Made by a program: the position numbers and the translations under genes. The notes below the pieces were generated by a model. That model saw only the letters and a program-made list of their open reading frames with translations. It was not told the origin of the DNA and did no database searches. Shown here piece after piece: positions 1 through 64,000 of a stretch of DNA of 64,000 bases. Source of the DNA: Cylindrospermum stagnale PCC 7417. GTDB taxonomy: Bacteria; Cyanobacteriota; Cyanobacteriia; Cyanobacteriales; Nostocaceae. The stretch lies in the NCBI RefSeq assembly GCF_000317535.1, contig NC_019757.1:1-64000 (forward strand). Reading direction: 5' to 3'. Every line of letters begins with the position of its first letter. The stretch's first letter is position 1.

Positions 1-29
1 TATTTTGACGATTCGCTCATTGGTGGTAA

Positions 30-1439
30 ATGATGGAAATTCCCTTAGACAGTCTGTGGAGTCAAGTACTGGATCGCTTACAGCTAGAACTGTCCCGTCC
101 CACCTTTGAAACTTGGATCAAAACTGCTAGTGCAGAACGGTTAGAAAGCAATTGCTTGGTGATTCGTACGCCTAACCCCTTTGCCCGCAATTGGCTACAA
201 AAGTATTACATCAATACTATTGCTCGTGTAGTGCAAGATATTTTGGGTTATCCGGTAGAAATTTATATTACCGTTGCTAAAGGTGATGAAGTTTCTCAAA
301 TCAATGAACGAGAGGTTTCTTGGCAATTACCAGCGACCAATAATATTGATCCAAGTCTTGCGAAGAAAAACCAAAACACTACAGAATTAAACTCTAAATA
401 TGTGTTTTCGCGGTTTGTAGTAGGTGCTAATAATCGCATGGCTCATGCTGCTTCTTTAGCGGTGGCCGAATCTCCAGGTAGGGAATTCAATCCCTTGTTT
501 TTATGTGGTGGTGTGGGTTTGGGTAAAACCCATTTAATGCAAGCTATTGGTCATTATCGCTGGGAAATTTGTCCTGATTCCAAAATTTTTTATGTTTCTA
601 CTGAACAGTTTACAAATGATTTAATTACCGCCATTCGTAAGGATAGTATGCAAAGTTTCCGGGAGCATTTCCGGGCGGCTGATGTTTTGTTAGTCGATGA
701 TATTCAATTTCTTGAGGGTAAAGAGTACACCCAAGAAGAATTTTTTCATACTTTTAATACTTTACATGAGGCAGGTAAGCAAGTTGTTATTGCTTCCGAC
801 CGCCCTCCTCAGCAAATTCCTCGCCTGCAAGAACGTCTTTGTTCCCGGTTTTCTATGGGTTTAATTGCCGATATTCAACCACCAGATTTAGAAACTAGAA
901 TGGCAATTTTACAAAAAAAGGCTGAGTATGAAAATATTCGTCTGTCTAGAGATGTAATCGAGTATATCGCTTCTAATTATACGAATAATATTCGAGAATT
1001 GGAAGGAGCTTTAATTCGGGCGCTGGCTTATATCTCCATTTGGGGTTTACCGATGACGGTGGAAAGTATCACACCAGTTTTAGTTACCCAAAATGAGAAG
1101 GTGGAAGCAACAGCAGAGATAATTTTGACGGTGATTGCCGAGGCGTTTAATATCCCGATTGAAGACCTCAAAAGCAGTTCGCGGCGGCGGGAAATTAGCT
1201 GGGCGCGGCAAATAGGAATGTATTTAATGCGGCAACATACGAGTCTGAGTTTACCGAGGATAGGAGAAGAGTTTGGGGGTAAAGACCATACGACTGTGAT
1301 TTATAGTTGTGATAAAATTGCCCAACTCCGGGCAAGGGAAGGCTTACGGGGCACTGAAAGTGAACGCGCTTTGGTTCAAACCTTGCGTCAACTGAGCGAT
1401 CGCATTAATATGGCAAGTCGTAGCCAAAAATCACCTTGA
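30..1439 (+). CDS. dnaA: Chromosomal replication initiator DnaA
   Basis: DnaA binds DnaA boxes at the origin, forms an ATP-dependent filament and melts the DNA to load the replicative helicase. The 469-residue length is usual for cyanobacteria. The N-terminal helicase-interaction domain is at about 1-85, followed by a linker. The AAA+ core begins near '[19 protein letters not shown]' (Walker [10 protein letters not shown]), with Walker B '[10 protein letters not shown]'. The C-terminal domain IV carries the DnaA signature '[15 protein letters not shown]'. Two adjacent ATG codons are available and the first is used. It lies directly upstream of the box-rich oriC-like region and dnaN in the same direction, a common bacterial arrangement. 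Confidence 0.98.
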
Positions 1440-1869
1440 AAATTGAGTTGAGACTTTTCCACAACCAGCATCTTGATTATTACCTTGACATCCGAGCAGT
1501 TAACCGAGAATATTAAGTTAAGTATAAAAATTAATTAAATTTAACTTTAATTGTGGAAAAGCATGCACCTTTTGGGGAAAAAACTGTGGAAAACTTGAGA
1601 GCGTTCACAGTAAATTCCGTTAAGTAGAATTACTCTGTGGAAAAAGTAGGGAGTTTTTCCACAAGTTTTCCACAATTAAGTTAACCGCTTAAACATTTGT
1701 CAAGCGGTCTTGTGACAGGTTTTCCACAATTTCCACAGCTATATATAGGAAAAATATATCTTTGGTAGTAGTTACGTAGATCAAGATATCCCACTCGTCA
1801 AGTAGGCGATCGCAACCACGGATAAACCCTAAGAATGCTAGGATATGCTTCACTAGCTGAATCTGTTTT
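1440..1869. other. Probable replication origin (oriC), dnaA-dnaN intergenic region
   Basis: This 430-base stretch has no gene and holds seven perfect copies of TTTTCCACA: plus strand at 1455-1463, 1655-1663, 1666-1674 and 1720-1728; minus strand at 1552-1560, 1585-1593 and 1636-1644. An eighth near-match is at 1729-1737. An AT-rich stretch at about 1511-1550 could be the unwinding element. The density of boxes between dnaA and dnaN supports an origin or at least a DnaA-regulated promoter region. Whether it is the active origin cannot be told from the sequence alone, since some cyanobacteria initiate without dependence on DnaA. Confidence 0.8.
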
Positions 1870-3030
1870 ATGAAATTAGTTTGCGCCCAAAGCGATCTCA
1901 GTACAAATCTCTCACTCGTCAGCCGTGCAGTACCGTCACGACCAACTCATCCAATACTTGCCAATGTGCTGCTGCAAGCGGATGCTCAAACTAACCAAGT
2001 AAGCTTAACAGCCTTTGATCTGAGCTTGGGTATCCGTACCAGCTTTAATGCCGAGGTATGGGTTGGGGGAGCGATCGCACTTCCTGCTAAACTGCTTGTA
2101 GATATCACCTCTCGTCTACCAGAGGGCGAAATCACCTTAGAAGTTGAATCAGCCACCGACCCTGAAAATGCTGGGGAAGGCTTAATCGTCACCCTCACCC
2201 CCAAAAGTGGGCGTTATCAGGTGCGGGCAATGGGAGCAGAAGAGTTTCCCGAACTACCAATAATCGAAAATGCCGAAGCGCTTCATCTCACCACCGCAGC
2301 ATTAATTGAAGGATTAAGGGGTTCATTATTTGCCACCAGTGGTGACGAAACAAAGCAAGTCCTGACTGGAGTCCATTTAACAGTTAAACAAGACACCCTA
2401 GAATTTGCCGCCACCGATGGACACCGTCTAGCAGTGGTAGAAACTACTAACGAGCGTCCTCTGGGTGGGAGTGGTCAGCTAGAGGTGACAGTACCCGCTA
2501 GAGCCTTGCGCGAACTACAGCGGATGTTGGCTCATAGCTCGGCATCAGAAGAAACTGTAGCTTTATATTTTGATCAAGGTCAAGTTGTATTTGCCTGGCA
2601 AAATCAACGCTTGGCTAGTCGGACTTTAGAAGGGCAATATCCCGCTTATCGACAACTGATTCCCCGCCAATTTGAGCGACAAGTGACCGTTGAGCGGCGT
2701 CAATTCATTAGCACCTTAGAGCGGATTGCTGTCCTCGCCGATCAAAAGAATAACATTGTCAAAGTTAGCATTGATCAAGCAGCTCAAGAAATTACCTTAT
2801 CTTGTGAAGCTCAAGATGTGGGGAGTGGTAGAGAGTCAATGCCAGCAATGATATCTGGGGAAAACATCGATATTGCTTTTAATGTTAAATATTTAATGGA
2901 AGGCTTGAAAGAGTTACCATCTTCAGAAATTCAAATGCATTTAAATCAAAGCTTAACCCCAGTGATTTTTACACCATTGGGTGGGCTGAAAATGACTTAT
3001 TTAGCTATGCCGGTGCAACTTAGAAATTAG
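1870..3030 (+). CDS. dnaN: DNA polymerase III sliding clamp (beta subunit)
   Basis: The beta clamp encircles DNA and tethers polymerase III and other replication and repair enzymes. The 386-residue length is normal. The N-terminus (MKLVCAQSDLSTNLSLVSRAVPSRPTHPILANV) has the classic first clamp domain, where the 'RPTHPILANV' segment is diagnostic. Three repeated clamp folds follow, and the C-terminus ends 'PLGGLKMTYLAMPVQL', close to the family's usual P-M-R/P-x-L tail that lines the binding pocket. It follows the putative oriC, co-directional with dnaA. Its stop codon overlaps by 11 bases the end of the convergent histidine kinase gene. Confidence 0.97.
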   Translation: MKLVCAQSDLSTNLSLVSRAVPSRPTHPILANVLLQADAQTNQVSLTAFDLSLGIRTSFNAEVWVGGAIALPAKLLVDITSRLPEGEITLEVESATDPENAGEGLIVTLTPKSGRYQVRAMGAEEFPELPIIENAEALHLTTAALIEGLRGSLFATSGDETKQVLTGVHLTVKQDTLEFAATDGHRLAVVETTNERPLGGSGQLEVTVPARALRELQRMLAHSSASEETVALYFDQGQVVFAWQNQRLASRTLEGQYPAYRQLIPRQFERQVTVERRQFISTLERIAVLADQKNNIVKVSIDQAAQEITLSCEAQDVGSGRESMPAMISGENIDIAFNVKYLMEGLKELPSSEIQMHLNQSLTPVIFTPLGGLKMTYLAMPVQLRN

Positions 3031-5803
3031 TCACAGGCTTGGTGAGCTTTCCCTGGGGTTTTTGCGGTTGGCTAATCGGAATTTCAATCCAGAATTGGGT
3101 GCCTAAACCTGGCTGTGAATCACATTTCAAGACACCACCGTGCTTCTCGACTATAATCTGGTAACTAATTGATAAACCCAAGCCAGTACCTTTGCCTATT
3201 GGCTTAGTGGTGAAAAATGGATCAAATACTTGTTGTCTAACGGCTTTTGGAATTCCTGAACCGTTGTCGGTAATGCAAATCACTACACTTTTCACATTGC
3301 CTTTAAGTTCACCGACGGCAGTGTTGATCGTAATTTGACTTTGATGATGTTCTAATTTTGCATCTTTGTGATGTTCTAAGGCATCGATGGCATTGCTCAA
3401 AACATTCATAAATACCTGATTGAGTTGTCCGGCATAACACTCTACCAAGGGCAGCTCACCGTACTCTTTGACTAGGTGAATGCTGGGACTGTCTGGCCTG
3501 GCTTTGAAACGATGCTGCAAAATCAGCAAGGTACTATCAATGCCCTCGTGAATATCCACAGCTTTAACTTCGGCTTCATCAAGGCGAGAGAAATTCCGTA
3601 AACCTGAGACAATCTGCCGGATGCGGTCGACTCCTACCTTCATGGAGGATAGAGTTTTAGGCAAATCTTGGCTAATAAATTCTAAGTCAATTTCTACTGC
3701 TCGCTCGTAAATATCAGGACTGGTGAGGCCTTGTTGCTGATAAAGCTCTAGCATACTGAGTAAATCTTCGGCATATTCATTGACATGGACAAGGTTGCCG
3801 TAGATGAAGTTGACTGGGTTGTTAATTTCGTGGGCTATACCTGCCACTAATTGACCCAATGAAGACATTTTTTCAGTTTGGACGAGTTGGGTTTGAGTTG
3901 CTTTTAAATCACGTAAGGCTTGAGTTAGCTTTTGAGACTGCTTTTTTGTCTGGTTAAGCAATTCAGCTTGTTCACGGGCTACACTCATTTGAGCGGCGAT
4001 TTGGGTCACAAATTGGATTTCTGAGGTTTGCCATTCGCGGGTTTGGCTACACTGGTGAATGCAAAGCAAGCCCCAGAGGTGATCACCTTCCATCACTGGT
4101 GCAGTGATATTTGCCTTTACCTGAAATTGATCGAGCATAGCGATATGGCATTCCCGCAAAAGAGCATTGTGGATGTCTGAAACTGCATTTACTCGCCCCA
4201 TGTGATATTTGGTGGCATAATTGTCTGCAAAACAGCGATCGCTAGTTTTCACCGCCAGAGCAGAAACAAAACCTGGCAGCACATCTTCGGCAACGATTTC
4301 TCCTTGATTAAAATTAGAACTGGGGTCAAAGCGATAAAAGCCAACCCGGTCAGCATTCAAGGCCAGGCGAACTTCTCTACAGGTAGTGCTAAAAATTGTG
4401 TCGATGTCAAGAGATTGCCGCATTTTGGCGACAACTTCAAACAATATTCGCTGTTGTTCAGTTGCCTGTTGCAGCTTAGATGTGCGCTCTTGAACTTGAT
4501 ATTCTAAGTTGGCATTGAAGGCATTTACTTGTTGGTAAAGCTCATATTGCTGAATTGCTAAAGCAAATTGTTTACCCAGTTCTTGCGCCAGTTCCATCTC
4601 TTCAGCACTCCACTCGCGAGCTTGCGCTGTTTTAGATTCTCGCCAGACTTCAAAGGATAGACGGGGGTAAAGTTGCCGTTGATCAGGGTCAAATCGCCCA
4701 GCCCACAGGGTTTCTGTGTCTATTTCGTCCCGGAAAATACTTAAGTATCCTAACAACTCCTGTCGGTAATGCAGTGGAATCACCAAGACAGAGCGAATTT
4801 TCGTTGAGCGAAAAGCAACTTGCAGATTTCGCCAGCTAGAATCTTGATAGATATCGGCGATCGCCCAAATATCATACTCACCTGATTGATAATGCTCCTG
4901 CCAGAGGCTATCTTGCTCGATCAGTGGATATTTTGCTAACTCTGGAATCACAGGTTGTAGACCGCAAGTATATAGTTTGATGCCATCTCTGGCAGCTTGT
5001 AGGCAGTCTGTTAAACTCCTGAATCTGCTGTTGTGGAGATTAAATAATTGATTTCTAATGCATAATCTACCACCAGAACCAGAGAAGGCAGCAACGGTTT
5101 CTTCTAAAGCTGACTTTAATTCGATGGCGGACAGTGAATGCAACTCTGTGGCGATGCGGTTAATAATCGCTTCCCTCGCAGCTTTTTGCTGCGCTTTGGT
5201 GAAGAGGTTACTTTGGGCGATCGCCACTGACAAATGATCAACCACCATCTGCACTGCTTGCAGTTCCTGTTCTGTAACAAAACGGGTTTCCGCGTTATGA
5301 GATACTAGCAGCCCCCAGAGTTGATCTTGATGCAAAATGGGTGTGACTAAAGAAGACTTTACCCCCATTGCATTCATATATTCTAAATGACATGGGTCTA
5401 CAGGACGGTAACAGATATCCTCGGAGATGATCTCTCCTGTTTGTAAATCACGTAAGGAAGTGTGGCCAATTTCTTGAGTATCAACATTGATCACAGAACG
5501 CACCCGCGACTTGATAAATAGTTCACGGGCATCGGCGGGAATGTCATCAGCGGGAAAATTTAGCCCTAGCAACGATGGTAACCGATTTTCATAAATTGAC
5601 TCAGCAATAACTTGACCACTACCATCAGGATGAAATTTGTAAATCATCACTCGGTCGGTTCCCAGTAATGACCGCAATTCCGCCGCACTCACCGTGATAA
5701 TCTCTTCAAACTCTAAGGTTCGACGGATGCGGTTTGTGATTCGGTGCAGTAAACCTTCGTCATCACGACTCACCCGCAAGTCTTGTTTAGGGATAGAGGT
5801 CAT
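3020..5803 (-). CDS. Multi-GAF phytochrome/cyanobacteriochrome-like sensor histidine kinase
   Basis: Predicted cytoplasmic photoreceptor kinase of 927 residues. GAF1 (about 20-200) resembles a phytochrome GAF, with 'FPADDIP' and the bilin-attachment pair Cys138-His139 in 'DPCHLEYM'. GAF2 (about 215-420) has no such pair. A coiled-coil-like stretch at about 425-455 precedes GAF3 (about 460-615). GAF3 has both Cys552-His553 ('ECHIAML') and a DXCF motif (DRCF, Cys524), as in dual-cysteine blue/green-type cyanobacteriochromes. The kinase core follows: phospho-acceptor His658 in 'AGIAHEINNPVNF', then HATPase with 'NVLSNAIDAL', 'ITDNGSGI' and 'GTGLGLSISYQI'. No receiver or output domain is present, and no intact response regulator is adjacent. 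It is convergent with dnaN. Light sensing is inferred from the cysteines. Confidence 0.9.
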   Translation of the reverse strand: MTSIPKQDLRVSRDDEGLLHRITNRIRRTLEFEEIITVSAAELRSLLGTDRVMIYKFHPDGSGQVIAESIYENRLPSLLGLNFPADDIPADARELFIKSRVRSVINVDTQEIGHTSLRDLQTGEIISEDICYRPVDPCHLEYMNAMGVKSSLVTPILHQDQLWGLLVSHNAETRFVTEQELQAVQMVVDHLSVAIAQSNLFTKAQQKAAREAIINRIATELHSLSAIELKSALEETVAAFSGSGGRLCIRNQLFNLHNSRFRSLTDCLQAARDGIKLYTCGLQPVIPELAKYPLIEQDSLWQEHYQSGEYDIWAIADIYQDSSWRNLQVAFRSTKIRSVLVIPLHYRQELLGYLSIFRDEIDTETLWAGRFDPDQRQLYPRLSFEVWRESKTAQAREWSAEEMELAQELGKQFALAIQQYELYQQVNAFNANLEYQVQERTSKLQQATEQQRILFEVVAKMRQSLDIDTIFSTTCREVRLALNADRVGFYRFDPSSNFNQGEIVAEDVLPGFVSALAVKTSDRCFADNYATKYHMGRVNAVSDIHNALLRECHIAMLDQFQVKANITAPVMEGDHLWGLLCIHQCSQTREWQTSEIQFVTQIAAQMSVAREQAELLNQTKKQSQKLTQALRDLKATQTQLVQTEKMSSLGQLVAGIAHEINNPVNFIYGNLVHVNEYAEDLLSMLELYQQQGLTSPDIYERAVEIDLEFISQDLPKTLSSMKVGVDRIRQIVSGLRNFSRLDEAEVKAVDIHEGIDSTLLILQHRFKARPDSPSIHLVKEYGELPLVECYAGQLNQVFMNVLSNAIDALEHHKDAKLEHHQSQITINTAVGELKGNVKSVVICITDNGSGIPKAVRQQVFDPFFTTKPIGKGTGLGLSISYQIIVEKHGGVLKCDSQPGLGTQFWIEIPISQPQKPQGKLTKPVTNF

Positions 5804-5926
5804 TGCTTTTAGGAAAATAAATTGTTACAGCTGCCGAAAGTGACAATTAAATTTAAAAAAATTTTGTAATTTAATTGCTCCCCTTGTCCTCAGTATAACT
5901 ACGGTCTACTTAATAATAAATAATTT

Positions 5927-6112
5927 TTAGAGCGCCCAGCCTAGTGCTGTACTGATTTGATCTGCCAGTCTCAAGGGGCAAAAAGGCTTGGCAAAGACAG
6001 CTGCAAGATCCAAATCAGAAAAATTTTCTCGATCTGATTGCTGAAGTTTGACTGTTGATAAAATTACTAGAATTGTCTTAGTCGCAAGGTTAGCCTTTAC
6101 AGCACTTGAAAT
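5927..6112 (-). pseudogene. Response-regulator receiver domain fragment
   Basis: The last 60 or so residues read as the C-terminal part of a receiver domain: 'TKTILVILSTVKLQQSD', then 'DLAAVFAKPFCPLRLADQI' and 'ALGW'. This includes the conserved Lys-Pro-Phe after beta-5. The phospho-acceptor Asp half is missing. Upstream the frame runs into an AT dinucleotide run and a repeat-like GC-rich stretch, so the N-terminus is lost. It sits beside the sensor kinase and may be the remnant of its former partner; that link is inference. The open frame continues to 6316, but the extra N-terminal part does not look like a receiver. Confidence 0.6.
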
Positions 6113-6204
6113 GTGAATGGAATATATATATATATCTTGGAGTCCTTCGGACACGCTGTTCGCGTTGGCGCCATCGCGCTTTACTGTGGCAGCTAGAATT
6201 GGTA

Positions 6205-6402
6205 ATGTTGGCAGCGGCTTTTGGGCAGAAGGCATTTGCACGCCGGAGTGAATCTGACATAACCAAGCAAAATCCTGGCCAATTAAGCTTTCGCTACTCG
6301 TCCAAGGGACAGCCAATCCTCAGTAATCTTAACCTCCATGCAGAACCGGGGGCATTTCTAGCGATTGTCGGCCCTTCCGGAAGTGGGAAATCAATGATAT
6401 GA
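6205..6402 (+). pseudogene. ABC transporter ATP-binding domain fragment (peptide-exporter type)
   Basis: The frame encodes the start of an ABC nucleotide-binding domain: 'LSFRYSSKGQPILSNLNL', then Walker A 'GPSGSGKS', followed immediately by Met-Ile and a stop. Q-loop, signature motif and Walker B are all missing, so this cannot be a working ATPase. The wording of the fragment resembles the ATPases of NHLM-type bacteriocin exporters common in Nostoc; that subfamily call is tentative. It abuts the receiver fragment on the opposite strand, suggesting a region shuffled by recombination. Confidence 0.6.
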
Positions 6403-6444
6403 GGAATGACAATATTTTCGTCACTCAAGCGAGTTTCTCAGGAC

Positions 6445-6690
6445 TTAGCTAATTTCTATTTGCTTTTTAGCAGTTTTTAATTGCTTCCAGAGCATTTTAA
6501 TTTGGGTGTAAGCATCTTCCGGAGAAAGCTTGCCGCTAGTTTGTAGGTTGCAGACATAGCTCACTCGTTGAGAAAACTCCTGGAGATGAGAATTAAAAGC
6601 CAAATACTCTGGCTTGAACTGACCGTAATAACTACTGTGAGGATAGAGAAAATCAGATAGATCAGCTAAAAAATTAGAGTCTTGTACCAT
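6445..6690 (-). CDS. Small conserved cyanobacterial protein (DUF7219-like)
   Basis: An 81-residue soluble protein with no signal peptide or membrane segment. The pattern 'FLYPHSSYYGQFKPEYLAFN' followed by 'EFSQRVSYVCNLQTSGKLS' and 'KMLWKQLKTAKKQ' matches a family of small cyanobacterial proteins of unknown function that I recognise as DUF7219. No catalytic residues are evident. It is divergent from the modA-like gene, and one of the CCAACT-type palindromes (6765-6777) lies about 75 bases upstream of its ATG, so it may belong to the same regulon. Function unknown. Confidence 0.7.
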   Translation of the reverse strand: MVQDSNFLADLSDFLYPHSSYYGQFKPEYLAFNSHLQEFSQRVSYVCNLQTSGKLSPEDAYTQIKMLWKQLKTAKKQIEIS

Positions 6691-6764
6691 TACTATTTAC
6701 AACCATTAACGGAAAAAATTCAGTAATAAACTAAATATTTGCCTCAGAATTCCATTTTATTCTT

Positions 6765-6796
6765 CCAACTAAGTTGGTAAATAACTTATACCAACC
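6765..6796. promoter_or_regulatory. Operator-like palindrome plus half-site, copy 1
   Basis: A perfect 13-base inverted repeat CCAACTAAGTTGG at 6765-6777 is followed by a half-site TACCAACC at 6789-6796. It lies between the DUF7219 gene (start 6690, minus) and the modA-like gene (start 7360, plus). Near-identical palindromes occur at 7019, 7277 and 29181. A symmetric, repeated site in divergent promoters is what a dimeric repressor operator looks like. The binding protein is not shown by the sequence; the XRE-type regulator at 29528 is my leading candidate. Confidence 0.6.
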
Positions 6797-7018
6797 AAAC
6801 TCGATTAACTGTATCAATAGTTACATTTTTCACATTTCCAAAATCTGAAGATGCCAGACCTGAGGTGATGATATACATTGGTGCGATTCCTTAATCCAGA
6901 GTGCTCCGTGTAATTGCAAAGCGCCTCTCGTTAAAGGCTGACAGCCCACATAGACTTACTTCCCAACGTCAAATTTTTATCAAGTCAACGTTTGATTACA
7001 TAGTTAAATTGATTTTTT

Positions 7019-7033
7019 CCAACTTAGTTGGTA
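7019..7033. promoter_or_regulatory. Operator-like palindrome, copy 2
   Basis: CCAACTTAGTTGG, a perfect 13-base inverted repeat at 7019-7031 followed by TA, so that the right half reads AGTTGGTA. It differs from copy 1 only at the central base. It lies about 330 bases upstream of the modA-like start codon, midway in the gene-free region 6691-7359. That region otherwise holds AT-rich sequence and a 16-base dispersed segment (7201-7216) also found at 26829-26844. No convincing gene is present there. Confidence 0.6.
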
Positions 7034-7276
7034 ATATGGCTTTAACCGAGAAAACACGCATATATCAGAACCAGCCTGTAAAGGTTAATAGCTAGAGAGG
7101 TTTAAACGTTCACCAAAATCAATAAATAAGTATGGTTGTCAGATAATTTACTCAACAGCCATCACAAAACAAGATTTTCTATTGGGGCAATTACGCAGAG
7201 GCAGTGCCGTAGGCAACCGCTACCCTAGGATACTGCGAAGTCCTAATAGATTTTCAAAATGCTTTTTGTCAATTTT

Positions 7277-7297
7277 TATACCAACTTTATTGGTATA
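7277..7297. promoter_or_regulatory. Operator-like palindrome, copy 3, at the modA-like promoter
   Basis: TATACCAA (7277-7284) and TTGGTATA (7290-7297) form perfect 8-base arms around a 5-base spacer. The core is the same CCAAC...TTGG pattern as copies 1 and 2. It lies about 60 bases before the modA-like ATG, where a bound repressor would be expected to overlap the promoter. It is the best placed of the three copies to control this gene. Confidence 0.6.
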
Positions 7298-7359
7298 AGA
7301 CATCAAGACTAGCAACATCACACAACGTAGTCAATCTCTCTAAGGAATTTTGCTCAAAC

Positions 7360-8244
7360 ATGTTTATTATGACAAAAAGACGACTTATTACTGCGATTGC
7401 TGCCGCAGTTACCAGTTTGATGCTAGTCATCGGCTTACCGTTTGTCACTTCACTACATGATCAAGTAGCACAGGCAACAACCACGCTGCGAGTGTATGCT
7501 GCCGTTAGCTTAACCGAAGTGATACAAGATATTGAGAATGCCTACAATACCGATAACCCTGGCGCACAGATCAGCTTTATCAATACTTTGGACTCTTCAG
7601 GTGCCTTGCTGACCCAGATACAAAATCCAACAAACGAGTCAGCAGGTATACCAGACATATTTATTTCTGCTGCTACAACTCAAATGAATACCTTGCAGAG
7701 CGCAAGTAAATTGGCTTCGGGTTGGCCTGTGACAGTCGCCACAAACCGTTTAGTCTTGATTAAACCAACTACATTTGCTGCTGGTTCTCCAACTCCGAGT
7801 TTTAGTGGTTTTAGTACTTTGACAAATGCCAGCGTTAGAGGCATTGCTATCGGTACACCCACAACTGTGCCTGCGGGGAATTACGGCAAACAAGTTCTAG
7901 AAAGTACCGTCAGCGGTTGCGGAGGAAATATTTACACTACACTCCTGAATAACAGCAAATTGGTATTTGCTAACAATGTTCGGGATGTCTTGTCGGCAGT
8001 TGAAAATAAAACCCTCAGCAGTCAAACCATCGATGCAGGTATCGTTTACACGACTGATAAAGATACTTCTAGCCAGGTAAGCCTCGTAGCAACTGCCGCG
8101 CAAAACTGTCATAGCGCTATTGTCTATCCAGCGGCTGTACTCAGCAGAACTACTAATGGTACGGCAGCAGCTAGTTTTGCTAACTACCTTAGCAGTAGCA
8201 CAGCCCGAGATAAATTTACTGACCTGGGATTTGGTGTTCCCTAA
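7360..8244 (+). CDS. modA: ModA-like periplasmic molybdate-binding protein
   Basis: Substrate-binding protein of 294 residues, predicted to capture molybdate or a related oxyanion in the periplasm. It has a signal peptide (Lys-Arg-Arg, then a hydrophobic stretch to about 32, cleavage probably near 'AQATTT'). The ModA-type core follows: 'LRVYAAVSLTEVIQDI', an oxyanion-loop-like 'LDSSGALLTQI', 'DIFISAATTQM', 'ATNRLVLIKP' and 'DAGIVYTTD'. The ATG at 7360 is preceded by AAGGA; the ATG at 7369 is an alternative. No modB or modC permease or ATPase follows, so this is an orphan binding protein or it works with a transporter encoded elsewhere. Three operator-like palindromes lie upstream. Vanadate or tungstate are possible alternative ligands. 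Confidence 0.85.
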   Translation: MFIMTKRRLITAIAAAVTSLMLVIGLPFVTSLHDQVAQATTTLRVYAAVSLTEVIQDIENAYNTDNPGAQISFINTLDSSGALLTQIQNPTNESAGIPDIFISAATTQMNTLQSASKLASGWPVTVATNRLVLIKPTTFAAGSPTPSFSGFSTLTNASVRGIAIGTPTTVPAGNYGKQVLESTVSGCGGNIYTTLLNNSKLVFANNVRDVLSAVENKTLSSQTIDAGIVYTTDKDTSSQVSLVATAAQNCHSAIVYPAAVLSRTTNGTAAASFANYLSSSTARDKFTDLGFGVP

Positions 8245-8477
8245 TAAGGCTTCAAGGGTGAAAGTGCTGCACTCTTTGGGGTGTAGTGCCATCAGGATAT
8301 TAAGATAGCCTGGCTTTTTTCAGGGGATTTAGGGATAAGCTTTTCCTCTACTGAAAGCCTGATATTTATGCAAGTCGAGTGGAACCTTAAATCCTTGATA
8401 GCTGATATCCAACCGCTTGTTTTCTAACTTTCAGCTAAACACTATTGTCAACTTTGAACCATTTGGAGTGTAGGGTC

Positions 8478-9311
8478 ATGAAATCAGCTAAAAAACTCGG
8501 ACTTTTTGTTTTTGGTATTACCAGTGGTGTTGTGAGTAGTGCTGTGACTACTAGTGCTTATATTCCAGCAGCGCAAGCAGAACCTATCATCACATATGTA
8601 AATCCTGTAGACCCTTCTGCTCCACAAGTGCCAGCAACACCAATAACCCCCAATCTACCAGGAGATCCCACATTAGATTCTAACTATTTTGTAGATCCTA
8701 GTAATCTTGTTGTCAATGGAGATTTTGAGGACGACCCTTTCATAGATGCAACTTCTGGCAAGCGCAATCCTTTCCTGACAGGATGGACTAATAATAGTTC
8801 GTTTTCTGCTGGTTCTTATAGCGATCGCCTAGACAATTATGCCAATACTGGTCTTTTGAGTCTACGTCTGGCTGCTACGCCTCAGAGTGGTGGTACTGCT
8901 TTTCTGTCACAGATTCTCGATACAGTTATTGATCAGGAATATCAACTGAGTTACTTCTTAGCTTCTGTAGAGGAAGCTCCTCGTCTCCAAAACCTATTTC
9001 AGACATTTGTAGGTGGCAACTTGATTGATACGAAAACAGATGTCTCCTTCCAACCTTTCACAAAATATGAATACACTTTTGTGGCGACATCAGCAACCAC
9101 AGAGTTAAAGTTTGGTAGCCAGGTTAGATATGACTATTTAAACTTGGATGATGTGAAGGTCAAGGCTGTGAAACCATCACACCTCAGCAGAATAGCAGAT
9201 GATGTGAGCGTCAAGCCTGTGCCTGAACCATCAACCTTTAGCGGAATAGCAGTTGTAGGGTTGATAGGAATGTGGCTGAAGAGAAAGCAACTAGTCCATA
9301 AAAATGGTTAA
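8478..9311 (+). CDS. Secreted PEP-CTERM domain protein
   Basis: The mature part (about 240 residues) is rich in Asn, Ser, Thr and Asp, with 'NLVVNGDFEDDPF' and later beta-rich segments resembling carbohydrate-binding-like jelly-roll domains. The C-terminus has the PEP-CTERM sorting signal: 'PVPEPSTFSG', a hydrophobic helix 'IAVVGLIGMWL' and the basic tail KRKQ. It is therefore predicted to be exported and processed by an exosortase. The ATG at 8478 is chosen because it opens a good signal peptide (MKSAKKLGLFVFGI) and has GGAGTGTAGGG just upstream. An upstream TTG at 8445 in frame adds only 11 unlikely residues. Function unknown. Confidence 0.75.
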   Translation: MKSAKKLGLFVFGITSGVVSSAVTTSAYIPAAQAEPIITYVNPVDPSAPQVPATPITPNLPGDPTLDSNYFVDPSNLVVNGDFEDDPFIDATSGKRNPFLTGWTNNSSFSAGSYSDRLDNYANTGLLSLRLAATPQSGGTAFLSQILDTVIDQEYQLSYFLASVEEAPRLQNLFQTFVGGNLIDTKTDVSFQPFTKYEYTFVATSATTELKFGSQVRYDYLNLDDVKVKAVKPSHLSRIADDVSVKPVPEPSTFSGIAVVGLIGMWLKRKQLVHKNG

Positions 9312-9491
9312 TAACTAATATCAGCCCTGTCAATGTCAGTTCAATTGTGAATTACTAGACGGGGCACATTTTTTTAAAACAAGTGGATTACTTTATTGCC
9401 AACTCACTCTCTAAAAGCATAAGAATTGTCATGGTTTGGAAGTCGAGTAAAACCCGTCAGGTATTGCGGTAAAGTACGTCATCATAAATTG

Positions 9492-10844
9492 TTACCCTAC
9501 AGCAATCCGTTGCATCGCTCCTGCCTTAATTTTCTCTGCCAGTGATCGTGACAATACTGATTCTGAAAAAGTAAAAGTAAAGAATATTTTACCCCCCAGC
9601 GTTGCTACACTTACAATCTTTATATTTTCAGAAGACTGAACTATTGGCCCATAGATTGCCTCTAGAGATAGTGAACCAAATTGCTGTGGTATATTTAAGC
9701 GACCTAGATTGGTAACACACAGATCCCCCTTTTGCGCCATTTGCTGATACACCATCTGTGGGTCGGGTTGGGTGGAGAGAAAAGCCTTAGTTGGTCGAAT
9801 ATACTGAAATATTTTTTCTGGCACTATCAAATCATTAATTTGGTGTTTGACTTCTTGTGCCAATCCCCAGAAGCTGGTTTCTGGCTTCAGAGTGTGCGAA
9901 GTGAATAAACCAGATATGTATAGACCAAAATCTTCCCCAATTGCTGGAACAAGGTAATTTCTCACATTACAGGGAGAGACACACTTGTGAATCGCATCTT
10001 CTGATGAATTCATCTCTTCTGCCATTGACAGGAGAAAGGCAGCACAGATAGCACCTTGAACGCTAGATTGCTTTTCAGAGCAGCGTGAAACAAGCATAGC
10101 AGTCTCCTCTGGAGAAAGGCACCAGTGAAGTATACTTGAGCGCTTGTTTCCTGAAATTGCTTCCTGGTCGCTGACACGATTCAAAACTATGTCTGCATCA
10201 GATACGCCGATTTTCTGCTGAGTTGGTGCTACTGCGGCAATAGCATTATGACTGATGTTGCCCTGAGAAAGGAAAATAAGTTCTTCCCAAGAGGGAAGTT
10301 CTGGCAATATCTCGCGAGTGGTGCCTGGAGTGCTAATCTCCAGTAGGATGTCCCGTAGTAGGTAGAGCGCCGATAAACCGTCGCCGATAGAGTGGTGACA
10401 GGTAATAATCAGTTCAGAAACAACCGCACCTTGGAGAAACACTACACGCAACAACGGTCCAGAGTTCCAAGAGAAAGGAAGTGACAGTTCAGCTTCAGCC
10501 TCCTGACACCAGTGCTCGTCTCCTTGTCGCTTAACTACTCGCAGTGGGATGTTGGCAACACCTTCTGATACAAATCGTGGCGGTTGACCATCTTCAGTCG
10601 CTATTCTCACAGCTAGTAAGGGATGCCGACGCTGAACCCAAGTTAAGGCATCTGTTAGCTGTTGGACAGTGATCGCCCCTCTGACACGCGCATTTAAAGT
10701 AAAATTAAACGACCATCTTTGGTCTAGCAGCCACCTAAGATGTTCGGACACTCCTAGTAATCGGTTCATTTCTAAATTTTTCCCTAGTTCAAATAGGTCA
10801 ATATGTCTGCCAGCTAGTAGCATGCCACGAGTCTGTGGAGACAT
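9492..10844 (-). CDS. Condensation/PapA-type acyltransferase
   Basis: A 450-residue stand-alone member of the chloramphenicol-acetyltransferase-like superfamily. The catalytic HHxxxDG motif is 'HHSIGDG' (His150, His151, Asp155, Gly156), and 'RRHPLLAVRI' is the usual substrate-channel segment. Such enzymes (PapA5, alcohol acyltransferases) transfer an acyl group from a carrier protein or CoA to a hydroxyl. It is the last gene of the minus-strand biosynthetic cluster. It may release the polyketide from the ACP or acylate the finished scaffold; both are inference, but note that the synthase has no thioesterase. An internal ATG (residue 26, start 10769) before 'NRLLGVSEHLRW' is a plausible alternative start. 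Confidence 0.8.
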   Translation of the reverse strand: MSPQTRGMLLAGRHIDLFELGKNLEMNRLLGVSEHLRWLLDQRWSFNFTLNARVRGAITVQQLTDALTWVQRRHPLLAVRIATEDGQPPRFVSEGVANIPLRVVKRQGDEHWCQEAEAELSLPFSWNSGPLLRVVFLQGAVVSELIITCHHSIGDGLSALYLLRDILLEISTPGTTREILPELPSWEELIFLSQGNISHNAIAAVAPTQQKIGVSDADIVLNRVSDQEAISGNKRSSILHWCLSPEETAMLVSRCSEKQSSVQGAICAAFLLSMAEEMNSSEDAIHKCVSPCNVRNYLVPAIGEDFGLYISGLFTSHTLKPETSFWGLAQEVKHQINDLIVPEKIFQYIRPTKAFLSTQPDPQMVYQQMAQKGDLCVTNLGRLNIPQQFGSLSLEAIYGPIVQSSENIKIVSVATLGGKIFFTFTFSESVLSRSLAEKIKAGAMQRIAVG

Positions 10845-10994
10845 AGCAGCGACAAGTGCAGCCGATGATTTTTGGAAGTCACCATATTTTCAGCCATCAG
10901 ATATCCGGAATACCCACATCAAAAGGACAATTCAAAGAATCAAACAACATGGGGTAGTTTTAGCGATTCAAGACATGCAAGAGGTCTAATGCCT

Positions 10995-11735
10995 CTACCA
11001 AGGAATTAAATTCCTCTCTTGGAAAAATTTACCTGTAGGACCACCATCTGGCAATGTTGCTACCCAGACTATCGAATCAACCCCTTCGTTAATTGTGTTG
11101 ATAGCATTGGGTCCACCCATATCAGTTTTAACCCAGCCTGGATTGACTGAATTCACCAAAATATTTGTGTTTTTTAAGGTATTAGCAAAGAGTATTGTGA
11201 GTGCATTCAGAGCAGTTTTTGAAACTCCATATATGGGAAATTGAGTAGAATTCATATTTGCTGATAATTGCCCATGTTTTGAAGATACATTCACAATTCG
11301 TCCATAATTATGAACTTGCATCAGCGGAATTAAGGTCTGGCTCAATTGCAATGATCCATAAACATTGGTTTCTATTGTTTGACGTAAAGTGTCAACCTTC
11401 ACGTTGAATATACTTCTATCTGGATTATCTAAATAATCTAAAAGAATGCCTGCATTATTCACCAGAATATCTAAATATCCAAATTCATTGCAAATAAATT
11501 CAGCCAGATGTTGAATACTATCTGTATTTGTTACATCAAGTGGGTAATATTTAACATCCAATTTCTCGGCTTGCAATTTCTCTGCTGCTGCTTGACCCTT
11601 GGCTTGATCGCGGCTGGTGAGAATGACCTTGATATCTTGTTGTGCCAGTTGGCGGCAAGTTTCAAACCCCAATCCGCGATTAGCACCCGTTACAACTGCT
11701 ATTTTTTTGATCCTAGTTACCTTTTGCATTGTCAT
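10995..11735 (-). CDS. Short-chain dehydrogenase/reductase (carbonyl-reductase type)
   Basis: NAD(P)-dependent oxidoreductase of 246 residues. It has the cofactor motif 'TGANRGLGFETC' and 'NNAG' (in 'LVNNAGILLDY'). The catalytic set is Ser in 'NVSSKHGQ' and Tyr-x-x-x-Lys in 'YGVSKTALN'. 'NPGWVKTDMGG' follows, typical of the carbonyl reductase group. It is clearly different from the ActIII-like reductase at 21323-22147. In the cluster it probably reduces a ketone or quinone late in tailoring. It is co-directional with its neighbours, 16 bases downstream of the hydrolase gene. Confidence 0.85.
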   Translation of the reverse strand: MTMQKVTRIKKIAVVTGANRGLGFETCRQLAQQDIKVILTSRDQAKGQAAAEKLQAEKLDVKYYPLDVTNTDSIQHLAEFICNEFGYLDILVNNAGILLDYLDNPDRSIFNVKVDTLRQTIETNVYGSLQLSQTLIPLMQVHNYGRIVNVSSKHGQLSANMNSTQFPIYGVSKTALNALTILFANTLKNTNILVNSVNPGWVKTDMGGPNAINTINEGVDSIVWVATLPDGGPTGKFFQERNLIPW

Positions 11736-11750
11736 ATTATATAGTCATAC

Positions 11751-12878
11751 TTAAACTGTGTTATTAGGGGCAAGCTGCGACCCCATCCAGTCGGTTATTA
11801 CTACTATGTACTGGTTGATTTGGTTCAGGCAAACATGAACCTCCTGTTCATAGATGAGCGCCTGGTGACGATCGCCCCATTTATGATTGAGAGCCTGAAT
11901 ACCGCCAATGGGAAAAATGTCGTCGAGAGTGCCGTGAATTGACAAAACATTGGTTTTGCAACCACCAGATAGATCCAGTGCCAGGCGCTCAAAAAGGTCA
12001 GGCATAGCAGTTTTTTCAGGTTCCATAAAGGCATACTGGAAATCTTCTTTGAGACGGCGCTTCATTTTCTCAAACGGTGTAATAGATGGTCCACCTGACA
12101 GATTGACAACTGCCTTGAATTTATGACCCAAATGTTTCGCTACCCGCAGAGCAATATAGCCGCCAAAGCTGACTCCGAAGAAACCAAGCCGCTTTTGATC
12201 AATGCGTGCGTCAGCAGACAAAGTATCAACAATACTGGCAATTACTTCTTCAAAATTTACAGGAATTGGAGAACGACCGAGATTGATTCCTTGCCCCGGT
12301 CCGTCGAACAAGAAAGCCGCAAATCCTCGGTTGACAAAATGTTCAGCGAAAGCAATAACCTCAACTTCCGTAACTGAATCAAGACCGTTGGAGAGAATTA
12401 CACAGGGTAAGGGTTGATGGGGGTCAACGTTGTCAGGTAATAGCAAATAGTAGGGAATTTCCACCCCGTTCCACTCGATTTTACCTGTATTCAGGGGGCG
12501 GACATTTTCGTCCCAGCTTTTGAGAAAGCAATCCTTGATGAGCTGTCGCAATACGGACTTATGGTTAGAATCGGCGAAATACATAAACTCCGCCCAGTGG
12601 TAGCAGCTAGTCGCACTGCGAAAGAGGAGACGCTGCCCCATTTTATAGGAGCAGGTTTCGGCTTGTGCAACATAGCGATCGCCAAGTTTAGACCAACCCT
12701 TCATCCAGTGTTCCCAAAACTCCGGGGTACTTATATCTGTGCAATCAGAGGGAAAATCACCCAGAGCGATCGCTAAATCGCCCCACTGGGATTGCCAAAA
12801 CAGAAGACGCGGCAGAAAATACCGACAAGCCAAATATATTTCTTCTGGTACACTCAATGGCATAGAAGCAGGATTCAT
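11751..12878 (-). CDS. Alpha/beta hydrolase, FrsA/DUF1100-like
   Basis: A 375-residue hydrolase with an N-terminal helical region (about 1-135) and an alpha/beta-hydrolase core. The nucleophile is Ser237 in 'GVSFGG'. The likely acid is Asp319 or Asp320 in 'HGTLDDIFPI', and the base is His348 in 'EQEVHVC'. 'FLFDGPGQG' is typical of the FrsA-like group. That group includes enzymes that cut carbon-carbon bonds in diketone-type substrates and the fungal polyketide-shortening hydrolase Ayg1. By analogy it might trim or release a polyketide; this is inference. Its ATG lies 3 bases after the stop of the didomain cyclase gene, so the two are very likely co-translated. Confidence 0.8.
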   Translation of the reverse strand: MNPASMPLSVPEEIYLACRYFLPRLLFWQSQWGDLAIALGDFPSDCTDISTPEFWEHWMKGWSKLGDRYVAQAETCSYKMGQRLLFRSATSCYHWAEFMYFADSNHKSVLRQLIKDCFLKSWDENVRPLNTGKIEWNGVEIPYYLLLPDNVDPHQPLPCVILSNGLDSVTEVEVIAFAEHFVNRGFAAFLFDGPGQGINLGRSPIPVNFEEVIASIVDTLSADARIDQKRLGFFGVSFGGYIALRVAKHLGHKFKAVVNLSGGPSITPFEKMKRRLKEDFQYAFMEPEKTAMPDLFERLALDLSGGCKTNVLSIHGTLDDIFPIGGIQALNHKWGDRHQALIYEQEVHVCLNQINQYIVVITDWMGSQLAPNNTV

Positions 12879-12881
12879 GGG

Positions 12882-13841
12882 CTATTTCTTCCCAGCTAAA
12901 CGACGTTCACAAGCTTCGATGGTAGTTAGAGAGTTTTTTTCCAGGGCATGATGGAGCCGTTGTTTGTAGAATGCTATGTCACCCTCTCCGAATAAATTGC
13001 GGCAGGCATTCGGCTCAATTTGGAACTCGTGGCGGGCAAAAACCGCCGTTCCACCAGGTATACTGTTGAGCTTCCAACAACCAGTATGTCTGCTCATCAC
13101 TGGAGGCGGTTCTGGCTGAAAATACTCAATTGTCAGGAGATCTCGGCGACACCGACGGATGCTGCGAATGCGCTCACTACCATAGGCTGTTTTCACCTCC
13201 ATAATGAATTCCTGATTGCTGCCGTCATCGTAAAGCATATCCACAGCCTGACAATGGGGAAGAAGCAAAGACCAGTTGGCAGCATCAGCCAGAAGAGTGT
13301 AAATGTCTGCCCCCGGAAAGGGCAGAACGCGACTTGATTCAAAGGACAAAGAAAGTTCATCCTCCTGCTGGTCTTTCCCTTCCACTATGCTTTTAATCGC
13401 GATCATTTCCGAACCGCCGTTGCGCTCGATGAAATTGATCATGAAATCGACGGCTGCTTCTGGTGTAGTTACGCCCGCTACTAAACCAGTTACGTCTTCC
13501 TTGACTACAAAGCTACGCTCAACAAAGAGCAGACTTCCACCACTGTCAAGGGGCACAACCCGCCAGCGCCCTTGCATATCGGTCAACAGTGGCATGGGTA
13601 CGGGTAGGTAGAAATCAACTCCATTGATCTGGGGCAAAAACGTCCGGTGCGTGTCCCATATCATTTCTCTGCCATTTTCCTGGGCAGTAATGCGAACCAG
13701 TTGGTAATCGTTACCTTTTTCCAGAACTTCCGTTCTGACGCAAGTCTCAAACAGATCAGGCCATTGGGAGGTGTCGGAGATAATTTGATAAACAGCCTCT
13801 ACCGGGGCATGGCAGATGATCGAATGAAATGTATTTTTCAT
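12882..13841 (-). CDS. Didomain polyketide aromatase/cyclase (SRPBCC fold)
   Basis: A 319-residue protein made of two SRPBCC/START-like domains, at about 1-155 and 165-310. This is the size and layout of the didomain aromatase/cyclases of bacterial type II polyketide pathways, which set the first ring and dehydrate it. Signatures in the first half are 'APVEAVYQIISDTSQWPDL', 'ENGREMIWDTHR' and 'MQGRWRV'. The second half repeats the pattern with 'FPGADIYTLLADAANWSLL' and 'GCWKLNSIPGGTAVF'. It lies 14 bases downstream of a single-domain relative. It is predicted to act in the cytoplasm on an ACP-bound poly-beta-ketone. Confidence 0.85.
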   Translation of the reverse strand: MKNTFHSIICHAPVEAVYQIISDTSQWPDLFETCVRTEVLEKGNDYQLVRITAQENGREMIWDTHRTFLPQINGVDFYLPVPMPLLTDMQGRWRVVPLDSGGSLLFVERSFVVKEDVTGLVAGVTTPEAAVDFMINFIERNGGSEMIAIKSIVEGKDQQEDELSLSFESSRVLPFPGADIYTLLADAANWSLLLPHCQAVDMLYDDGSNQEFIMEVKTAYGSERIRSIRRCRRDLLTIEYFQPEPPPVMSRHTGCWKLNSIPGGTAVFARHEFQIEPNACRNLFGEGDIAFYKQRLHHALEKNSLTTIEACERRLAGKK

Positions 13842-13855
13842 TATTTGTTTTCCTG

Positions 13856-14329
13856 CTAGTTATTCTGTTCTGCTAGTTTTTTGATCGAGTTGAGTTCTTT
13901 GAGGCTGTTGCGGTGGATTGCTTGCATCATAAAATCAACCGCTTCATCAGGTGTGTTAACACCATCTACTAAACCGCTCACCTCTTCCTTCACCTGAAAA
14001 TTGTGTTCGAGGGAAAGCAGACTTCCCCCCTCTGCCATCGATATCACCCGCCAGCGACCTTGCATAGATTGAAGTAGGGACATTGGCGGGTTTGTTTCAA
14101 AATTAATGCCGTAAATCTCCTCTAATAAAACCCGGTGAGAAACCCACTGCATTTCCACACCGTTTACTTCCGCAGTCACGCGGATGACTTCGTAGCCTTC
14201 ACTTTTTTCCAGGGATTCGACGTTGATACATGGCTCAAAAATGTCGGGCCATCGCACACTGTTGGAAATGATTCCATAAACAGCATTAGCTGGAGCGTGG
14301 CAGAAGATAGAATGTATTGTTGCCTTCAC
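13856..14329 (-). CDS. Monodomain polyketide aromatase/cyclase (SRPBCC fold)
   Basis: A 157-residue single SRPBCC domain, clearly paralogous to the first half of its neighbour at 12882-13841. Both share 'AP..AVY.IIS', 'WPD(I/L)FE.C', 'MQGRWRV' and the 'VDFM' tail. Monodomain enzymes of this type act as first- or second-ring cyclases in aromatic polyketide assembly. The pair probably arose by tandem duplication and divergence, with a separate role for each copy. Its start lies 11 bases after the stop of the acyl-CoA ligase gene, in the same operon-like array. Confidence 0.85.
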   Translation of the reverse strand: MKATIHSIFCHAPANAVYGIISNSVRWPDIFEPCINVESLEKSEGYEVIRVTAEVNGVEMQWVSHRVLLEEIYGINFETNPPMSLLQSMQGRWRVISMAEGGSLLSLEHNFQVKEEVSGLVDGVNTPDEAVDFMMQAIHRNSLKELNSIKKLAEQNN

Positions 14330-14339
14330 GATTTTGCTC

Positions 14340-15887
14340 TTAATTTACAGAAAATTTGATCACGTTTTCAGGTTTGATGAAGGGAAGAATATCCCGCTTC
14401 GCAATTTTGCCATTTTGGTTTTTGGGCAAAGGTTCAGGGGATATGTAAAGAAAATTAGGCCATTTTTCAGGGCTAAACATGTTACGGAAGCTTTCAGATA
14501 AAGCATCTCTCAGAGCAACAGGGTCGCCTTGTCCGCTGATTGTATAGATGCAGACCACGGGATATTCGATTGCTGTTTCTGATGATGACCAACTGACAAG
14601 CACTGCCTCCTCAACACCTGGAATTTGGTAAAGAAGATGTTCGATCTCGCTAGGATAAATTTTGTAACCATTTGGTGTGAGAACGGTTTCAGCTTCTCGT
14701 CCTTTGAGAACAAGATAGCCTTCGCTGGAAAACATTCCGAAGTCACCTGTGTGAAACCATTCACCAACTGACTCAATAATATTTTTTGGGAAGTTGCAAT
14801 AACCTGCCATCACCCCTAAACTATGAACGACAATCTCACCGATTTCATTAGGGGGCAACTTATTACCACTCGGATCGAAAACAGCGACATCAACCGTATC
14901 ATCTGGTCGTCCAATGCAATGTACATACTGAGCGTAAATTTCGGCTTTGTGATCTTCCTCCGTCAGCCAGCAGAAAGGTCCGAAAGTTTCACTCAAACCA
15001 TAGCCTTGAATCCATTCACAAGGCATTAGTTTCCGCCCTTTTTCTAGGTCTTTTACGGGCAATGGTGCAGCACCATAAGCAACAATTTCTAGGCTACTCA
15101 AATCTGCTTTGACTGTGCGTGAATCTTCAAGGAAATTTTTCATAGAGACTGGGCGCATCATAATATGAGTTAGCCGATGCTGTTGAATCTGTGGTGCCCA
15201 ATCTGCAACATCTGGACTGTTGGGAAAAAATAGAGTAGCGTTATGTGCCAGGGACCCCAAGGAATTAATAATCCCGGTGGTATTGCTCATTAGCCCTGAC
15301 ATCATTATGTGTGCGTCAGAGTGGAACTTCAGGGTCGTAGATACCTTGAGAACGCGCAGGGCGATAAGTCTTTCTTGAAGACTGATAGCTTTTGGCTTGC
15401 CCGTGGTGCCGCTAGTAAAGAGAACTAAGAAATTTTCAACTGGATTGGGGTCTTCGACGATAATATTGGTATTTGTTTTATCTATTATCTCGATTTGAGT
15501 CCGGTCAATTTCAACAAGATTAACACCTGATATCCGCGATTTTTCCAGCGTTATATCTGTTTTTTTGAGGTAAATAATATGTTCTGGTTGGGCGATTTCA
15601 AGAATATTAAGCCATTCGTTAAAAGCAGCTTCTTTGAGATTGTAAGGAATCAGAACTTGAATGCCAATAGCACTGGCAGCGAGAAAAAAGAAAACTGCAT
15701 ATTCATCGTGATCTGCAATCATCAAAACGCGCTGTCCAGGTATTACACCTTTGTCCCGTAGAAAATTGACCATTGCCGCGATGCGATCGCGAACATCTTG
15801 ATAGGTGTAGATTTGTTTTGAAGTGACAAATGCGGGTTTTTTCCAGATTGATTCATCTGAACAGTTGAGAAATGATAAAATTTTCAT
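14340..15887 (-). CDS. AMP-forming acyl-CoA/acyl-ACP ligase
   Basis: Adenylate-forming enzyme of 515 residues. It has the P-loop-like 'LFTSGTTGKPKA', 'GLSETFGPF', 'WFHTGDFGMF' and the C-terminal 'KGREAETVLTPNGYKIYP', with the catalytic lysine in 'LPKNQNGKIAKRDIL'. The order matches 4-coumarate/medium-chain acyl-CoA ligases rather than an NRPS adenylation domain, and no carrier domain is attached. In this cluster it may load a carboxylic-acid starter onto CoA or the synthase ACP, or activate an acyl group for the acyltransferase at 9492. The substrate cannot be read from the sequence by eye. Confidence 0.85.
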   Translation of the reverse strand: MKILSFLNCSDESIWKKPAFVTSKQIYTYQDVRDRIAAMVNFLRDKGVIPGQRVLMIADHDEYAVFFFLAASAIGIQVLIPYNLKEAAFNEWLNILEIAQPEHIIYLKKTDITLEKSRISGVNLVEIDRTQIEIIDKTNTNIIVEDPNPVENFLVLFTSGTTGKPKAISLQERLIALRVLKVSTTLKFHSDAHIMMSGLMSNTTGIINSLGSLAHNATLFFPNSPDVADWAPQIQQHRLTHIMMRPVSMKNFLEDSRTVKADLSSLEIVAYGAAPLPVKDLEKGRKLMPCEWIQGYGLSETFGPFCWLTEEDHKAEIYAQYVHCIGRPDDTVDVAVFDPSGNKLPPNEIGEIVVHSLGVMAGYCNFPKNIIESVGEWFHTGDFGMFSSEGYLVLKGREAETVLTPNGYKIYPSEIEHLLYQIPGVEEAVLVSWSSSETAIEYPVVCIYTISGQGDPVALRDALSESFRNMFSPEKWPNFLYISPEPLPKNQNGKIAKRDILPFIKPENVIKFSVN

Positions 15888-15932
15888 GGCAAAACTGTTA
15901 TAGCCGAGCTAATTTTCGCTGCTGATCAACTA

Positions 15933-17381
15933 CTAGGAAACTTGGCGTGCTTTTTGTTCCATTCTCCAAACAACTACTGCCAATGCAGCCGCAATACCAA
16001 GGATTAGTGCTGCAAAATTAAAAGTGCCTTTAACCCCATAGATCAAGGCTTCAGGTGAGGCTGCTGTGACATTAGCATTTTGTTCTAAGTTGGCACTTCT
16101 GAGCGTCAAAGCTGCAAAAATAGCGCCCATCAAGGGTAAAGCTATTGTCTGACCTAATGTGCGCGATAGTGATAATAACCCAGAAGCAATTCCTAGTCTT
16201 TCTTTGGGTACACTGCCCATAATGGCGCTATTGTTGGGTGACTGAAACATGCCAAAACCAATACCTAATGGTGCAATCCAGGCAATATAGACTAAATCTT
16301 TCAACTGGGCATCAAAGGTACTCATTAGCAGACAACTACAGAACATTAAAACTAATCCTATTAAACTAATTATCCGAGAACCAAAACGGTCAGACATTGC
16401 TCCAGAAAATGGGGCAACGATTCCCGTTAAAACTGGGGAAACTGCTAATAGTAAGCCAATCTTTTGGGCGGGATAGTACAAGACTAGTTGAAAGAAAAAT
16501 GGGAGAATAAAGATTATGCCGCTAATAGCAAAAAACACTAAAACTCCCATCAATAAGCTGAGGCTAAATTCCCAATTTTCAAACATCCTTAAATCGAGCA
16601 TTGGCTGATTTATGCGAGCTTCAAGGAATAAAAAAGCCGCAAAACTTAGTACTGCAATAGCAAGCAGGGTTAGAGTTTTAATACTGGTAAAGCTTTCAAT
16701 CTGCCCCTGTGTCATGCTGAGGGTGAAACTAAGGAGAGATATCGTAATGGTTGCCGAACCCAAAGCGTCAAATTGTTGGGTACGATTGGCGATTGCCTCC
16801 TGCGGTACAAACCGAACAATAATAAAACTTGCAAATATGCCGAAGGGTATGTTTACCAAGAAGATCAAACGCCAGCCAGCGATCGCAATTAGCAGCCCTC
16901 CCAATGTCGGACCTAGGCAGATTCCTAGGGAGACAATGGCACTAATTATGCCTAGGGTCTTTCCGCGTTCCGATGGGGGGAAAACTTCTGTGGCGATCGC
17001 TACGGTTAGGGCGGCTATAAACAAACCTCCTAGTCCTTGAAGTGTCCGAAACGCAATCAGCCACTCTACACTAGGAGCAAGTCCGCACAGCAAGGAGGCG
17101 ATTGTAAACAGAATTAGACCCCAGAGGTATAACAGTTTTTTGCCAAACATATCACCCAACCTTGCCGCACCGAGTACCAACGCTGTGACCACAAGCAGAT
17201 AACTAACTACTACCCATTGGATAGTCGCAAAGGTCGTATGGAGCGTGTTAACAAGAGTAGGCAAGGCGAGATTGACGATGCTGCCATCTAGGGTGAACAT
17301 TAGTAAGCCCAGCCCAACTCCTAGCAGCGCCCACCATTTTTGCGTGGCGGAAGTTTCTTCAGGAGGAACATTAAATGTCAT
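15933..17381 (-). CDS. MFS drug-efflux permease, DHA2 (EmrB/QacA) type
   Basis: A 482-residue inner-membrane protein with about 14 hydrophobic segments. It has the DHA2 signatures 'MFTLDGSIVNLALPTL' in helix 1 and 'GLGGLFIAAL' and 'LGICLGPTLGGLL' (motif C) in the middle. 'RLGDMFGKK' matches motif A. Members export small toxic molecules by proton antiport. Its position in the middle of the biosynthetic array suggests export of, and self-protection against, the cluster product. Confidence 0.88.
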   Translation of the reverse strand: MTFNVPPEETSATQKWWALLGVGLGLLMFTLDGSIVNLALPTLVNTLHTTFATIQWVVVSYLLVVTALVLGAARLGDMFGKKLLYLWGLILFTIASLLCGLAPSVEWLIAFRTLQGLGGLFIAALTVAIATEVFPPSERGKTLGIISAIVSLGICLGPTLGGLLIAIAGWRLIFLVNIPFGIFASFIIVRFVPQEAIANRTQQFDALGSATITISLLSFTLSMTQGQIESFTSIKTLTLLAIAVLSFAAFLFLEARINQPMLDLRMFENWEFSLSLLMGVLVFFAISGIIFILPFFFQLVLYYPAQKIGLLLAVSPVLTGIVAPFSGAMSDRFGSRIISLIGLVLMFCSCLLMSTFDAQLKDLVYIAWIAPLGIGFGMFQSPNNSAIMGSVPKERLGIASGLLSLSRTLGQTIALPLMGAIFAALTLRSANLEQNANVTAASPEALIYGVKGTFNFAALILGIAAALAVVVWRMEQKARQVS

Positions 17382-17533
17382 TGGACTATTTTTGATAGAT
17401 GACTTAGATATGCAGTCCTATTTGATTTGTGAACTTGCTGGTAGGCAATAGGCAATAAAATTTTTCACGAATGATTTAGGAGTGCTATAGAAGTGAGGTA
17501 AAGACTAATGAACTCCCAAAATGAAAAGATATT

Positions 17534-18322
17534 TCACTTTTCAGCAATTAGGGCTTTCATCGGCCAGTTTAATTTGTATATTCCCTCGCTGTGTTCTATT
17601 TCAAAAAAATCTCTGAGTCCTTTACGAGTTTGTTCTATTCTTTCTGGTTCTTCTCCAGGAAATAGATTCATTGCTAAAATCTTATAGAGAAATGTGGCAA
17701 TATCATTTTCTGAGGGGAAGTCCCATTTCTGGAGTAATTCTACTACTTGAACTTTTTCGCTTTTAAATCCATTGATGAAGCATAAAGAATCAGCAAATTC
17801 TGCCGTTAAAAATTTCGCCTCATGCCCACCTTCGCGGTATTTACTAACTATAGAGTCGAAATATCTGGATGCTGAACTTCCTTGAAAAACATCACCGATG
17901 AATAATAATCCGCCCGGTTTTAATGCCTTGTAAATATTTGCCACCACTTGGGTTTGACTTAAAGCGTCATGGAATGTGCCAAAACTCCAAGCTTTATCAA
18001 ACGATTCTGGGGGGAGATTTAAGTCTTCAGAACTACTAACTAAAACTTCAACCTGTGGCAGATTAACTCTTGCTTTCAGGCGTTCGAGTAGATACGCTGA
18101 AGGATCGCTAACTAAATATTTTCCCTGGGGACCAACTGCTTGTGCGATCGCTTTACAAAAAACGCCATTTCCTTCCCAAAATCCTAAGATATGTTCTCCC
18201 GGTTGGGGATTGAGGTATTGAAACATCACTTTAAAGTCATGTTTTCTCGACTGAGGATAGGCAGCCCCTGCTTCCCCAGCCAGTTTAGCTCTCATTTTAA
18301 TTAGCTCTTCGGATTCAAACAT
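17534..18322 (-). CDS. Class I SAM-dependent methyltransferase-like protein
   Basis: A 262-residue Rossmann methyltransferase fold. The segment 'GEHILGFWEGNGVFCKAI' occupies motif I, but the usual Asp/Glu-x-Gly-x-Gly-x-Gly reads GFWEGNG, so it is degenerate. An acidic residue at the end of beta-2 is present ('YLVSDPSAYLLERL'), as is 'ALKPGGLLFIGDVF' (motif III). It would be expected to methylate an oxygen or carbon of the polyketide. Because motif I is unusual, a non-methylating role, as in some polyketide-pathway relatives, is possible. It lies 29 bases downstream of the second FAD hydroxylase. Confidence 0.75.
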   Translation of the reverse strand: MFESEELIKMRAKLAGEAGAAYPQSRKHDFKVMFQYLNPQPGEHILGFWEGNGVFCKAIAQAVGPQGKYLVSDPSAYLLERLKARVNLPQVEVLVSSSEDLNLPPESFDKAWSFGTFHDALSQTQVVANIYKALKPGGLLFIGDVFQGSSASRYFDSIVSKYREGGHEAKFLTAEFADSLCFINGFKSEKVQVVELLQKWDFPSENDIATFLYKILAMNLFPGEEPERIEQTRKGLRDFFEIEHSEGIYKLNWPMKALIAEK

Positions 18323-18351
18323 TTTACTCGACTCCTTTGCTCGCCGGCATT

Positions 18352-19626
18352 CTACAAGCTAAATTTGACCTTGACATGAGGCGGAAAAGCCCCAAACGCA
18401 AACAGTCGCGCCCGAATATCACTCAACAGTGGCAGACGCAAATATATCGGCAGCTTTAACGAGTTATCCGCTTGCACTGCTTTGGCGGTAATCCGCTTCT
18501 GCGTAAATGACTGAAATCCTTGGATGACTTTGATTGCCAACTCGCGCTGGCGCTGCACTGCCGCCAAATGACCGAGCTGTAGTTCGTCGCGCTTCAGGGG
18601 TTCTGAAAGGACGTTCGCCGCCGCCACAGCATCCTGAATTGCATAGGTGATGCCAACCCCACCCAGAGGCGACATCACATGGGCAGCGTCACCCAGCAAC
18701 AGCAAACCAGGGCGATACCACTGGGAGAGTCTGCCCATTTGGACTGAGAGGAGCGATGTCTGCTGCCAATCTTTTAGATGTTCGACGCGATCGCTAAACT
18801 CTGGAATTACCTCGACAATCGACTGTTGCAGGGTCTTTATTCCCTCTGCCTGCATCTGGCGGTAGGAACCCTTAGGAATGACTGCGGCAATCTGCCAATT
18901 TCCATCAAAGGTGTTGTATGTAACTAAGACGCGCTTGCTGCCATAGCGCACCCTCAAACCTTCTGACTCCGAGGAGTGTCGAGGTAGGCGAAACCAAAGC
19001 AGATCCATTGGTGCTGCCGTCTCTATTAGTTCCATACCTGCTAATTTACGGATTGGTGAGAAGCGCCCGTCTGCGGCTACAGTCAAGTGCGATCGCACTT
19101 CGTGCCAGCCTCCCTGTCCTCGATAGCGGACACCGCGAATGATTCCGTCTTCTTCAATCAGTTGTTGCACATTCGCACCCGCGACTAACTGAAAGTTGGA
19201 ATAGCGTTTCGCCTCATTCGTGAGGAATTCAATCAACTTTACCTGGGGAATAATTGTGATATAAGGATGCCGAGTCTGCAACTGGCTAAAGTCTGCAAAG
19301 GTTACAGTTTGTCCGCCGATGCTAAATTCCATTTTGCCCGTCTTGGAGTGGGGAACCTGCTTGAGCAAGCGATCCGTCAGCCCCAATTCGTCCATAATTT
19401 CCATCGCCCCGGCTTGAATTAAGTCTCCTCGGAAGTCGCGCTCAAAGGTTTTGTGTGCTTCCAGCAAGATCACAGGAATGCCTTGACGCGCCAACAGCAG
19501 TGCCAAAACTACCCCTGTCGGCCCGCCCCCTACGATACAGCAGTTTGTTTGCTGTACGTCGAGAATGGTGTCGGGAGTTGGGGTTTCTTTGATAATTCTG
19601 GTTGTTTGTTCTTTGGGTTCAGACAT
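18352..19626 (-). CDS. FAD-dependent aromatic hydroxylase, copy 2
   Basis: A 424-residue class A flavoprotein monooxygenase. The FAD-binding GxGxxG is 'CCIVGGGPTG', the DG motif is 'VAADGRFSPIRKL', and the GD motif is 'LLLLGDAAHVMSPLGGVG'. Such enzymes hydroxylate phenols or quinones using NAD(P)H and oxygen, and are standard tailoring enzymes in aromatic polyketide pathways. It is a close paralogue of the gene at 19874-21256, with long identical stretches around 'RGVRYRGQGGWHEVRSHLTV'. The two are separated by a MITE-like repeat. Confidence 0.88.
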   Translation of the reverse strand: MSEPKEQTTRIIKETPTPDTILDVQQTNCCIVGGGPTGVVLALLLARQGIPVILLEAHKTFERDFRGDLIQAGAMEIMDELGLTDRLLKQVPHSKTGKMEFSIGGQTVTFADFSQLQTRHPYITIIPQVKLIEFLTNEAKRYSNFQLVAGANVQQLIEEDGIIRGVRYRGQGGWHEVRSHLTVAADGRFSPIRKLAGMELIETAAPMDLLWFRLPRHSSESEGLRVRYGSKRVLVTYNTFDGNWQIAAVIPKGSYRQMQAEGIKTLQQSIVEVIPEFSDRVEHLKDWQQTSLLSVQMGRLSQWYRPGLLLLGDAAHVMSPLGGVGITYAIQDAVAAANVLSEPLKRDELQLGHLAAVQRQRELAIKVIQGFQSFTQKRITAKAVQADNSLKLPIYLRLPLLSDIRARLFAFGAFPPHVKVKFSL

Positions 19627-19648
19627 ATAGATTTTCAGAATATTCTTT

Positions 19649-19774
19649 AGGACTAAAGCTGCGTATCACAATAAACATCGATTGTCGGCTGCGTCAGACT
19701 CGATAAATCTGGCAAATAAACAGATTTTTGACATCTGACCCACCCGACAAAGCCGTGCCAGTTGCGTAAGTCCT
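19649..19774. repeat. MITE-like element, degenerate copy between the two hydroxylases
   Basis: A 126-base element whose right end is TTGCGTAAGTCCT (19762-19774), identical to the right end of the 129-base element at 32024-32152. The left end is degenerate (AGGACT at 19649-19654). The interior shares 'GCGTCAGACTC' and 'CATCTGAC.CACCCGACAA' with that element. It has no coding capacity. It lies in the 247-base gap between the tandem FAD monooxygenases and may be a relic of an insertion after their duplication. Confidence 0.65.
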
Positions 19775-19873
19775 GTTCTTGTAGAATCAATTCTGGGAGC
19801 GCAAAATCTGATGGAAAAAGTCTTTTTTCAGGTTTTAGACCGCAGATAAACGCAGCTGTTTTTGACTGATTAG

Positions 19874-21256
19874 TTATTTTGCGGATAGGTTCTCAGCTAT
19901 TGTTGATGCTTTTTGAGATGACTTGTCACCAGTCTCATACTCAGCATCCGGCAACGCATATTCGGTTTTCAGATGAGGTGGGAAAACGCCAAACGCTAGG
20001 ATTTCGGCAACGATATTACGCAAAAATGGCAAACCCCAATATGGCGGCAGATGATAAGTGTTTTCGGCTCGGATTGCTTTGGCTGTAACATTCTTTTGCA
20101 GAAAAGCCTGAAACGACTGGATAACTTTAATCGGCAACTCGCGCTGACGCTGGACTTTTGCTAGATGATGTAGCTGCAATTTACCGCGCTTGAGCGGCTC
20201 AATCAAGATGTTTGCAGCCGTTACAGCATCCTGAATCGCATAGTTGATGCCAACTCCACCCAAAGGCAACATGACGTGGGCGGCGTCACCAATCACCAAC
20301 AAGCCAGGGCGATACCATCGGGAGAGTCTGCCCAATTCGAGGGAAATTCGCGCTGTCTGCTTCCAATCTTGCAAATGGTGTACGCGATCGCTAAACTCTG
20401 GAACTACCCCAACAATAGACTGCTGCATTGCCTCTATACCCGCTGCCTGAATCTGGCGAAAGTCAGCTTTGGGAATATAGTAGGCAATCTGCCAATTTCC
20501 ATCATAGGTATTGAATTTAACTAAAATGCGCTTTTTACCAAAATGCGAGATTACCCCCTCTGCTTCATGAGAATATCGCGGTAGGCGGAACCAAAATAGC
20601 TCAAGGGGCATGGCCATTTTGTTAAATTCCATGCCTGCTAATTTACGGATATTAGAGAACCGCCCGTCTGCGGCTACAGTCAGGTGCGATCGCACTTCGT
20701 GCCAGCCCCCCTGTCCCCGATAGCGAACACCGCGAATCATTCCGTCTTCTTCGATCAGTTGTTGCACGTTTGCACCCATGAGCAACTGAAAGTTTGGGTA
20801 GCGTTTCGCCTCAATAGTCAGAAAATCTAGCAGCTTTCCCTGGGGAATAATTGTCATGTAAGGATATCGAGTTTGCATCAAACCACTTACATCCGCAAAT
20901 GTAATGTTTTTCCCGCCCACGAGGAATTTAATTGTTTCAGTCGTAGAGTAGGGAAGTTCAGCCAACAAGCGATCGCTTAAACCCATTTCGTCGAGTAGTC
21001 CCATCGCCCCAGCGTGAAGGACATCACCCCGAAAGTCACGGTTGAAGTTCTTCTGGGCCTCAATCAGCGTCACGGGAATGCCTTGACGTGCCAACAGCAA
21101 TGCCAGAACCGCCCCTGTCGGTCCACCGCCTACAATACAACAGCTTGTTTGCTGCACGTCAAGAATGACATCGGGAGTTGAAGATTCTTTATTAGTTATG
21201 GGAGTTTGTTCTACAGATTGAGACACGCCAATTCTCCGAATAATTTTGTCAATCAA
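19874..21256 (-). CDS. FAD-dependent aromatic hydroxylase, copy 1
   Basis: A 460-residue class A flavoprotein monooxygenase, paralogue of the gene at 18352. FAD motifs are 'CCIVGGGPTGAVL', 'VAADGRFSNIRKL' and 'LLVIGDAAHVMLPLGGVG'. It has about 20 extra residues at each end compared with copy 2. Two hydroxylases in tandem suggest either two successive oxidations or a divergence in regiochemistry, as in angucycline and tetracycline pathways; this is by analogy. It lies 66 bases downstream of the ActIII-like reductase in the same array. Confidence 0.88.
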   Translation of the reverse strand: MIDKIIRRIGVSQSVEQTPITNKESSTPDVILDVQQTSCCIVGGGPTGAVLALLLARQGIPVTLIEAQKNFNRDFRGDVLHAGAMGLLDEMGLSDRLLAELPYSTTETIKFLVGGKNITFADVSGLMQTRYPYMTIIPQGKLLDFLTIEAKRYPNFQLLMGANVQQLIEEDGMIRGVRYRGQGGWHEVRSHLTVAADGRFSNIRKLAGMEFNKMAMPLELFWFRLPRYSHEAEGVISHFGKKRILVKFNTYDGNWQIAYYIPKADFRQIQAAGIEAMQQSIVGVVPEFSDRVHHLQDWKQTARISLELGRLSRWYRPGLLVIGDAAHVMLPLGGVGINYAIQDAVTAANILIEPLKRGKLQLHHLAKVQRQRELPIKVIQSFQAFLQKNVTAKAIRAENTYHLPPYWGLPFLRNIVAEILAFGVFPPHLKTEYALPDAEYETGDKSSQKASTIAENLSAK

Positions 21257-21322
21257 GTCTTAGAGCAGGTATGAAGTTCTGATTAAATCCCGGATTCACC
21301 ACTATTCTGTCAATGCCTGATT

Positions 21323-22147
21323 TTAATAATTCCCCAACCCGCCGCAGATATTAATAGCCTGCGCCAGTACGGGGGCAGCTATATCTGATGCCAAGTAGAC
21401 TGCCATCGGCGCCACTTCTTCTGGAACCACATAGCGCCCCAAAGGGATGCGCGTTTCAAAACGTTTTAATACTTCCTCAGGTGTTATCCCCCACACATCT
21501 CCATACACCTGCCGAGCCTTTACCGCCAAATCTGTTTCGACAAAGCCAGGGCAAATAGCATTAACTGTCACCCCTGTTTTAGCTAGTTCGAGTCCCAGGG
21601 ATTTTGTAAAGCCAACTACTCCATGTTTAGAGGCTGTATAGGCAGCGGCAAACAAAACCCCTTGCTTACCCCCAGTAGAAGCCATATTAATAATGCGTCC
21701 CCAGCGTCGGTCTAACATACCCGATCGCGTTAGAACTGCACGTGTAACTCGGTAAACACCGTGAAGATTGGTGTCAATGATGTCGTACCAAAGATCAGGA
21801 TCGGTGGCAACAGTTGGACCACCCCCCCCGCGTCCAGCAGTGTTAACCAAAATGTCAATGCGGTTGTGGAGTTGCATCACATCTTCCACCATCCCATCTA
21901 CTAGGGCTTGATCGCGCACATCTGCTACGACTCCAGAAACTTGAATTTTTGTACCATTATTGGCATCAATAGTATTAGCGAGATCCTTCAATATAGATAT
22001 TGAATCATTCAGGTTTCCTTGTTCTCTGGCAGCGATGACTACATGAGACCCGGCAGTCAAAAAACCCTGGGCAATCGCCAATCCAATTCCCCGACTACCT
22101 CCGGTAATCAATGCTACTTTTTCTTTTAAGGGTAATTGCGAAGTCAT
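21323..22147 (-). CDS. ActIII-like polyketide ketoreductase (SDR)
   Basis: A 274-residue SDR that strongly resembles the actinorhodin ketoreductase. It has 'TGGSRGIGLAI', 'NMASTGGKQGV', 'YTASKHGVVGFTKSLGLEL', 'VNAICPGFVETDLA', 'IPLGRYV.PEEVA' and the C-terminal 'INICGGLGNY', all characteristic of polyketide C9 ketoreductases rather than general SDRs. The catalytic set is Asn127, Ser157, Tyr170 and Lys174. These four are each offset by exactly 13 from ActKR numbering as I recall it. The stereocontrol PGG motif is GGG here (107-109). It is expected to reduce one keto group of an ACP-bound poly-beta-ketone before or with first-ring closure. Confidence 0.88.
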   Translation of the reverse strand: MTSQLPLKEKVALITGGSRGIGLAIAQGFLTAGSHVVIAAREQGNLNDSISILKDLANTIDANNGTKIQVSGVVADVRDQALVDGMVEDVMQLHNRIDILVNTAGRGGGGPTVATDPDLWYDIIDTNLHGVYRVTRAVLTRSGMLDRRWGRIINMASTGGKQGVLFAAAYTASKHGVVGFTKSLGLELAKTGVTVNAICPGFVETDLAVKARQVYGDVWGITPEEVLKRFETRIPLGRYVVPEEVAPMAVYLASDIAAPVLAQAINICGGLGNY

Positions 22148-22424
22148 TTAAATCTCTCTCTATTTTGAGTTGCTTTTACTTAAATCACAGGTGGCATTAC
22201 TGCGGCTTTTTTGAAAGCTCAAAGAATTAGCCTCTTTTTGGCTAAGAAGACTTTTCGTGGCACAACCAAGTCGTATGTTTCGTCTTTTTATTTTCTGCTA
22301 AAACTTTGCTTGAGTAATTCAAAAACTCTTTTTTTCCTCAGATTCATCACCAGAAAGTAGGTTCATCGGCATATAAGTTCTGATGACTTTATCCCAGATA
22401 ACTTATTGCTATGCAACTCCTTAT

Positions 22425-23183
22425 TCAATTTTTAATCATGGCGACAACCCGACTCCAACCTGCTCCACAATTACGAACCTTGATGGGGAAACAAGCTACA
22501 GTAAAACCCGTATTTACAGGAATCTTGTCAAGATTAGCAAGTCTTTCAATCTGGCAGTATTCCTTTTCTCTCCCATATAAGTGAGCAGGCCACAAAACAT
22601 CCGACTGCTGCTTTTCTTGATATTCTGACAACATTCTATGAAACGGCGCATCAAAACCGAAACTATCTATGCCGATGACTTTCACGCCTCGTAAAACCAA
22701 CCACTCAGTTGCCTCACGAGTCACACCACGGAATTTGGTAAAGTATTCAGCTTTTCCCCAATACTTGTCGGCTCCAGTCCTCAACAATACGATATCATAA
22801 GGTTTAATATCATATTTCATAGTTGCTAACTTTTGCTCGATTTCCGCAGAAGTTATCGTTTCATCGGCTGGACATTCTGAACAGTCGATTAGCACCCCAT
22901 CATGAAAAAACCAATCAAGGGGCAAATCTTCAATTGTTTTAGCCGTTTTTCCTTCAGATAAAGGACCATAATGAGCAGGAGCATCTATGTGGGTTCCTGA
23001 ATGAGTTGTTAATTTAACAAACTCAATGGATAACCCTATTCCATCCGGAAATGCCGTGTGATCAATTCCGGCTGGTTTGCCTAGTAAGTCAGCTCCTTCC
23101 TGATGATTCACATACTCAATTTGAACAGGAACAGGTTCGCCCTCTGTGGGTTCCATCGTCACGCTAAGGTCAATTAGTTGCAT
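22425..23183 (-). CDS. Putative cyclase / kynurenine-formamidase-like metal-dependent enzyme
   Basis: A 252-residue member of the 'putative cyclase' family (PF04199 by motif). It carries the exact signature HxGTHxDxPxH as 'HSGTHIDAPAH' (residues 61-71), which binds the metal. The family includes formamidases and proteins found in aromatic polyketide clusters such as the OxyN/MtmX group. Its setting next to the PKS and ActIII-like reductase favours a cyclase role, perhaps in closing a later ring. The 277-base gap after it contains only AT-rich sequence and a weak 6-base inverted repeat at 22227-22245. Confidence 0.82.
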   Translation of the reverse strand: MQLIDLSVTMEPTEGEPVPVQIEYVNHQEGADLLGKPAGIDHTAFPDGIGLSIEFVKLTTHSGTHIDAPAHYGPLSEGKTAKTIEDLPLDWFFHDGVLIDCSECPADETITSAEIEQKLATMKYDIKPYDIVLLRTGADKYWGKAEYFTKFRGVTREATEWLVLRGVKVIGIDSFGFDAPFHRMLSEYQEKQQSDVLWPAHLYGREKEYCQIERLANLDKIPVNTGFTVACFPIKVRNCGAGWSRVVAMIKN

Positions 23184-23351
23184 AACTGATCATTTTCTCT
23201 AAGGGGATATTTTTCCAAACCCCATGGGTTTTTACTCCTAATCTCTTGCTTGATGTTGGACATTGGGGTCTCACACCTTCATCTCACCTTTGGGGAAATA
23301 AAGCAGTTTTCAAGTTAAACAAAAGCTGAATTTTCCCCTCAGTTTGTCAAT

Positions 23352-26300
23352 TTAATTGCTCAGGATTTTTTGGCTAAGTTCGTCAAGAATTTCATCAGTA
23401 AGGCGAATAATGCTGATTCCTTGAAGTAAGTTTTTCCCATGCACATCGATATCCAGTTCTTGTTTGATTTTCTCCCTGAACTCTATTGCTGAAAGCGATT
23501 CTAGTCCCAACTCAGTCAGGGTGTTATCTACTCGCAATTGATTCGGAGATCTACCAAGAATTTTCGCTATCTGAGTTTGAAGATAGTTGATTAAGATTGA
23601 ACGGCGATTGCCAGCATCTACTTTCAACTGTTGTAAAATATTAGCCTGTGTGAACACCTTGTTCGGATATCTTTCGGGGATTGATTCTTCACTTTGCTTG
23701 AAATATTGCTGTTCATTTATTTGAGTAGATTTGTCACGCAGCTCGCTCTGTTGTTCTGTGTCTTCCAGCAGCAACTCAATAATCTGTAAGCGCTGCTGTT
23801 CTAAAAGTTTCACTAATTTTTGAGAATGCATTTTATTACCCTTTTTAGAATCAACCTGATTTTGCTTCACTTGAGTAACAAGTTGAACAGATGTGGTTGG
23901 ATGATCGTTGTCTTTTTCAGTTTCCAGCCAGTAGCGTTGCCTTTGGAATGGATAGGTCGGTAAAACTACTCGGCGTCGCAGATAATCCTTGTCAAAGCCA
24001 GCCCAATCTACTTTCGCCCCACCTACATACAACTGTCCCAAACTCTGTAATAGGACTTGCCAATCGTTTTTTCCGGGATATAAACTAGGTAGCCAAGTGC
24101 CAAATCCTTCTGGCAAACACTGACGTCCCGTTCCTAACAAAATTGGCTTAGACCCACACTCTAGAAATACTTCATAGCCGAGGCTATGTAGTGTGTTTAT
24201 GCCCGCTAAAAAGTTGACGGGTGAAAGGATGTGACGGCACCAGTATTCAGGCGTTGTCAGCTCGTGGGTGACCGCTTCTCCAGTCAGATTAGAGATCATG
24301 CTAATTTTTGGAGGCGAATAAGATATTTCCCTAGCAACTTGTTTAAACTCGGCGATTATTGGCTCCATTAGCGGCGAGTGGAAGGCATGAGAAACCTGCA
24401 ACTGCTTGCTCTTAATTCCCTCAATTTCAAACCTCGCCACCACCGCTTTTACTGCTTGCTCATCTCCAGAAATAACTGTGCTTTCTGGACTATTGATGGC
24501 AGCAATCACCACTTTTGCGGCAGACTCTTCTATGACAGCAGTAACCTGCTGTTGGTTCGCCATTAGTGCTACCATCATGCCCCCCTTCGGTAATTGCTGT
24601 ATTAGCTTTCCTCGGGCTACAATTAATTTCAAAGCGTCTTCAAGGGAGAAAACTCCGGCGACACAAGCAGCAATATATTCTCCGACACTGTGACCCATGA
24701 CAGCGGACGGAGTTATTCCCCAAGACTGCCACAAACAATACAAAGCATATTCAAGCGCAAATAGACAGGGTTGAGTGTAAGCGGTTTCATCTAGCGGCGA
24801 GTTTTCCCCTGGTCGAGGATAGATAACCTCAAGCAAGGATTTCTCTAAATAGGGCTGTAAAATTTCATTGCACCGTTCGAGAGCCTTTCTAAAAGTTGGC
24901 TGTGTTTCGTAGAGTTGTCGTCCCATCTCAACATATTGAGAACCCTGTCCGGTGAACAAGAAAGCAATTTTAGCTGGCTCTGAATTATTTATTTCCCCAC
25001 TGCTAAATCCCACCGCTTCTTCATTTTGATGGAAGGCTGCCAATTTGCCCTTAATTTCTTCTGCTGAAGCTCCTACTATACTCAAGCGGTGGTGTAAGTG
25101 CAGCCGTCCTGTATTAGCCGTAAAGCAAATATCAGTTAATGCTTGTTCTGGATGATTACTTAAATGCTGAAGATACAGTTCTACTAACTGCTTGAGTGCA
25201 ACAGAAGTCTTTGCAGATATGACTAGAATATGCTCTGGACGTTCCCACTCGGAATTAACAGATTCAAGTTCGGGAGCTTCTTGCACCAGCATACAGGAAT
25301 TGGTGCCACTGATACCAAAGCAATTTAGGGCTGCCATGCGCCGCTGGGAGCTAGTCCAAGGTGTGAGCTGAGTGGGAATTTGAACTGATGTTTTTTCCCA
25401 GTCAAGGCAGGGATTGATTTTCTTGATATTGATCTGAGGTGCAATTTCCTGATTTTGAAGAGATAAGACCAACTTGATTAAAGATGCAATACCGCTCGCT
25501 GGTTCTGGATGTCCAATATTAGCTTTGCATGAACCGACTAATATGGGAGATTCTTTAGAGTGGGAAGGTCCAAAAACTTGTTCAACAGTTGTCAATTCTG
25601 TGGCATCACCAATTGCCGTTCCTGTACCATGAGCCTCAAAATAGCTCACCTCAGCAGGATTAACTTTAGCTTGAGCTAAGACGCGACGCAATAATGCTTG
25701 CTGCGATTCCCCATTAGGTGCAGAAAAACTGTAACTCGCGCCGTCTTGATTGACACCACTACCGCGAATGACTGCTAAGATATTGTCTCGATCAGCGATC
25801 GCATCAGATAGACGTTTGAGAACCACAATACCGCAGCCTTCAGCCCTGACATACCCATCCGCACTGGCATCAAAGACTTTGCAATGGCTATTCAAAGTCA
25901 GTATTCTGCCTTTGTAGGTGTAGAGGTGGACAGTCGGATCAAGTGTTAGGTTAACTCCTCCAGCCAGAGCCATTTCGCATTCGCGTTGACGCAAGCTGGT
26001 ACAGGCTTGGTGGATAGCCACTGACGAAGCAGAGCAAGCTGTATCAATAGTTAAAGCTGGCCCGGTTAGCCCCCAAGTGTAGGAGATTCGTCCGGATGCA
26101 GCGTAGGATTTAACTCCGGTCACAAAAAACAACTCGTGTTGTTTATTCAGTTCAAATGGTCGTTTTTGTACGACATCATTGTAATCTTCAGAAGTTAGAC
26201 CAATGAAAACACCAGTGGGACTACCTGCCAATCTATCTGGTACATACCCCGCTCTTTCCAAAGCCTCCCAACTGACTTCTAAAAGCAAGCGATGTTGCGG

Positions 26301-26666
26301 GTCAATTGCACCTGCCTCTCGAGGCGAAATTCTAAAAAAATCTGGGTCGAATTGGTCGATATCTGTTAAAAAGTAGCCATAACGCAACGGCATTTTGCCA
26401 GTAACGCTGGGATCTGGATCATAATAGTTGTTGAGTGCCCAACGCGCTTCCGGAATTTCTGTAGCCGAATTAGTACCAGAGCGCAGTAATTTCCAAAAGC
26501 TCTCTGGATCGTTGGCTCCAGGAAATCGGCAACTCATGCCAATAATCGCAATAGGTTCAGTCTGATATTTCTCTAGCTTATCTAATTGACTTTCGAGCTG
26601 CTGAATTACAAAATCTGAGTTTTCCAAGGCAGAAGGGAGGTTCGAGTTGTATTCAAATTTATTCAT
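23352..26666 (-). CDS. Type I polyketide synthase, KS-AT-ACP
   Basis: A 1104-residue multidomain synthase. The KS spans about 36-460, with the catalytic triad Cys211 ('DTACSASS'), His346 ('EAHGTGT') and His386 ('KANIGH'). The AT spans about 565-860, with Ser660 in 'GHSVGEY' and 'HAFHSP' (760-765), the signature for malonyl-CoA. A linker is followed by an ACP (about 1025-1095) with the phosphopantetheine Ser1057 in 'GLESLSA'. There is no KR, DH, ER, product-template or thioesterase domain. Alone in its cluster, it must either act once or iterate; the company of ActIII-like reductase and aromatase/cyclases favours iteration to a poly-beta-ketone. It is first in the array, so it is probably near the promoter. 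Confidence 0.92.
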   Translation of the reverse strand: MNKFEYNSNLPSALENSDFVIQQLESQLDKLEKYQTEPIAIIGMSCRFPGANDPESFWKLLRSGTNSATEIPEARWALNNYYDPDPSVTGKMPLRYGYFLTDIDQFDPDFFRISPREAGAIDPQHRLLLEVSWEALERAGYVPDRLAGSPTGVFIGLTSEDYNDVVQKRPFELNKQHELFFVTGVKSYAASGRISYTWGLTGPALTIDTACSASSVAIHQACTSLRQRECEMALAGGVNLTLDPTVHLYTYKGRILTLNSHCKVFDASADGYVRAEGCGIVVLKRLSDAIADRDNILAVIRGSGVNQDGASYSFSAPNGESQQALLRRVLAQAKVNPAEVSYFEAHGTGTAIGDATELTTVEQVFGPSHSKESPILVGSCKANIGHPEPASGIASLIKLVLSLQNQEIAPQINIKKINPCLDWEKTSVQIPTQLTPWTSSQRRMAALNCFGISGTNSCMLVQEAPELESVNSEWERPEHILVISAKTSVALKQLVELYLQHLSNHPEQALTDICFTANTGRLHLHHRLSIVGASAEEIKGKLAAFHQNEEAVGFSSGEINNSEPAKIAFLFTGQGSQYVEMGRQLYETQPTFRKALERCNEILQPYLEKSLLEVIYPRPGENSPLDETAYTQPCLFALEYALYCLWQSWGITPSAVMGHSVGEYIAACVAGVFSLEDALKLIVARGKLIQQLPKGGMMVALMANQQQVTAVIEESAAKVVIAAINSPESTVISGDEQAVKAVVARFEIEGIKSKQLQVSHAFHSPLMEPIIAEFKQVAREISYSPPKISMISNLTGEAVTHELTTPEYWCRHILSPVNFLAGINTLHSLGYEVFLECGSKPILLGTGRQCLPEGFGTWLPSLYPGKNDWQVLLQSLGQLYVGGAKVDWAGFDKDYLRRRVVLPTYPFQRQRYWLETEKDNDHPTTSVQLVTQVKQNQVDSKKGNKMHSQKLVKLLEQQRLQIIELLLEDTEQQSELRDKSTQINEQQYFKQSEESIPERYPNKVFTQANILQQLKVDAGNRRSILINYLQTQIAKILGRSPNQLRVDNTLTELGLESLSAIEFREKIKQELDIDVHGKNLLQGISIIRLTDEILDELSQKILSN

Positions 26667-27224
26667 CGTTAATTAAGATTAATATTTGGTTAAGCAATTT
26701 ACAGGAAAACCTCGAAATTAGGATAGAACTTATGCACTCTACAAATTGACCATCTTATGTATGAAGAAAATTCGGTTGCTTCCGTAGTAGTAGTGATTAA
26801 TTTCAGATAAATAGTGATGGCGCGGAGCGCAGTGCCGTAGGCAATCGTTAAGAACTCAATTTGCAATCTCTGAAACTAAATTACATGTTTGATAGTTTCT
26901 GTCAATCCATAAGTTCCATAATAATCAGTTGGCAAACCAATAGCAAGTAACAATCTATTGAGAATATTTTTTTTTTATTCAGAGTTATTTGATACTTTCT
27001 ATGGTTTAACAGCAGAAATTTTAATTAAAAAAAACAATCCTATTTTATTTGTAAAAATATTTTTTTAACGAACTGCCTTGGCGTTCTTAGCACCAAGGAA
27101 AAGAGAATAAAGAGTGAGGTCGCAGGTTTCACAAATGATTTAGGATTGTTATAGTTGTTCACCGCCTGCGATAGCTTCTCTTCGAGACACTACGCGAACG
27201 CTCGCCGCAGGCATCGCTGAGTCT
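26667..27224. other. AT-rich upstream region of the PKS gene
   Basis: No gene is visible here. The first 400 or so bases upstream of the PKS ATG are AT-rich, with long A and T runs at about 26967-27065, and presumably hold the cluster promoter. A 16-base segment at 26829-26844 is identical to one at 7201-7216. A block at about 27131-27155 matches the gap before the MFS gene (about 17462-17488: 'ATGATTTAGGA.TG.TATAG'). A Nostoc-type dispersed repeat (TTCGAGACACTACGCGAACGC) is at 27181-27201. Confidence 0.5.
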
Positions 27225-27380
27225 TTAATCAACATTTTGCAGGATATCAATCAAATTACTTTCCCGGAACCGTTCTTCTACAGCTTTTAGTAAAACCTTT
27301 GCTGCTGGACTTAACTCATGGAGAATCCAATCGTCTACCCGCTCAAAAAGTATTGGCAACTGTTCATGAAATCCAATAAA
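27225..27380 (-). pseudogene. Unidentified coding remnant
   Basis: A 51-residue open stretch without a start codon. It reads like a real C-terminus (for example 'FERVDDWILHELSPAAK' and 'ERFRESNLIDILQNVD' before the stop) with alternating charged and hydrophobic residues. I do not recognise the family. It lies immediately downstream of, and in another frame from, a pabB fragment, within a run of broken genes. Confidence 0.35.
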
Positions 27381-27388
27381 TTAAAATC

Positions 27389-27535
27389 TTATTCTGGTGT
27401 TTTTCCTCGTGGTAGAGTCCCTTTGATGGGCTTTGTTTCCATCCAACCTTGGCGATCGATGCGTAGAAATCGCTCTGGAGATGAACAAGCGATCGCCAAA
27501 TTGGGTGTTTTTCTACCAGAAGTTTTAAAGCTTAC
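27389..27535 (-). pseudogene. Aminodeoxychorismate synthase component I (pabB/trpE family) fragment
   Basis: Forty-eight codons bounded by stops encode '[20 protein letters not shown]' followed by '[16 protein letters not shown]'. The 'SPERFL ... T.PIKGT.PRG' pattern is a hallmark of chorismate-binding enzymes (PabB, TrpE, isochorismate synthase). The remaining 400 or so residues are missing, so this is a relic. It is AUG-less and interrupted exactly where the family continues with acidic residues. Confidence 0.6.
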
Positions 27536-27613
27536 TTAACGGCATCTAAAGAAAGATTGTCATCATATATATCGTATGATTCCTGTCCGTGGTAAACCCC
27601 CATTTTTTGGTAG

Positions 27614-28173
27614 TCATTCGAGTAATGATGCAACATAAACTCCTGCCCAACCCACACCGCCAATGTGCAATTCGCCTGGTACACCAATGGGAACGAGTTG
27701 CAGTTCGCTATCTAGAATATAGGTTTGTGCATTACCAATAGGTCTACCGATCAGTTGCTGTGGTCGTGTATCGTCTAGCACTAAATGCGATAAGTTATAC
27801 ACTGTTGTGAATATCGTTGCTTCTGTAGCGCCGTATCAGTTAATCAATAGCGGTGGTTCTTTTAAATTATGGAGACGCGATCGCTCGTCTATACACTGTT
27901 GCCACAGTTTCAATTTTTATGGTAGCCATTTTTCTAACCCAATAGGCAACAGTCGTACTGAAGTCGGTAGGGTTTGAAAAGTTGTTGTTAATTCAGAAAT
28001 TAACTGATTCCAGTACGCTGTTCTCACCATCAATACTGTTAGCCGCCACTCCCAGCACTTCTGTATAAATGTAGAGACAGAACTCAGCATCTCGGCAGTA
28101 CGCAACACTAGCGTTGCACCACAGATCAGACAAGGATAGATTTCTTCGACAGCTGCGTCAAATTTTTCTCATA
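27614..28173 (-). pseudogene. NRPS adenylation-domain remnant
   Basis: Reading right to left, pieces of one adenylation domain follow each other in different frames. The first is 'FDAAVEEIYPCLICGATLVL' at about 28165-28110, then 'VSTFIQKCWEWRLTVL' and 'TAYWNQLISEL' at about 28080-28000. Last come 'IGRPIGNAQTYILD' and 'VPIGVPGELHIGGVG' at about 27760-27640. These correspond to the A4-A6 core region of cyanobacterial NRPS enzymes. Several stops and frameshifts separate them, and the flanking condensation and carrier domains are absent. It is dead and probably the relic of a larger NRPS gene once next to the PKS cluster. Confidence 0.75.
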
Positions 28174-28320
28174 TCAGGTGCTAGGCAAATCCCCTTCAGG
28201 CAAGATTTCTTCTATGTTGATTATCCACGGAATACCTTGATCAACTGGAGAACTGACGCTAATTCTAGCTTTATTCGCAAAGCGTTGTAACTTTTTAGCT
28301 AAATGTGGAATCGTGATCAT
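28174..28320 (-). CDS. Small ORF overlapping the hsdR fragment
   Basis: A 48-residue frame whose ATG overlaps the TGA of the upstream hsdR fragment in an ATGA arrangement, the layout of translationally coupled genes. The product (MITIPHLAKKLQRFANKAR, then 'IPWIINIEEILPEGD') is basic at the N-terminus and acidic at the C-terminus. I recognise no family. It could be a real small protein or a chance frame in a decaying region. Confidence 0.3.
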   Translation of the reverse strand: MITIPHLAKKLQRFANKARISVSSPVDQGIPWIINIEEILPEGDLPST

Positions 28321-29036
28321 GATATTCTGATAACTTGCCAAGGTAAAAATTCTTGCCAGTCAGAAGTTAACGTCCCGACCCGCGCTCGGTTACCACAAGC
28401 AATAATGAGGAAAGCATTGTAGATAAATAACTGTGGTATCTTTTGCAAGTATGTCTGAAGTCGCTGATAGGCAGCTTTGAGAGTAGCGTTTTCATCCTGG
28501 GGGTGAGTCCAGACCATCACTGCCAATGGTAAGCCGTTAACGAAGACAACTACATCCAAACTATGAGTACAATTGCCTTTCACAACGGTAAATGGATTAA
28601 TTACCAACCAATCATTATTCAGCAAGTTAGATAGGTCTACTAGCGATACGTTCTCTCGGACTGTTTGACCATTAAACTGGTAGGCGACATCAACCCCTGT
28701 AGTCAAGAGTTTATGAAAGTGATGGTTATTTGATAGCAGGTTGAGACTCTCAAGACTTGTGACTTGGCGAATAGCTTGGGCAATTGCCTCAGATGATAAT
28801 CTGGGATTAATTCGCTGTAAGGCACTGCACAAGCGTACTGGCAAAAGTACCTCAGTCTGATTGCTGTGCTCTATCTGATGCTGCCTGTTGACAGTCGGTG
28901 AATCTAACAAAACTGTGTAGCCGATGACCTCAAACCAAGTGATTAAGGGAGATATAGGAACAGTTGTTGTTAAGTCAAGGGTTTGAGAAATGCCACTTGA
29001 TTTGACTGATGCTCTTGTCGGCAGTCCAGGATTCAT
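28317..29036 (-). pseudogene. Truncated type I restriction enzyme R subunit (HsdR N-terminal domain)
   Basis: A 239-residue frame that matches the N-terminal nuclease domain of HsdR. It has 'LNNDWLVINPFTVVKGN', 'LDVVVFVNGLPLAVM', 'ENATLKAAYQRLQTYLQKIP' and 'PQLFIYNAFLIIACGNRARV'. In an intact HsdR (about 1000 residues) a lysine normally follows 'LAVIE'. Here the position reads 'LAVMVWTHPQDEN', so the nuclease Glu-x-Lys is replaced. The DEAD-box motor and C-terminal region are missing, and no hsdM or hsdS is nearby. It is either a relic or a stand-alone HsdR_N-like protein. Confidence 0.7.
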
Positions 29037-29527
29037 TTCTGTAGAAGCGGTAATTTTTAATCAAAGCAAAACTTGCCTAAATGGCGTTGGGGTTGGTATA
29101 TTCTCCATGATTGATACTGCTTGTATAGCAACCATCAAAACTGAAATTAGTTGCTAAAACTGTATCGTTTGCTGCATTTACCAAATTAGTTGGTACTAAA
29201 TCAGAAAATAGGTTGGTAAATTGCTCAACGAATTTTTAGAGATTAAAAGACCTGAGTTCCTTATATTTGAAGGCTTTTGAGCAACTAGCAGCAGGTAATA
29301 TTTCATTCAGAGCAAAAAAAATTGCGCTTCGCAAGCAAACTGGCAATTTCTGTGATATTGTTTTTGTATGGGGAATCAAGAGAGCGAAAGCACAGAAAGT
29401 CTGCAAACCAAAATGATATGCATTAGTAGATTGTGCGATCTGCACCAAAGCAGCAGCCCTTCGCGATCGCCTTTGGTAGATGCGAGTTAAATCCGCTACG
29501 GCTTTGATAAACTGAGAGATAAAGCCA
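29037..29527. promoter_or_regulatory. Divergent promoter region with operator-like palindrome, copy 4
   Basis: No convincing gene lies in this 491-base stretch. At 29179-29195, TACCAAATTAGTTGGTA contains the core CCAAATTAGTTGG, one base different from copy 2. A half-site GGTTGGTA at 29211-29218 is the exact reverse complement of the half-site at 6789-6796. A further half-site, GGTTGGTATA, lies at 29091-29100. The region separates the hsdR fragment (minus) from the XRE-type regulator (plus, start 29528), so autoregulation of the latter is plausible. The full site is about 335 bases from the regulator's ATG. Confidence 0.6.
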
Positions 29528-30661
29528 ATGAAGCAGGATAGTAACCTCCGTAATAACTTGAAGTCAATCAGAACCCGTTTAGCTATGAGTCAACAAGACT
29601 TGGCTAACCTAGCTGGTGTAACTCGTCAAACAATTAGTGGTGTAGAGTCGGGACAATATGCTCCCTCGGTTGAGATTACACTGCGCCTAGCCAAGGCGCT
29701 TGGCTGTCAAGTTGAGCATCTATTCTGGCTTGAGCGAGATTTACCTGAAATTGAAGCAGTTCTCGCCAAACCTGTTTCTTGCTTGCAACCACTAAGAGTC
29801 AGTCTAGCGCGGGTGGGAGGTCAATGGATAGCTTATCCCCTGATTGGCAAAGATGCCTTTCGCCAAGATATGATTCCGGCTGATGGTGAGGGTGAGAAGC
29901 AGACTAACACAGATAAAGTTCGTGTCCGACTCCTCGACGATAATATGGACACACTTTATAACACAGTTGTCATTGCTGGTTGTTCCCCTGTGATTTCTCT
30001 CTGGGCCAGAGCTACCGAACGCTGGCATCCCCAACTACGAGTTCAATATAACTTTGCCAACAGTATGGCTGCATTACATAGTCTATGCAGAGGTGAGGCT
30101 CACATTGCGGGAATGCACCTATACGACCCGGTTTCGGGGGAATACAATATTCCCTTTGTCCGTAAAGTTCTAGCTGGGAGAGAAGCTGTTTTGATTACTC
30201 TTGGAGTCTGGGAGGAGGGACTGATGGTGCAGCCTGGGAACCCGAAAGGAATCAGAACTTTGACCGACTTAGTGCAAATGAAAGCAACCATTGTTAACCG
30301 AGAAGTAGGTTCTGGCAGTCGTTTGCTTTTAGAACAAACCTTAGAAAAGGAACAAGTGCCATTCGATGCTCTTCAAGGCTTTGAGCGGATTATCACCAGT
30401 CATCAAGATGTTGCTGGTGCGATCGCCTCAGGAGTTGCAGATGCAGGTATCAGTACAGCATCTGTAGCGGCAGCCTTTGGGCTGGGATTTATCCCCCTGC
30501 GTCAATCACGATATGACTTAGTAATTCTCAAAAAATATCTAGAAGAAACGCCAGTACAGCAATTGCTCAGTACCTTAGGACATCGGCTGGTTCACTCACA
30601 ATTAGAAATTCTCGGCGGCTACGACATCAGTAAAATTGGGGAAGTTGTAGCAACCGTTTAA
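29528..30661 (+). CDS. XRE-family regulator with periplasmic-binding-protein-like sensor domain
   Basis: A 377-residue one-component regulator. An XRE/Cro helix-turn-helix occupies about 8-62 ('MSQQDLANLAGVTRQTISGV'). The rest (about 95-370) is a PBP-like domain of the type found in molybdate-related regulators (PF12727-like), with 'GEAHIAGMHLYDP' and 'IVNREVGSGSRLLLEQ' as landmarks. It has no signal peptide, so it senses a cytoplasmic ligand; molybdate, tungstate or vanadate is the inference from family and neighbours. It precedes nifH-nifE-nifN and shares a palindromic site with the modA-like promoter. The Anabaena variabilis repressors VnfR1/VnfR2, which shut off V-nitrogenase genes when Mo is present, are a possible functional parallel. 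Confidence 0.85.
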   Translation: MKQDSNLRNNLKSIRTRLAMSQQDLANLAGVTRQTISGVESGQYAPSVEITLRLAKALGCQVEHLFWLERDLPEIEAVLAKPVSCLQPLRVSLARVGGQWIAYPLIGKDAFRQDMIPADGEGEKQTNTDKVRVRLLDDNMDTLYNTVVIAGCSPVISLWARATERWHPQLRVQYNFANSMAALHSLCRGEAHIAGMHLYDPVSGEYNIPFVRKVLAGREAVLITLGVWEEGLMVQPGNPKGIRTLTDLVQMKATIVNREVGSGSRLLLEQTLEKEQVPFDALQGFERIITSHQDVAGAIASGVADAGISTASVAAAFGLGFIPLRQSRYDLVILKKYLEETPVQQLLSTLGHRLVHSQLEILGGYDISKIGEVVATV

Positions 30662-32001
<1,340 letters not shown>

Positions 32002-32023
32002 AGCTTGTGCAGCTTCAAAAAAC

Positions 32024-32152
32024 AGGACTTACGCAACTAGCATGGCTTTGTAGGGTGCGTCAGACTCAGTAATTCGATAACAATCAACAGATTTTCGGCA
32101 TCTGACGCACCCGACAATCTTACATTGACTGAGACACTTGCGTAAGTCCTAA
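32024..32152. repeat. MITE-like element with 13-base terminal inverted repeats
   Basis: A 129-base non-coding element bounded by AGGACTTACGCAA (32024-32036) and TTGCGTAAGTCCT (32140-32152), which are perfect inverted repeats. Inside is a second perfect inverted repeat, GGGTGCGTCAGA (32053-32064) and TCTGACGCACCC (32103-32114), so the RNA or single strand could fold extensively. Related copies are at 19649-19774 and 61813-61975. It begins 22 bases after the nifH stop and separates it from nifE. Confidence 0.85.
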
Positions 32153-32244
32153 AAAAGAAGCCGCAGAAGTTTCTACTAAGGGGTCAGTGGTGGGCTGTGC
32201 AGTCCACCTTCCCTCCCTTATCCTGATGCACAGATATATCGATA

Positions 32245-32261
32245 TCGCCTAGTTTAGGCGA
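32245..32261. promoter_or_regulatory. Hairpin in the nifH-nifE gap
   Basis: TCGCCTA (32245-32251) and TAGGCGA (32255-32261) form a perfect 7-base stem with a 3-base loop. No T-run follows, so it is not a simple terminator. It might be an RNA-processing or stability element if nifH and nifEN are transcribed together. The rest of the gap 32153-32464 shows no gene; it is presumably also the promoter or leader region of nifE. Confidence 0.4.
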
Positions 32262-32464
32262 CGAAATTAATAATTAAGTTGTCTGTTTTCTGTTTTCCCT
32301 TTGTGTTGGTTGGCTATTTAGGGGATGGGAAATCTCTCTCTTTTTTCCATTCCCTTTTATCTCACATTTCTAGGGAAATCTGATGCAGATTCGTAGAAAT
32401 TGCAACCACCCAGGAAACTAAAAACGATGAATCCTCACAAATTTTACCCATCATCAGCAGAAAA

Positions 32465-33805
32465 ATGAAAACTAGCCAAGGGGAAATTAACGACCAGCCC
32501 ATTCAGCCAAAATCCGACAACGGAGATCAGTCTTGTACACAATTCATTCAACCAGAAACTCAAGATGATTGTGCCTTTGATGGTGCAATGTTTACCCTAA
32601 TACCAATTACCGATGCTGCTCATTTAGTCCACGGGCCTAGTGGCTGTATCCATAACTCTTGGGGAAGTCGCGGTAGTCTCTCTTCTGGTTCCATGCTGTA
32701 CAAAGTCCGTTTTACTACAGATATGGAAGAGAGCGATATCATTTTTGGTGGAGCTAAAAAGCTGAAGAGAGGCATTCAAGAATTAACAAGACGCTATAAA
32801 CCTGCGGCTGTATTTGTTTACTCTACCTGCGTTTCGGCTTTAATTGGTGATGACATTAGTGGAGTCTGCAAAGCTGCTACTGAGCAAACAGGAATACCGA
32901 TTATCCCTGTAAATGCCCCCGGATTTGTGGGGCATAAAAATTTCGGCTCTAGCCTTGCTGGTGAAGCTTTGCTGGAATATGTTATTGGTACAGCCGAACC
33001 AGATATTACTACTCCCTACGACATTAACTTGATTGGTGAATACAATGTTGCGGGTGGATTGTGGCAGGTAATGCCGCTGTTGGCGAAATTAGGTATCCGA
33101 GTTTTGGCAAAAATTACGGGTGATGCTCGTTACGAAGAAATCTGCTATGCACATCGAGCCAAGCTCAATGTGCTGATTTCTGCTAAACCATTGGTGAAAA
33201 TGGCAAAAAAGATGGAGGAGCGTTTCGGTATTCCCTACATTGAAGAGTCTTTTTCTGGTGTTGAAGACTTGAACCGCTGTTTAAGGAATATTGCCGCAAA
33301 ATTAGGCAATTCTAACTTACAAGCACGTACAGAAAAGTTAATTGCTGAAGAAACAGCAGCTTTAGATCAAAAACTTGTTTCTTATCGTAGCTACCTCCAA
33401 GGTAAGCGGGTTGTAATTTCTATTGAAAGTCTCAAGAGTTGGTCAATTATCTCCGTAGCTAAAAACTTAGGTATAGAAGTTATCTCTATTAGTACTAGAA
33501 AAATTAGTGGAGAGGATAAAGCCAGAATTAAACAGTTGCTAAATCAAGATGCCATGATTTGGGAACTGAAGAGTTCTCAGGAAATTTTACAGGTAATTAA
33601 TGAGAATCAAGCTGATATGTTAATTGCGGGGGATTGCTATCAATCTACTGCCATGATTGCCAAAATTCCTTTCTTAGATATGAACCAGAAACAACATCAT
33701 CCATATACAGGCTATGCAGGTATTTTAGAACTGGCACGAGAATTATATGCGACTCTCTACAATCCCATTTGGTATCAAGTAAGCCAGCCTGCACCTTGGG
33801 ACTAA
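32465..33805 (+). CDS. nifE: NifE/VnfE-like nitrogenase cofactor scaffold subunit
   Basis: A 446-residue homologue of NifE, which with NifN forms the scaffold on which the FeMo- or FeV-cofactor precursor is completed. Cluster-binding cysteines are kept at Cys36 ('DDCAFDGA'), Cys61 ('GPSGCIHN') and Cys122 ('YSTCVSALIGDDI'), with the NifE-like tail 'PYTGYAGILELAREL'. The segment equivalent to NifE 'NMMVCSK' reads 'NVLISAK', so the cysteine proposed to hold the precursor cluster in Azotobacter NifE is Ser239 here. The gene precedes the nifN-like gene by 48 bases. Its place beside an accessory nifH and a metal-type regulator suggests use with an alternative or conditional nitrogenase. Confidence 0.88.
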   Translation: MKTSQGEINDQPIQPKSDNGDQSCTQFIQPETQDDCAFDGAMFTLIPITDAAHLVHGPSGCIHNSWGSRGSLSSGSMLYKVRFTTDMEESDIIFGGAKKLKRGIQELTRRYKPAAVFVYSTCVSALIGDDISGVCKAATEQTGIPIIPVNAPGFVGHKNFGSSLAGEALLEYVIGTAEPDITTPYDINLIGEYNVAGGLWQVMPLLAKLGIRVLAKITGDARYEEICYAHRAKLNVLISAKPLVKMAKKMEERFGIPYIEESFSGVEDLNRCLRNIAAKLGNSNLQARTEKLIAEETAALDQKLVSYRSYLQGKRVVISIESLKSWSIISVAKNLGIEVISISTRKISGEDKARIKQLLNQDAMIWELKSSQEILQVINENQADMLIAGDCYQSTAMIAKIPFLDMNQKQHHPYTGYAGILELARELYATLYNPIWYQVSQPAPWD

Positions 33806-33853
33806 GCAAAATTTGATTGATTTGAATTTTCTCTTATTGTTGGAAGTTAAACT

Positions 33854-35173
33854 ATGGCAATTGTTAGCGTTACTAGCACATCAGTTGCAGTTAATCCCCT
33901 TAAGCAAAGTCAAGCTGTGGGTGCAACTTTAGCTTTTTTAGGATTTCAGGGAATGAAGCCTTTGTTACATGGTTCTCCTGGCTGTAGTGCCTTTACTAAG
34001 TTCCCAATAGTAGAGCATTTGCGTGAGACGATTCCTCTTTCAAGTACAGCTATGACCGAGGTTTCAACTATTTTGGGTGGTGAGGAAAAGGTGGAACGGG
34101 CAGTTATGACCTTGGTGCAAAATTATCAGCCAGAAATGATTGGTTTGTTTACCACAGGACTGACAGAAACCAGAGGTGATGACATGGGGCGGTTTATTAA
34201 AGAGATTCGCCAACGTCACCCAGAATTAGATAATTTGCCGATTTTTTTAGTCTCGACACCGGATTTTAAAGGTACTTTGCAGGATGGTTTTGCGGCTGCG
34301 GTAGAGAGCATAGTTAAGGAAATTCCTCAAAAAGGCGGCAGGGGAGCTTACAATCCTCAGTTAGTGACAATTTTGGCGAGTTCTGCTTTCACTCCAGGAG
34401 ATATCCAAGAAATCAAAGATATTGTTACTTCTTTTGGATTACAGCCGATTGTTGTTCCTGACCTTTCTACTTTACTAGAAGGTCATTTAGTTGATTCCTC
34501 TAGGGTAATTACAGCCAATGGCACTACTCTGACACAATTACAAGAAATCAGCCGCTGTGGGTTTACTTTGGCATTAGGGGAGAGTATGCGGGGTGCCGCG
34601 CAAATTTTATCGCAGAAATTCTGCATACCCTATGAGGTGTTTGGTGAGTTAACTGGATTAGAAGCAACAGACAAATTCCTCCAAGCTTTAGCAGATATGA
34701 GTGGCACGAGGGTATCAGAGAAATACCGCCGCCAACGCTGCCAGCTGCAACGGGTCTTGTTAGATACTCACTTTTATTTTGGTGGTAAGCGAGTCTCTTT
34801 AGCACTAGAACCGGATTTGCTGTGGTCAACAGTTTGTTTTTTGCGATCGCTAGGTGTGCAAATTCACGCGGCGGTTACGTCCACACGCTCTCCGCTGCTA
34901 GACAAACTGCCGATTACTAGTGTGACTATTGGTGATTTGGAAGATTTTGAGCAACTGGCGGTTGGGTCTGATCTGCTGATCGGCAATTCTTTCGTGAGTC
35001 CGATTGCTAAACGCCTGAATATTCCTCTGTGTCGTCAAGGCATTCCTATTTTTGACCGCTTGGGTAATAGTCAGTCCAGTAAAATTGGCTACCAAGGTAC
35101 TATGCAGCTTTTATTTGAGATTGGTAACTTGCTTTTAGCAGAAGAGGAGGTGAAAGTTGAGTATTCCAATTAG
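33854..35173 (+). CDS. nifN: NifN/VnfN-like nitrogenase cofactor scaffold subunit
   Basis: A 439-residue NifN homologue, partner of the upstream NifE-like protein. The N-terminus 'NPLKQSQAVGATLAFLGFQG' and 'LLHGSPGCSAF', with Cys44, match NifN, which carries a single cluster cysteine. 'LFTTGLTETRGDDM', 'FVSTPDF'-like 'VSTPDFKGTLQDGF' and 'CRQGIPIFDRLG' are further landmarks. The NifK-type P-cluster cysteine set is absent, which separates it from NifK. It ends the nif-like group; after it comes a 7-base-stem hairpin at 35269-35293 (CCCCGG/CCGGGG) without a T-run, then the convergent ArsA-type gene. Confidence 0.88.
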   Translation: MAIVSVTSTSVAVNPLKQSQAVGATLAFLGFQGMKPLLHGSPGCSAFTKFPIVEHLRETIPLSSTAMTEVSTILGGEEKVERAVMTLVQNYQPEMIGLFTTGLTETRGDDMGRFIKEIRQRHPELDNLPIFLVSTPDFKGTLQDGFAAAVESIVKEIPQKGGRGAYNPQLVTILASSAFTPGDIQEIKDIVTSFGLQPIVVPDLSTLLEGHLVDSSRVITANGTTLTQLQEISRCGFTLALGESMRGAAQILSQKFCIPYEVFGELTGLEATDKFLQALADMSGTRVSEKYRRQRCQLQRVLLDTHFYFGGKRVSLALEPDLLWSTVCFLRSLGVQIHAAVTSTRSPLLDKLPITSVTIGDLEDFEQLAVGSDLLIGNSFVSPIAKRLNIPLCRQGIPIFDRLGNSQSSKIGYQGTMQLLFEIGNLLLAEEEVKVEYSN

Positions 35174-35307
35174 AATAGGTGAATATTCTCAAGTCTCTCA
35201 GATAGAATCTCTAGACTGAGTGGGAGTTTGGAAACCCAGCATGGAACTAGCGATTTGACTCGCTGACATCCCCGGCTTGTAGAAGACCGGGGAATTACGC
35301 GAAATAA

Positions 35308-36495
35308 TTAAACCTTCGCAATCTCAGCAAAGCGGATTTTTAGATAATCATCTTCCATCTTTGCTCCTGCGGGTTGGAGTGCTGCCAAGGCTTGTGGCAA
35401 TACTAAGTTACGGCGGTGGTTGCCAATGGTAATGTTTAATTCATCCCCGGTTTTACTGAGTTGAACTTGATTTTTGGGAATACCCGGTAAATAAAGTTCC
35501 AAACTATATTGGTTGTTCTCTTGAACTACCCTGAGAGTTGTTTCTTTGTAATAAACCTGAGATGGATCTTCATCTTTGTAAAGAGTTTCTTTCAGCCGTT
35601 CTAAAGCTGCCAAACCACACATTTCCTCAGAGTAAAGTGGTACCTCCTTCACCGGCAGAGGATGGAAATTGTCATGAATCTCTTGGCGATATTGCTCCTG
35701 ACTTTCTTTCCACCGTTGGAAAAATGGATCTGTGACTTCGGCAGGAATAATGCGATTAGCTATAACTAAATCAGTGGCGACGTTATATAAACTCAGATAA
35801 GCATGAGCGCGGAGAGATTCTTTAATCACCATCTTTTCTGGATTGGTGACCAGACGCACTGAAGTTTGCGTATTGTCAGTTAATACTTTTTCCAGAGCTT
35901 CTATTTGCTCATAAAACTCGTAAGGTGCATCCATCACCTCTCTGTCTGGTAAAGAAAAACCAGCAATTGGTCTAAAAAAAGGTTCAACCAGAGGTCGAAG
36001 TGCTACCGAAATGTTTTGAAATGGTTTGTAGAACCGGCGCATGTACCAGCCACCGACTTCTGGTAAACTCAACAACCGTAATGCTGTGCCGGTGGGGGCT
36101 GAGTCGATAATCAAGACATCATACTCCCCTTCATCGTAATGGCGTTTCATCCTTACCAAGCCAAAAATCTCATCCATGCCTGGTAAAATTGCCAATTCTT
36201 CCGCTTGTATCCCGTCTAAACCTCTGGCTTGTAAAACTTGGGTAATATAGCGCTTCACCGCACCCCAATTGCCTTCTAGTTCTTGTAGCGCATCCAGTTC
36301 TGCACCCCATAAATTAGGGCGAATTTGTTTTGCTGCGTGTCCTAACTCTAGATCAAAACTGTCTGCTAGAGAGTGAGCAGGATCTGTGCTCAAAACCAGT
36401 GTGCGATGGCCTAGTTCGGCACAACGCAGTCCAGTCGCTGCGGCTACGGAGGTTTTGCCCACGCCGCCTTTCCCTGTCATTAAAATTACACGCAT
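35308..36495 (-). CDS. arsA: ArsA/GET3-family ATPase with C-terminal Hsp20-like domain
   Basis: A 395-residue P-loop ATPase. The deviant Walker A is '[15 protein letters not shown]', and switch regions are '[13 protein letters not shown]' and '[17 protein letters not shown]'. The last 80 or so residues form an alpha-crystallin/Hsp20-like domain ('[20 protein letters not shown]') typical of the cyanobacterial and plastid form. In eukaryotes the relatives guide tail-anchored membrane proteins. Lone cyanobacterial copies without arsB are thought to be chaperone-like rather than arsenite pumps. It is convergent with nifN. Confidence 0.9.
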
Positions 36496-36557
36496 CGCTG
36501 CTTTTTCCTACCTGAGGATTGTTTACATATATTTACATTATTTATATTATCGATGGT

Positions 36558-36935
36558 TTAAGGGAAAAAATGCTGCTTTAGCACGTCTAGGCGAGAACAA
36601 TGCCAATAATCAATGTGGGAAACAATGAATCCGTCTGAGTTAAGACCTAATTCACTCCAGCCAGAAATGGAGATGCGTGGTTTCCAAGGGAGGGGGGTAT
36701 TCCAGCCGAGTGTCCACTCAGTTTTAATTTTGTCTCCCAATTGTTGAATGTTATGCAAGTCCATTTTGGGATTTATAAACCAAGTTTGGATGAAATTAAT
36801 CATCTTTTGATAGCGTTTAACACCACGAAATTGATTCAGCGGATCTTGAAAATAAACATCAGGAGCGTAAATACTGTAAGTTTGATTAACAGGAAATCTT
36901 TGATAATCGTCTTTAAGAATTTGAATTATATCCAT
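36558..36935 (-). CDS. DUF2358 family protein
   Basis: A 125-residue protein with an NTF2-like fold signature: 'ILKDDYQRFP', 'YAPDVYFQDPLNQFRGVKRY', and later 'GWNTPLPWKPRISISGWSEL'. This is the DUF2358 family, conserved in cyanobacteria and plants; its function is not known. The start is placed at the ATG at 36935 because the upstream in-frame extension is simply translated heptamer repeat (ITNYPLP). It lies between the ArsA-type ATPase and another conserved gene on the same strand. Confidence 0.8.
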   Translation of the reverse strand: MDIIQILKDDYQRFPVNQTYSIYAPDVYFQDPLNQFRGVKRYQKMINFIQTWFINPKMDLHNIQQLGDKIKTEWTLGWNTPLPWKPRISISGWSELGLNSDGFIVSHIDYWHCSRLDVLKQHFFP

Positions 36936-36939
36936 AATA

Positions 36940-36975
36940 GGTAATGGGTAATTGGTAATTGGTAATTGGTAAATT
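36940..36975. repeat. Heptameric short tandem repeat (GGTAATT)n
   Basis: About five head-to-tail copies of GGTAATT/GGTAATG lie directly upstream of the DUF2358 start. The same heptamer family occurs at 45445-45509 and 63773-63809, and in frame inside the CyRepA1 gene near 58658-58690. Confidence 0.85.
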
Positions 36976-36992
36976 TCCCTATTTACCAAATG

Positions 36993-37556
36993 CTATATTC
37001 CGTTCCAAAGGCTTTCTAAGCGACGCCGCCAAGCAGCTAGGGTTTGTTCTCGCGCTTCTGGGGTTTGCTCTAATCCCCCAAGCATACCTTCTGCATAAAA
37101 GCGTTCTAGGGTTTGCATTGTGGCTGGGAGTGATTGTCCTTGCTGTTTTGCGGCTGTGATAATTTGCTGGATGCGGGTTTCAACCAATCGATTGAAGACA
37201 TCGTCTAAGCCTACTTGATGGAGAGAAACCAGCCGTGCGATCGCATTACTCAAGTCTGCACTGGTTAAAGTACCGCTGTTGTGTTGAAATACGCCCCAAA
37301 CTACCCCATCATGCACAGCGTAGCGTACTTCCTGAGTGTCATCAAAGTTAGCTTCTAGGAACTGCTCTAAAAAAGGTTGGGCTTCTTGGACGGGTAGAAT
37401 AGGCAGTAGGACTCGCAGCCAAGCGTGATCTTCCGACAGCAGCACTAACAGCCGAAAAGCCGAAGTTTCTACTTGCCACGATCCAGGTGCGATAGCATCT
37501 ACAGTTTCCGCACCAAATAATTCTGTCAGCGTGCTCGCTATTTCTTCCAGTGTCAT
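36993..37556 (-). CDS. Conserved cyanobacterial protein of unknown function
   Basis: A 187-residue acidic soluble protein. The first 120 residues resemble a secretion-chaperone/YbjN-like alpha-beta fold ('SAFRLLVLLSEDHAWLRVLLPI', 'VRYAVHDGVVWGVFQH'). The last 60 are helical ('LERFYAEGMLGGLEQTPEAR', then 'RRRLESLWNGI'). No catalytic motif is seen. It follows the same orientation as DUF2358 and the ArsA-type ATPase, so the three could share a transcript. Function unknown. Confidence 0.7.
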   Translation of the reverse strand: MTLEEIASTLTELFGAETVDAIAPGSWQVETSAFRLLVLLSEDHAWLRVLLPILPVQEAQPFLEQFLEANFDDTQEVRYAVHDGVVWGVFQHNSGTLTSADLSNAIARLVSLHQVGLDDVFNRLVETRIQQIITAAKQQGQSLPATMQTLERFYAEGMLGGLEQTPEAREQTLAAWRRRLESLWNGI

Positions 37557-37843
37557 AGTCTTTTTTAAGCTTCACCCTCTAGCGTAACCCTTTCAGGTTC
37601 ACTAGGCGCATCAGTAAAAGCGCATCTGCCAAAGGGACTAGAACACTGCATTTAATAATCTACTATTAGTGGGTCGTAAAGAAACCCTACTTATCTTGTA
37701 CTTTAAAAGCTAAGTCTTTCTGCAAATTTAAGTTGTAAAAAATCTTTGCTGACAGTAGTTTGCAGAAACTACTCAGGATAAATATATCTAAATTTTTTCT
37801 ACCCATATTTCATTGACGAGTGTAAAGTGTTGGAGGTATAAAA

Positions 37844-38134
37844 ATGCAGTCTAAAAAACTTTTTGTAATACTTTTACTAATAACAAGTTTTGTCATCCTA
37901 ATTATCAGTAGCAGCATCCCACCAGTTAATGCACAAATCCCTCCAGATGTGCAAAGGCTGATAGACCAAGGTAAAATAGAGCAGTGTGAGTGGCGTGGAA
38001 CAGCTCCCTTTTGTAAGGGAAAATGCCCTCGTGAAAAGGGATGGGTACGGTTTGCAACTAGTAGTACTGGTGGGGGAAAGAAGTGCAGGACTGGCTCAAA
38101 AGCTTTATGTTGCAAACTTGTGCAACCAAATTGA
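37844..38134 (+). CDS. Small secreted cysteine-rich protein
   Basis: A 96-residue precursor. The signal peptide is Lys-Lys, a long hydrophobic core, and probable cleavage after 'PPVNA'. The mature part of about 66 residues has six cysteines in the order 'EQCEWRGTAPFCKGKCP', then 'KKCRTGSKALCC', consistent with a disulfide-stabilised mini-domain. 'CEWRGTAPFC.G.CP' is a motif I have seen in secreted proteins of fungi, animals and bacteria, but I cannot name a function. It is isolated, flanked by divergent and convergent neighbours, with a likely ribosome binding site 'GGAGG' 10 bases before the ATG. Confidence 0.75.
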   Translation: MQSKKLFVILLLITSFVILIISSSIPPVNAQIPPDVQRLIDQGKIEQCEWRGTAPFCKGKCPREKGWVRFATSSTGGGKKCRTGSKALCCKLVQPN

Positions 38135-38261
38135 ATGACGGACAAGGCGTTGAGATAGCAAATCAAACTTTTGCGAAACTTGGTCAGTACCTGCTAAAGA
38201 CGCTAAAATCCTGATTCTCTTGTTAAAAGGCTATTTGATTTACCTTTAACGCCAGATTATT

Positions 38262-39332
38262 TTATTTTTTATAAATTAAAAAAACTGAACCAATTGGCCC
38301 AAGGTTTTGTACATAGATTTTATTGTTGTAATACAACCCCGGAGACTGACCACCATCAAATAATATGCCTTCTTGAATATTACCTAAACAATTCTTGCGA
38401 GCAATACCTTCTAAAACATCATCAAACTCACTTGGTAGCAACTCTTGATTAACTGAAGAAAACTCAATACTTGAATTGGCTTTTACATCATTCACCAGCA
38501 AAATAACATAACCTTGATTTGTGATAGCTGCCATAGAACGATTAGTCGCACCTTTACAGGCAAATTCTCCTAAAGCTTTACAAATATCTTTAAACTTACC
38601 CTGACTATAAAATCTGCCATTACCTCCCACCAAATTATAATTAAGAATATCAGCATTTCTTCTACCATTCTGAATAGTAGCTCTTCTCTGCTGGGGTTTA
38701 CCTCCCGATATTCCAAAAGAAGAACGCTTGGTTTTAAATGCTCCTGAATATTCAACTCCACGAGAAATATTTAAGCCTTGGGGTTTATTAACAGTATCTA
38801 TATAATCAGCATTAATCGCCGCAATTGGTGTTTTACCTGCTAATTTTGAATTGCTATCAGAGATAATTTGATGAAACTGTTTTGGCACGTATTCTTGACG
38901 CAGTTTACCTCTAGTATTTTTAGCATAGAGTTGATGAGATAAACCCACATTAACTTTAAAATCTAATGCTGCTGATTTGGGATTAAAAATAATTACATGA
39001 TTAATGCCTTTGGCAGATTTTTCACCTCGATTATTGGTTTTAAAAAATTCAATACTGAAGTTGGCATCCTTACCAGGACAAGTTTGAGATGGTTTAGGTG
39101 CTGAATTGGCTGCCATTTCTTTGCAACCTGATAATAAGCCTGTAGCCATAATCAAGATAGATAAATATATCAACCTTGAAAAAGATAAAACAGACCTAAA
39201 ACCCCTACCCCCTTCCCTACTAGAGAAGGAGAGTGTAGAGACGTTGCATGCAACGTCTCTACATTTGTAGGAGAGAGGTTCTAAATTTAATTTAATTGCG
39301 TTGCTTAACAAAAACAATTTTCTTGTGAACAT
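38262..39332 (-). CDS. Phosphodiester glycosidase (NAGPA-like) domain lipoprotein
   Basis: The domain at about 115-356 matches the NAGPA/phosphodiester glycosidase family. It has 'AAINADYIDT', 'GNGRFYSQGKF' and the catalytic-region 'ILFDGGQSPGLYYN'. The family hydrolyses phosphodiester-linked sugars on exopolymers. A lipobox-like 'GLLSGC' follows a hydrophobic helix, suggesting a lipoprotein. The region between residues 18 and 50 is encoded by a dispersed repeat and a nested 28-base palindrome (39235-39262). Either the true start is internal (TTG or ATG near 39160) or a repeat has been inserted in frame into the signal region of MFTRKLFLLSN... . I give the longest frame and flag the start as uncertain. 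Confidence 0.75.
   Translation of the reverse strand: MFTRKLFLLSNAIKLNLEPLSYKCRDVACNVSTLSFSSREGGRGFRSVLSFSRLIYLSILIMATGLLSGCKEMAANSAPKPSQTCPGKDANFSIEFFKTNNRGEKSAKGINHVIIFNPKSAALDFKVNVGLSHQLYAKNTRGKLRQEYVPKQFHQIISDSNSKLAGKTPIAAINADYIDTVNKPQGLNISRGVEYSGAFKTKRSSFGISGGKPQQRRATIQNGRRNADILNYNLVGGNGRFYSQGKFKDICKALGEFACKGATNRSMAAITNQGYVILLVNDVKANSSIEFSSVNQELLPSEFDDVLEGIARKNCLGNIQEGILFDGGQSPGLYYNNKIYVQNLGPIGSVFLIYKK
39190..39290. repeat. Dispersed repeat with nested 28-base perfect palindrome
   Basis: The segment starts 'CAGACCTAAAACCCCTACCC' and ends 'GGAGAGAGGTTCTAAATTTAA', matching the ends of the element at 46884-46976. In its middle, 39235-39262 is a perfect 28-base palindrome centred on GCATGC, with arms GTAGAGACGTTGCA and TGCAACGTCTCTAC. 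The second element lacks this palindrome, so it looks like one repeat inserted inside another. It overlaps the 5' end of the glycosidase frame. Confidence 0.75.
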
Positions 39333-39339
39333 ACGATAT

Positions 39340-39370
39340 AAAAAACCCGCTACAGCATTACTATAGCGGG
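39340..39370 (-). terminator. Rho-independent terminator of the DUF4912 gene
   Basis: CCCGCTA (39346-39352) and TAGCGGG (39364-39370) form a 7-base GC-rich stem with an 11-base loop. On the minus strand it is followed by six T (39345-39340). It lies 56 bases past the stop of the DUF4912 gene, in the right orientation. Confidence 0.8.
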
Positions 39371-39425
39371 GAACAATTAAAAATTGCAGTTATGGCGTAA
39401 TGTTAAATCCAATCAAATCCAAAAT

Positions 39426-40673
39426 TTATGCAAGCCATTCGAGAACAGCATCTTCCTTGGTGTTGGTGTTCCGAGATGGTGTTTCACGTTCAAAGTTCAT
39501 GTGAATTGAGCGGGTTTGCTCACCATCAGCAGCAACTGCCAAAATTGGGTAATCAATTACACCATCTTGGAAGGACATTTGGAACCGGAATGTACCATCT
39601 GGATTCAGCTTAATTGGACGACCACCAATGGTTACGGTAGCGTCAGGTTCAGTTGCACCGTAGACAATTAACTCAGCATCAGCAATTAACCAGAATTTGC
39701 GTGGACGGACTGGAACAGCGGAAGCTGAGAAACCAACACCAGACATCCCAACACCGGACATGGTTAAACCAGATACGGTGGGAACTGCCCACAAACCAAC
39801 GCCAGAGGGGAAAACGTAGGAACTGATAGCTTGTTCGGGGCGTGCGGAACCAGGTACTTGCTGCATGGAACCGAACAGAGAACCAGCAACCCGTTGCGCT
39901 TCAGCAGATTCTGCCAAGCCAAAGATTTGTTCGTAAATGGGGTTGCCATTGGCAGCAGCGGCAGTGGTGGCAATCTTCTTGGCTGGGGGAATGAGTTCGT
40001 ACTGAGTCTTACCGCGCAGTTCTTGCTCAAAGTCGACAGTGATGAAGACGTCTTCAATCCAGTCAGAAGGATAGACGGGAGGGATGTGTACTCTAGCAGA
40101 ACTAGCGAGTACTAACCAACGACCATCAGCAGTGCGGTAGCCGATATCGATTACATAATCGCGATCGCTCACGGGAATCGGTAGATACCACTCTCTTGCT
40201 AGTTCGTCAGCAGGATATTCCTGGATGCTGTGGGGACTTTGGTATTCGCCATTGATGTCGGTGACATCATAAATTCGTAGCGCTAGTTGTTGTCCACCTT
40301 GGCGGCGCAGTTCTTCTTTTTGTTCATTGGGAACATCCCAGTAAGTGTAAGCCCACTGAGGATCACGGGGTAAAAGGACAATGCGGCTGTCACCGTAACC
40401 ACCTGGTAAATCTGCGAGTGCTTCATCAACATCAGCAAAAGAGCCACCAGTGCGATCTTCTTGACCTAATTCAAATTTTGCGGCTTCCACGGTTTCTTGT
40501 GCCTCTAGTGAACGAGATGGACTAAGAGAAAATTTACTGCGCTGAACTTCTTGGATCGATGCCAACAATTGTGATTTACGCATTCGACTGTAGCGAGAGA
40601 TAGCATATTCACTAGCAACTTTGCGTAGTTGTCGTAATGTCATCTCCTCTAGCGGCGGGCGTTCTTTTGCCAT
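39426..40673 (-). CDS. DUF4912 domain protein with N-terminal SAP/Rho-N-like motif
   Basis: A 415-residue cyanobacterial protein. Residues 8-46 ('MTLRQLRKVASEYAISRYSR', then 'MRKSQLLASIQE') form a SAP/Rho-N-like helix-extended-loop-helix that can bind nucleic acid. The centre (about 95-225) is DUF4912 with 'RIVLLPRDPQWAYTYWDVP' and 'LALRIYDVTDI'. The C-terminus has a low-complexity Gly/Ser/Val stretch, then a beta-rich domain ('VYGATEPDATVTIGGRPIKL', 'GTFRFQMSFQDG'). Function unknown; the layout suggests a DNA- or RNA-associated sugar-binding-like protein. A good terminator follows. Confidence 0.8.
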   Translation of the reverse strand: MAKERPPLEEMTLRQLRKVASEYAISRYSRMRKSQLLASIQEVQRSKFSLSPSRSLEAQETVEAAKFELGQEDRTGGSFADVDEALADLPGGYGDSRIVLLPRDPQWAYTYWDVPNEQKEELRRQGGQQLALRIYDVTDINGEYQSPHSIQEYPADELAREWYLPIPVSDRDYVIDIGYRTADGRWLVLASSARVHIPPVYPSDWIEDVFITVDFEQELRGKTQYELIPPAKKIATTAAAANGNPIYEQIFGLAESAEAQRVAGSLFGSMQQVPGSARPEQAISSYVFPSGVGLWAVPTVSGLTMSGVGMSGVGFSASAVPVRPRKFWLIADAELIVYGATEPDATVTIGGRPIKLNPDGTFRFQMSFQDGVIDYPILAVAADGEQTRSIHMNFERETPSRNTNTKEDAVLEWLA

Positions 40674-41295
40674 TTATTTGGCCTCCAGTAGTTTAAAAGG
40701 TAAATGATTTACCCGGGTTATAGAATGCTTTATAAAATGTCATCCACCCCAGATGAATTTCTTATTCCCGACTCCTGGTTTTGCCCAGTTTTTAAGTTTT
40801 TTAGTTTGTTTTTAAATTGAGCGTTACTCCATTCAATTCCCAGTCTTGCCAGAATCAGCATTTCTTTAGCGTTGGCGGAGTGCGTTTGTTAAATAAATAT
40901 TAACCACTAACCCACCTTAGGGATCAAGGGGTCTCAAGGCGCTTTTTTGCCTATGTTACGAAGTTATAAGCTCTTTGGGGATCAATTTGTCACGTTTTCA
41001 TGACATTAGGGCTGATAAGCAGCTATCAGCCCAGCCCTAATGTCATAGTTCCATCACATTAAGCGGTGGGTGAGCTAAATCCCCCAATCTACAAGGGTTT
41101 CATTAAAGTTATCCTTTCATTGGTCAGCCTGATCCAAAATCTAGTCGTTAGATGCATAGACTCGGCGCGCAGCGCGGCATAACCCCATATCTTGGGTGAA
41201 AACGAGATGGTGAAAGCCGCCAACAAGCGTTGGCTTACCAATGAAAGTTCAGGTTTTTCCCAAGGGTAGGAGTTGGTCACAGCAATCGGGGAATG
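40674..41295. other. Gene-free region between ftn2 and the DUF4912 gene
   Basis: No supported gene. The region should contain the end of the ftn2 transcript and the promoter of the DUF4912 gene. Its main structure is a nested inverted repeat at 41000-41046, listed separately. A GC-rich block with 'GGCGCGCAGCGCGGC' (41164-41178) looks like a dispersed repeat. Confidence 0.5.
41000..41046. promoter_or_regulatory. Nested inverted repeats able to form two exclusive hairpins
   Basis: The outer arms ATGACATTAGGGCTG (41000-41014) and CAGCCCTAATGTCAT (41032-41046) are perfect over 15 bases. The inner arms GGGCTGATA (41009-41017) and TATCAGCCC (41024-41032) are perfect over 9 bases with a 6-base loop. 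The two share bases, so only one stem can form fully at a time. No T-run follows on either strand. Confidence 0.65.
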
Positions 41296-43620
41296 TCAAA
41301 TGATCTGATTAACGACTGACATACCCTGAATTCGCCACACACCTTCCCGACGAATTAAATCATACCGGACGCGCAAATTTTCCTCAGAGGACTTTTTCAA
41401 TTGACCATTTTCATAGAATTTTGTAATTTCCTTCACCGTAGCCTTTACCGCAACACGATTCGGGTCTGACTCAGTTTTATCAACAGATTCTACCTTCAGG
41501 CTATGGTCATACTTCCGATAGTGGTTTTCTACCCGATTCTGCTGGGCAATTAGCCGCCATTGAGATAAGGCTGAACCTGCTAAAATCTGCTCTAAGCTAT
41601 CAATTTCATGGCTCGGGCCTAGGGCTGTGGCTTTGGTAGATAGCCAAGTTTGAATAACTTCTTCTGCCGTTGCAGTTGTCAGCGCTCCCTCTGGTGGTTG
41701 CGGTTTGCTGTTGCGGTCAGGAATGGCGATTGGTGGTTGATTAAGTTGTACAGCCAACTGTTCCCCTTGCAAAGATGGTTTGGGGGAAAACAAACTGCTA
41801 ATCCAGCCAAAAGTTGTGGAAACTAATAACCAGAAAACTAATATACCTGCCAATGAGATAAACACTGTCCAAACCAGCCGCGTTTTTCCTTCTAGTGTCT
41901 GGGCGAAAGTTCGCCGTCGCTGGGGATAACGCTGGCGCTCCAAAACTTGCTCTTGGATGTTAGTTTGGGTAGACTTGCGCCGCCGCCGCTTTTGGGTTGG
42001 AATAGGTGCAGCAGATGATTTAGACCCATTCGTGTGGTGCTTAATTCCTCTGTCCAGAGATTCAAGGGTCGGAAACTGTGCCACAGGTATTTCAGGTTTT
42101 TTACTCCCAGATGTAGCTGTAGGTGAAGCATTGCCTCTGGGTGGCGATGGGTGAGAATTTTCAGGTTTTTCTGTGATTGCTGCTTCTGGCAACTCAGGGT
42201 CAGGTGTAGAACTGTGGTTAAATTGTTGAGCTACCCCAGTCGAATTGCTACGGCGACGCCGGGGATGATTTGCCTGTGGTTGGGGAAATGGCTGGCGGTT
42301 AATCACAGCCCATTCATTAGTTGTTTCTGCATCCGTTGGCAGCGCTTCTAAATAAGCTTGCACCTGTTGGTCAGCAAAATAATCTTTGAGGGAAGCTTGC
42401 TGTCTTGTTAAATCGCGGAAGTGGGGAAACACTTCTTGTTGCAACCACTGTTCGCCATAGAGACACAGTCCTGGTAGTAAGTCTGGTGAGTCTTGAGATT
42501 TCTCGCGAATAAAAGCTAAAGCTTCATATTCCTGACTCATTTCTAAAACACGGGTGGCTTCTTCTGTTTGCCCCAGTAAAAGGGCACATAGGGATTGTTC
42601 TAAATGCACATCTTGGCGCTTACCCAGACGCATCAGCATTTGCTTTGCTTGCCGAATTAATGCTGGTTGGCGTTGGGCAAATCCCCGTGCTATCAAAGCA
42701 TAGACAGCTAAATATGTAGCGACAGCTGAGGGACGCTTGCTTTCGGCTTCAAAGAGCTTGTGCTGTTCTGCGACTGTTAAATAGTTGCGTAACTGCTGGA
42801 TAAATCGCAGAAAATCATCTACGTTTAAACCCGATTCATCATTGCCAGTGCCATCAATGCCGCCACGGTCTTCTAAAATGTTCTGCAATAATTCTAAACC
42901 TTGGCGGCGTTCAGCAGTCTTTTCTTGAGGTAGTGCCAGTAACTCCAAAATTCGGTATGGTCGCAGCTTGTTCAGATCCGCCGCCATTTCCGCTTGGACG
43001 CCGGAGAATAGCCCGTACCGTGACAACAATTCCTCACCAGTTTCTAGGGATATGGCGGTATTTTCGTAGTGACCTTGCTGCCATTGTTCACGACCGAGTT
43101 CTAGGCAAGCTAGGGCAACGGTGAGAATAATGTCTGGTAGTTCAGCACTGTTGAGGACGGACTCGCTGGCCAGACCATTGCCCGCTTTGGCATCGACTGC
43201 AACATTTTTATTCACCAAATAGGGACGACCTAGTTTCAGCACAAGTTCGTATTCCCCTAGCTCTTGGAGAATTAATAGCGCCCCAACTAATTCCTCTTGG
43301 GCGATTTCGATGCTCAGACTCTGGGCATCATGCTCCCTGTGGTTGCTTTCTGTGTGATTTTCCGTTGCCACTGTAGCAGCAGATCTATCAGGATCATAGG
43401 CATGAGCAAGGTACAGCTGATCGTACTTGCTGCGGTCTTTTGGCTCTGATAAAACTACGAAAGCTTCTTCTATAAGTTGTTTACGAGAAGAGATTGCTGC
43501 GGTTGAATATTCACGTCTTGGCAATTGTACAATGCGATCGCTGTATGCCTGCCGCAATTGTTCTTCACTTGCCGCTAACGGTAGTCCTAAAATTCGGTAG
43601 TAATCTAGCGGAATTCGCAC
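41296..43620 (-). CDS. ftn2: Cell division protein Ftn2 (ZipN/ARC6 homologue)
   Basis: Membrane anchor that ties the FtsZ ring to the inner membrane in cyanobacteria and, as ARC6, in chloroplasts. It is 774 residues long. A J-like N-terminal domain (1-75, 'MRIPLDYYRILGLPLAASEE') lacks the HPD tripeptide of true DnaJ proteins. A large helical cytoplasmic region follows to about 470, then a Pro/Ser/basic linker. There is one membrane helix ('VWTVFISLAGILVFWLLV'). The periplasmic IMS-like domain (about 660-774) ends in 'YDLIRREGVWRIQGM'. This order is diagnostic of Ftn2. Confidence 0.92.
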   Translation of the reverse strand: MRIPLDYYRILGLPLAASEEQLRQAYSDRIVQLPRREYSTAAISSRKQLIEEAFVVLSEPKDRSKYDQLYLAHAYDPDRSAATVATENHTESNHREHDAQSLSIEIAQEELVGALLILQELGEYELVLKLGRPYLVNKNVAVDAKAGNGLASESVLNSAELPDIILTVALACLELGREQWQQGHYENTAISLETGEELLSRYGLFSGVQAEMAADLNKLRPYRILELLALPQEKTAERRQGLELLQNILEDRGGIDGTGNDESGLNVDDFLRFIQQLRNYLTVAEQHKLFEAESKRPSAVATYLAVYALIARGFAQRQPALIRQAKQMLMRLGKRQDVHLEQSLCALLLGQTEEATRVLEMSQEYEALAFIREKSQDSPDLLPGLCLYGEQWLQQEVFPHFRDLTRQQASLKDYFADQQVQAYLEALPTDAETTNEWAVINRQPFPQPQANHPRRRRSNSTGVAQQFNHSSTPDPELPEAAITEKPENSHPSPPRGNASPTATSGSKKPEIPVAQFPTLESLDRGIKHHTNGSKSSAAPIPTQKRRRRKSTQTNIQEQVLERQRYPQRRRTFAQTLEGKTRLVWTVFISLAGILVFWLLVSTTFGWISSLFSPKPSLQGEQLAVQLNQPPIAIPDRNSKPQPPEGALTTATAEEVIQTWLSTKATALGPSHEIDSLEQILAGSALSQWRLIAQQNRVENHYRKYDHSLKVESVDKTESDPNRVAVKATVKEITKFYENGQLKKSSEENLRVRYDLIRREGVWRIQGMSVVNQII

Positions 43621-44399
43621 AGCCTACTTCCCCTGCACCGTGTTCGCGTAGCATCTCGTAGAGATCGACATAATTCACCTAGAGCGTTCCAGGCATGTAC
43701 AACCGTGCCATAAAAATAACTTTAATAATACCGTGTCGAATTTACACTATAAGTGTATATTGCCACAGCGCTTTTTGTGCTTTCCCGAAATTTTAGTCAT
43801 CATTTTAAGATTAATTTTTGGCGATCGCCGCGATCGCGGCAGTTTTTTGTGTTAATTCTTAGGATTTTTTAGTTGAACACAACCACCATCAGCTTTGAAC
43901 ACCTGCAAACACAACAACTGCTCTTGGTGGTGGCATAAGTATTGCACTCGCCCGAATCGACGATTTATTCTCTTTTTGGGACTTGGACAGGTATGCGGTG
44001 AGCGAAACACCACTAACGCTGGCTAATCTTAGTAACTAGAGAGAAAGAATATATCATGATTTTCCTTTAATGACAATTATTTAGGTAGGTATAAATATTT
44101 TTGCATCCATTTCCTTTAAATTGTTTATGGATATGCAGAAAGCCAGCTATCCTGACTGCTACCCTATTGAAGGAAGTGCATGGGGAACACAAAAAGTAGC
44201 GGATTTTACCTTTAGGACAAAAAAAATCAAAAAGCAAAAATTCAAAAATCACCCGTTCCCTATGTTCCTTTTTTGGTGCATAAATAAAACTTGATTGTGG
44301 ACTCTTGCCAACGCTAGCTTGTTAAAAGCTAACGTTAAATGAGACCAACTTCATTTAAAACAGTAGTTTTAAGTCGTACAACAGGGATATTCCAAAATC
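43621..44399. other. Gene-free region between ftn2 and pdhA
   Basis: No supported gene in 779 bases of divergent promoter sequence. A Nostoc-type dispersed repeat (reverse complement of the TTCGAGAC...CGCGAAC family) is at 43641-43661. A perfect 14-base palindrome, GCCGCGATCGCGGC (43827-43840), is followed by six T (43843-43848), which has the form of a terminator on the plus strand although no plus gene ends nearby. It contains a HIP1-like core. The pdhA promoter should lie in the last 300 bases. Confidence 0.5.
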
Positions 44400-45437
44400 A
44401 TGGTACAAGAACGCACGTTACCCAAATTTAATACTGCCACCGTCCAGATTACCAAGGAAGAAGGGTTGCGGTTGTACGAAGACATGACTTTAGGGCGCTT
44501 TTTTGAAGATAAATGCGCTGAAATGTACTACAGGGGCAAAATGTTTGGTTTTGTCCACCTCTACAACGGTCAAGAAGCCGTTTCTAGCGGCATTATTAGA
44601 GGAGCCATGCGACCGGGTGAAGATTATGTTTCTAGCACCTACCGCGACCACGTTCATGCTCTAAGTGCGGGAGTACCAGCAAGAGAGGTGATGGCAGAAT
44701 TATTTGGCAAAGCTACCGGTTGCAGCAAAGGGCGCGGTGGTTCGATGCATATGTTTTCTGCGGAGCATCGCTTGTTAGGTGGTTATGCTTTCGTAGCTGA
44801 AGGTATTCCTGTCGCAGCTGGTGCAGCATTCCAAAGCAAATACCGCCGCGAAGTCTTGGGAGACAAAAACGCTGACCAAGTGACAGCTTGCTTTTTTGGC
44901 GATGGTGCTGCTAACAACGGTCAATTTTTTGAAACATTAAATATGGCGGCTCTTTGGAAACTGCCAATTCTTTTTGTGGTAGAAAATAATAAGTGGGCAA
45001 TTGGTATGGCTCACGAACGGGCAACTTCCCAGCCTGAGATTTACAAAAAAGCCAGTGTGTTTAACATGGCGGGTGTGGAAGTAGATGGTATGGATGTGCT
45101 GGCGGTGCGAGCCGTAGCCCAAGAAGCTGTCGCCCGTGCCCGTGCAGGTGAAGGACCAACCTTAATCGAAGCTATGACCTACCGCTTCCGGGGTCACTCT
45201 TTGGCAGACCCGGATGAACTGCGGAGCAAGGCTGAGAAAGACTTCTGGTTTGCCCGTGACCCAATTAAGAAGCTGGCTGCTGATTTGTTGGAGAAAAAGC
45301 TGGTAGATGAGGCAGAACTCAAAGCGATTGAGCGGAAAATTCAGGCTGTAATTGACGAAGCTGTTAAGTTCGCTGAAAGCAGCCCCGAACCAGACCCCAG
45401 CGAGTTGTATCGCTTTGTGTTTGCCGAAGACGAGTAA
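44400..45437 (+). CDS. pdhA: Pyruvate dehydrogenase E1 component, alpha subunit
   Basis: The E1 alpha subunit of the thiamine-diphosphate-dependent enzyme that decarboxylates pyruvate to supply acetyl-CoA. It has 345 residues. The TPP motif is '[20 protein letters not shown]', ending at 'VENN'. '[14 protein letters not shown]' and the phosphorylation-loop-like '[19 protein letters not shown]' are diagnostic of E1 alpha. pdhB is not adjacent, as is usual in cyanobacteria. A short heptamer repeat array separates it from the next gene. Confidence 0.95.
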
Positions 45438-45444
45438 ATAATCA

Positions 45445-45509
45445 GGTAATGGGTAATGGGTAATAGTTTTTTCCCAATTACCAATTACCAATTACCAATT
45501 ACCAATTAG
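45445..45509. repeat. Heptameric short tandem repeat array with inverted halves
   Basis: Three GGTAATG-type heptamers on the plus strand (45445-45464), then after a T-rich spacer about five ATTACCA heptamers (45476-45508). The two arrays are reverse complements and could pair into a long hairpin ending in T-rich sequence just after the pdhA stop, possibly acting as its terminator. Confidence 0.75.
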
Positions 45510-45519
45510 GAACAAATTT

Positions 45520-46398
45520 GTGTTTGCGATCGCACTTCAACAGCAACAGTACAAAACCTACATCCTTTCTGATAACGCTTCTCGCGCCCAACTAGAAGTT
45601 GTGCCAGAACGCGGCGGTATCATCACCCGTTGGCGTGTCCAAGGGCAAGAAATGCTCTATTTAGACGCTGAACGCTTTACCCATCCTGATTTGAGCGTCA
45701 GGGGTGGAGTGCCGATTTTATTTCCCATCTGCGGCAACTTACCGGATAATACTTACACCCATAACGGGCAGCAGTATACTCTCAAACAACACGGTTTTGC
45801 TCGTGAATTACCTTGGGAAGTAACTGACCAAGTAACCAAAGATCAAGCTAGTCTCACTGTCGTCCTCAAGAGCAACGAGCAAACAAAGGCAGTTTATCCC
45901 TTTGACTTTCAACTGGCTTTCACCTACGAACTCCAAGGTAATACCTTAGAAATTCGCCAAGAGTATCAAAATCTGTCATCCACACCAATGCCGTTTTCGG
46001 CTGGTTTCCATCCCTATTTTGCAGTGGGTGATAAAACTCAGCTAGAGTTTGAAATTCCCTCTGGGCAGTATTTAGACCAGCAAACCAAAGAAGTTCACCC
46101 CTTTAACGGCAATTTCGACTTTAGCCGGGATGAAATGGATTTTGCCTTTGGACAGCTAACGGGTCAATCTGCCGCTGTCGTCGATCATCGCCGCAAGCTA
46201 AAACTCACCCTAGATTACGATGAGATTTATCCTTGGCTGGTGTTTTGGACGCTTAAGGGCAAAGAATTCTACTGTCTAGAGCCGTGGACTGCTCCTCGTA
46301 ACTCCCTGAACACTGGTGAAAACCTGACTGTGTTGGCTCCTGGAGCTAGCTGCACTGCTTCTGTGCGGTTAACAGCAAATCTTTTCTCAGCCCCTTGA
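45520..46398 (+). CDS. Aldose 1-epimerase family protein
   Basis: A 292-residue galactose-mutarotase-like enzyme that interconverts sugar anomers. Landmarks are 'GGVPILFPICGNLPDN', the catalytic-His region 'LKQHGFARELPWEV', 'FSAGFHPYFAVGD' and 'YPWLVFWTLKGKEFYCLEPW'. The last pattern fits the glucose-6-phosphate-1-epimerase-like branch. It starts with GTG at 45520, with TAGGA upstream at 45507. It follows pdhA on the same strand after a heptamer repeat array. Confidence 0.85.
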   Translation: MFAIALQQQQYKTYILSDNASRAQLEVVPERGGIITRWRVQGQEMLYLDAERFTHPDLSVRGGVPILFPICGNLPDNTYTHNGQQYTLKQHGFARELPWEVTDQVTKDQASLTVVLKSNEQTKAVYPFDFQLAFTYELQGNTLEIRQEYQNLSSTPMPFSAGFHPYFAVGDKTQLEFEIPSGQYLDQQTKEVHPFNGNFDFSRDEMDFAFGQLTGQSAAVVDHRRKLKLTLDYDEIYPWLVFWTLKGKEFYCLEPWTAPRNSLNTGENLTVLAPGASCTASVRLTANLFSAP

Positions 46399-46447
46399 CA
46401 TACTCCCATCTCATGATGGTACAATGGGAAAGTTGAAAAACGCAAAA

Positions 46448-46519
46448 GGGTCGCTAACTCAACGGTAGAGTACTCGGCTTTTAACCGATTAGTTCCGGGT
46501 TCGAATCCCGGGCGACCCA
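46448..46519 (+). tRNA. trnK: tRNA-Lys (anticodon TTT)
   Basis: A 72-base cloverleaf. The acceptor stem GGGTCGC (46448-46454) pairs with GCGACCC (46512-46518), discriminator A. The D stem is ACTC/GAGT. The anticodon loop CTTTTAA gives anticodon TTT. The T arm CCGGG-TTCGAAT-CCCGG is perfect. CCA is not encoded. The first anticodon-stem pair (27-43) is a C-T mismatch. It is read in the same direction as the epimerase gene, 49 bases downstream. Confidence 0.95.
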
Positions 46520-47043
46520 TTTTTTAGGAATAGATGCTCGCTGATGCCACGAAGATGAAGGCAGAGGCGAGCATTGTTGTGTTTGGGGAGATTGAAACAG
46601 GGACGGTGCGCTTGAGTGGGGGGGAGATAAGCTGACAATCCTATAATTTGCATACCATCATTCAATCTAACTCTTGTAGGGTGGGCATCCTGCCTGCCCT
46701 TGATGTTCAAATTAAAAAGTCCAATAGCTTATAACCATTTCAAAACAATTATCACTGTACAAAATTTAATTCAAGATAGAAAATAGCTGTCTTACGTGTA
46801 AATACTTAGTTTGTTGTATATTAAAATAGTATAAGTTATAATCATCCTGGTAAGTAGGTGGGCGTAAAAAAATATAAGATAGACCTAACCCCCAACCCCT
46901 TCCCTGCAAGGGAAGGGGAGTAAGATTAAAGCCTCACCCAAGAGCAGGGGAGAGGTTTGGAGAGAGGTCTTATATTTAATTCAGCCCATCTACTTACTAG
47001 CAGCTTTAGTGCGTCTTTAAATTTTGGGTTGATTATAAGAAAT
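46520..47043. other. Gene-free region with dispersed repeat
   Basis: No supported gene. A 'GTAGGGTGGGCATCCTGCCT' segment at 46677-46696 resembles a common cyanobacterial palindromic repeat. A larger element at 46884-46976 begins 'ATAGACCTAACCCCCAACCC', contains the hairpin CCCTTCCCTGCAAGGGAAGGG (about 46899-46919), and ends 'GGAGAGAGGTCTTATATTTAA'. It shares its ends with 39190-39290. The open frame of the next gene extends back into this repeat, which is why a later start is chosen for it. Confidence 0.55.
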
Positions 47044-50000
47044 ATGATTTTGAAAAAATTCAAAAACAATTTGTCAGGTAGATTGAAACACCTGCAAGTA
47101 TTTCAGGCTGGGAATCTGCGGAGTTTAGTGAATAAAAAAGTAATTTGGTATGGAGTTAACTTTGTAGGTGGTATGAGTCTGGGATATGTTTTGGGATTAG
47201 TTAAGGCTCATGTAATTATTATCAATAAATTAGCTATGATTACTTTCAAAACTACAGCGATTAATTGGGATTTAATTATTTCTAAATTATCCTGGGTAAA
47301 AGATTGTTTTAACTGGATTATTTCAATAACGCCTAGCACAGGCTTTCTCTCAGATGTCGTAGCTTTTCAAGGAGCAATAATTGCTATTGCTATACCTCTC
47401 AGTTTGGAAATTATTTCTAGAATATCTGAGCGGTATCAATCAGGAGTTATTACAAAGAAATTTAGCCAAGAATGGGTAATAAAGCGACTGCCTATTATTT
47501 TAGTAATAGATATTATCAGTGCTATTAGCCTCAAATTTTTTGTTTATAATGATTCAGTTTCTTCTACTCTCGGCAAAATCATTGCATGGATTACATTTGG
47601 ATTATTTTTAATTACGGTAGTTTTACTAAAATTATTCTTTGATATTCTTCGACGTTATATAACTGATACGACTTTCCTATTAGATGAGCTTTTCAAGGAT
47701 ATGGAGGAATTACTTAATCCCCAAACCCAAAATAAAAAAGTAGATAAAAAAGTTTTAAAATCAAAACAAAAACAATTCGTTGAGGCTCTTGAAGCTACTG
47801 GTGACATTTTAGTATTTGAAACAAAAAATAAGAAAGGAGAAGAAAAAATTAAAGAAGGGCTAAAGAGAATTGGGGAGAAAATGGGGCAATTTCTTGAAAT
47901 GCAAAAAAGTAGACCTGAAGAATTTGAGCGGTTACTTTTATCTCAAGATTTTTTTGATATATATGAGAAGGATAAAACTAATGCTCAAATACTATTGGCA
48001 TTGAATACTGAAAAACATCTTGTTTCATTTACAGCAGCAGTCAATCAACTTTTGAGAATCCGCGAAGCTGCTTTAGAAGTAAACAATATTGAGATTGGGC
48101 TTTTGGCAACTTATAATATTATCTATTTACTTAAAGATATATCACAAATACCTAATAATCCTTTATTGGTCGAACAACTGCTTAAAAGTCTTGCTGAAAT
48201 CAGAAGAAGCATTAAACAAAACCAAGATGATTCAGCATATGATGTTACCATAAGCTGGTACAAATATATAGTTTTTAATAAATTGTTTGATATTTCATAT
48301 TTAGAGCTATTTGATAGATACTTTTTTTCTTGTATTAAAGACATCATATCTAAAGCTCAAACTTCTCTGTTTAAGAGTTTAGTAGGTACTTTTGTTACAA
48401 GATCTATACAACTCCAGGGTTCAGGATATGAAAATATTGAGGATTATGTATCATTTGTCAGTGATTGCAATTATCAAAAATACAAAGAAATAGATGAAAT
48501 ATATCAGATAAATAGTAAAATAAAAACTTTAAAAGAACAAAGTCAATATATTCGTACAATAAAGCAGCAAGAGAGTTGTCTAGGAATTGTTAATGAAGTA
48601 GTAAAGTTACTACAACCTTGCTTTGGTGAAGTTCAAAAACAGGAAGCTAAACAAAAAGAAGATAAACTTAGAGAAGATATTACTTCTAATTTAAAGTTTA
48701 ACAACCTTATAGATATTATGTTTGGGGCTGGAGCATACTGTATTTTCAAACAAAAATATGACTATATTGAGTATCTATGGAATTACAATCAACCATCTGA
48801 TTCAAATGCAACCTGGTTAAATAATGATATTGTTCCTAACACACTTGGAGTTTTGATAAATTTTTATTTTAATCAAAGACCAAAAGATTATTCTTTTATT
48901 TGGGAGGATCATCACGGAAGTGAAATCTACTATAAAAAATATTTTTTGTTGCTGTTGCTTCGAGAATTTCAAAAAAATAATTGCCAAAAAACGATTGATC
49001 AATTTAGGTTATCTGATACTCTAGATTCCCGCGAATTAATTAATATACGTGACTCAGTAGACAGCTTTATCGAACTGGCTAATAAAATCAAAGATGATAC
49101 GGACAGTTTAAGAACGATTGGATTTAATATTGCTAGTATTGACGATGATATTGAATCTGCGTTAATTCCATTTTTGGAGAGTTTGAAACCAAAAATTGAA
49201 AAGCAGATAAAGAGTTTATTAAAAATCCAACGTATCAGTTCTGATAAAGTCGATGAATTTAAAAAAGATTTAACTGAGAATTTTAATAAATCAACAATCA
49301 TCAGAAATATTCTTAGTTATTATGAGTTGTACGAAGAGAGAATTCATGAGGTTTTAGAAGATAGAATTAGTCCATTTTCTAAAATACAGGACAAAGCTGC
49401 TTTTTTTGAAGAATGGTACTCCTCATATTCTGATATGGGTTTTACCTACGGTAGGGATTTAGCAAGAAACGAAAATTTAATAATTATAGATGAAATAGCC
49501 AATTTGTGCCAAGAGATTGATAATATTAAATTGGATACAACAATTGAGCTATTTAGAAACAATTTAGATGAATTAATTATTATTGCAATTAACTCCGCTC
49601 ATAGATTCAACAAAAATACAGGTAAGTTTAATGCTAAATGGCAAAAAGATTATCCACAAATGAAAGTGCGAGGCTTTGAGGGTTGCTATAAATTTGGAGA
49701 GTGGGATATTCCAGTTTTTCGGGTGCGTGACAATACTATTAACGAGAGAATTTTAATCCTTGATAAGTCTAGACTCGGTAAATTAGTTCAGTATTCACCT
49801 AATAGTGAGATAAAGAGGGAAGAATTGACAGGTATATTTCATATCAGTGTTCAGTCTTTTTCAGAAAATCAAGAACTAATGAATAATTTGCTACAGAATC
49901 CACCAGACTGCTTAACCAATTTGGGTGATCAAGTCCAACAAAAAGATTATTTAGAGCAAAAGGTTCAAATCGAAATTTCTCAAACATTTCAGTTTGAGAA

Positions 50001-50076
50001 ACATCAAGACTTTCAGGGGTATTTAATAAAATTATCTAATCAAGATTCTTCTAATTTAGATAACTTTATCTCGTAA
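47044..50076 (+). CDS. Large uncharacterised membrane-anchored protein
   Basis: A 1010-residue protein I do not recognise. Near the N-terminus there are about four hydrophobic segments ('WYGVNFVGGMSLGYVLGLV', 'VVAFQGAIIAIAIPLSLEII', 'LPIILVIDIISAISL', 'IIAWITFGLFLITVVLLKLF'), all before about residue 205. The remaining 800 residues are a hydrophilic, mostly helical cytoplasmic region rich in Lys, Glu, Ile and Asn, with no motif I can name. The coding DNA is much richer in A and T than its neighbours, suggesting acquisition. The ATG at 47044 is chosen because the 29-residue upstream extension is encoded by a dispersed repeat. A membrane-bound defence or stress role is possible but unsupported. 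Confidence 0.75.
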   Translation: MILKKFKNNLSGRLKHLQVFQAGNLRSLVNKKVIWYGVNFVGGMSLGYVLGLVKAHVIIINKLAMITFKTTAINWDLIISKLSWVKDCFNWIISITPSTGFLSDVVAFQGAIIAIAIPLSLEIISRISERYQSGVITKKFSQEWVIKRLPIILVIDIISAISLKFFVYNDSVSSTLGKIIAWITFGLFLITVVLLKLFFDILRRYITDTTFLLDELFKDMEELLNPQTQNKKVDKKVLKSKQKQFVEALEATGDILVFETKNKKGEEKIKEGLKRIGEKMGQFLEMQKSRPEEFERLLLSQDFFDIYEKDKTNAQILLALNTEKHLVSFTAAVNQLLRIREAALEVNNIEIGLLATYNIIYLLKDISQIPNNPLLVEQLLKSLAEIRRSIKQNQDDSAYDVTISWYKYIVFNKLFDISYLELFDRYFFSCIKDIISKAQTSLFKSLVGTFVTRSIQLQGSGYENIEDYVSFVSDCNYQKYKEIDEIYQINSKIKTLKEQSQYIRTIKQQESCLGIVNEVVKLLQPCFGEVQKQEAKQKEDKLREDITSNLKFNNLIDIMFGAGAYCIFKQKYDYIEYLWNYNQPSDSNATWLNNDIVPNTLGVLINFYFNQRPKDYSFIWEDHHGSEIYYKKYFLLLLLREFQKNNCQKTIDQFRLSDTLDSRELINIRDSVDSFIELANKIKDDTDSLRTIGFNIASIDDDIESALIPFLESLKPKIEKQIKSLLKIQRISSDKVDEFKKDLTENFNKSTIIRNILSYYELYEERIHEVLEDRISPFSKIQDKAAFFEEWYSSYSDMGFTYGRDLARNENLIIIDEIANLCQEIDNIKLDTTIELFRNNLDELIIIAINSAHRFNKNTGKFNAKWQKDYPQMKVRGFEGCYKFGEWDIPVFRVRDNTINERILILDKSRLGKLVQYSPNSEIKREELTGIFHISVQSFSENQELMNNLLQNPPDCLTNLGDQVQQKDYLEQKVQIEISQTFQFEKHQDFQGYLIKLSNQDSSNLDNFIS

Positions 50077-50296
50077 CATCATGTTTGATCCCAAAGTTAG
50101 AAGAATATCCCCAAGATACTTAGCCAGTAGGATGCATTACGCTTTAGCTAAATTACCTTCTCAACGTGCTTAGACATAGCCCGTTGTAGACATCGCCTTT
50201 TTGTTGGAATTGAGATTTTGAAAATGTGGAAAGTGCGATCGCGAACAGCGGGCGCTTTGCGCCATCGCATTTTTGTGATTGCTCTAAGTGCGATAT

Positions 50297-50557
50297 TTAT
50301 TCCTTTTCGTCCTCATCCGGCAAATTTTCCATCTCCTGGGCAATTAGCGACTGAAAATCATCTCCACAATGAACATGCAAATGAATTGCAGCAGCCAGCA
50401 ACTCTGCCAGAATTTCAGCTTGTTGTCTAGCATTCAGGTGAGGTGACTGAAGCTGATAAATTAAAGCAGTGACAGTTTGGCATTCTGAGCCTAACTCAGT
50501 AATTAATGTACTTAAAGTAGAATTGGCAACAGGAAGGGAGCGATTGCGAATCTGCAT
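50297..50557 (-). CDS. Small hypothetical protein
   Basis: An 86-residue protein, helical and acidic at the C-terminus ('AQEMENLPDEDEKE'), with 'ARQQAEILAELLAAAIHLHV' in the middle. No family recognised. It begins 5 bases after the stop of the gene at 50563-50748 on the same strand, so the pair is probably a small operon. Size and pairing recall toxin-antitoxin or phage-derived genes, but no motif supports that. Confidence 0.5.
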   Translation of the reverse strand: MQIRNRSLPVANSTLSTLITELGSECQTVTALIYQLQSPHLNARQQAEILAELLAAAIHLHVHCGDDFQSLIAQEMENLPDEDEKE

Positions 50558-50562
50558 AATAA

Positions 50563-50748
50563 TTACTTCCCCAATCGTTTGAGTGCTTGCTGAATGCCTT
50601 TGTCAAAAGCACAAATTTCATTTTCCCAATGTCTGATTAAACCTTCATCGGGAAAGTTCTTTTCGTACTCTAGTCTAATCTTTTCTTGATGTTCAGCAAT
50701 ACGTGCATTCAGTGAGCGAATTGCTTTTCTGTGGTTTTTATTGCCCAT
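50563..50748 (-). CDS. Small hypothetical protein
   Basis: A 61-residue, strongly charged, helical protein (MGNKNHRKAIRSLNARIAEH, then 'EKNFPDEGLIRHWENEI'). The ATG at 50748 is preferred over a longer in-frame start because the extra 25 residues are atypical. The pattern suggests a coiled-coil. No family recognised. It is the first gene of a two-gene minus-strand unit. Confidence 0.5.
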   Translation of the reverse strand: MGNKNHRKAIRSLNARIAEHQEKIRLEYEKNFPDEGLIRHWENEICAFDKGIQQALKRLGK

Positions 50749-50908
50749 AAAGTTGCCAGATGCACCCACATATTGCCACAAATGCCTCATGTTGTGGGCG
50801 TCTCCACCTTTACATTTTACCAATGGTTTCGCCTACTCTTGATGTTTTCGCAGTGCGATCGCCTTTGGCGGGGCGTAGCCCATCGCATCCAAAACTACTT
50901 TGTTGCAT

Positions 50909-50961
50909 ATTCATAGTCATATCGAGTATGATTTATATACGAACTCGATATGACTATGAAT
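50909..50961. promoter_or_regulatory. Long perfect inverted repeat upstream of the catalase gene
   Basis: Two perfect 19-base arms, ATTCATAGTCATATCGAGT (50909-50927) and ACTCGATATGACTATGAAT (50943-50961), flank a 15-base AT-rich spacer. It lies 91 bases upstream of the catalase ATG. There is no T-run, so a terminator is unlikely. An operator for a dimeric or tetrameric regulator, or a strong 5' leader hairpin, would fit. The rest of the gap 50749-51051 shows nothing else. Confidence 0.7.
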
Positions 50962-51051
50962 TAATTCGTTCTATAAATGAGCGCCTGTATGTCACCTGCC
51001 CAAAGTACACTTTTGGCCATCTAAGTAAATTAATTGAGAGCTTGTTTACCC

Positions 51052-52542
51052 ATGACTGAACCCCAAAAATTGACAACTGCTGACGGTATCCCCGTTGCTG
51101 ATAACCAGAACTCACTCACCGCTGGAGCGCGTGGCCCTGTATTAATCCAAGATTTCCACCTGATAGAAAAGCTGGCTCATTTCAACCGAGAACGAATCCC
51201 TGAGAGAGTTGTCCATGCTAAAGGTGCGGCGGCTTTCGGTACTTTTACAGTAACCAACGACATTACCCGCTACAGCAAAGCCAAACTTTTTTCAGAGATT
51301 GGCAAAAAAACCGAAGTTCTGCTGCGTCTTTCGACAGTCGGAGGAGAAAAGGGTTCAGCCGATGCCGAGCGTGACCCTAGAGGCTTTGCCCTCAAGTTTT
51401 ATACTGAAGAAGGCAACTGGGATATTACAGGCAACAACACCCCTGTTTTCTTTATTCGCGACCCCCTCAAGTTTCCTGATTTCGTCCATACCCAAAAGCG
51501 CAATCCCCAAACCAATTGCAAAGACCATAATGCCATGTGGGATTTCTGGTCACTCAGTCCTGAATCACTCCACCAGGTGACGATTCTGTTTTCAGATCGG
51601 GGAATTCCGAAAAACTATCGACACATGGACGGTTTCGGTAGCCATACATTCAGTTTGATTAATGCTCAAGGCGATCGCGTTTGGTGCAAATTTCACTTCA
51701 AGACACTGCAAGGACACCAAACCTTAACCAATGAGGAATCGTCTAAGTTGAAGGGAGAAGACCCCGACCATGCAACGCGTGACTTGTTTAATGCGATCGC
51801 TCAAAAAGACTATCCCAAATGGCGGATGTGCCTTCAGGTGATGACAGAAGAGCAAGCCGCAAAACATCCAGACAACCCCTTCGATTTAACAAAAGTTTGG
51901 AAGCAAAAAGAATATCCCTTAATCGAAGTCGGAATTTTAGAGCTAAACCGCAACCCTGAGAATTATTTCGCCGAAGTTGAGCAAGCCGCTTTTAGCCCTA
52001 GTGCAGTAGTTCCCGGCGTTAGTTTCTCTCCAGACAAAGTTCTTCAAGCCCGCCTCTTTTCTTACCCAGATGCTCAACGGTATCGCTTGGGTGGTAACTA
52101 TCAGCAACTACCCGTCAATCAGCCCAAATGTCCAGTCATGCATAACCAGCGAGATGGCTTGATGGCATCAGGAAACAATGGCGGTAGCGCTCTCAACTAT
52201 GAACCGAATAGTGCTGAGGGTACGCCCAAAGAAACTTCATCTTATGCAGAGCCACCCCTACATCTAGGTGATGTTGCCATTGATCGTTACAATCATCGTC
52301 CAGGAAACGACGATTACACCCAGGCTGGTGATCTCTATCGGTTACTAAATCCTGAGCAACAGGAGCGCCTGGTTAAAAACATCCTTGGCAGTCTCAGTCA
52401 AGCCAGGCAAGATATCCAAATGCGTCAAATTTGCCACTTTTTCCGGGCAGATGTTTCCTATGGTCGGCGTGTAGCTGAGGGGTTAGGGATTTCAATTGAT
52501 CCTTCAATGTTTCCTGCTACTGGTAAATCTGTAGCCGTCTAG
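51052..52542 (+). CDS. Monofunctional haem catalase
   Basis: A 496-residue catalase that converts hydrogen peroxide to water and oxygen. Catalytic His55 is in '[15 protein letters not shown]'. The distal Asn region is '[20 protein letters not shown]', and the proximal haem-ligand Tyr is in '[18 protein letters not shown]'. The length fits small-subunit (clade 3) catalases. The ATG at 51052 begins the typical [12 protein letters not shown]; an upstream TTG adds only six residues. It has a striking inverted repeat upstream and stands alone in its transcription unit. Confidence 0.95.
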
Positions 52543-52627
52543 AAGTTTGAACTACCCAACGCTGGACTGATTGCAGGTACAGCGTTGGCTTCTGGTTTCA
52601 CTAGCTGTTGACTTTCCACTTTTCAGC

Positions 52628-52912
52628 TTAATACACATCATCATGAGAACCTAAAGTCAACAAAGAAATTGCTAATTCCCCAGAATCAGGATTAGGAACA
52701 AACTCAAATAATATACGGTTGTTATAGTCAATGGAACAAGCCCATGTACCCGATAAATCCCCCTTTAATTTATGAGTATGCAAGCTAGGATAAAACGGAT
52801 CTTCAGCCAGGTTTTGTAATGTTTGCTCAACCAAAGAGCGTAATTGCGGATTCCAACGAGCTAGACGCTTAAAATCTCGTACAAACCCTGTACTCCATAA
52901 TAGTTGCATCAA
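52628..52912 (-). CDS. RelE/ParE-superfamily toxin (YafQ-like)
   Basis: A 94-residue small basic protein: 'FVRDFKRLARWNPQLRSLVE', then 'EDPFYPSLHTHKLKGDLSGTW', 'SIDYNNRILFEF' and 'LTLGSHDDVY'. This is the usual layout of RelE-type mRNA interferases, with the terminal 'GSHDDVY' typical of the YafQ-like branch. Its start codon overlaps the stop of the preceding antitoxin gene by 4 bases. Confidence 0.85.
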   Translation of the reverse strand: MMQLLWSTGFVRDFKRLARWNPQLRSLVEQTLQNLAEDPFYPSLHTHKLKGDLSGTWACSIDYNNRILFEFVPNPDSGELAISLLTLGSHDDVY

Positions 52913-53127
52913 CTATCCAACTCCGCCACTAAATCAGCAACAGTTCCACTACGCACTTCGCCTTTAGAATAAGCTTCACGAGCTTCTGCAACTGCTTTTA
53001 ATAAGGCATCTCGTCGCTGTTGTTTGAGACGGTTTTGGATAATATCTATAAGAATAACTTGATCTTCTGGATCGAGTGCTTCTACAACTTCTATAGCTTG
53101 CTGTAATGTAGATGTTTTTTCTAGCAT
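52909..53127 (-). CDS. Antitoxin of the RelE-like pair
   Basis: A 72-residue helical, acidic protein (MLEKTSTLQQAIEVVEALDP, then 'DQVILIDIIQNRLKQQRRD', ending 'VADLVAELDS'). It precedes and overlaps the toxin gene by 4 bases, the standard antitoxin-first layout. The 'LDPEDQ..LI.II..RL...RR' pattern is common in cyanobacterial antitoxins of this type. It would neutralise the toxin and probably autoregulate the pair. Confidence 0.8.
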   Translation of the reverse strand: MLEKTSTLQQAIEVVEALDPEDQVILIDIIQNRLKQQRRDALLKAVAEAREAYSKGEVRSGTVADLVAELDS

Positions 53128-53486
53128 GATTAGTTAGTAAGTCTGATTCTAATTATATTTTAGTACTTACTAGGTCAATGGTTAAGCTAGGTATCAATAG
53201 TATCGAAAAATAACTGTAAATTTTAAGTATTCTTATATGGCAAGTGCTTGATGCCAAATTTATAAAAATATTTGTCAAATCATTAAGATTTATTTACATA
53301 AACAACATGAATATTGTTTAAACAGATGCCAAATCCCAAGCAGTAACGAGGTTTGAGCGATATCCCACACCAGCTAAACCCGCAACAAACCTTATTTATT
53401 CCTAGCCAGTAGGTTTGAGAAAATCAGAAACGATTTAATTAATCAAGCACTTATAGTTATTTCAGTTGAAACGGGAGAACACAAAC
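53128..53486. other. Upstream region of chlB
   Basis: No gene in these 359 bases. The stretch is AT-rich and should carry the divergent promoters of the antitoxin gene and chlB. A 'GGGAG' ribosome binding site (53473-53477) precedes the chlB ATG at 53487. Confidence 0.5.
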
Positions 53487-55013
53487 ATGAAATTAGCTTA
53501 CTGGATGTATGCAGGGCCAGCCCACATCGGCACTTTGCGGATTGCTAGTTCATTTAAAAACGTGCATGCAATCATGCACGCTCCCATTGGTGACGACTAC
53601 TTTAACGTCATGCGCTCCATGTTATCGCGGGAGAGAAACTTTACCCCAGTGACAACCAGCGTCGTTGACCGCAACGTTTTAGCCCGTGGTTCCCAAGAAA
53701 AGGTGGTAGACAACATCACCCGCAAAGATGCCGAGGAACACCCAGATTTGATTGTTTTAACTCCCACCTGCACCTCTAGCATTTTGCAAGAAGACTTGCA
53801 CAACTTTGTCGAACGGGCGCAGCTGGAGGCGAAAGGGGACGTAATGCTGGCGGATGTGAACCACTACCGCTATAACGAACTGCAAGCCGCCGATCGCACT
53901 TTACACCAAATTGTCCAATACTACATTGAGAAAGCCCGGAAGCGGGGGGAACTACCAGAAGGTAAGACCGAAAAGCCCTCGGTTAACATCATCGGTACTT
54001 CCACCCTCGGTTTTCACAACAATCACGACTGCACCGAACTCAAACGGCTGATGGCTGATTTGGGGATTGAGGTAAATACCTTAATTCCTGAAGGTGCTTC
54101 GGTGAACGATTTGAAGAAAATGCCGAAAGCTTGGTTTAACTTGATTCCTTACCGTGAACTCGGTTTAGCCACAGCCCAATATCTAGAGGAACAATTTGGC
54201 ACACCTTATATAGATATTACCCCGATGGGTGTGGTAGAAACTGCCCGTTGTATTCGCAAGATTCAGCAGGTGGTTAACGCCCAAGGTGCGGAAGTGGACT
54301 ATGAAGAGTTCATCAATGAGCAAACTCTGCACGTATCTCAAGCGGCTTGGTTCTCTCGTTCTATCGACTGTCAGAACTTGACGGGTAAGAAAGCAGTGGT
54401 TTTTGGGGATAATACCCACGCTGCGGCGATGACCAAGATTTTAGCGCGGGAGATGGGGATTCATGTAGTTTGGGCTGGGACTTACTGCAAATATGATGCA
54501 GACTGGTTCCGCGAACAGGTGAGCGAATATTGCGATGAAGTGCTGATTACAGATGATCATGGCGCAATTGGGGATGCGATCGCTCGCGTTGAACCCTCCG
54601 CCATCTTCGGAACCCAAATGGAACGCCACGTTGGTAAGCGTTTGGACATTCCCTGCGGCGTCATTGCAGCACCAATTCACGTGCAAAACTTCCCCATTGG
54701 TTACAAACCATTTATGGGTTACGAAGGCACAAATCAAATCACAGATTTAATCTACAATTCCTTCACTTTAGGAATGGAAGATCACCTCTTAGAAATCTTT
54801 GGTGGTCACGATACCAAGGAAGTAATTAGTAGAGGAATTTCTGCTGATTCTGATTTGAGTTGGAGCAAAGATGGTCAAGCAGAACTGAACAAAATCCCTG
54901 GTTTCGTGCGCGGTAAAGTGAAGCGCAACACTGAAAAGTTTGCCCGTGAACGTGGGTTTAAAGAAATTACAACTGAGGTACTTTACGCCGCGAAGGAATC
55001 CGTCGGGGCATAG
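53487..55013 (+). CDS. chlB: Light-independent protochlorophyllide reductase subunit B
   Basis: ChlB and ChlN form the catalytic component of dark-operative protochlorophyllide reductase, a nitrogenase-like enzyme of chlorophyll synthesis. It has 508 residues. It starts with the diagnostic '[19 protein letters not shown]'. The cluster-associated Cys is in '[13 protein letters not shown]', followed by '[14 protein letters not shown]' and '[16 protein letters not shown]'. The C-terminal ChlB tail ends '[13 protein letters not shown]'. A TTG seven codons upstream is rejected in favour of the ATG, which gives the conserved N-terminus. chlL and chlN are not in this window. Confidence 0.97.
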
Positions 55014-55166
55014 TTTCGGGGGTTAATTGAGAAGATTCAGGGGTAAGGATTTATTGAGGATCTTTACCCCTCAATTTTATTCACTAAAAGGCTTGACAAA
55101 CAACTGAAGTCTGAACTAATATGGAATCTATTATGTAAATTACTATTTAAAATAACCAAATTAAAT

Positions 55167-55496
55167 ATGAATCAAGACACAGCGGCGTTATTTGCGGCAG
55201 TTCCTGATGCTGGCATTAAGCACAGTCAAGAAAAAGTTGCGCCTTATGCTGTATGTCATCCAGAATTTCTGGAAGACCTCACCTATTGGGTAGACACAAA
55301 CCGCAAAACAGCTCTTCACGTGTTTAAGCTGATTGAAGCGATTATGCGAGATCCTTTTACAGGCATTGGTAAACCTGAACCTTTAAAATACCTAGATTCA
55401 AATACATGGTCACGACGACTTACCAAAGAACATCGTATTGTTTATCGAGTAAGTGATGACCGAATTGATTTTCTGCAAGCTCGATATCACTATTGA
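55167..55496 (+). CDS. YoeB/Txe-family toxin, first copy
   Basis: A 109-residue mRNA-interferase-like protein. The C-terminal 85 residues match YoeB: 'LIEAIMRDPFTGIGKPEPLK', 'WSRRLTKEHRIVYRVSDD' and the terminal 'ARYHY', with the catalytic Glu and His of the family. It has a longer N-terminus than usual. No antitoxin precedes it; an antitoxin and an almost identical second toxin follow at 55675 and 55946. It looks like a partial duplication of the downstream pair. Confidence 0.85.
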   Translation: MNQDTAALFAAVPDAGIKHSQEKVAPYAVCHPEFLEDLTYWVDTNRKTALHVFKLIEAIMRDPFTGIGKPEPLKYLDSNTWSRRLTKEHRIVYRVSDDRIDFLQARYHY

Positions 55497-55674
55497 AATC
55501 ATTATTTCAGTTAATACGCGAGCCTCTAACCAGTCAAGCTATGATGTAGTGGAAAGCGTACCTTACATCTTGTATCAACCCCAATAACCGCCTCAGAATC
55601 AATTCCCAGGCGAGTTAGTTAGCTCACTGAGAATGGTGCAAGATGTCAGGTACGGCATTAGGAAAAATACCACC

Positions 55675-55965
55675 ATGTCCAACCAGACAAACTTGACTGA
55701 TGCTCGTAATAACCTATCTGAACTCTGCGAACAAGTAATTGCAGATAGAGAAGTAGTGATTATTACCCGACAAGACGGTGAAAACGTCGCCCTTATTGCT
55801 GCTGATGAACTAGATAGTTTATTGGAAACAACTTATTTACTTCGCTCACCTAAAAATGCAGCACGTTTGTTAACTGCTTTAGAAAGAGCTAAATCTAGAA
55901 CTTTAAAACCTCAAAATATCAACGAACTACGTCAGGAGTTGGGAATTGACGAAGAAGAAGGATGA
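55675..55965 (+). CDS. Phd/YefM-family antitoxin
   Basis: A 96-residue antitoxin. It has 'LTDARNNLSELCEQVIADRE' and 'VVIITRQDGENVALIAADEL', the DNA-binding fold of Phd/YefM, then a flexible tail ending 'RQELGIDEEEG' that would wrap the toxin. The ATG at 55675 gives the conserved N-terminus (MSNQTNLTDAR). It overlaps the second YoeB-like gene by about 20 bases. Confidence 0.88.
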   Translation: MSNQTNLTDARNNLSELCEQVIADREVVIITRQDGENVALIAADELDSLLETTYLLRSPKNAARLLTALERAKSRTLKPQNINELRQELGIDEEEG

Positions 55966-56245
55966 ACCCCAACCCCAGGAAAATAAAGTTCGAGATGCTG
56001 TCTTTCATCCAGAATTTCGGGAAGACCTCACCTTTTGGGTAGAAACAAACCGCAAAACTGCGCTGCGTGCGTTGAATCTAATTGAAGCGATTATGCGAGA
56101 TCCTTTTACAGGTATTGGCAAACCTGAACCTTTAAAATACTTAGATTCAAATGCATGGTCGCGGCGGCTTACCCAAGAACATCGCATTGTTTATCTAGTA
56201 AGTGACGACCGCATCGACTTTCTGCAAGCTCGATATCACTACTGA
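55946..56245 (+). CDS. YoeB/Txe-family toxin, second copy
   Basis: A 99-residue protein nearly identical in its last 80 residues to the toxin at 55167 ('RDPFTGIGKPEPLKYLDSN', 'WSRRLTQEHRIVY', 'ARYHY'). The start is a TTG at 55946 inside the antitoxin gene, which predicts translational coupling. With the YefM-like antitoxin it forms a canonical pair. The family cleaves mRNA at the ribosome. Confidence 0.85.
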   Translation: MTKKKDEPQPQENKVRDAVFHPEFREDLTFWVETNRKTALRALNLIEAIMRDPFTGIGKPEPLKYLDSNAWSRRLTQEHRIVYLVSDDRIDFLQARYHY

Positions 56246-56265
56246 AACCTGGGGAAGTGCAGAAC

Positions 56266-56607
56266 ATGATACAAGACAGACAGCTTAAAGCAGAAAAAAT
56301 CAAACTCATGGCTGATTATGGATGTTATCCGCTATGGTGGGATAGTTCTGATAAAGCTGGTGATATTGACCCGGAAACATTGTCATTAAGTAAAGAAACA
56401 ATTACCCGTTTAGAAAAATGGGCAGACGTTTATGATGCAAAATTGAACTGGGAAGATCCTGCTAACTCACCAGGTTTTAGTGCTGAAGAAGAAGCGGCTT
56501 TTGAGGAAGAAGGAATTAGTCTTTGGAAGCAACTGCAAATAGAACTTGCACCTAATTATGAAATTGTTTATTTCAGTGAGTCATTACGCAAAGTTGTAAA
56601 TCATTAA
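56266..56607 (+). CDS. Small acidic hypothetical protein
   Basis: A protein of about 113 residues: 'KLMADYGCYPLWWDSSDKAG', then 'ETITRLEKWADVYDAKLNWE' and 'EEGISLWKQLQIELAPNYEI'. It is soluble and acidic. I have seen this type beside toxin genes and phage genes, but no function is known to me. It begins 20 bases after the YoeB stop on the same strand, so it may be a third member of the operon. An upstream GTG (56257) and a downstream ATG (56308) are alternative starts. Confidence 0.6.
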   Translation: MIQDRQLKAEKIKLMADYGCYPLWWDSSDKAGDIDPETLSLSKETITRLEKWADVYDAKLNWEDPANSPGFSAEEEAAFEEEGISLWKQLQIELAPNYEIVYFSESLRKVVNH

Positions 56608-57485
56608 AAATATTAATTTGTGCGTTAGGGAACGCACCCTACAGGATTTAGGTTTATAAACTAATGAAAAATCAAGGGCTTTCAACCCACGAAGGTGGGT
56701 TTTGTCTGTGTAGCCGCGATTTCCAATCGCCCATTTAAGTAATAAAAATTGAAAATATTAATTTGTGCGTTAGGGAACGCACCCTACAGGATTGAGATTT
56801 ATAAACTAATGAAAAATTGAGGTTTTTTAACCCAGGTGGGTTTTGTTTGTGTAGACGCGATTTCTAATCGCCCATTTAAGTCATAAAAATTGAAATTATT
56901 AATTCGTGCGTTAGGGAACGCACCCTACAGGAATTTCTCTCTTCCCTTCGTGTCCTATCTCTTCGAGACGCTTCGCGAACGCGTTCTTCGCGGTTAGTTA
57001 AAAAAATGCTCAACGAAGCGAGAAAACCCAAAATGCGATCTATTTTGAGGTGAGACGACAACAAAGCATTGAAAAGATGTGGACAATAACACAATCTTGA
57101 GGATACTTTATTATCTCAGATTAAAATCAGACCAGCGATATATATTTGTAATACTTCTAAAAAGATTTAGTTATTTTTATTACATTTATACAGATGGCTA
57201 TTACACCTTGACAAAATCTGCTGTCTAAAGCTAGCAGTACATTTCTACTATTTCCTAAAAGGGAAAATTACTGATAAATAAAAATTTATAGAGCATAAAT
57301 ATCACAATCCAAACCCATCACATCCGCCATTCAACAGCCGAAATTACCTATTTCTGTGTTAACCGAAGTATCTCACATAACGATGTAACAAAAATATCCA
57401 GCCAATATGACCAATTCTTTAATAAAAAATCAGAATATGCATGCTAAGGTTTTAACTTCGTTGTCTTCCCATAGCGCCTCAGCCC
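56608..57485. other. Gene-free region containing tandem repeats, upstream of the CyRepA1 gene
   Basis: The first third is a 2.3-copy tandem repeat (separate entry). A TTCGAGAC...CGCGAAC dispersed repeat follows at 56962-56981. From about 57095 to 57485 the DNA is AT-rich with no gene; it could hold the promoter and, if this were a former plasmid, an origin for the replication protein. I see no clear iteron array. Confidence 0.5.
56611..56937. repeat. Tandem repeat with 141-145-base unit
   Basis: Units start at 56611, 56756 and 56897 (the last partial). Each opens with TATTAATTTGTGCG or a close variant, followed by the hairpin GTGCGTT-AGGG-AACGCAC. The first two continue with a second hairpin-like 'AACCCA..GGTGGGTT' and 'GTAG.CGCGATTTC.AATCGCC'. 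The latter part recurs in inverted orientation at 60563-60614. Confidence 0.85.
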
Positions 57486-60400
57486 ATGCATCTGCATTAT
57501 TTACACCCCCAACACCTTGAAGAATTAGTCAAGAGCAGCGGTATAGATTTACACTTGTGCCAGCTTAATTTTAAATCGCTCCAAGGTGAAAACGCTTATG
57601 AATACTTACTAATTTCTGAACAACTCCCCCGCACCAACACCGGAATGGTGAAAAGTGGGTGGTTGCAGCGTTATGCTCATATTACAGAAGGTGGTTGGTG
57701 GTGTTCTGGACTAGACCCCCTGAAAAATTGGCAAATCATGGAATGGGGATGCTTTAAACCAAGTCAACCCCGACAAAATCAAAATGGCAAATCTATTAAA
57801 TACGAACATCCCCCCAGCACACCAACACGGGTGTTTTGTCTGCGGGTAACGCTGCAAATTTGGCAGCAAGTTGCCCAACGTTACAATTTAGCCATACCTG
57901 AAAATATCACCGTTTCTGCGGATGGGGAAGCGGAAGGTTTTTGGCAATGGGTGATGGAAAATAACATCTCCCTCATCATCTGCGAAGGTGTGAAAAAAGC
58001 GGCAACACTGCTAACACAAGGATATGCAGCAATTGCTATTCCCGGAATTACCAGCGGTTACCGAGTTGTTAAAGATGAATTTGGCAAAGTTACCCGTCGT
58101 CAACTAATTCCTGATTTAGCAGTTTTCGCCACAACTAACCGTAGCTTTTATATCTGCTTTGACTTTGAAACTCAAGCTAAGAAAATTGCCGCTGTCAATA
58201 ATGCCATTTCCCAACTGGGTTGTTTATTTCAGCAGCAAAATTGCCCTGTTAAAGTTATTGAACTTCCAGGGATGGAAAAAGGTGTTGATGAATTTATTGT
58301 TACCAAAGGGGCAAGTAATTTTGATAAACTTTATCGCCAAAGCGTTGATTTAGAAATTTATCTTGCTCAAACTAAACCCCATAATGAGTTAACAATTCCG
58401 GCGGCGCTTACCGTCAACTGTCCTTATTTAGAAGAGATTCCTTTCCCTACATCTGGATTAGTGGGAGTTAAATCAGCTAAAGGAACAGGCAAAACCACAG
58501 GACTGCAAACCGTTGTTAAGCAAGCAAAAGGCAGAAATCAGCCTGTTTTATTAATTACTCACAGAATTCTGTTGGGGAGATTTTTGTGTGAAAAAATCGG
58601 GATTAATTGGGGAATAGGTAAAGAAGAATGGTTTTTGGAAGATGAACCCACATTACCGATTACAAAATTTCAATTACCCATTACTAAATCTTTTGGTTTG
58701 TGCGTTGATTCGATTTGGAGACTTAACCCGGAAGATTGGCAGGGGGCGATAGTAATTTTAGATGAAGTTGAGCAATCTTTGTGGCATTTGCTCAATAGTG
58801 AGACTTGTAAACAGAAGCGGGTCAAAATTCTCAGAGTATTCCAACAACTAATTTCTACAGTTTTGACAACTGGGGGGTTAGTGATTGCCCAAGATGCTGA
58901 TTTATCAGATGTTTCTCTAGAATATTTGCAGGGTTTAGCAGGAATTAAATTAACGCCTTGGGTACTTATTAATCAGTGGAAACCTCAGCAAGGTTGGGAT
59001 GTGACGTTTTATGATTCCCCAAATCCGACGCCGCTAATTCATCAACTTGAATTGGATTTACTTGCAGGACGTAAATGTTATGTAACTACCGATAGTCGCA
59101 CTGGAAGATACAGTTGTGAAACTATTGAAAGTTATTTAAAGGAGCGTTTACAAAAGTTGCGACGGGAGTTTCCCAACACTCTGGTAGTTAGTAGCCACAC
59201 TACTAATACACCTGGTCATGCTGCGGTTGATTTTATAGCAGCTATTAATCAAAAAATTACTGAATATAATACCGTTTTTGTTACTCCTAGCTTGGGTACG
59301 GGAATTAGTATTGATGTCCAACATTTTGACCGGGTTTATGGGATTTTTCAAGGGGTAATTCCTGACTCTGAAGCACGTCAAGCTTTAGCGAGAGTAAGGG
59401 ATGACGTGCCGCGTGTTGTCTGGTGTGCTAAACGTGGTATTGGTTTAATTGGTAGTGGTAGTACAAATTATCGCTTGCTATCTTATTGGTATCAAGAAAA
59501 TCAAAAAGAAAATTTGGCTTTGCTCAGTCCTCTACATAAAATAGATGTAGATTTACCTTTGGTTTATGACCCAATTCATTTACGAACCTGGGCAAAGTTA
59601 TCAGCTAGGGTAAATGCTTCTATTCGCCTTTACCGTCAATCGATGCAAGATGGTTTAATTGCAGACGGGCATCAAATTTGGATGCGGAGTAATGCTGTCC
59701 ATAATAATATTATTAGAGATTTACGACTGGCATTTTTTGCGGCTGACCCCCAGGATTTAGCAACCCGCAAAAGGTTAATATTGGAAATTGTTAAAGTCCA
59801 AAAAGATTGGGCAGAAAACAGACAAAAAGCTAAAGATATTAAACGCAAAATCAAAGATATTAAGCAGCAAAATCAATTGACGGCAGCATCTGCTGTGGCT
59901 AAGGCTAGGGATATTGATTATGTGGAATATGAGCAGTTATTAGCTAAACATTCTCTCAGTGATGGAGAACGCAACCAAATTAATAAATATATCCTGAGAC
60001 AAAGGTATGGCGTTGAAGTTAGTCCTTTGCTGAAGTTGCAGGATGATAAGGGTTATTATGGACAATTGTTAACTCACTATTATCTAACACACGAAAGCGA
60101 GTATTTTTATGTTAGAGATCAACAAGAATGGTATCAGCAATTGTCTTGGGGTGAGGGTAAGGTTTTTCTGCCAGATTTAAAAACTTATACTCTGAAAGTT
60201 GAGGCAATGATAGCTCTAGGAATGCTACAGATTCTTGAACCAAAACGATTATTTAGCGAAGATGATGCTGATTTAATTTGGCTAAAAAATGCTGCTGTTC
60301 AGAGTAGTAAACACATTAAAAGGGCGCTGGGAATTGATTTGGTGAGGGGTAAGGAAGGTGTTTCGGGTATCAAAATTCTCGGACGACTGTTAAGTTTGCT

Positions 60401-60614
60401 GGGTTTGAAGCTGAAGCAGGTAAATGAGGTTTATCAAATTGATTCAGAAATGTTAGATGATGGTAGGAAAAAGATATTTGCAGTTTGGCATCAACGAGAT
60501 GAGTTGATGTTGAATCATATCAAGGGTGTTGGTGATTTAGAATTGAAGTTTGGGCGTTTTGAAGGGCGACTAGAAGTCGCGGCTACACAAGCAAAACCCG
60601 CCTACGCGGGTTAA
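57486..60614 (+). CDS. CyRepA1-family replication protein (Toprim-like DUF3854 plus helicase domain)
   Basis: A 1042-residue protein typical of large cyanobacterial plasmids. An N-terminal Toprim-like DUF3854 domain (about 100-290) has 'LIICEGVKKAATLLTQGYAA' and 'IPGITSGYR'. The helicase part has Walker A 'SAKGTGKTTGL' (about 335-345), Walker B-like 'IVILDEVEQSLWHLL', and motifs 'TPSLGTGISIDV' and 'QALARVRDDVP' near 600-640. It contains an in-frame heptamer-repeat insertion ('LPITKFQLPITK'). The last 17 or so residues are encoded by a dispersed repeat, so the original C-terminus has been replaced. It is in a chromosomal setting, so a plasmid-integration origin is inferred. Confidence 0.82.
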   Translation: MHLHYLHPQHLEELVKSSGIDLHLCQLNFKSLQGENAYEYLLISEQLPRTNTGMVKSGWLQRYAHITEGGWWCSGLDPLKNWQIMEWGCFKPSQPRQNQNGKSIKYEHPPSTPTRVFCLRVTLQIWQQVAQRYNLAIPENITVSADGEAEGFWQWVMENNISLIICEGVKKAATLLTQGYAAIAIPGITSGYRVVKDEFGKVTRRQLIPDLAVFATTNRSFYICFDFETQAKKIAAVNNAISQLGCLFQQQNCPVKVIELPGMEKGVDEFIVTKGASNFDKLYRQSVDLEIYLAQTKPHNELTIPAALTVNCPYLEEIPFPTSGLVGVKSAKGTGKTTGLQTVVKQAKGRNQPVLLITHRILLGRFLCEKIGINWGIGKEEWFLEDEPTLPITKFQLPITKSFGLCVDSIWRLNPEDWQGAIVILDEVEQSLWHLLNSETCKQKRVKILRVFQQLISTVLTTGGLVIAQDADLSDVSLEYLQGLAGIKLTPWVLINQWKPQQGWDVTFYDSPNPTPLIHQLELDLLAGRKCYVTTDSRTGRYSCETIESYLKERLQKLRREFPNTLVVSSHTTNTPGHAAVDFIAAINQKITEYNTVFVTPSLGTGISIDVQHFDRVYGIFQGVIPDSEARQALARVRDDVPRVVWCAKRGIGLIGSGSTNYRLLSYWYQENQKENLALLSPLHKIDVDLPLVYDPIHLRTWAKLSARVNASIRLYRQSMQDGLIADGHQIWMRSNAVHNNIIRDLRLAFFAADPQDLATRKRLILEIVKVQKDWAENRQKAKDIKRKIKDIKQQNQLTAASAVAKARDIDYVEYEQLLAKHSLSDGERNQINKYILRQRYGVEVSPLLKLQDDKGYYGQLLTHYYLTHESEYFYVRDQQEWYQQLSWGEGKVFLPDLKTYTLKVEAMIALGMLQILEPKRLFSEDDADLIWLKNAAVQSSKHIKRALGIDLVRGKEGVSGIKILGRLLSLLGLKLKQVNEVYQIDSEMLDDGRKKIFAVWHQRDELMLNHIKGVGDLELKFGRFEGRLEVAATQAKPAYAG

Positions 60615-61018
60615 AGAGGTTGTACATTATTAGTGTCAGAGAGTGAATTTTAGTTGAAAAAATTGTAGGTTGGGTAGAGCACAGGAGGGTTAGTTATACC
60701 AATTCTGTAGAAAGATGCGCTCAATTTAAAGATAAACAAACCACTCCAGACGCAGAGAAGCCAGTGCGTTGCGGAGCCAGTTGCGTGGGCGGGTTTCCCG
60801 ACTTGAGCAAACTGGCGTGGGGTTCCCCCCGTTGTAGCAACTGGCGCGACATGAGAGTTGGAAAAGACAAGGTTAGGAAATTCGGTGCAGCCTCATAAAG
60901 AAATGGTATTAGTACCAACAGGATTTTTGTTGGGTTTCGTTCCTCAAACGCCACTTGCTTTAAGTCGGGAAACCCGCCCAACGCAGTGGCTCCCCAACCT
61001 ACGCTTTAATATTAAGAC
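60615..61018. other. Gene-free region with a foldback repeat
   Basis: No supported gene. GGGCGGGTTTCCCGACTT (60787-60804) and AAGTCGGGAAACCCGCCC (60962-60979) are perfect 18-base inverted repeats 157 bases apart. The similarity extends outward ('GGAGCCA' at about 60774 and its complement at about 60988). The whole unit, about 60765-61005, looks like a foldback or MITE-type element. Confidence 0.7.
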
Positions 61019-61747
61019 CTAATTTACAGGACGGGGAATTGCACTAAATGATGCATCAATTACTGGGAATTTTTCCCAACCTGATGCATCAAAGTGCCAC
61101 CATTCTGTTGGTAGTCCGACAAATCCATATTTTTGCATGGCGTCTTGTAGTAACTGCCGATTTTTTCGAGATTCGCGTGTGCCACCGCTATAGTTTCTAT
61201 TGGAAGCTGGGGTAAAAGTATCAAATTCACTTGGCATTTTTAGTTCTTTACCTTTACTATCTACCAGTGTCAAATCTACTGCTGCACCGCGATTATGTCG
61301 AGAACCTCTGCTAGGATTAGCAATATAATTCTCATCTGGTAGTATCTTCCACATTAGTTTTTGCACTGACAAGGGTCTATAGCAATCGTAGACTTTTAAT
61401 TTTAGGTTATTTTTTGCTAATTCTTCTTGGACTTGCGAGAGCTTTTTGGCTACTAGATTTCGCAATATGCATCTGCTGTCTGTGTATAGCTTTTTTTTGA
61501 GAAAGTTGTTGGGTGTGGCGTAGCGGATATCAAGCATAATCTTTTTGTTGATTGATTGGATATCAACTAGCTGAGAGTTATCAGTAGCTGGAACTGCTGG
61601 TGAATAGCTGGAATAAAGGACTAATTCAGATATGGTTTTAGTGGTTGACTGCGGATTTGTGCTGGCTAATGTAACCTGATGGTAGGTAAGATTGAAGAAT
61701 AGTGTCAATATGATCAATGTTATAAATTTTAGCCAAGGATATTTCAT
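61019..61747 (-). CDS. VanX-like D-alanyl-D-alanine dipeptidase
   Basis: A 242-residue M15-family zinc peptidase with an N-terminal signal peptide ('LKFITLIILTLFFNLTYH'). Zinc and catalytic motifs are 'SRHNRGAAVDLTLVD' (His and Asp ligands) and 'TEWWHFD' (catalytic Glu and third His). 'VYDCYRPLSVQKLMW' is typical of the VanX/DdpX group. It is probably periplasmic and involved in recycling peptidoglycan D-Ala-D-Ala; vancomycin resistance is not implied, since no vanHA genes are present. Confidence 0.9.
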   Translation of the reverse strand: MKYPWLKFITLIILTLFFNLTYHQVTLASTNPQSTTKTISELVLYSSYSPAVPATDNSQLVDIQSINKKIMLDIRYATPNNFLKKKLYTDSRCILRNLVAKKLSQVQEELAKNNLKLKVYDCYRPLSVQKLMWKILPDENYIANPSRGSRHNRGAAVDLTLVDSKGKELKMPSEFDTFTPASNRNYSGGTRESRKNRQLLQDAMQKYGFVGLPTEWWHFDASGWEKFPVIDASFSAIPRPVN

Positions 61748-61812
61748 TGCTTATGCCTGGATAATGTTGATGGCTGAGGGTGTAATCTCACTTGACACCA
61801 GTGGTCTAAATT

Positions 61813-61975
61813 AGGACTTACGCATTGACAAAAAATGGTAAATATGATTATCGAGTTTATTCATTGAAAGCTCTATAGATTGTGCGTTAGGCAACGCACA
61901 CTACGGTTAGGATGGGTAAAAAGATGCATGAAAAAAGCTGGAAAAAAGGGTAAGTTTGTACGGTGCGTAAGTCTT
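61813..61975. repeat. MITE-like element, third copy
   Basis: The left end AGGACTTACGCA (61813-61824) and right end TGCGTAAGTCTT (61964-61975) match the termini of the element at 32024-32152 with one mismatch. The interior is different and holds a hairpin GTGCGTT-AGGC-AACGCAC (about 61881-61898) related to the tandem repeat at 56611. The surrounding gap 61748-62131 has no supported gene. Confidence 0.65.
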
Positions 61976-62131
61976 ATAAATTATGATATGCATTTGAGAG
62001 CCGATCTGAAAACTAGGGATAAAGAAAAATTGATGATAATCAAGGAAATTTCCCGCATTTATCTATATTTATCTTCTGTTTTTGGCTAACGGATGAGTAA
62101 GCACTGGAAACTCATAACCTAAATAAGTTAT

Positions 62132-63745
62132 ATGAATGCTGAAGATTTGATCAATCAGGGATTAAATAAAGATTTGCAAGGGGATTATTTAGGGGCGATC
62201 GCACTTTATAATGAGGCATTACGGCTCAATCCCTGTCTGGCCTTAGCTTTCTACCATCGGGGTCAAGCCTACTTTGCTTTGTCTGAGTACTCCGAAGCGA
62301 TCGCAAATTATCGCCAAGCAATAGAACACAAATTAACTCAAAATATCAATTTTGATATCGCTAAAGCTTATCACAGCCGGGGTTTAGGGCGTTTTGATCG
62401 CGGTGATCATCAAGGTGCGATCGCCGATTTTGATTCTTCTTTGGAGTGGTATCCTAATTTTGTCGCGGCTTACAGCAATCGCGGGAATATTTTCTATATT
62501 TTAGGGAAGTACTCAGACGCGATCGCTGATTATGATCAAGCAATACGGTTAAATCCTAACTTCGCGCCTGCTTATCATAACCGGGGAAATACCCGCTACG
62601 CTCTTGAAGATTATCCAGGTGCGATCGCTGATTATAACCGTTCACTGGAGATTAACCCCAACTTTGGCGAAGCTTATTATAGCCGAGGTTTGTTTTTTTC
62701 TCACCTCAAAAAATATGAAAAAGCGATCGCTGACTTTAACGCCGCGCTGAAATTAAATCCTGATGATGTGCAAGCATACTATGAGCGGGGATTGGTTTAC
62801 AGCGCTTTGGGAGATGATCAAAAAGCGATCGCCGATTATAACCAAGCATTGCAAGAAAATCCTACCCTGGCTTTAGTTTACGGCTTTCGGGCGAATGCGC
62901 GTCACCGACTAGGAGACTACCAAGGTGCAATTGCAGATAGCAACCGATTATTGCAACTTAATCCTAATTTAGCTGAGGGATATTGCGATCGCGCTGCGGC
63001 TCGTCGTGCTCTCGGAGATTATCAAGGCGCAATTCAAGATTATAATCGAGCATTGCAGATTAATGTTAACTTAGCTTTTGCCTATTATGGGCGAGGAATT
63101 GCCCGCGAGGCTTTGAAAGATTTTCAGGGTGCAATTGAAGATAACACTCTAGCCATAGAAATTGCCCCTGAGTTTGCTCCAGCATACTGCAATCGGGGTA
63201 ATGCTCGCCGCTTGCTAGGAGATGAACAAGGAGCAATTGCCGATTATAGCCAAGCATTGCAGATTAATCCCGATTTGATAGAGGCTTATTACAACCGAGG
63301 TTCTACCCGCTATGCTTTAGAAGAATATGAAGGTGCGATCGCAGATTTCACCCAAGCATTGCAGATTAATCCCGACTCAGCCCCATTTTATAGCGATCGC
63401 GCCAATGCTTACTATGCCTTAGAAGATTATCCAGCAGCAATAGCAGATTACAATCAAGCAATTGTCCTTGACCAAAGCTGTGCTGAAGACTGGTTTAACC
63501 GGGGTCGTAGCCGTTCTTTGTTGGGAAACTTAGAAGGAGCGTTAACAGACTTAAATCAAGCCTTGCAGCTACAACCTGACTGGGCTACAGCTTACATTTT
63601 GCGGGCGGATGTTCACCGGAATTTGGGTCAGGAAGAAAATGCGATCGCTGATTTTCAGCAAGCAGCCGAACTCTATCACCAACAAGGAAATACACAGTAT
63701 TACCGCCAAATCCTCAACCTAATCGCAGAACTTCAAGAATATTAG
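62132..63745 (+). CDS. Tetratricopeptide-repeat (TPR) protein
   Basis: A 537-residue protein built almost entirely of about 15 TPR units of 34 residues. Each carries the pattern 'GDYQGAIADYNRALQINPN..AYYNRG'. There is no signal peptide or other domain, so it is probably a soluble cytoplasmic scaffold for protein-protein contact. Many repeats have a HIP1 octamer (GCGATCGC) at the 'GAIAD' codons, which explains their high similarity at DNA level. The partner is unknown. Confidence 0.92.
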   Translation: MNAEDLINQGLNKDLQGDYLGAIALYNEALRLNPCLALAFYHRGQAYFALSEYSEAIANYRQAIEHKLTQNINFDIAKAYHSRGLGRFDRGDHQGAIADFDSSLEWYPNFVAAYSNRGNIFYILGKYSDAIADYDQAIRLNPNFAPAYHNRGNTRYALEDYPGAIADYNRSLEINPNFGEAYYSRGLFFSHLKKYEKAIADFNAALKLNPDDVQAYYERGLVYSALGDDQKAIADYNQALQENPTLALVYGFRANARHRLGDYQGAIADSNRLLQLNPNLAEGYCDRAAARRALGDYQGAIQDYNRALQINVNLAFAYYGRGIAREALKDFQGAIEDNTLAIEIAPEFAPAYCNRGNARRLLGDEQGAIADYSQALQINPDLIEAYYNRGSTRYALEEYEGAIADFTQALQINPDSAPFYSDRANAYYALEDYPAAIADYNQAIVLDQSCAEDWFNRGRSRSLLGNLEGALTDLNQALQLQPDWATAYILRADVHRNLGQEENAIADFQQAAELYHQQGNTQYYRQILNLIAELQEY

Positions 63746-63772
63746 AGGATTGGATCTCTCCTTTGTCTCCTC

Positions 63773-63809
63773 CAATTACCTTTTTCCCAATTACCCATTA
63801 CCCATTCCC
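63773..63809. repeat. Heptameric short tandem repeat (ATTACCC)n
   Basis: Imperfect heptamers of the ATTACCC/ATTACCA family in the gap after the TPR gene, the same family as at 36940 and 45445. Confidence 0.7.
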
Positions 63810-63954
63810 TAAATCCTAAATATTTGCTTTAATTCCACAATTCCCCAACAACGCCAATCTCCAAGACTGGCAATGATAGCAGATGCATCAGCACCTCAAA
63901 ACCTCAAGCTATCATTTACAAGAAAATATGCAGCTTTAAGCCAGAGGTTTTGCC

Positions 63955-64000
63955 ATGAAAGTAGCAGTTTTCAGCACAAAAACCTACGACCGGCAGTTTT
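63955..64000 (+). CDS. D-lactate dehydrogenase / 2-hydroxyacid dehydrogenase, 5' end only
   Basis: The ATG at 63955 opens MKVAVFSTKTYDRQF, cut by the window edge. This N-terminus is characteristic of fermentative D-lactate dehydrogenases (LdhA type). Only 15 residues are visible, so the call rests on that signature alone. Confidence 0.6.
   Translation, partial: MKVAVFSTKTYDRQF

Follow-up and report, generated by a model that had tools for sequence, protein, structure and literature searches.

A Modular-Type KS-AT-ACP Synthase Probably Stands in for the Type II Minimal PKS in an ant-Type Gene Cluster of Cylindrospermum stagnale PCC 7417

1. Introduction

A 13-gene cluster of the cyanobacterium Cylindrospermum stagnale PCC 7417 probably encodes an ant-type anthraquinone pathway whose type II minimal PKS (AntD, AntE, and AntF) has given way to a KS-AT-ACP protein recruited from a cyanobacterial modular PKS. 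We put the probability of this reading at roughly 0.7. It is drawn from gene identity, co-occurrence, conserved residues, the failure to find a KS-alpha/CLF pair, the single PKS ketosynthase found in a second host, Crinalium epipsammum PCC 9333, and purifying selection. Type I and type II PKSs are commonly regarded as distinct routes to aromatics. The window, i.e., the whole stretch of DNA analyzed, is 64,000 nucleotides long (NC_019757.1, positions 1 to 64,000).

2. The Gene Cluster

The cluster extends from position 9492 to 26666 on the minus strand and joins one KS-AT-ACP protein to a set of aromatic-polyketide tailoring enzymes (Table 1). All 13 minus-strand ORFs were found where the original prediction had placed them, and their coordinates and Pfam assignments agree with its description of co-directional genes with a single KS-AT-ACP. 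Its family assignments fared similarly. The ketoreductase is ActIII-like, as actinorhodin KR is its best solved-structure match; the PF04199 cyclase carries HSGTHIDAPAH, which fits the expected HxGTHxDxPxH; and Pfam finds two SRPBCC proteins, a monodomain and a didomain one, as expected of the aromatase/cyclases (ARO/CYCs). Two class A FAD hydroxylases had also been proposed; two PF01494 proteins, putatively of class A, are present.

Table 1. Features of the window. Strand is that of the coding sequence.
Feature	Position	Strand	Evidence
KS-AT-ACP synthase, type I, 1104 aa	23352..26666	-	Pfam domains, motifs, 76% identity to Crinalium protein
PF04199 cyclase, AntC counterpart	22425..23183	-	Pfam 3.5e-35; 44–49% to cyclases in 14/18 AntI loci
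ActIII-like ketoreductase, AntA counterpart	21323..22147	-	Actinorhodin KR 9.5e-80; 45–53% to KRs, 15/18 AntI loci
FAD hydroxylase 1	19874..21256	-	PF01494 1.1e-47; Crinalium counterpart 67% identical
FAD hydroxylase 2	18352..19626	-	PF01494 6e-49; Crinalium counterpart 86% identical
SAM-dependent methyltransferase	17534..18322	-	Methyltransf_11 2.3e-13; Crinalium counterpart 85% identical
DHA2-family MFS exporter, EmrB-type	15933..17381	-	TIGR00711 275.2 bits, above cut-off
AMP-binding ligase, AntG counterpart	14340..15887	-	40–44% identity to ligase in 15/18 AntI loci
Monodomain SRPBCC protein, N-terminal third of AntH	13856..14329	-	46% to Photorhabdus AntH residues 7–155
Didomain aromatase/cyclase, C-terminal two thirds of AntH	12882..13841	-	BexL 8.6e-29; 37% to AntH residues 164–476
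AntI-type alpha/beta lyase	11751..12878	-	PDB AntI 1.7e-117; 48% identity
Second SDR reductase	10995..11735	-	PF00106 2.8e-49; no counterpart seen in Crinalium cluster
PapA/condensation-like acyltransferase	9492..10844	-	PapA_C 1.9e-11, Condensation 9.4e-11; Crinalium counterpart 86% identical
Cluster-holding segment	9379..28162	.	Absent from one same-genus relative (G001), both flanks there in same order

3. The KS-AT-ACP Synthase

The synthase consists of a KS (N-terminal domain, 317.9 bits), a linker, an AT (199.6 bits), and a PP-binding domain (35.8 bits). The profile search found no KR, DH, PT, TE, or SAT domain, and the C-terminus lies shortly beyond the ACP. The active-site motifs are intact, as follows: DTAC at 208, EAHGTG at 344, NIGH at 383, GHSVGE at 658, HAFH at 760, and GLESLSA at 1054. 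The HAFH motif of the AT is presumably a malonyl signature. By Pfam, the only carrier domain found in the 13 cluster proteins is the C-terminal domain of the synthase, and no discrete ACP was found. With no KS-alpha/CLF pair found in the genome (see Section 6), the predicted absence of a KS-alpha/KS-beta/ACP minimal PKS is upheld.

CurL is the best solved relative of the synthase (1120 bits). A KS tree was built from 39 tblastn pieces, less one duplicate and six pieces of 330 residues or fewer, three of which were type II KS-alpha. In this tree, the taxa of which are without characterized iterative aromatic type I KSs and in which the program flagged long branches, the window and Crinalium KSs form a pair (100/100) on a long stem (0.79) within the cyanobacterial modular KSs, and the enclosing modular cis-AT clade sets are supported at 95/93 and 96/98.

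The two KSs have in common 21 changes at otherwise conserved sites, compared with 0–7 in six control pairs. Some adjoin the two KS gating loops, as these are defined in passages of PMC7138838. The changes were considered as proof of iteration and rejected, since a stem longer than any of the control stems would by itself predict more unique changes, and since one other KS, L054_3893, alone has 54, where single modular KSs have 1–12.

4. The AntI Homologue and Other Tailoring Enzymes

The AntI homologue went unrecognized in the first reading of the sequence. AntI is its best solved-structure match, and the match is full-length; other hydrolases match far more weakly (Wdyg1p, 1.1e-15; Afyg1p, 1.5e-9). 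In Photorhabdus, AntI is the lyase responsible for offloading, trimming, and final closure in anthraquinone synthesis. Every mechanistic residue compared, as taken from PMC11165489, is invariant: Y20, R24, GLDS 165–168, S237, R274, D319, D320, and H348. The presence of the homologue makes the pathway specifically ant-like. Offloading, trimming, and ring closure are the predicted role of the protein, and offloading without trimming could also apply.

The didomain ARO/CYC finds its best solved match in BexL, with StfQ at 2.2e-11. Among the solved or compared proteins, the KR and ARO/CYC are nearest to those of C9-reducing systems; the regiochemistry of the ARO/CYC is one that we assume. Identities to the Photorhabdus loci are 46–48% for the KR, 45–46% for the cyclase, 40–42% for the ligase, and 36–38% for the didomain ARO/CYC. 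For the monodomain SRPBCC protein, the 46% match to Photorhabdus AntH is that of one locus, in a comparison covering 9 of the 18 AntI loci. Beyond the loci in Table 1, the AntG-like ligase is 31% identical in one further AntI locus, and none was seen in two. The exporter resembles the tetracenomycin exporter distantly, scoring 167.8 bits against the TcmA model, under its cut-off. Trees of the tailoring enzymes were made with 4 of the 10 Photorhabdus loci and with matches under 1e-25 only. The KR tree, one row of which (L059) is a distant SDR, groups the window and Crinalium proteins with one from a gammaproteobacterial MAG, a placement that the other trees do not share; the tailoring set may, therefore, lack a single common history.

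5. Comparison with Known Systems

The AntI loci were collected with two short peptide patterns over genome contigs, which more divergent loci may escape. In the 18 non-cyanobacterial loci so found (10 of them from Photorhabdus), KS-alpha and CLF are always present, with the lyase and ARO/CYC beside them; an ACP match occurs in 17, an ActIII-like KR in 15, and a type I KS-AT ORF in none. Both cyanobacterial AntI loci found carry KS-AT-ACP instead of KS-alpha/CLF. Ligase, ARO/CYC, and AntI are consecutive in 14 of the 18, matching the order in the window.

The nearest known system is the Photorhabdus ant cluster (antABCDEFGHI, anthraquinone AQ-256), which shares the KR (AntA), cyclase (AntC), ligase (AntG), and lyase (AntI), as well as the ligase-ARO/CYC-AntI order. 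The differences are as follows. The AntH-like ARO/CYC is split over two genes in the window. Where ant has AntDEF, i.e., KS-alpha, CLF, and ACP, the window has the type I KS-AT-ACP. The profile search found no match to the AntB-type PPTase family among the 13 cluster proteins, and the cluster adds hydroxylases, a methyltransferase, an acyltransferase, and an exporter.

In KS, AT, linker sequence, and KS clade, the synthase is like the modular cis-AT type I PKSs of cyanobacteria, such as CurL. It differs from them as a lone module without a TE, with the 21 shared KS changes, within an ant-type tailoring set. The fungal non-reducing iterative type I PKSs, such as norsolorinic acid synthase (NSAS) and CTB1, offer a further parallel, in that a single polypeptide is proposed to make an unreduced chain that is then cyclized. 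However, their KS-AT is less similar (NSAS, 531 bits; CTB1, 458 bits), no SAT, PT, or TE was found in the window synthase, and the cluster encodes its cyclases and lyase as discrete proteins of type II style. Afyg1p and Wdyg1p of fungal melanin synthesis are likewise discrete enzymes that trim a type I PKS product, and they belong to the same hydrolase superfamily as the window lyase, although they are far more distant from it than AntI is. Their substrate is free rather than ACP-bound, according to PMC11165489.

Cyanobacteria also own true type II PKSs, as passages of PMC11744666 describe for the gloPKS of Gloeocapsa. In a search of 388 genomes, a sample of a larger group, 374 matched at the cut-off, most of them plausibly through FabF. 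Ten were taken by a step in score (E of 2.6e-109 or better; the next, 2.0e-104), and a CLF neighbor was checked in, and found for, these ten. They are similar to gloPKS and may be related to it. Nine have a PF04199 cyclase, 45–48% identical to that of the window. The ligase is just 23–25% identical (nine of ten; the tenth contig is 5.6 kb). In the fetched stretches of the ten loci, neither AntI nor the KR was matched, and SRPBCC was matched distantly, in six; the genomes that carry the loci yielded no AntI or close ARO/CYC. Given this ligase identity, the distant SRPBCC matches, and the lack of an AntI or KR match, we did not adopt an origin of the tailoring set in the type II PKSs of cyanobacteria. 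A literature search of open-licence papers found no cyanobacterial cluster of such a design, in line with the original prediction, which knew of none that had been characterized.

6. A Second Cluster and the Ketosynthases of Both Genomes

The search of other genomes for the gene set located it, in largely the same order, on a plasmid, pCRI9333.01, in Crinalium epipsammum PCC 9333, which belongs to a different cyanobacterial family. The 11 shared genes have dN/dS values of 0.08–0.23, i.e., they are under purifying selection. This recurrence indicates that the cluster is more than a chance assembly. Between the two loci, identity is 81–92% for the KR, the two ARO/CYC genes, and AntI (dN/dS 0.09–0.20). 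The Crinalium MFS protein is of a different type, with EF-hands.

Four PF00109 matches occur in the Crinalium genome, the completeness of which is rated at 100%. Besides the KS-AT-ACP, they are a FabF-like frame of 423 aa, a KS-like frame of 403 aa, and, weakly, a frame of 396 aa. No PKS ketosynthase besides the KS-AT-ACP, and no KS-alpha/CLF, was found there. It follows that the synthase has no assembly-line partner in Crinalium.

The C. stagnale genome has 21 KS matches, two being pieces of one frame, and no KS-alpha/CLF pair was found among them. A hidden pair was rejected after a check of the discrete or paired KS frames, which are a 415-aa FabF, a 380-aa PRK05952-type frame, a 421-aa PRK07103-type frame adjoining HMG-CoA synthase, and adjacent PfaA/PfaB-like frames of 470 and 1115 aa. 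The remaining matches lie in frames of at least 1011 aa. Since the genome holds other type I PKS genes outside the cluster, the clean argument against an assembly line comes from Crinalium only.

7. Proposed Pathway and Alternatives

The best reading is still the one originally predicted, in which an iterative type I synthase works with type II-style enzymes that act in trans: the searches gave no KS-alpha/KS-beta pair in C. stagnale, no further PKS modules in Crinalium, and no known cluster with the same genes in the open-licence literature. We infer its iteration, chain length, timing, trimming, and product from the sequences; for iteration, it is the single-PKS-ketosynthase genome of Crinalium, and this genome only, that suggests it. 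The steps would be as follows. The AT would load malonyl units onto the fused ACP, with the AntG-like ligase probably aiding the charging or priming of the carrier protein. A homodimeric KS would then elongate iteratively without reduction, leaving about an octaketide on the fused ACP, and the trans-acting ActIII-like KR would reduce C9. The split AntH (the mono- and didomain SRPBCC proteins) and the PF04199 cyclase would build and aromatize rings one and two while the chain is ACP-bound. Release from the ACP, probable trimming, and closure of the third ring would fall to the AntI homologue. The resulting anthraquinone would be decorated by the two FAD hydroxylases, the methyltransferase, and the PapA-like acyltransferase, and exported by the MFS pump. 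An anthraquinone bearing hydroxyl, methyl, and acyl groups is the probable product. As to origin, we are inclined, with some reserve, to suppose that a cyanobacterial assembly-line module lost its neighbors, turned iterative, and took the place of KS-alpha/CLF/ACP, with the ARO/CYC, KR, and AntI proteins continuing to act on a chain that a fused ACP now carries.

The strongest alternative accepts an iterative synthase and denies the trimmed anthraquinone. That is, the chain may not be an octaketide, or AntI may offload only, giving an octaketide or another polycycle. The replaced part is KS/CLF, which sets chain length in type II systems (passages of PMC12664062), and some of the unique KS changes lie near the gating loops. 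We regard this outcome as unlikely, though a serious prospect, as the residues for AntI catalysis and gating, including Y20, R274, D320, and the GLDS loop, are invariant and the KR and ARO/CYC are, among the proteins solved or compared, nearest to those of C9-reducing systems.

It is improbable that the KS-AT-ACP serves as a single module in an assembly line with further modules elsewhere, the tailoring enzymes acting on a longer product. The modular KS clade, the CurL likeness, and the other type I PKS genes of C. stagnale would accommodate such a module. Against it, Crinalium keeps the set under purifying selection with no other PKS ketosynthase found, the protein ends shortly after its ACP with no TE found, and the lyase and ARO/CYC keep company with KS-alpha/CLF in all 18 other AntI loci, as the KR does in 15.

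We give very little credence to a single extension of a ligase-activated starter into a small aromatic, with the ARO/CYC and AntI as relics or acting elsewhere. A ligase is indeed present, and modular KSs are usually used once per chain, but ligases of this type accompany KS-alpha/CLF in 15 of 18 loci, and the identity and constraint of the KR, ARO/CYC, and AntI genes across families speak against relics. Least credible of all is elongation by the host FabF, acting in trans together with the AT-ACP portion, while the type I KS merely primes or gates: each genome has a discrete FabF closer to AntD (39–40%) than the type I KS is (26–27%), yet no FabF copy is encoded in the cluster, and the KS has its Cys-His-His set intact and is under tighter constraint than the rest of the protein (dN/dS 0.106, window versus Crinalium).

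8. Implications and Genomic Setting

Under the replacement reading, the ant-type tailoring set has been kept with a different chain builder in two genomes, alongside many relatives that retain type II synthesis. If this is correct, nature has supplied a control for asking what fixes chain length once the chain length factor is gone. It would also inform how a modular KS turns iterative and whether ARO/CYC and AntI recognize the chain rather than the carrier protein. If the conversion took place, chain length would be settable by a single homodimeric KS or by trans-acting, chain-capturing enzymes. The single-chain KS-AT-ACP could serve as an engineering part for aromatic polyketides. Because only one PKS ketosynthase was found in Crinalium epipsammum PCC 9333, the product should be traceable there.

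A clean empty site was seen in one same-genus genome (G001) and not in the other (G002). In G001, window 7255–9378 matches positions 5225–7371 of contig L092, and window 28163–32217 matches positions 10287–14983, in pieces, at 85–91% identity. Between the two flank matches, 2.9 kb of unmatched DNA lies in place of the cluster segment.

The Cluster and Its Synthase

The cluster is real: all 13 co-directional reading frames claimed in the original prediction were found, and the domain content of their proteins matches the description made there. The KS gene stands at the head of the minus-strand row and the acyltransferase gene at its end. KS, AT and ACP make up the whole synthase, and the active-site motifs of each are present. 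The HAFH motif of the AT is presumably of the malonyl-specific kind. Among solved structures the modular KS-AT CurL comes closest (1120 bits), and fungal non-reducing synthases score lower (531 and 458 bits).

The original prediction read the locus as an iterative type I synthase working with trans-acting tailoring enzymes. That reading holds, and can be sharpened: the KS-AT-ACP protein probably (at roughly 0.7) replaces the minimal PKS of a pathway of the Photorhabdus ant type, with iteration, chain length and product being what we infer from sequence.

Features of the window (NC_019757.1) and of the Crinalium plasmid
Feature	Replicon	Position	Strand	Observation
dnaA and dnaN	NC_019757.1	30–3030		at window start
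Left flank in G001	NC_019757.1	7255–9378		matched in order
Segment replaced in G001	NC_019757.1	9379–28162		2.9 kb of unmatched DNA instead
Cluster	NC_019757.1	9492–26666	minus	13 genes
Acyltransferase, AntI homologue, didomain ARO/CYC	NC_019757.1	9492–13841	minus	dS 0.33–0.44 against Crinalium
AntI homologue	NC_019757.1	11751–12878	minus	1.7e-117 to Photorhabdus AntI
KS-AT-ACP synthase	NC_019757.1	23352–26666	minus	
Decayed frames	NC_019757.1	about 27600–28160	minus	resemble NRPS adenylation domain fragments (by eye only)
Right flank in G001	NC_019757.1	28163–32217		matched in order
Regulator, NifH, NifE, NifN	NC_019757.1	29528–35173		regulator with HTH and periplasmic-binding-like domain
1039-aa frame	NC_019757.1	46957–50076		partly in a 30% G+C stretch; no NCBIfam match at 1e-40
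CyRepA1-family plasmid replication protein	NC_019757.1	57486–60614		within a 7.0-Mb contig
EF-hand MFS exporter	pCRI9333.01 (L082)	6634–8337		
Separate EF-hand protein	pCRI9333.01 (L082)	15340–15882		

An Ant-like Tailoring Set

One gene of the cluster, overlooked in the original prediction, is a full-length homologue of Photorhabdus AntI. AntI is described as offloading the ACP-bound bicyclic octaketide, trimming it to a heptaketide and closing the third ring of the anthraquinone AQ-256, and the residues named are Tyr20, Arg24, the GLDS loop 173–176, Ser245, Arg282, Asp326, Asp327 and His355 (PMC11165489). In the same order, the window equivalents are Y20, R24, 165–168, S237, R274, D319, D320 and H348; in the alignment, all are invariant across the window, Crinalium and Photorhabdus.

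An AntI alignment, run against named bacterial and archaeal genomes, picked out 18 non-cyanobacterial AntI loci, hosted by 10 Photorhabdus, Mixta, an Oxalobacteraceae strain, a Cellvibrionaceae and a gammaproteobacterial MAG, Streptomyces, Frankia, Pseudofrankia and Parafrankia. These loci span up to 10 kb per side, and some gene absences may be cuts. Measured against them, the remaining tailoring set of the window is, by its sequences, ant-like as well. The KR, whose best solved match is the actinorhodin KR (9.5e-80), is 45–53% identical to the KRs of 15 of the 18 loci, the remaining three showing distant SDRs only; the PF04199 cyclase is 44–49% identical to those of 14; and the ligase shows 40–44% identity in 15 and 31% in one further, with none seen in two. 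Photorhabdus AntH is a single protein with three SRPBCC stretches. Its residues 7–155 match the monodomain protein of the window (46%) and residues 164–476 the didomain protein (37%), which suggests that the window carries AntH split into two genes. An AntH-like three-part protein is found in six of the nine loci compared for it, and ligase, ARO/CYC and AntI genes are contiguous in 14 of 18, as in the window.

Chain Builders beside AntI

KS-alpha and CLF occur in all 18 AntI loci, with an ACP match in 17, and none of the 18 holds a reading frame with a type I KS and an AT. Cyanobacterial samples, which overlap, yielded true AntI in 1 of 386 genomes at phylum level, in 1 of 217 from the same family and in 2 of 388 from the order. 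In the phylum sample 131 of 386 match at E up to 0.001, and the best below the window reaches 1.4e-17 over about 200 residues; thus, these matches are reckoned to be other hydrolases. Both true cases, the window and Crinalium epipsammum PCC 9333, have a KS-AT-ACP protein, and a didomain ARO/CYC match at 1e-20 is confined to the same two of the 388 order genomes. Among the matches listed (120 relatives), only the Crinalium protein aligns with the KS-AT-ACP over its full length at more than 60% identity.

A true cyanobacterial type II PKS, gloPKS, has been described (PMC11744666). KS-alpha and CLF are adjacent in 10 of 388 cyanobacterial genomes, in nine of the ten together with a PF04199 cyclase and a distantly related AMP ligase; neither AntI nor a close ARO/CYC was found alongside these pairs. 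In the C. stagnale genome, which gave 21 KS matches, the discrete or paired KS frames are FabF, a PRK05952-type KS, a KS adjoining HMG-CoA synthase and two adjacent PfaA/PfaB-like frames, with no KS-alpha/CLF pair among them. Further type I PKS genes lie elsewhere in this genome.

An assembly line with modules encoded elsewhere is spoken against by the Crinalium case, as far as gene content can tell. Its genome (5.6 Mb, rated 100% complete) has four PF00109 matches, i.e., the cluster KS, a FabF-like frame of 423 aa, a 403-aa frame and a weak match in a 396-aa frame, and three matches each to AntD and to a Streptomyces CLF; by these searches, therefore, no further PKS module was found.

Proposed Pathway

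In the Photorhabdus pathway, as described, KS/CLF builds the octaketide on the ACP, the KR acts at C9, AntH and AntC form and aromatise the bicycle, and AntI finishes (PMC11165489). The window has a counterpart for every step but the type II builder, where the KS-AT-ACP protein would stand in for KS/CLF-ACP. Oxygen, methyl and acyl groups would come from the two hydroxylases, the methyltransferase and the PapA-like acyltransferase. In E. coli, omission of the ligase AntG, a proposed ACP loader, is reported to cut octaketide shunt products by a factor of 13 (PMC6638757). That an AntG-type ligase is kept beside a type I ACP suggests for it a role independent of AntF, the ant ACP.

According to a 2025 review, the KS of non-reducing type I systems governs chain extension, a task that falls to KS/CLF in type II, and PT domains of the former do the job of ARO/CYC in the latter (PMC12664062). 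The window has elements of both, a type I builder and type II cyclases. NaPDoS2 places bacterial iterative cis-AT KSs in aromatic, PTM, enediyne and PUFA subclasses, the aromatic ones generally giving mono- or bicyclic products (PMC9582728). A search of open-licence papers turned up no description of a cluster built like that of the window.

Origin of the KS

In a maximum-likelihood tree of 32 KS domains, which included three type II KSs and some other KSs of C. stagnale and was built without a characterised iterative aromatic type I KS, the window and Crinalium KSs pair (100/100) within the cyanobacterial modular KSs (enclosing sets 95/93 and 96/98). The stem of the pair, 0.79 changes per site, is the longest inner branch in that set, and a long-branch warning applies elsewhere in the tree. 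At sites with at least 80% conservation among 21 further modular-type KSs, the pair has in common 21 residues that none of those KSs shows, against 0, 1, 3, 3, 3 and 7 in six control pairs. Several adjoin catalytic motifs or the two gating loops known from E. coli FabF (PMC7138838): mapped via the C. stagnale FabF, C449, S457 and C458 flank loop 1 and S313 lies within loop 2. These residues would fit a functional shift but do not prove one, as the stem is long and another single KS, L054_3893, alone has 54 such residues. The KS, 86% identical between window and Crinalium with a dN/dS of 0.106, was apparently kept tightly after the shift; dN/dS of the 11 shared genes is 0.08–0.23. Between window and Crinalium, dS is 0.33–0.44 for the acyltransferase, AntI and didomain ARO/CYC genes and 0.55–1.09 for the remaining eight shared genes, and the unevenness hints at recombination between cluster parts.

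In all five tailoring trees (AntI and ARO/CYC, 14 rows each; ligase and KR, 12 each; cyclase, 10) the two cyanobacterial proteins group with each other and apart from Photorhabdus, with weakly supported deeper order. In the KR tree, alone of the five, the pair joins the gammaproteobacterial MAG (94/92).

Mobility and Neighbourhood

The Crinalium cluster lies on pCRI9333.01, a 54,978-bp plasmid typed mobilizable; contig C1 of the genome searched is this plasmid (bases 20001–54978 identical). Compared with the window, the Crinalium cluster lacks the second SDR, and its MFS protein is of a different kind that carries EF-hands. Its additional proteins are an AtaL-like protein, an O-methyltransferase, an NAD-binding dehydrogenase and a further protein with EF-hands. 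The EF-hand proteins suggest a calcium link.

In G001, a relative of the same genus, both flanks are in order around the replaced segment. No clean empty site was found in G002, a second such relative, where the right flank is matched in parts and the 10 kb beyond is without a left-flank match. The empty site and the Crinalium plasmid together point to horizontal gain of the cluster, short of proof. The decayed NRPS-like frames lie just upstream of the synthase, within the segment absent from G001.

Given dnaA and dnaN, the cluster is close to the chromosomal dnaA region. The regulator, NifH, NifE and NifN genes adjoin one another in a stretch that may belong to an alternative nitrogenase region; NifD/NifK were seen in 0 of 10 frames examined further downstream.
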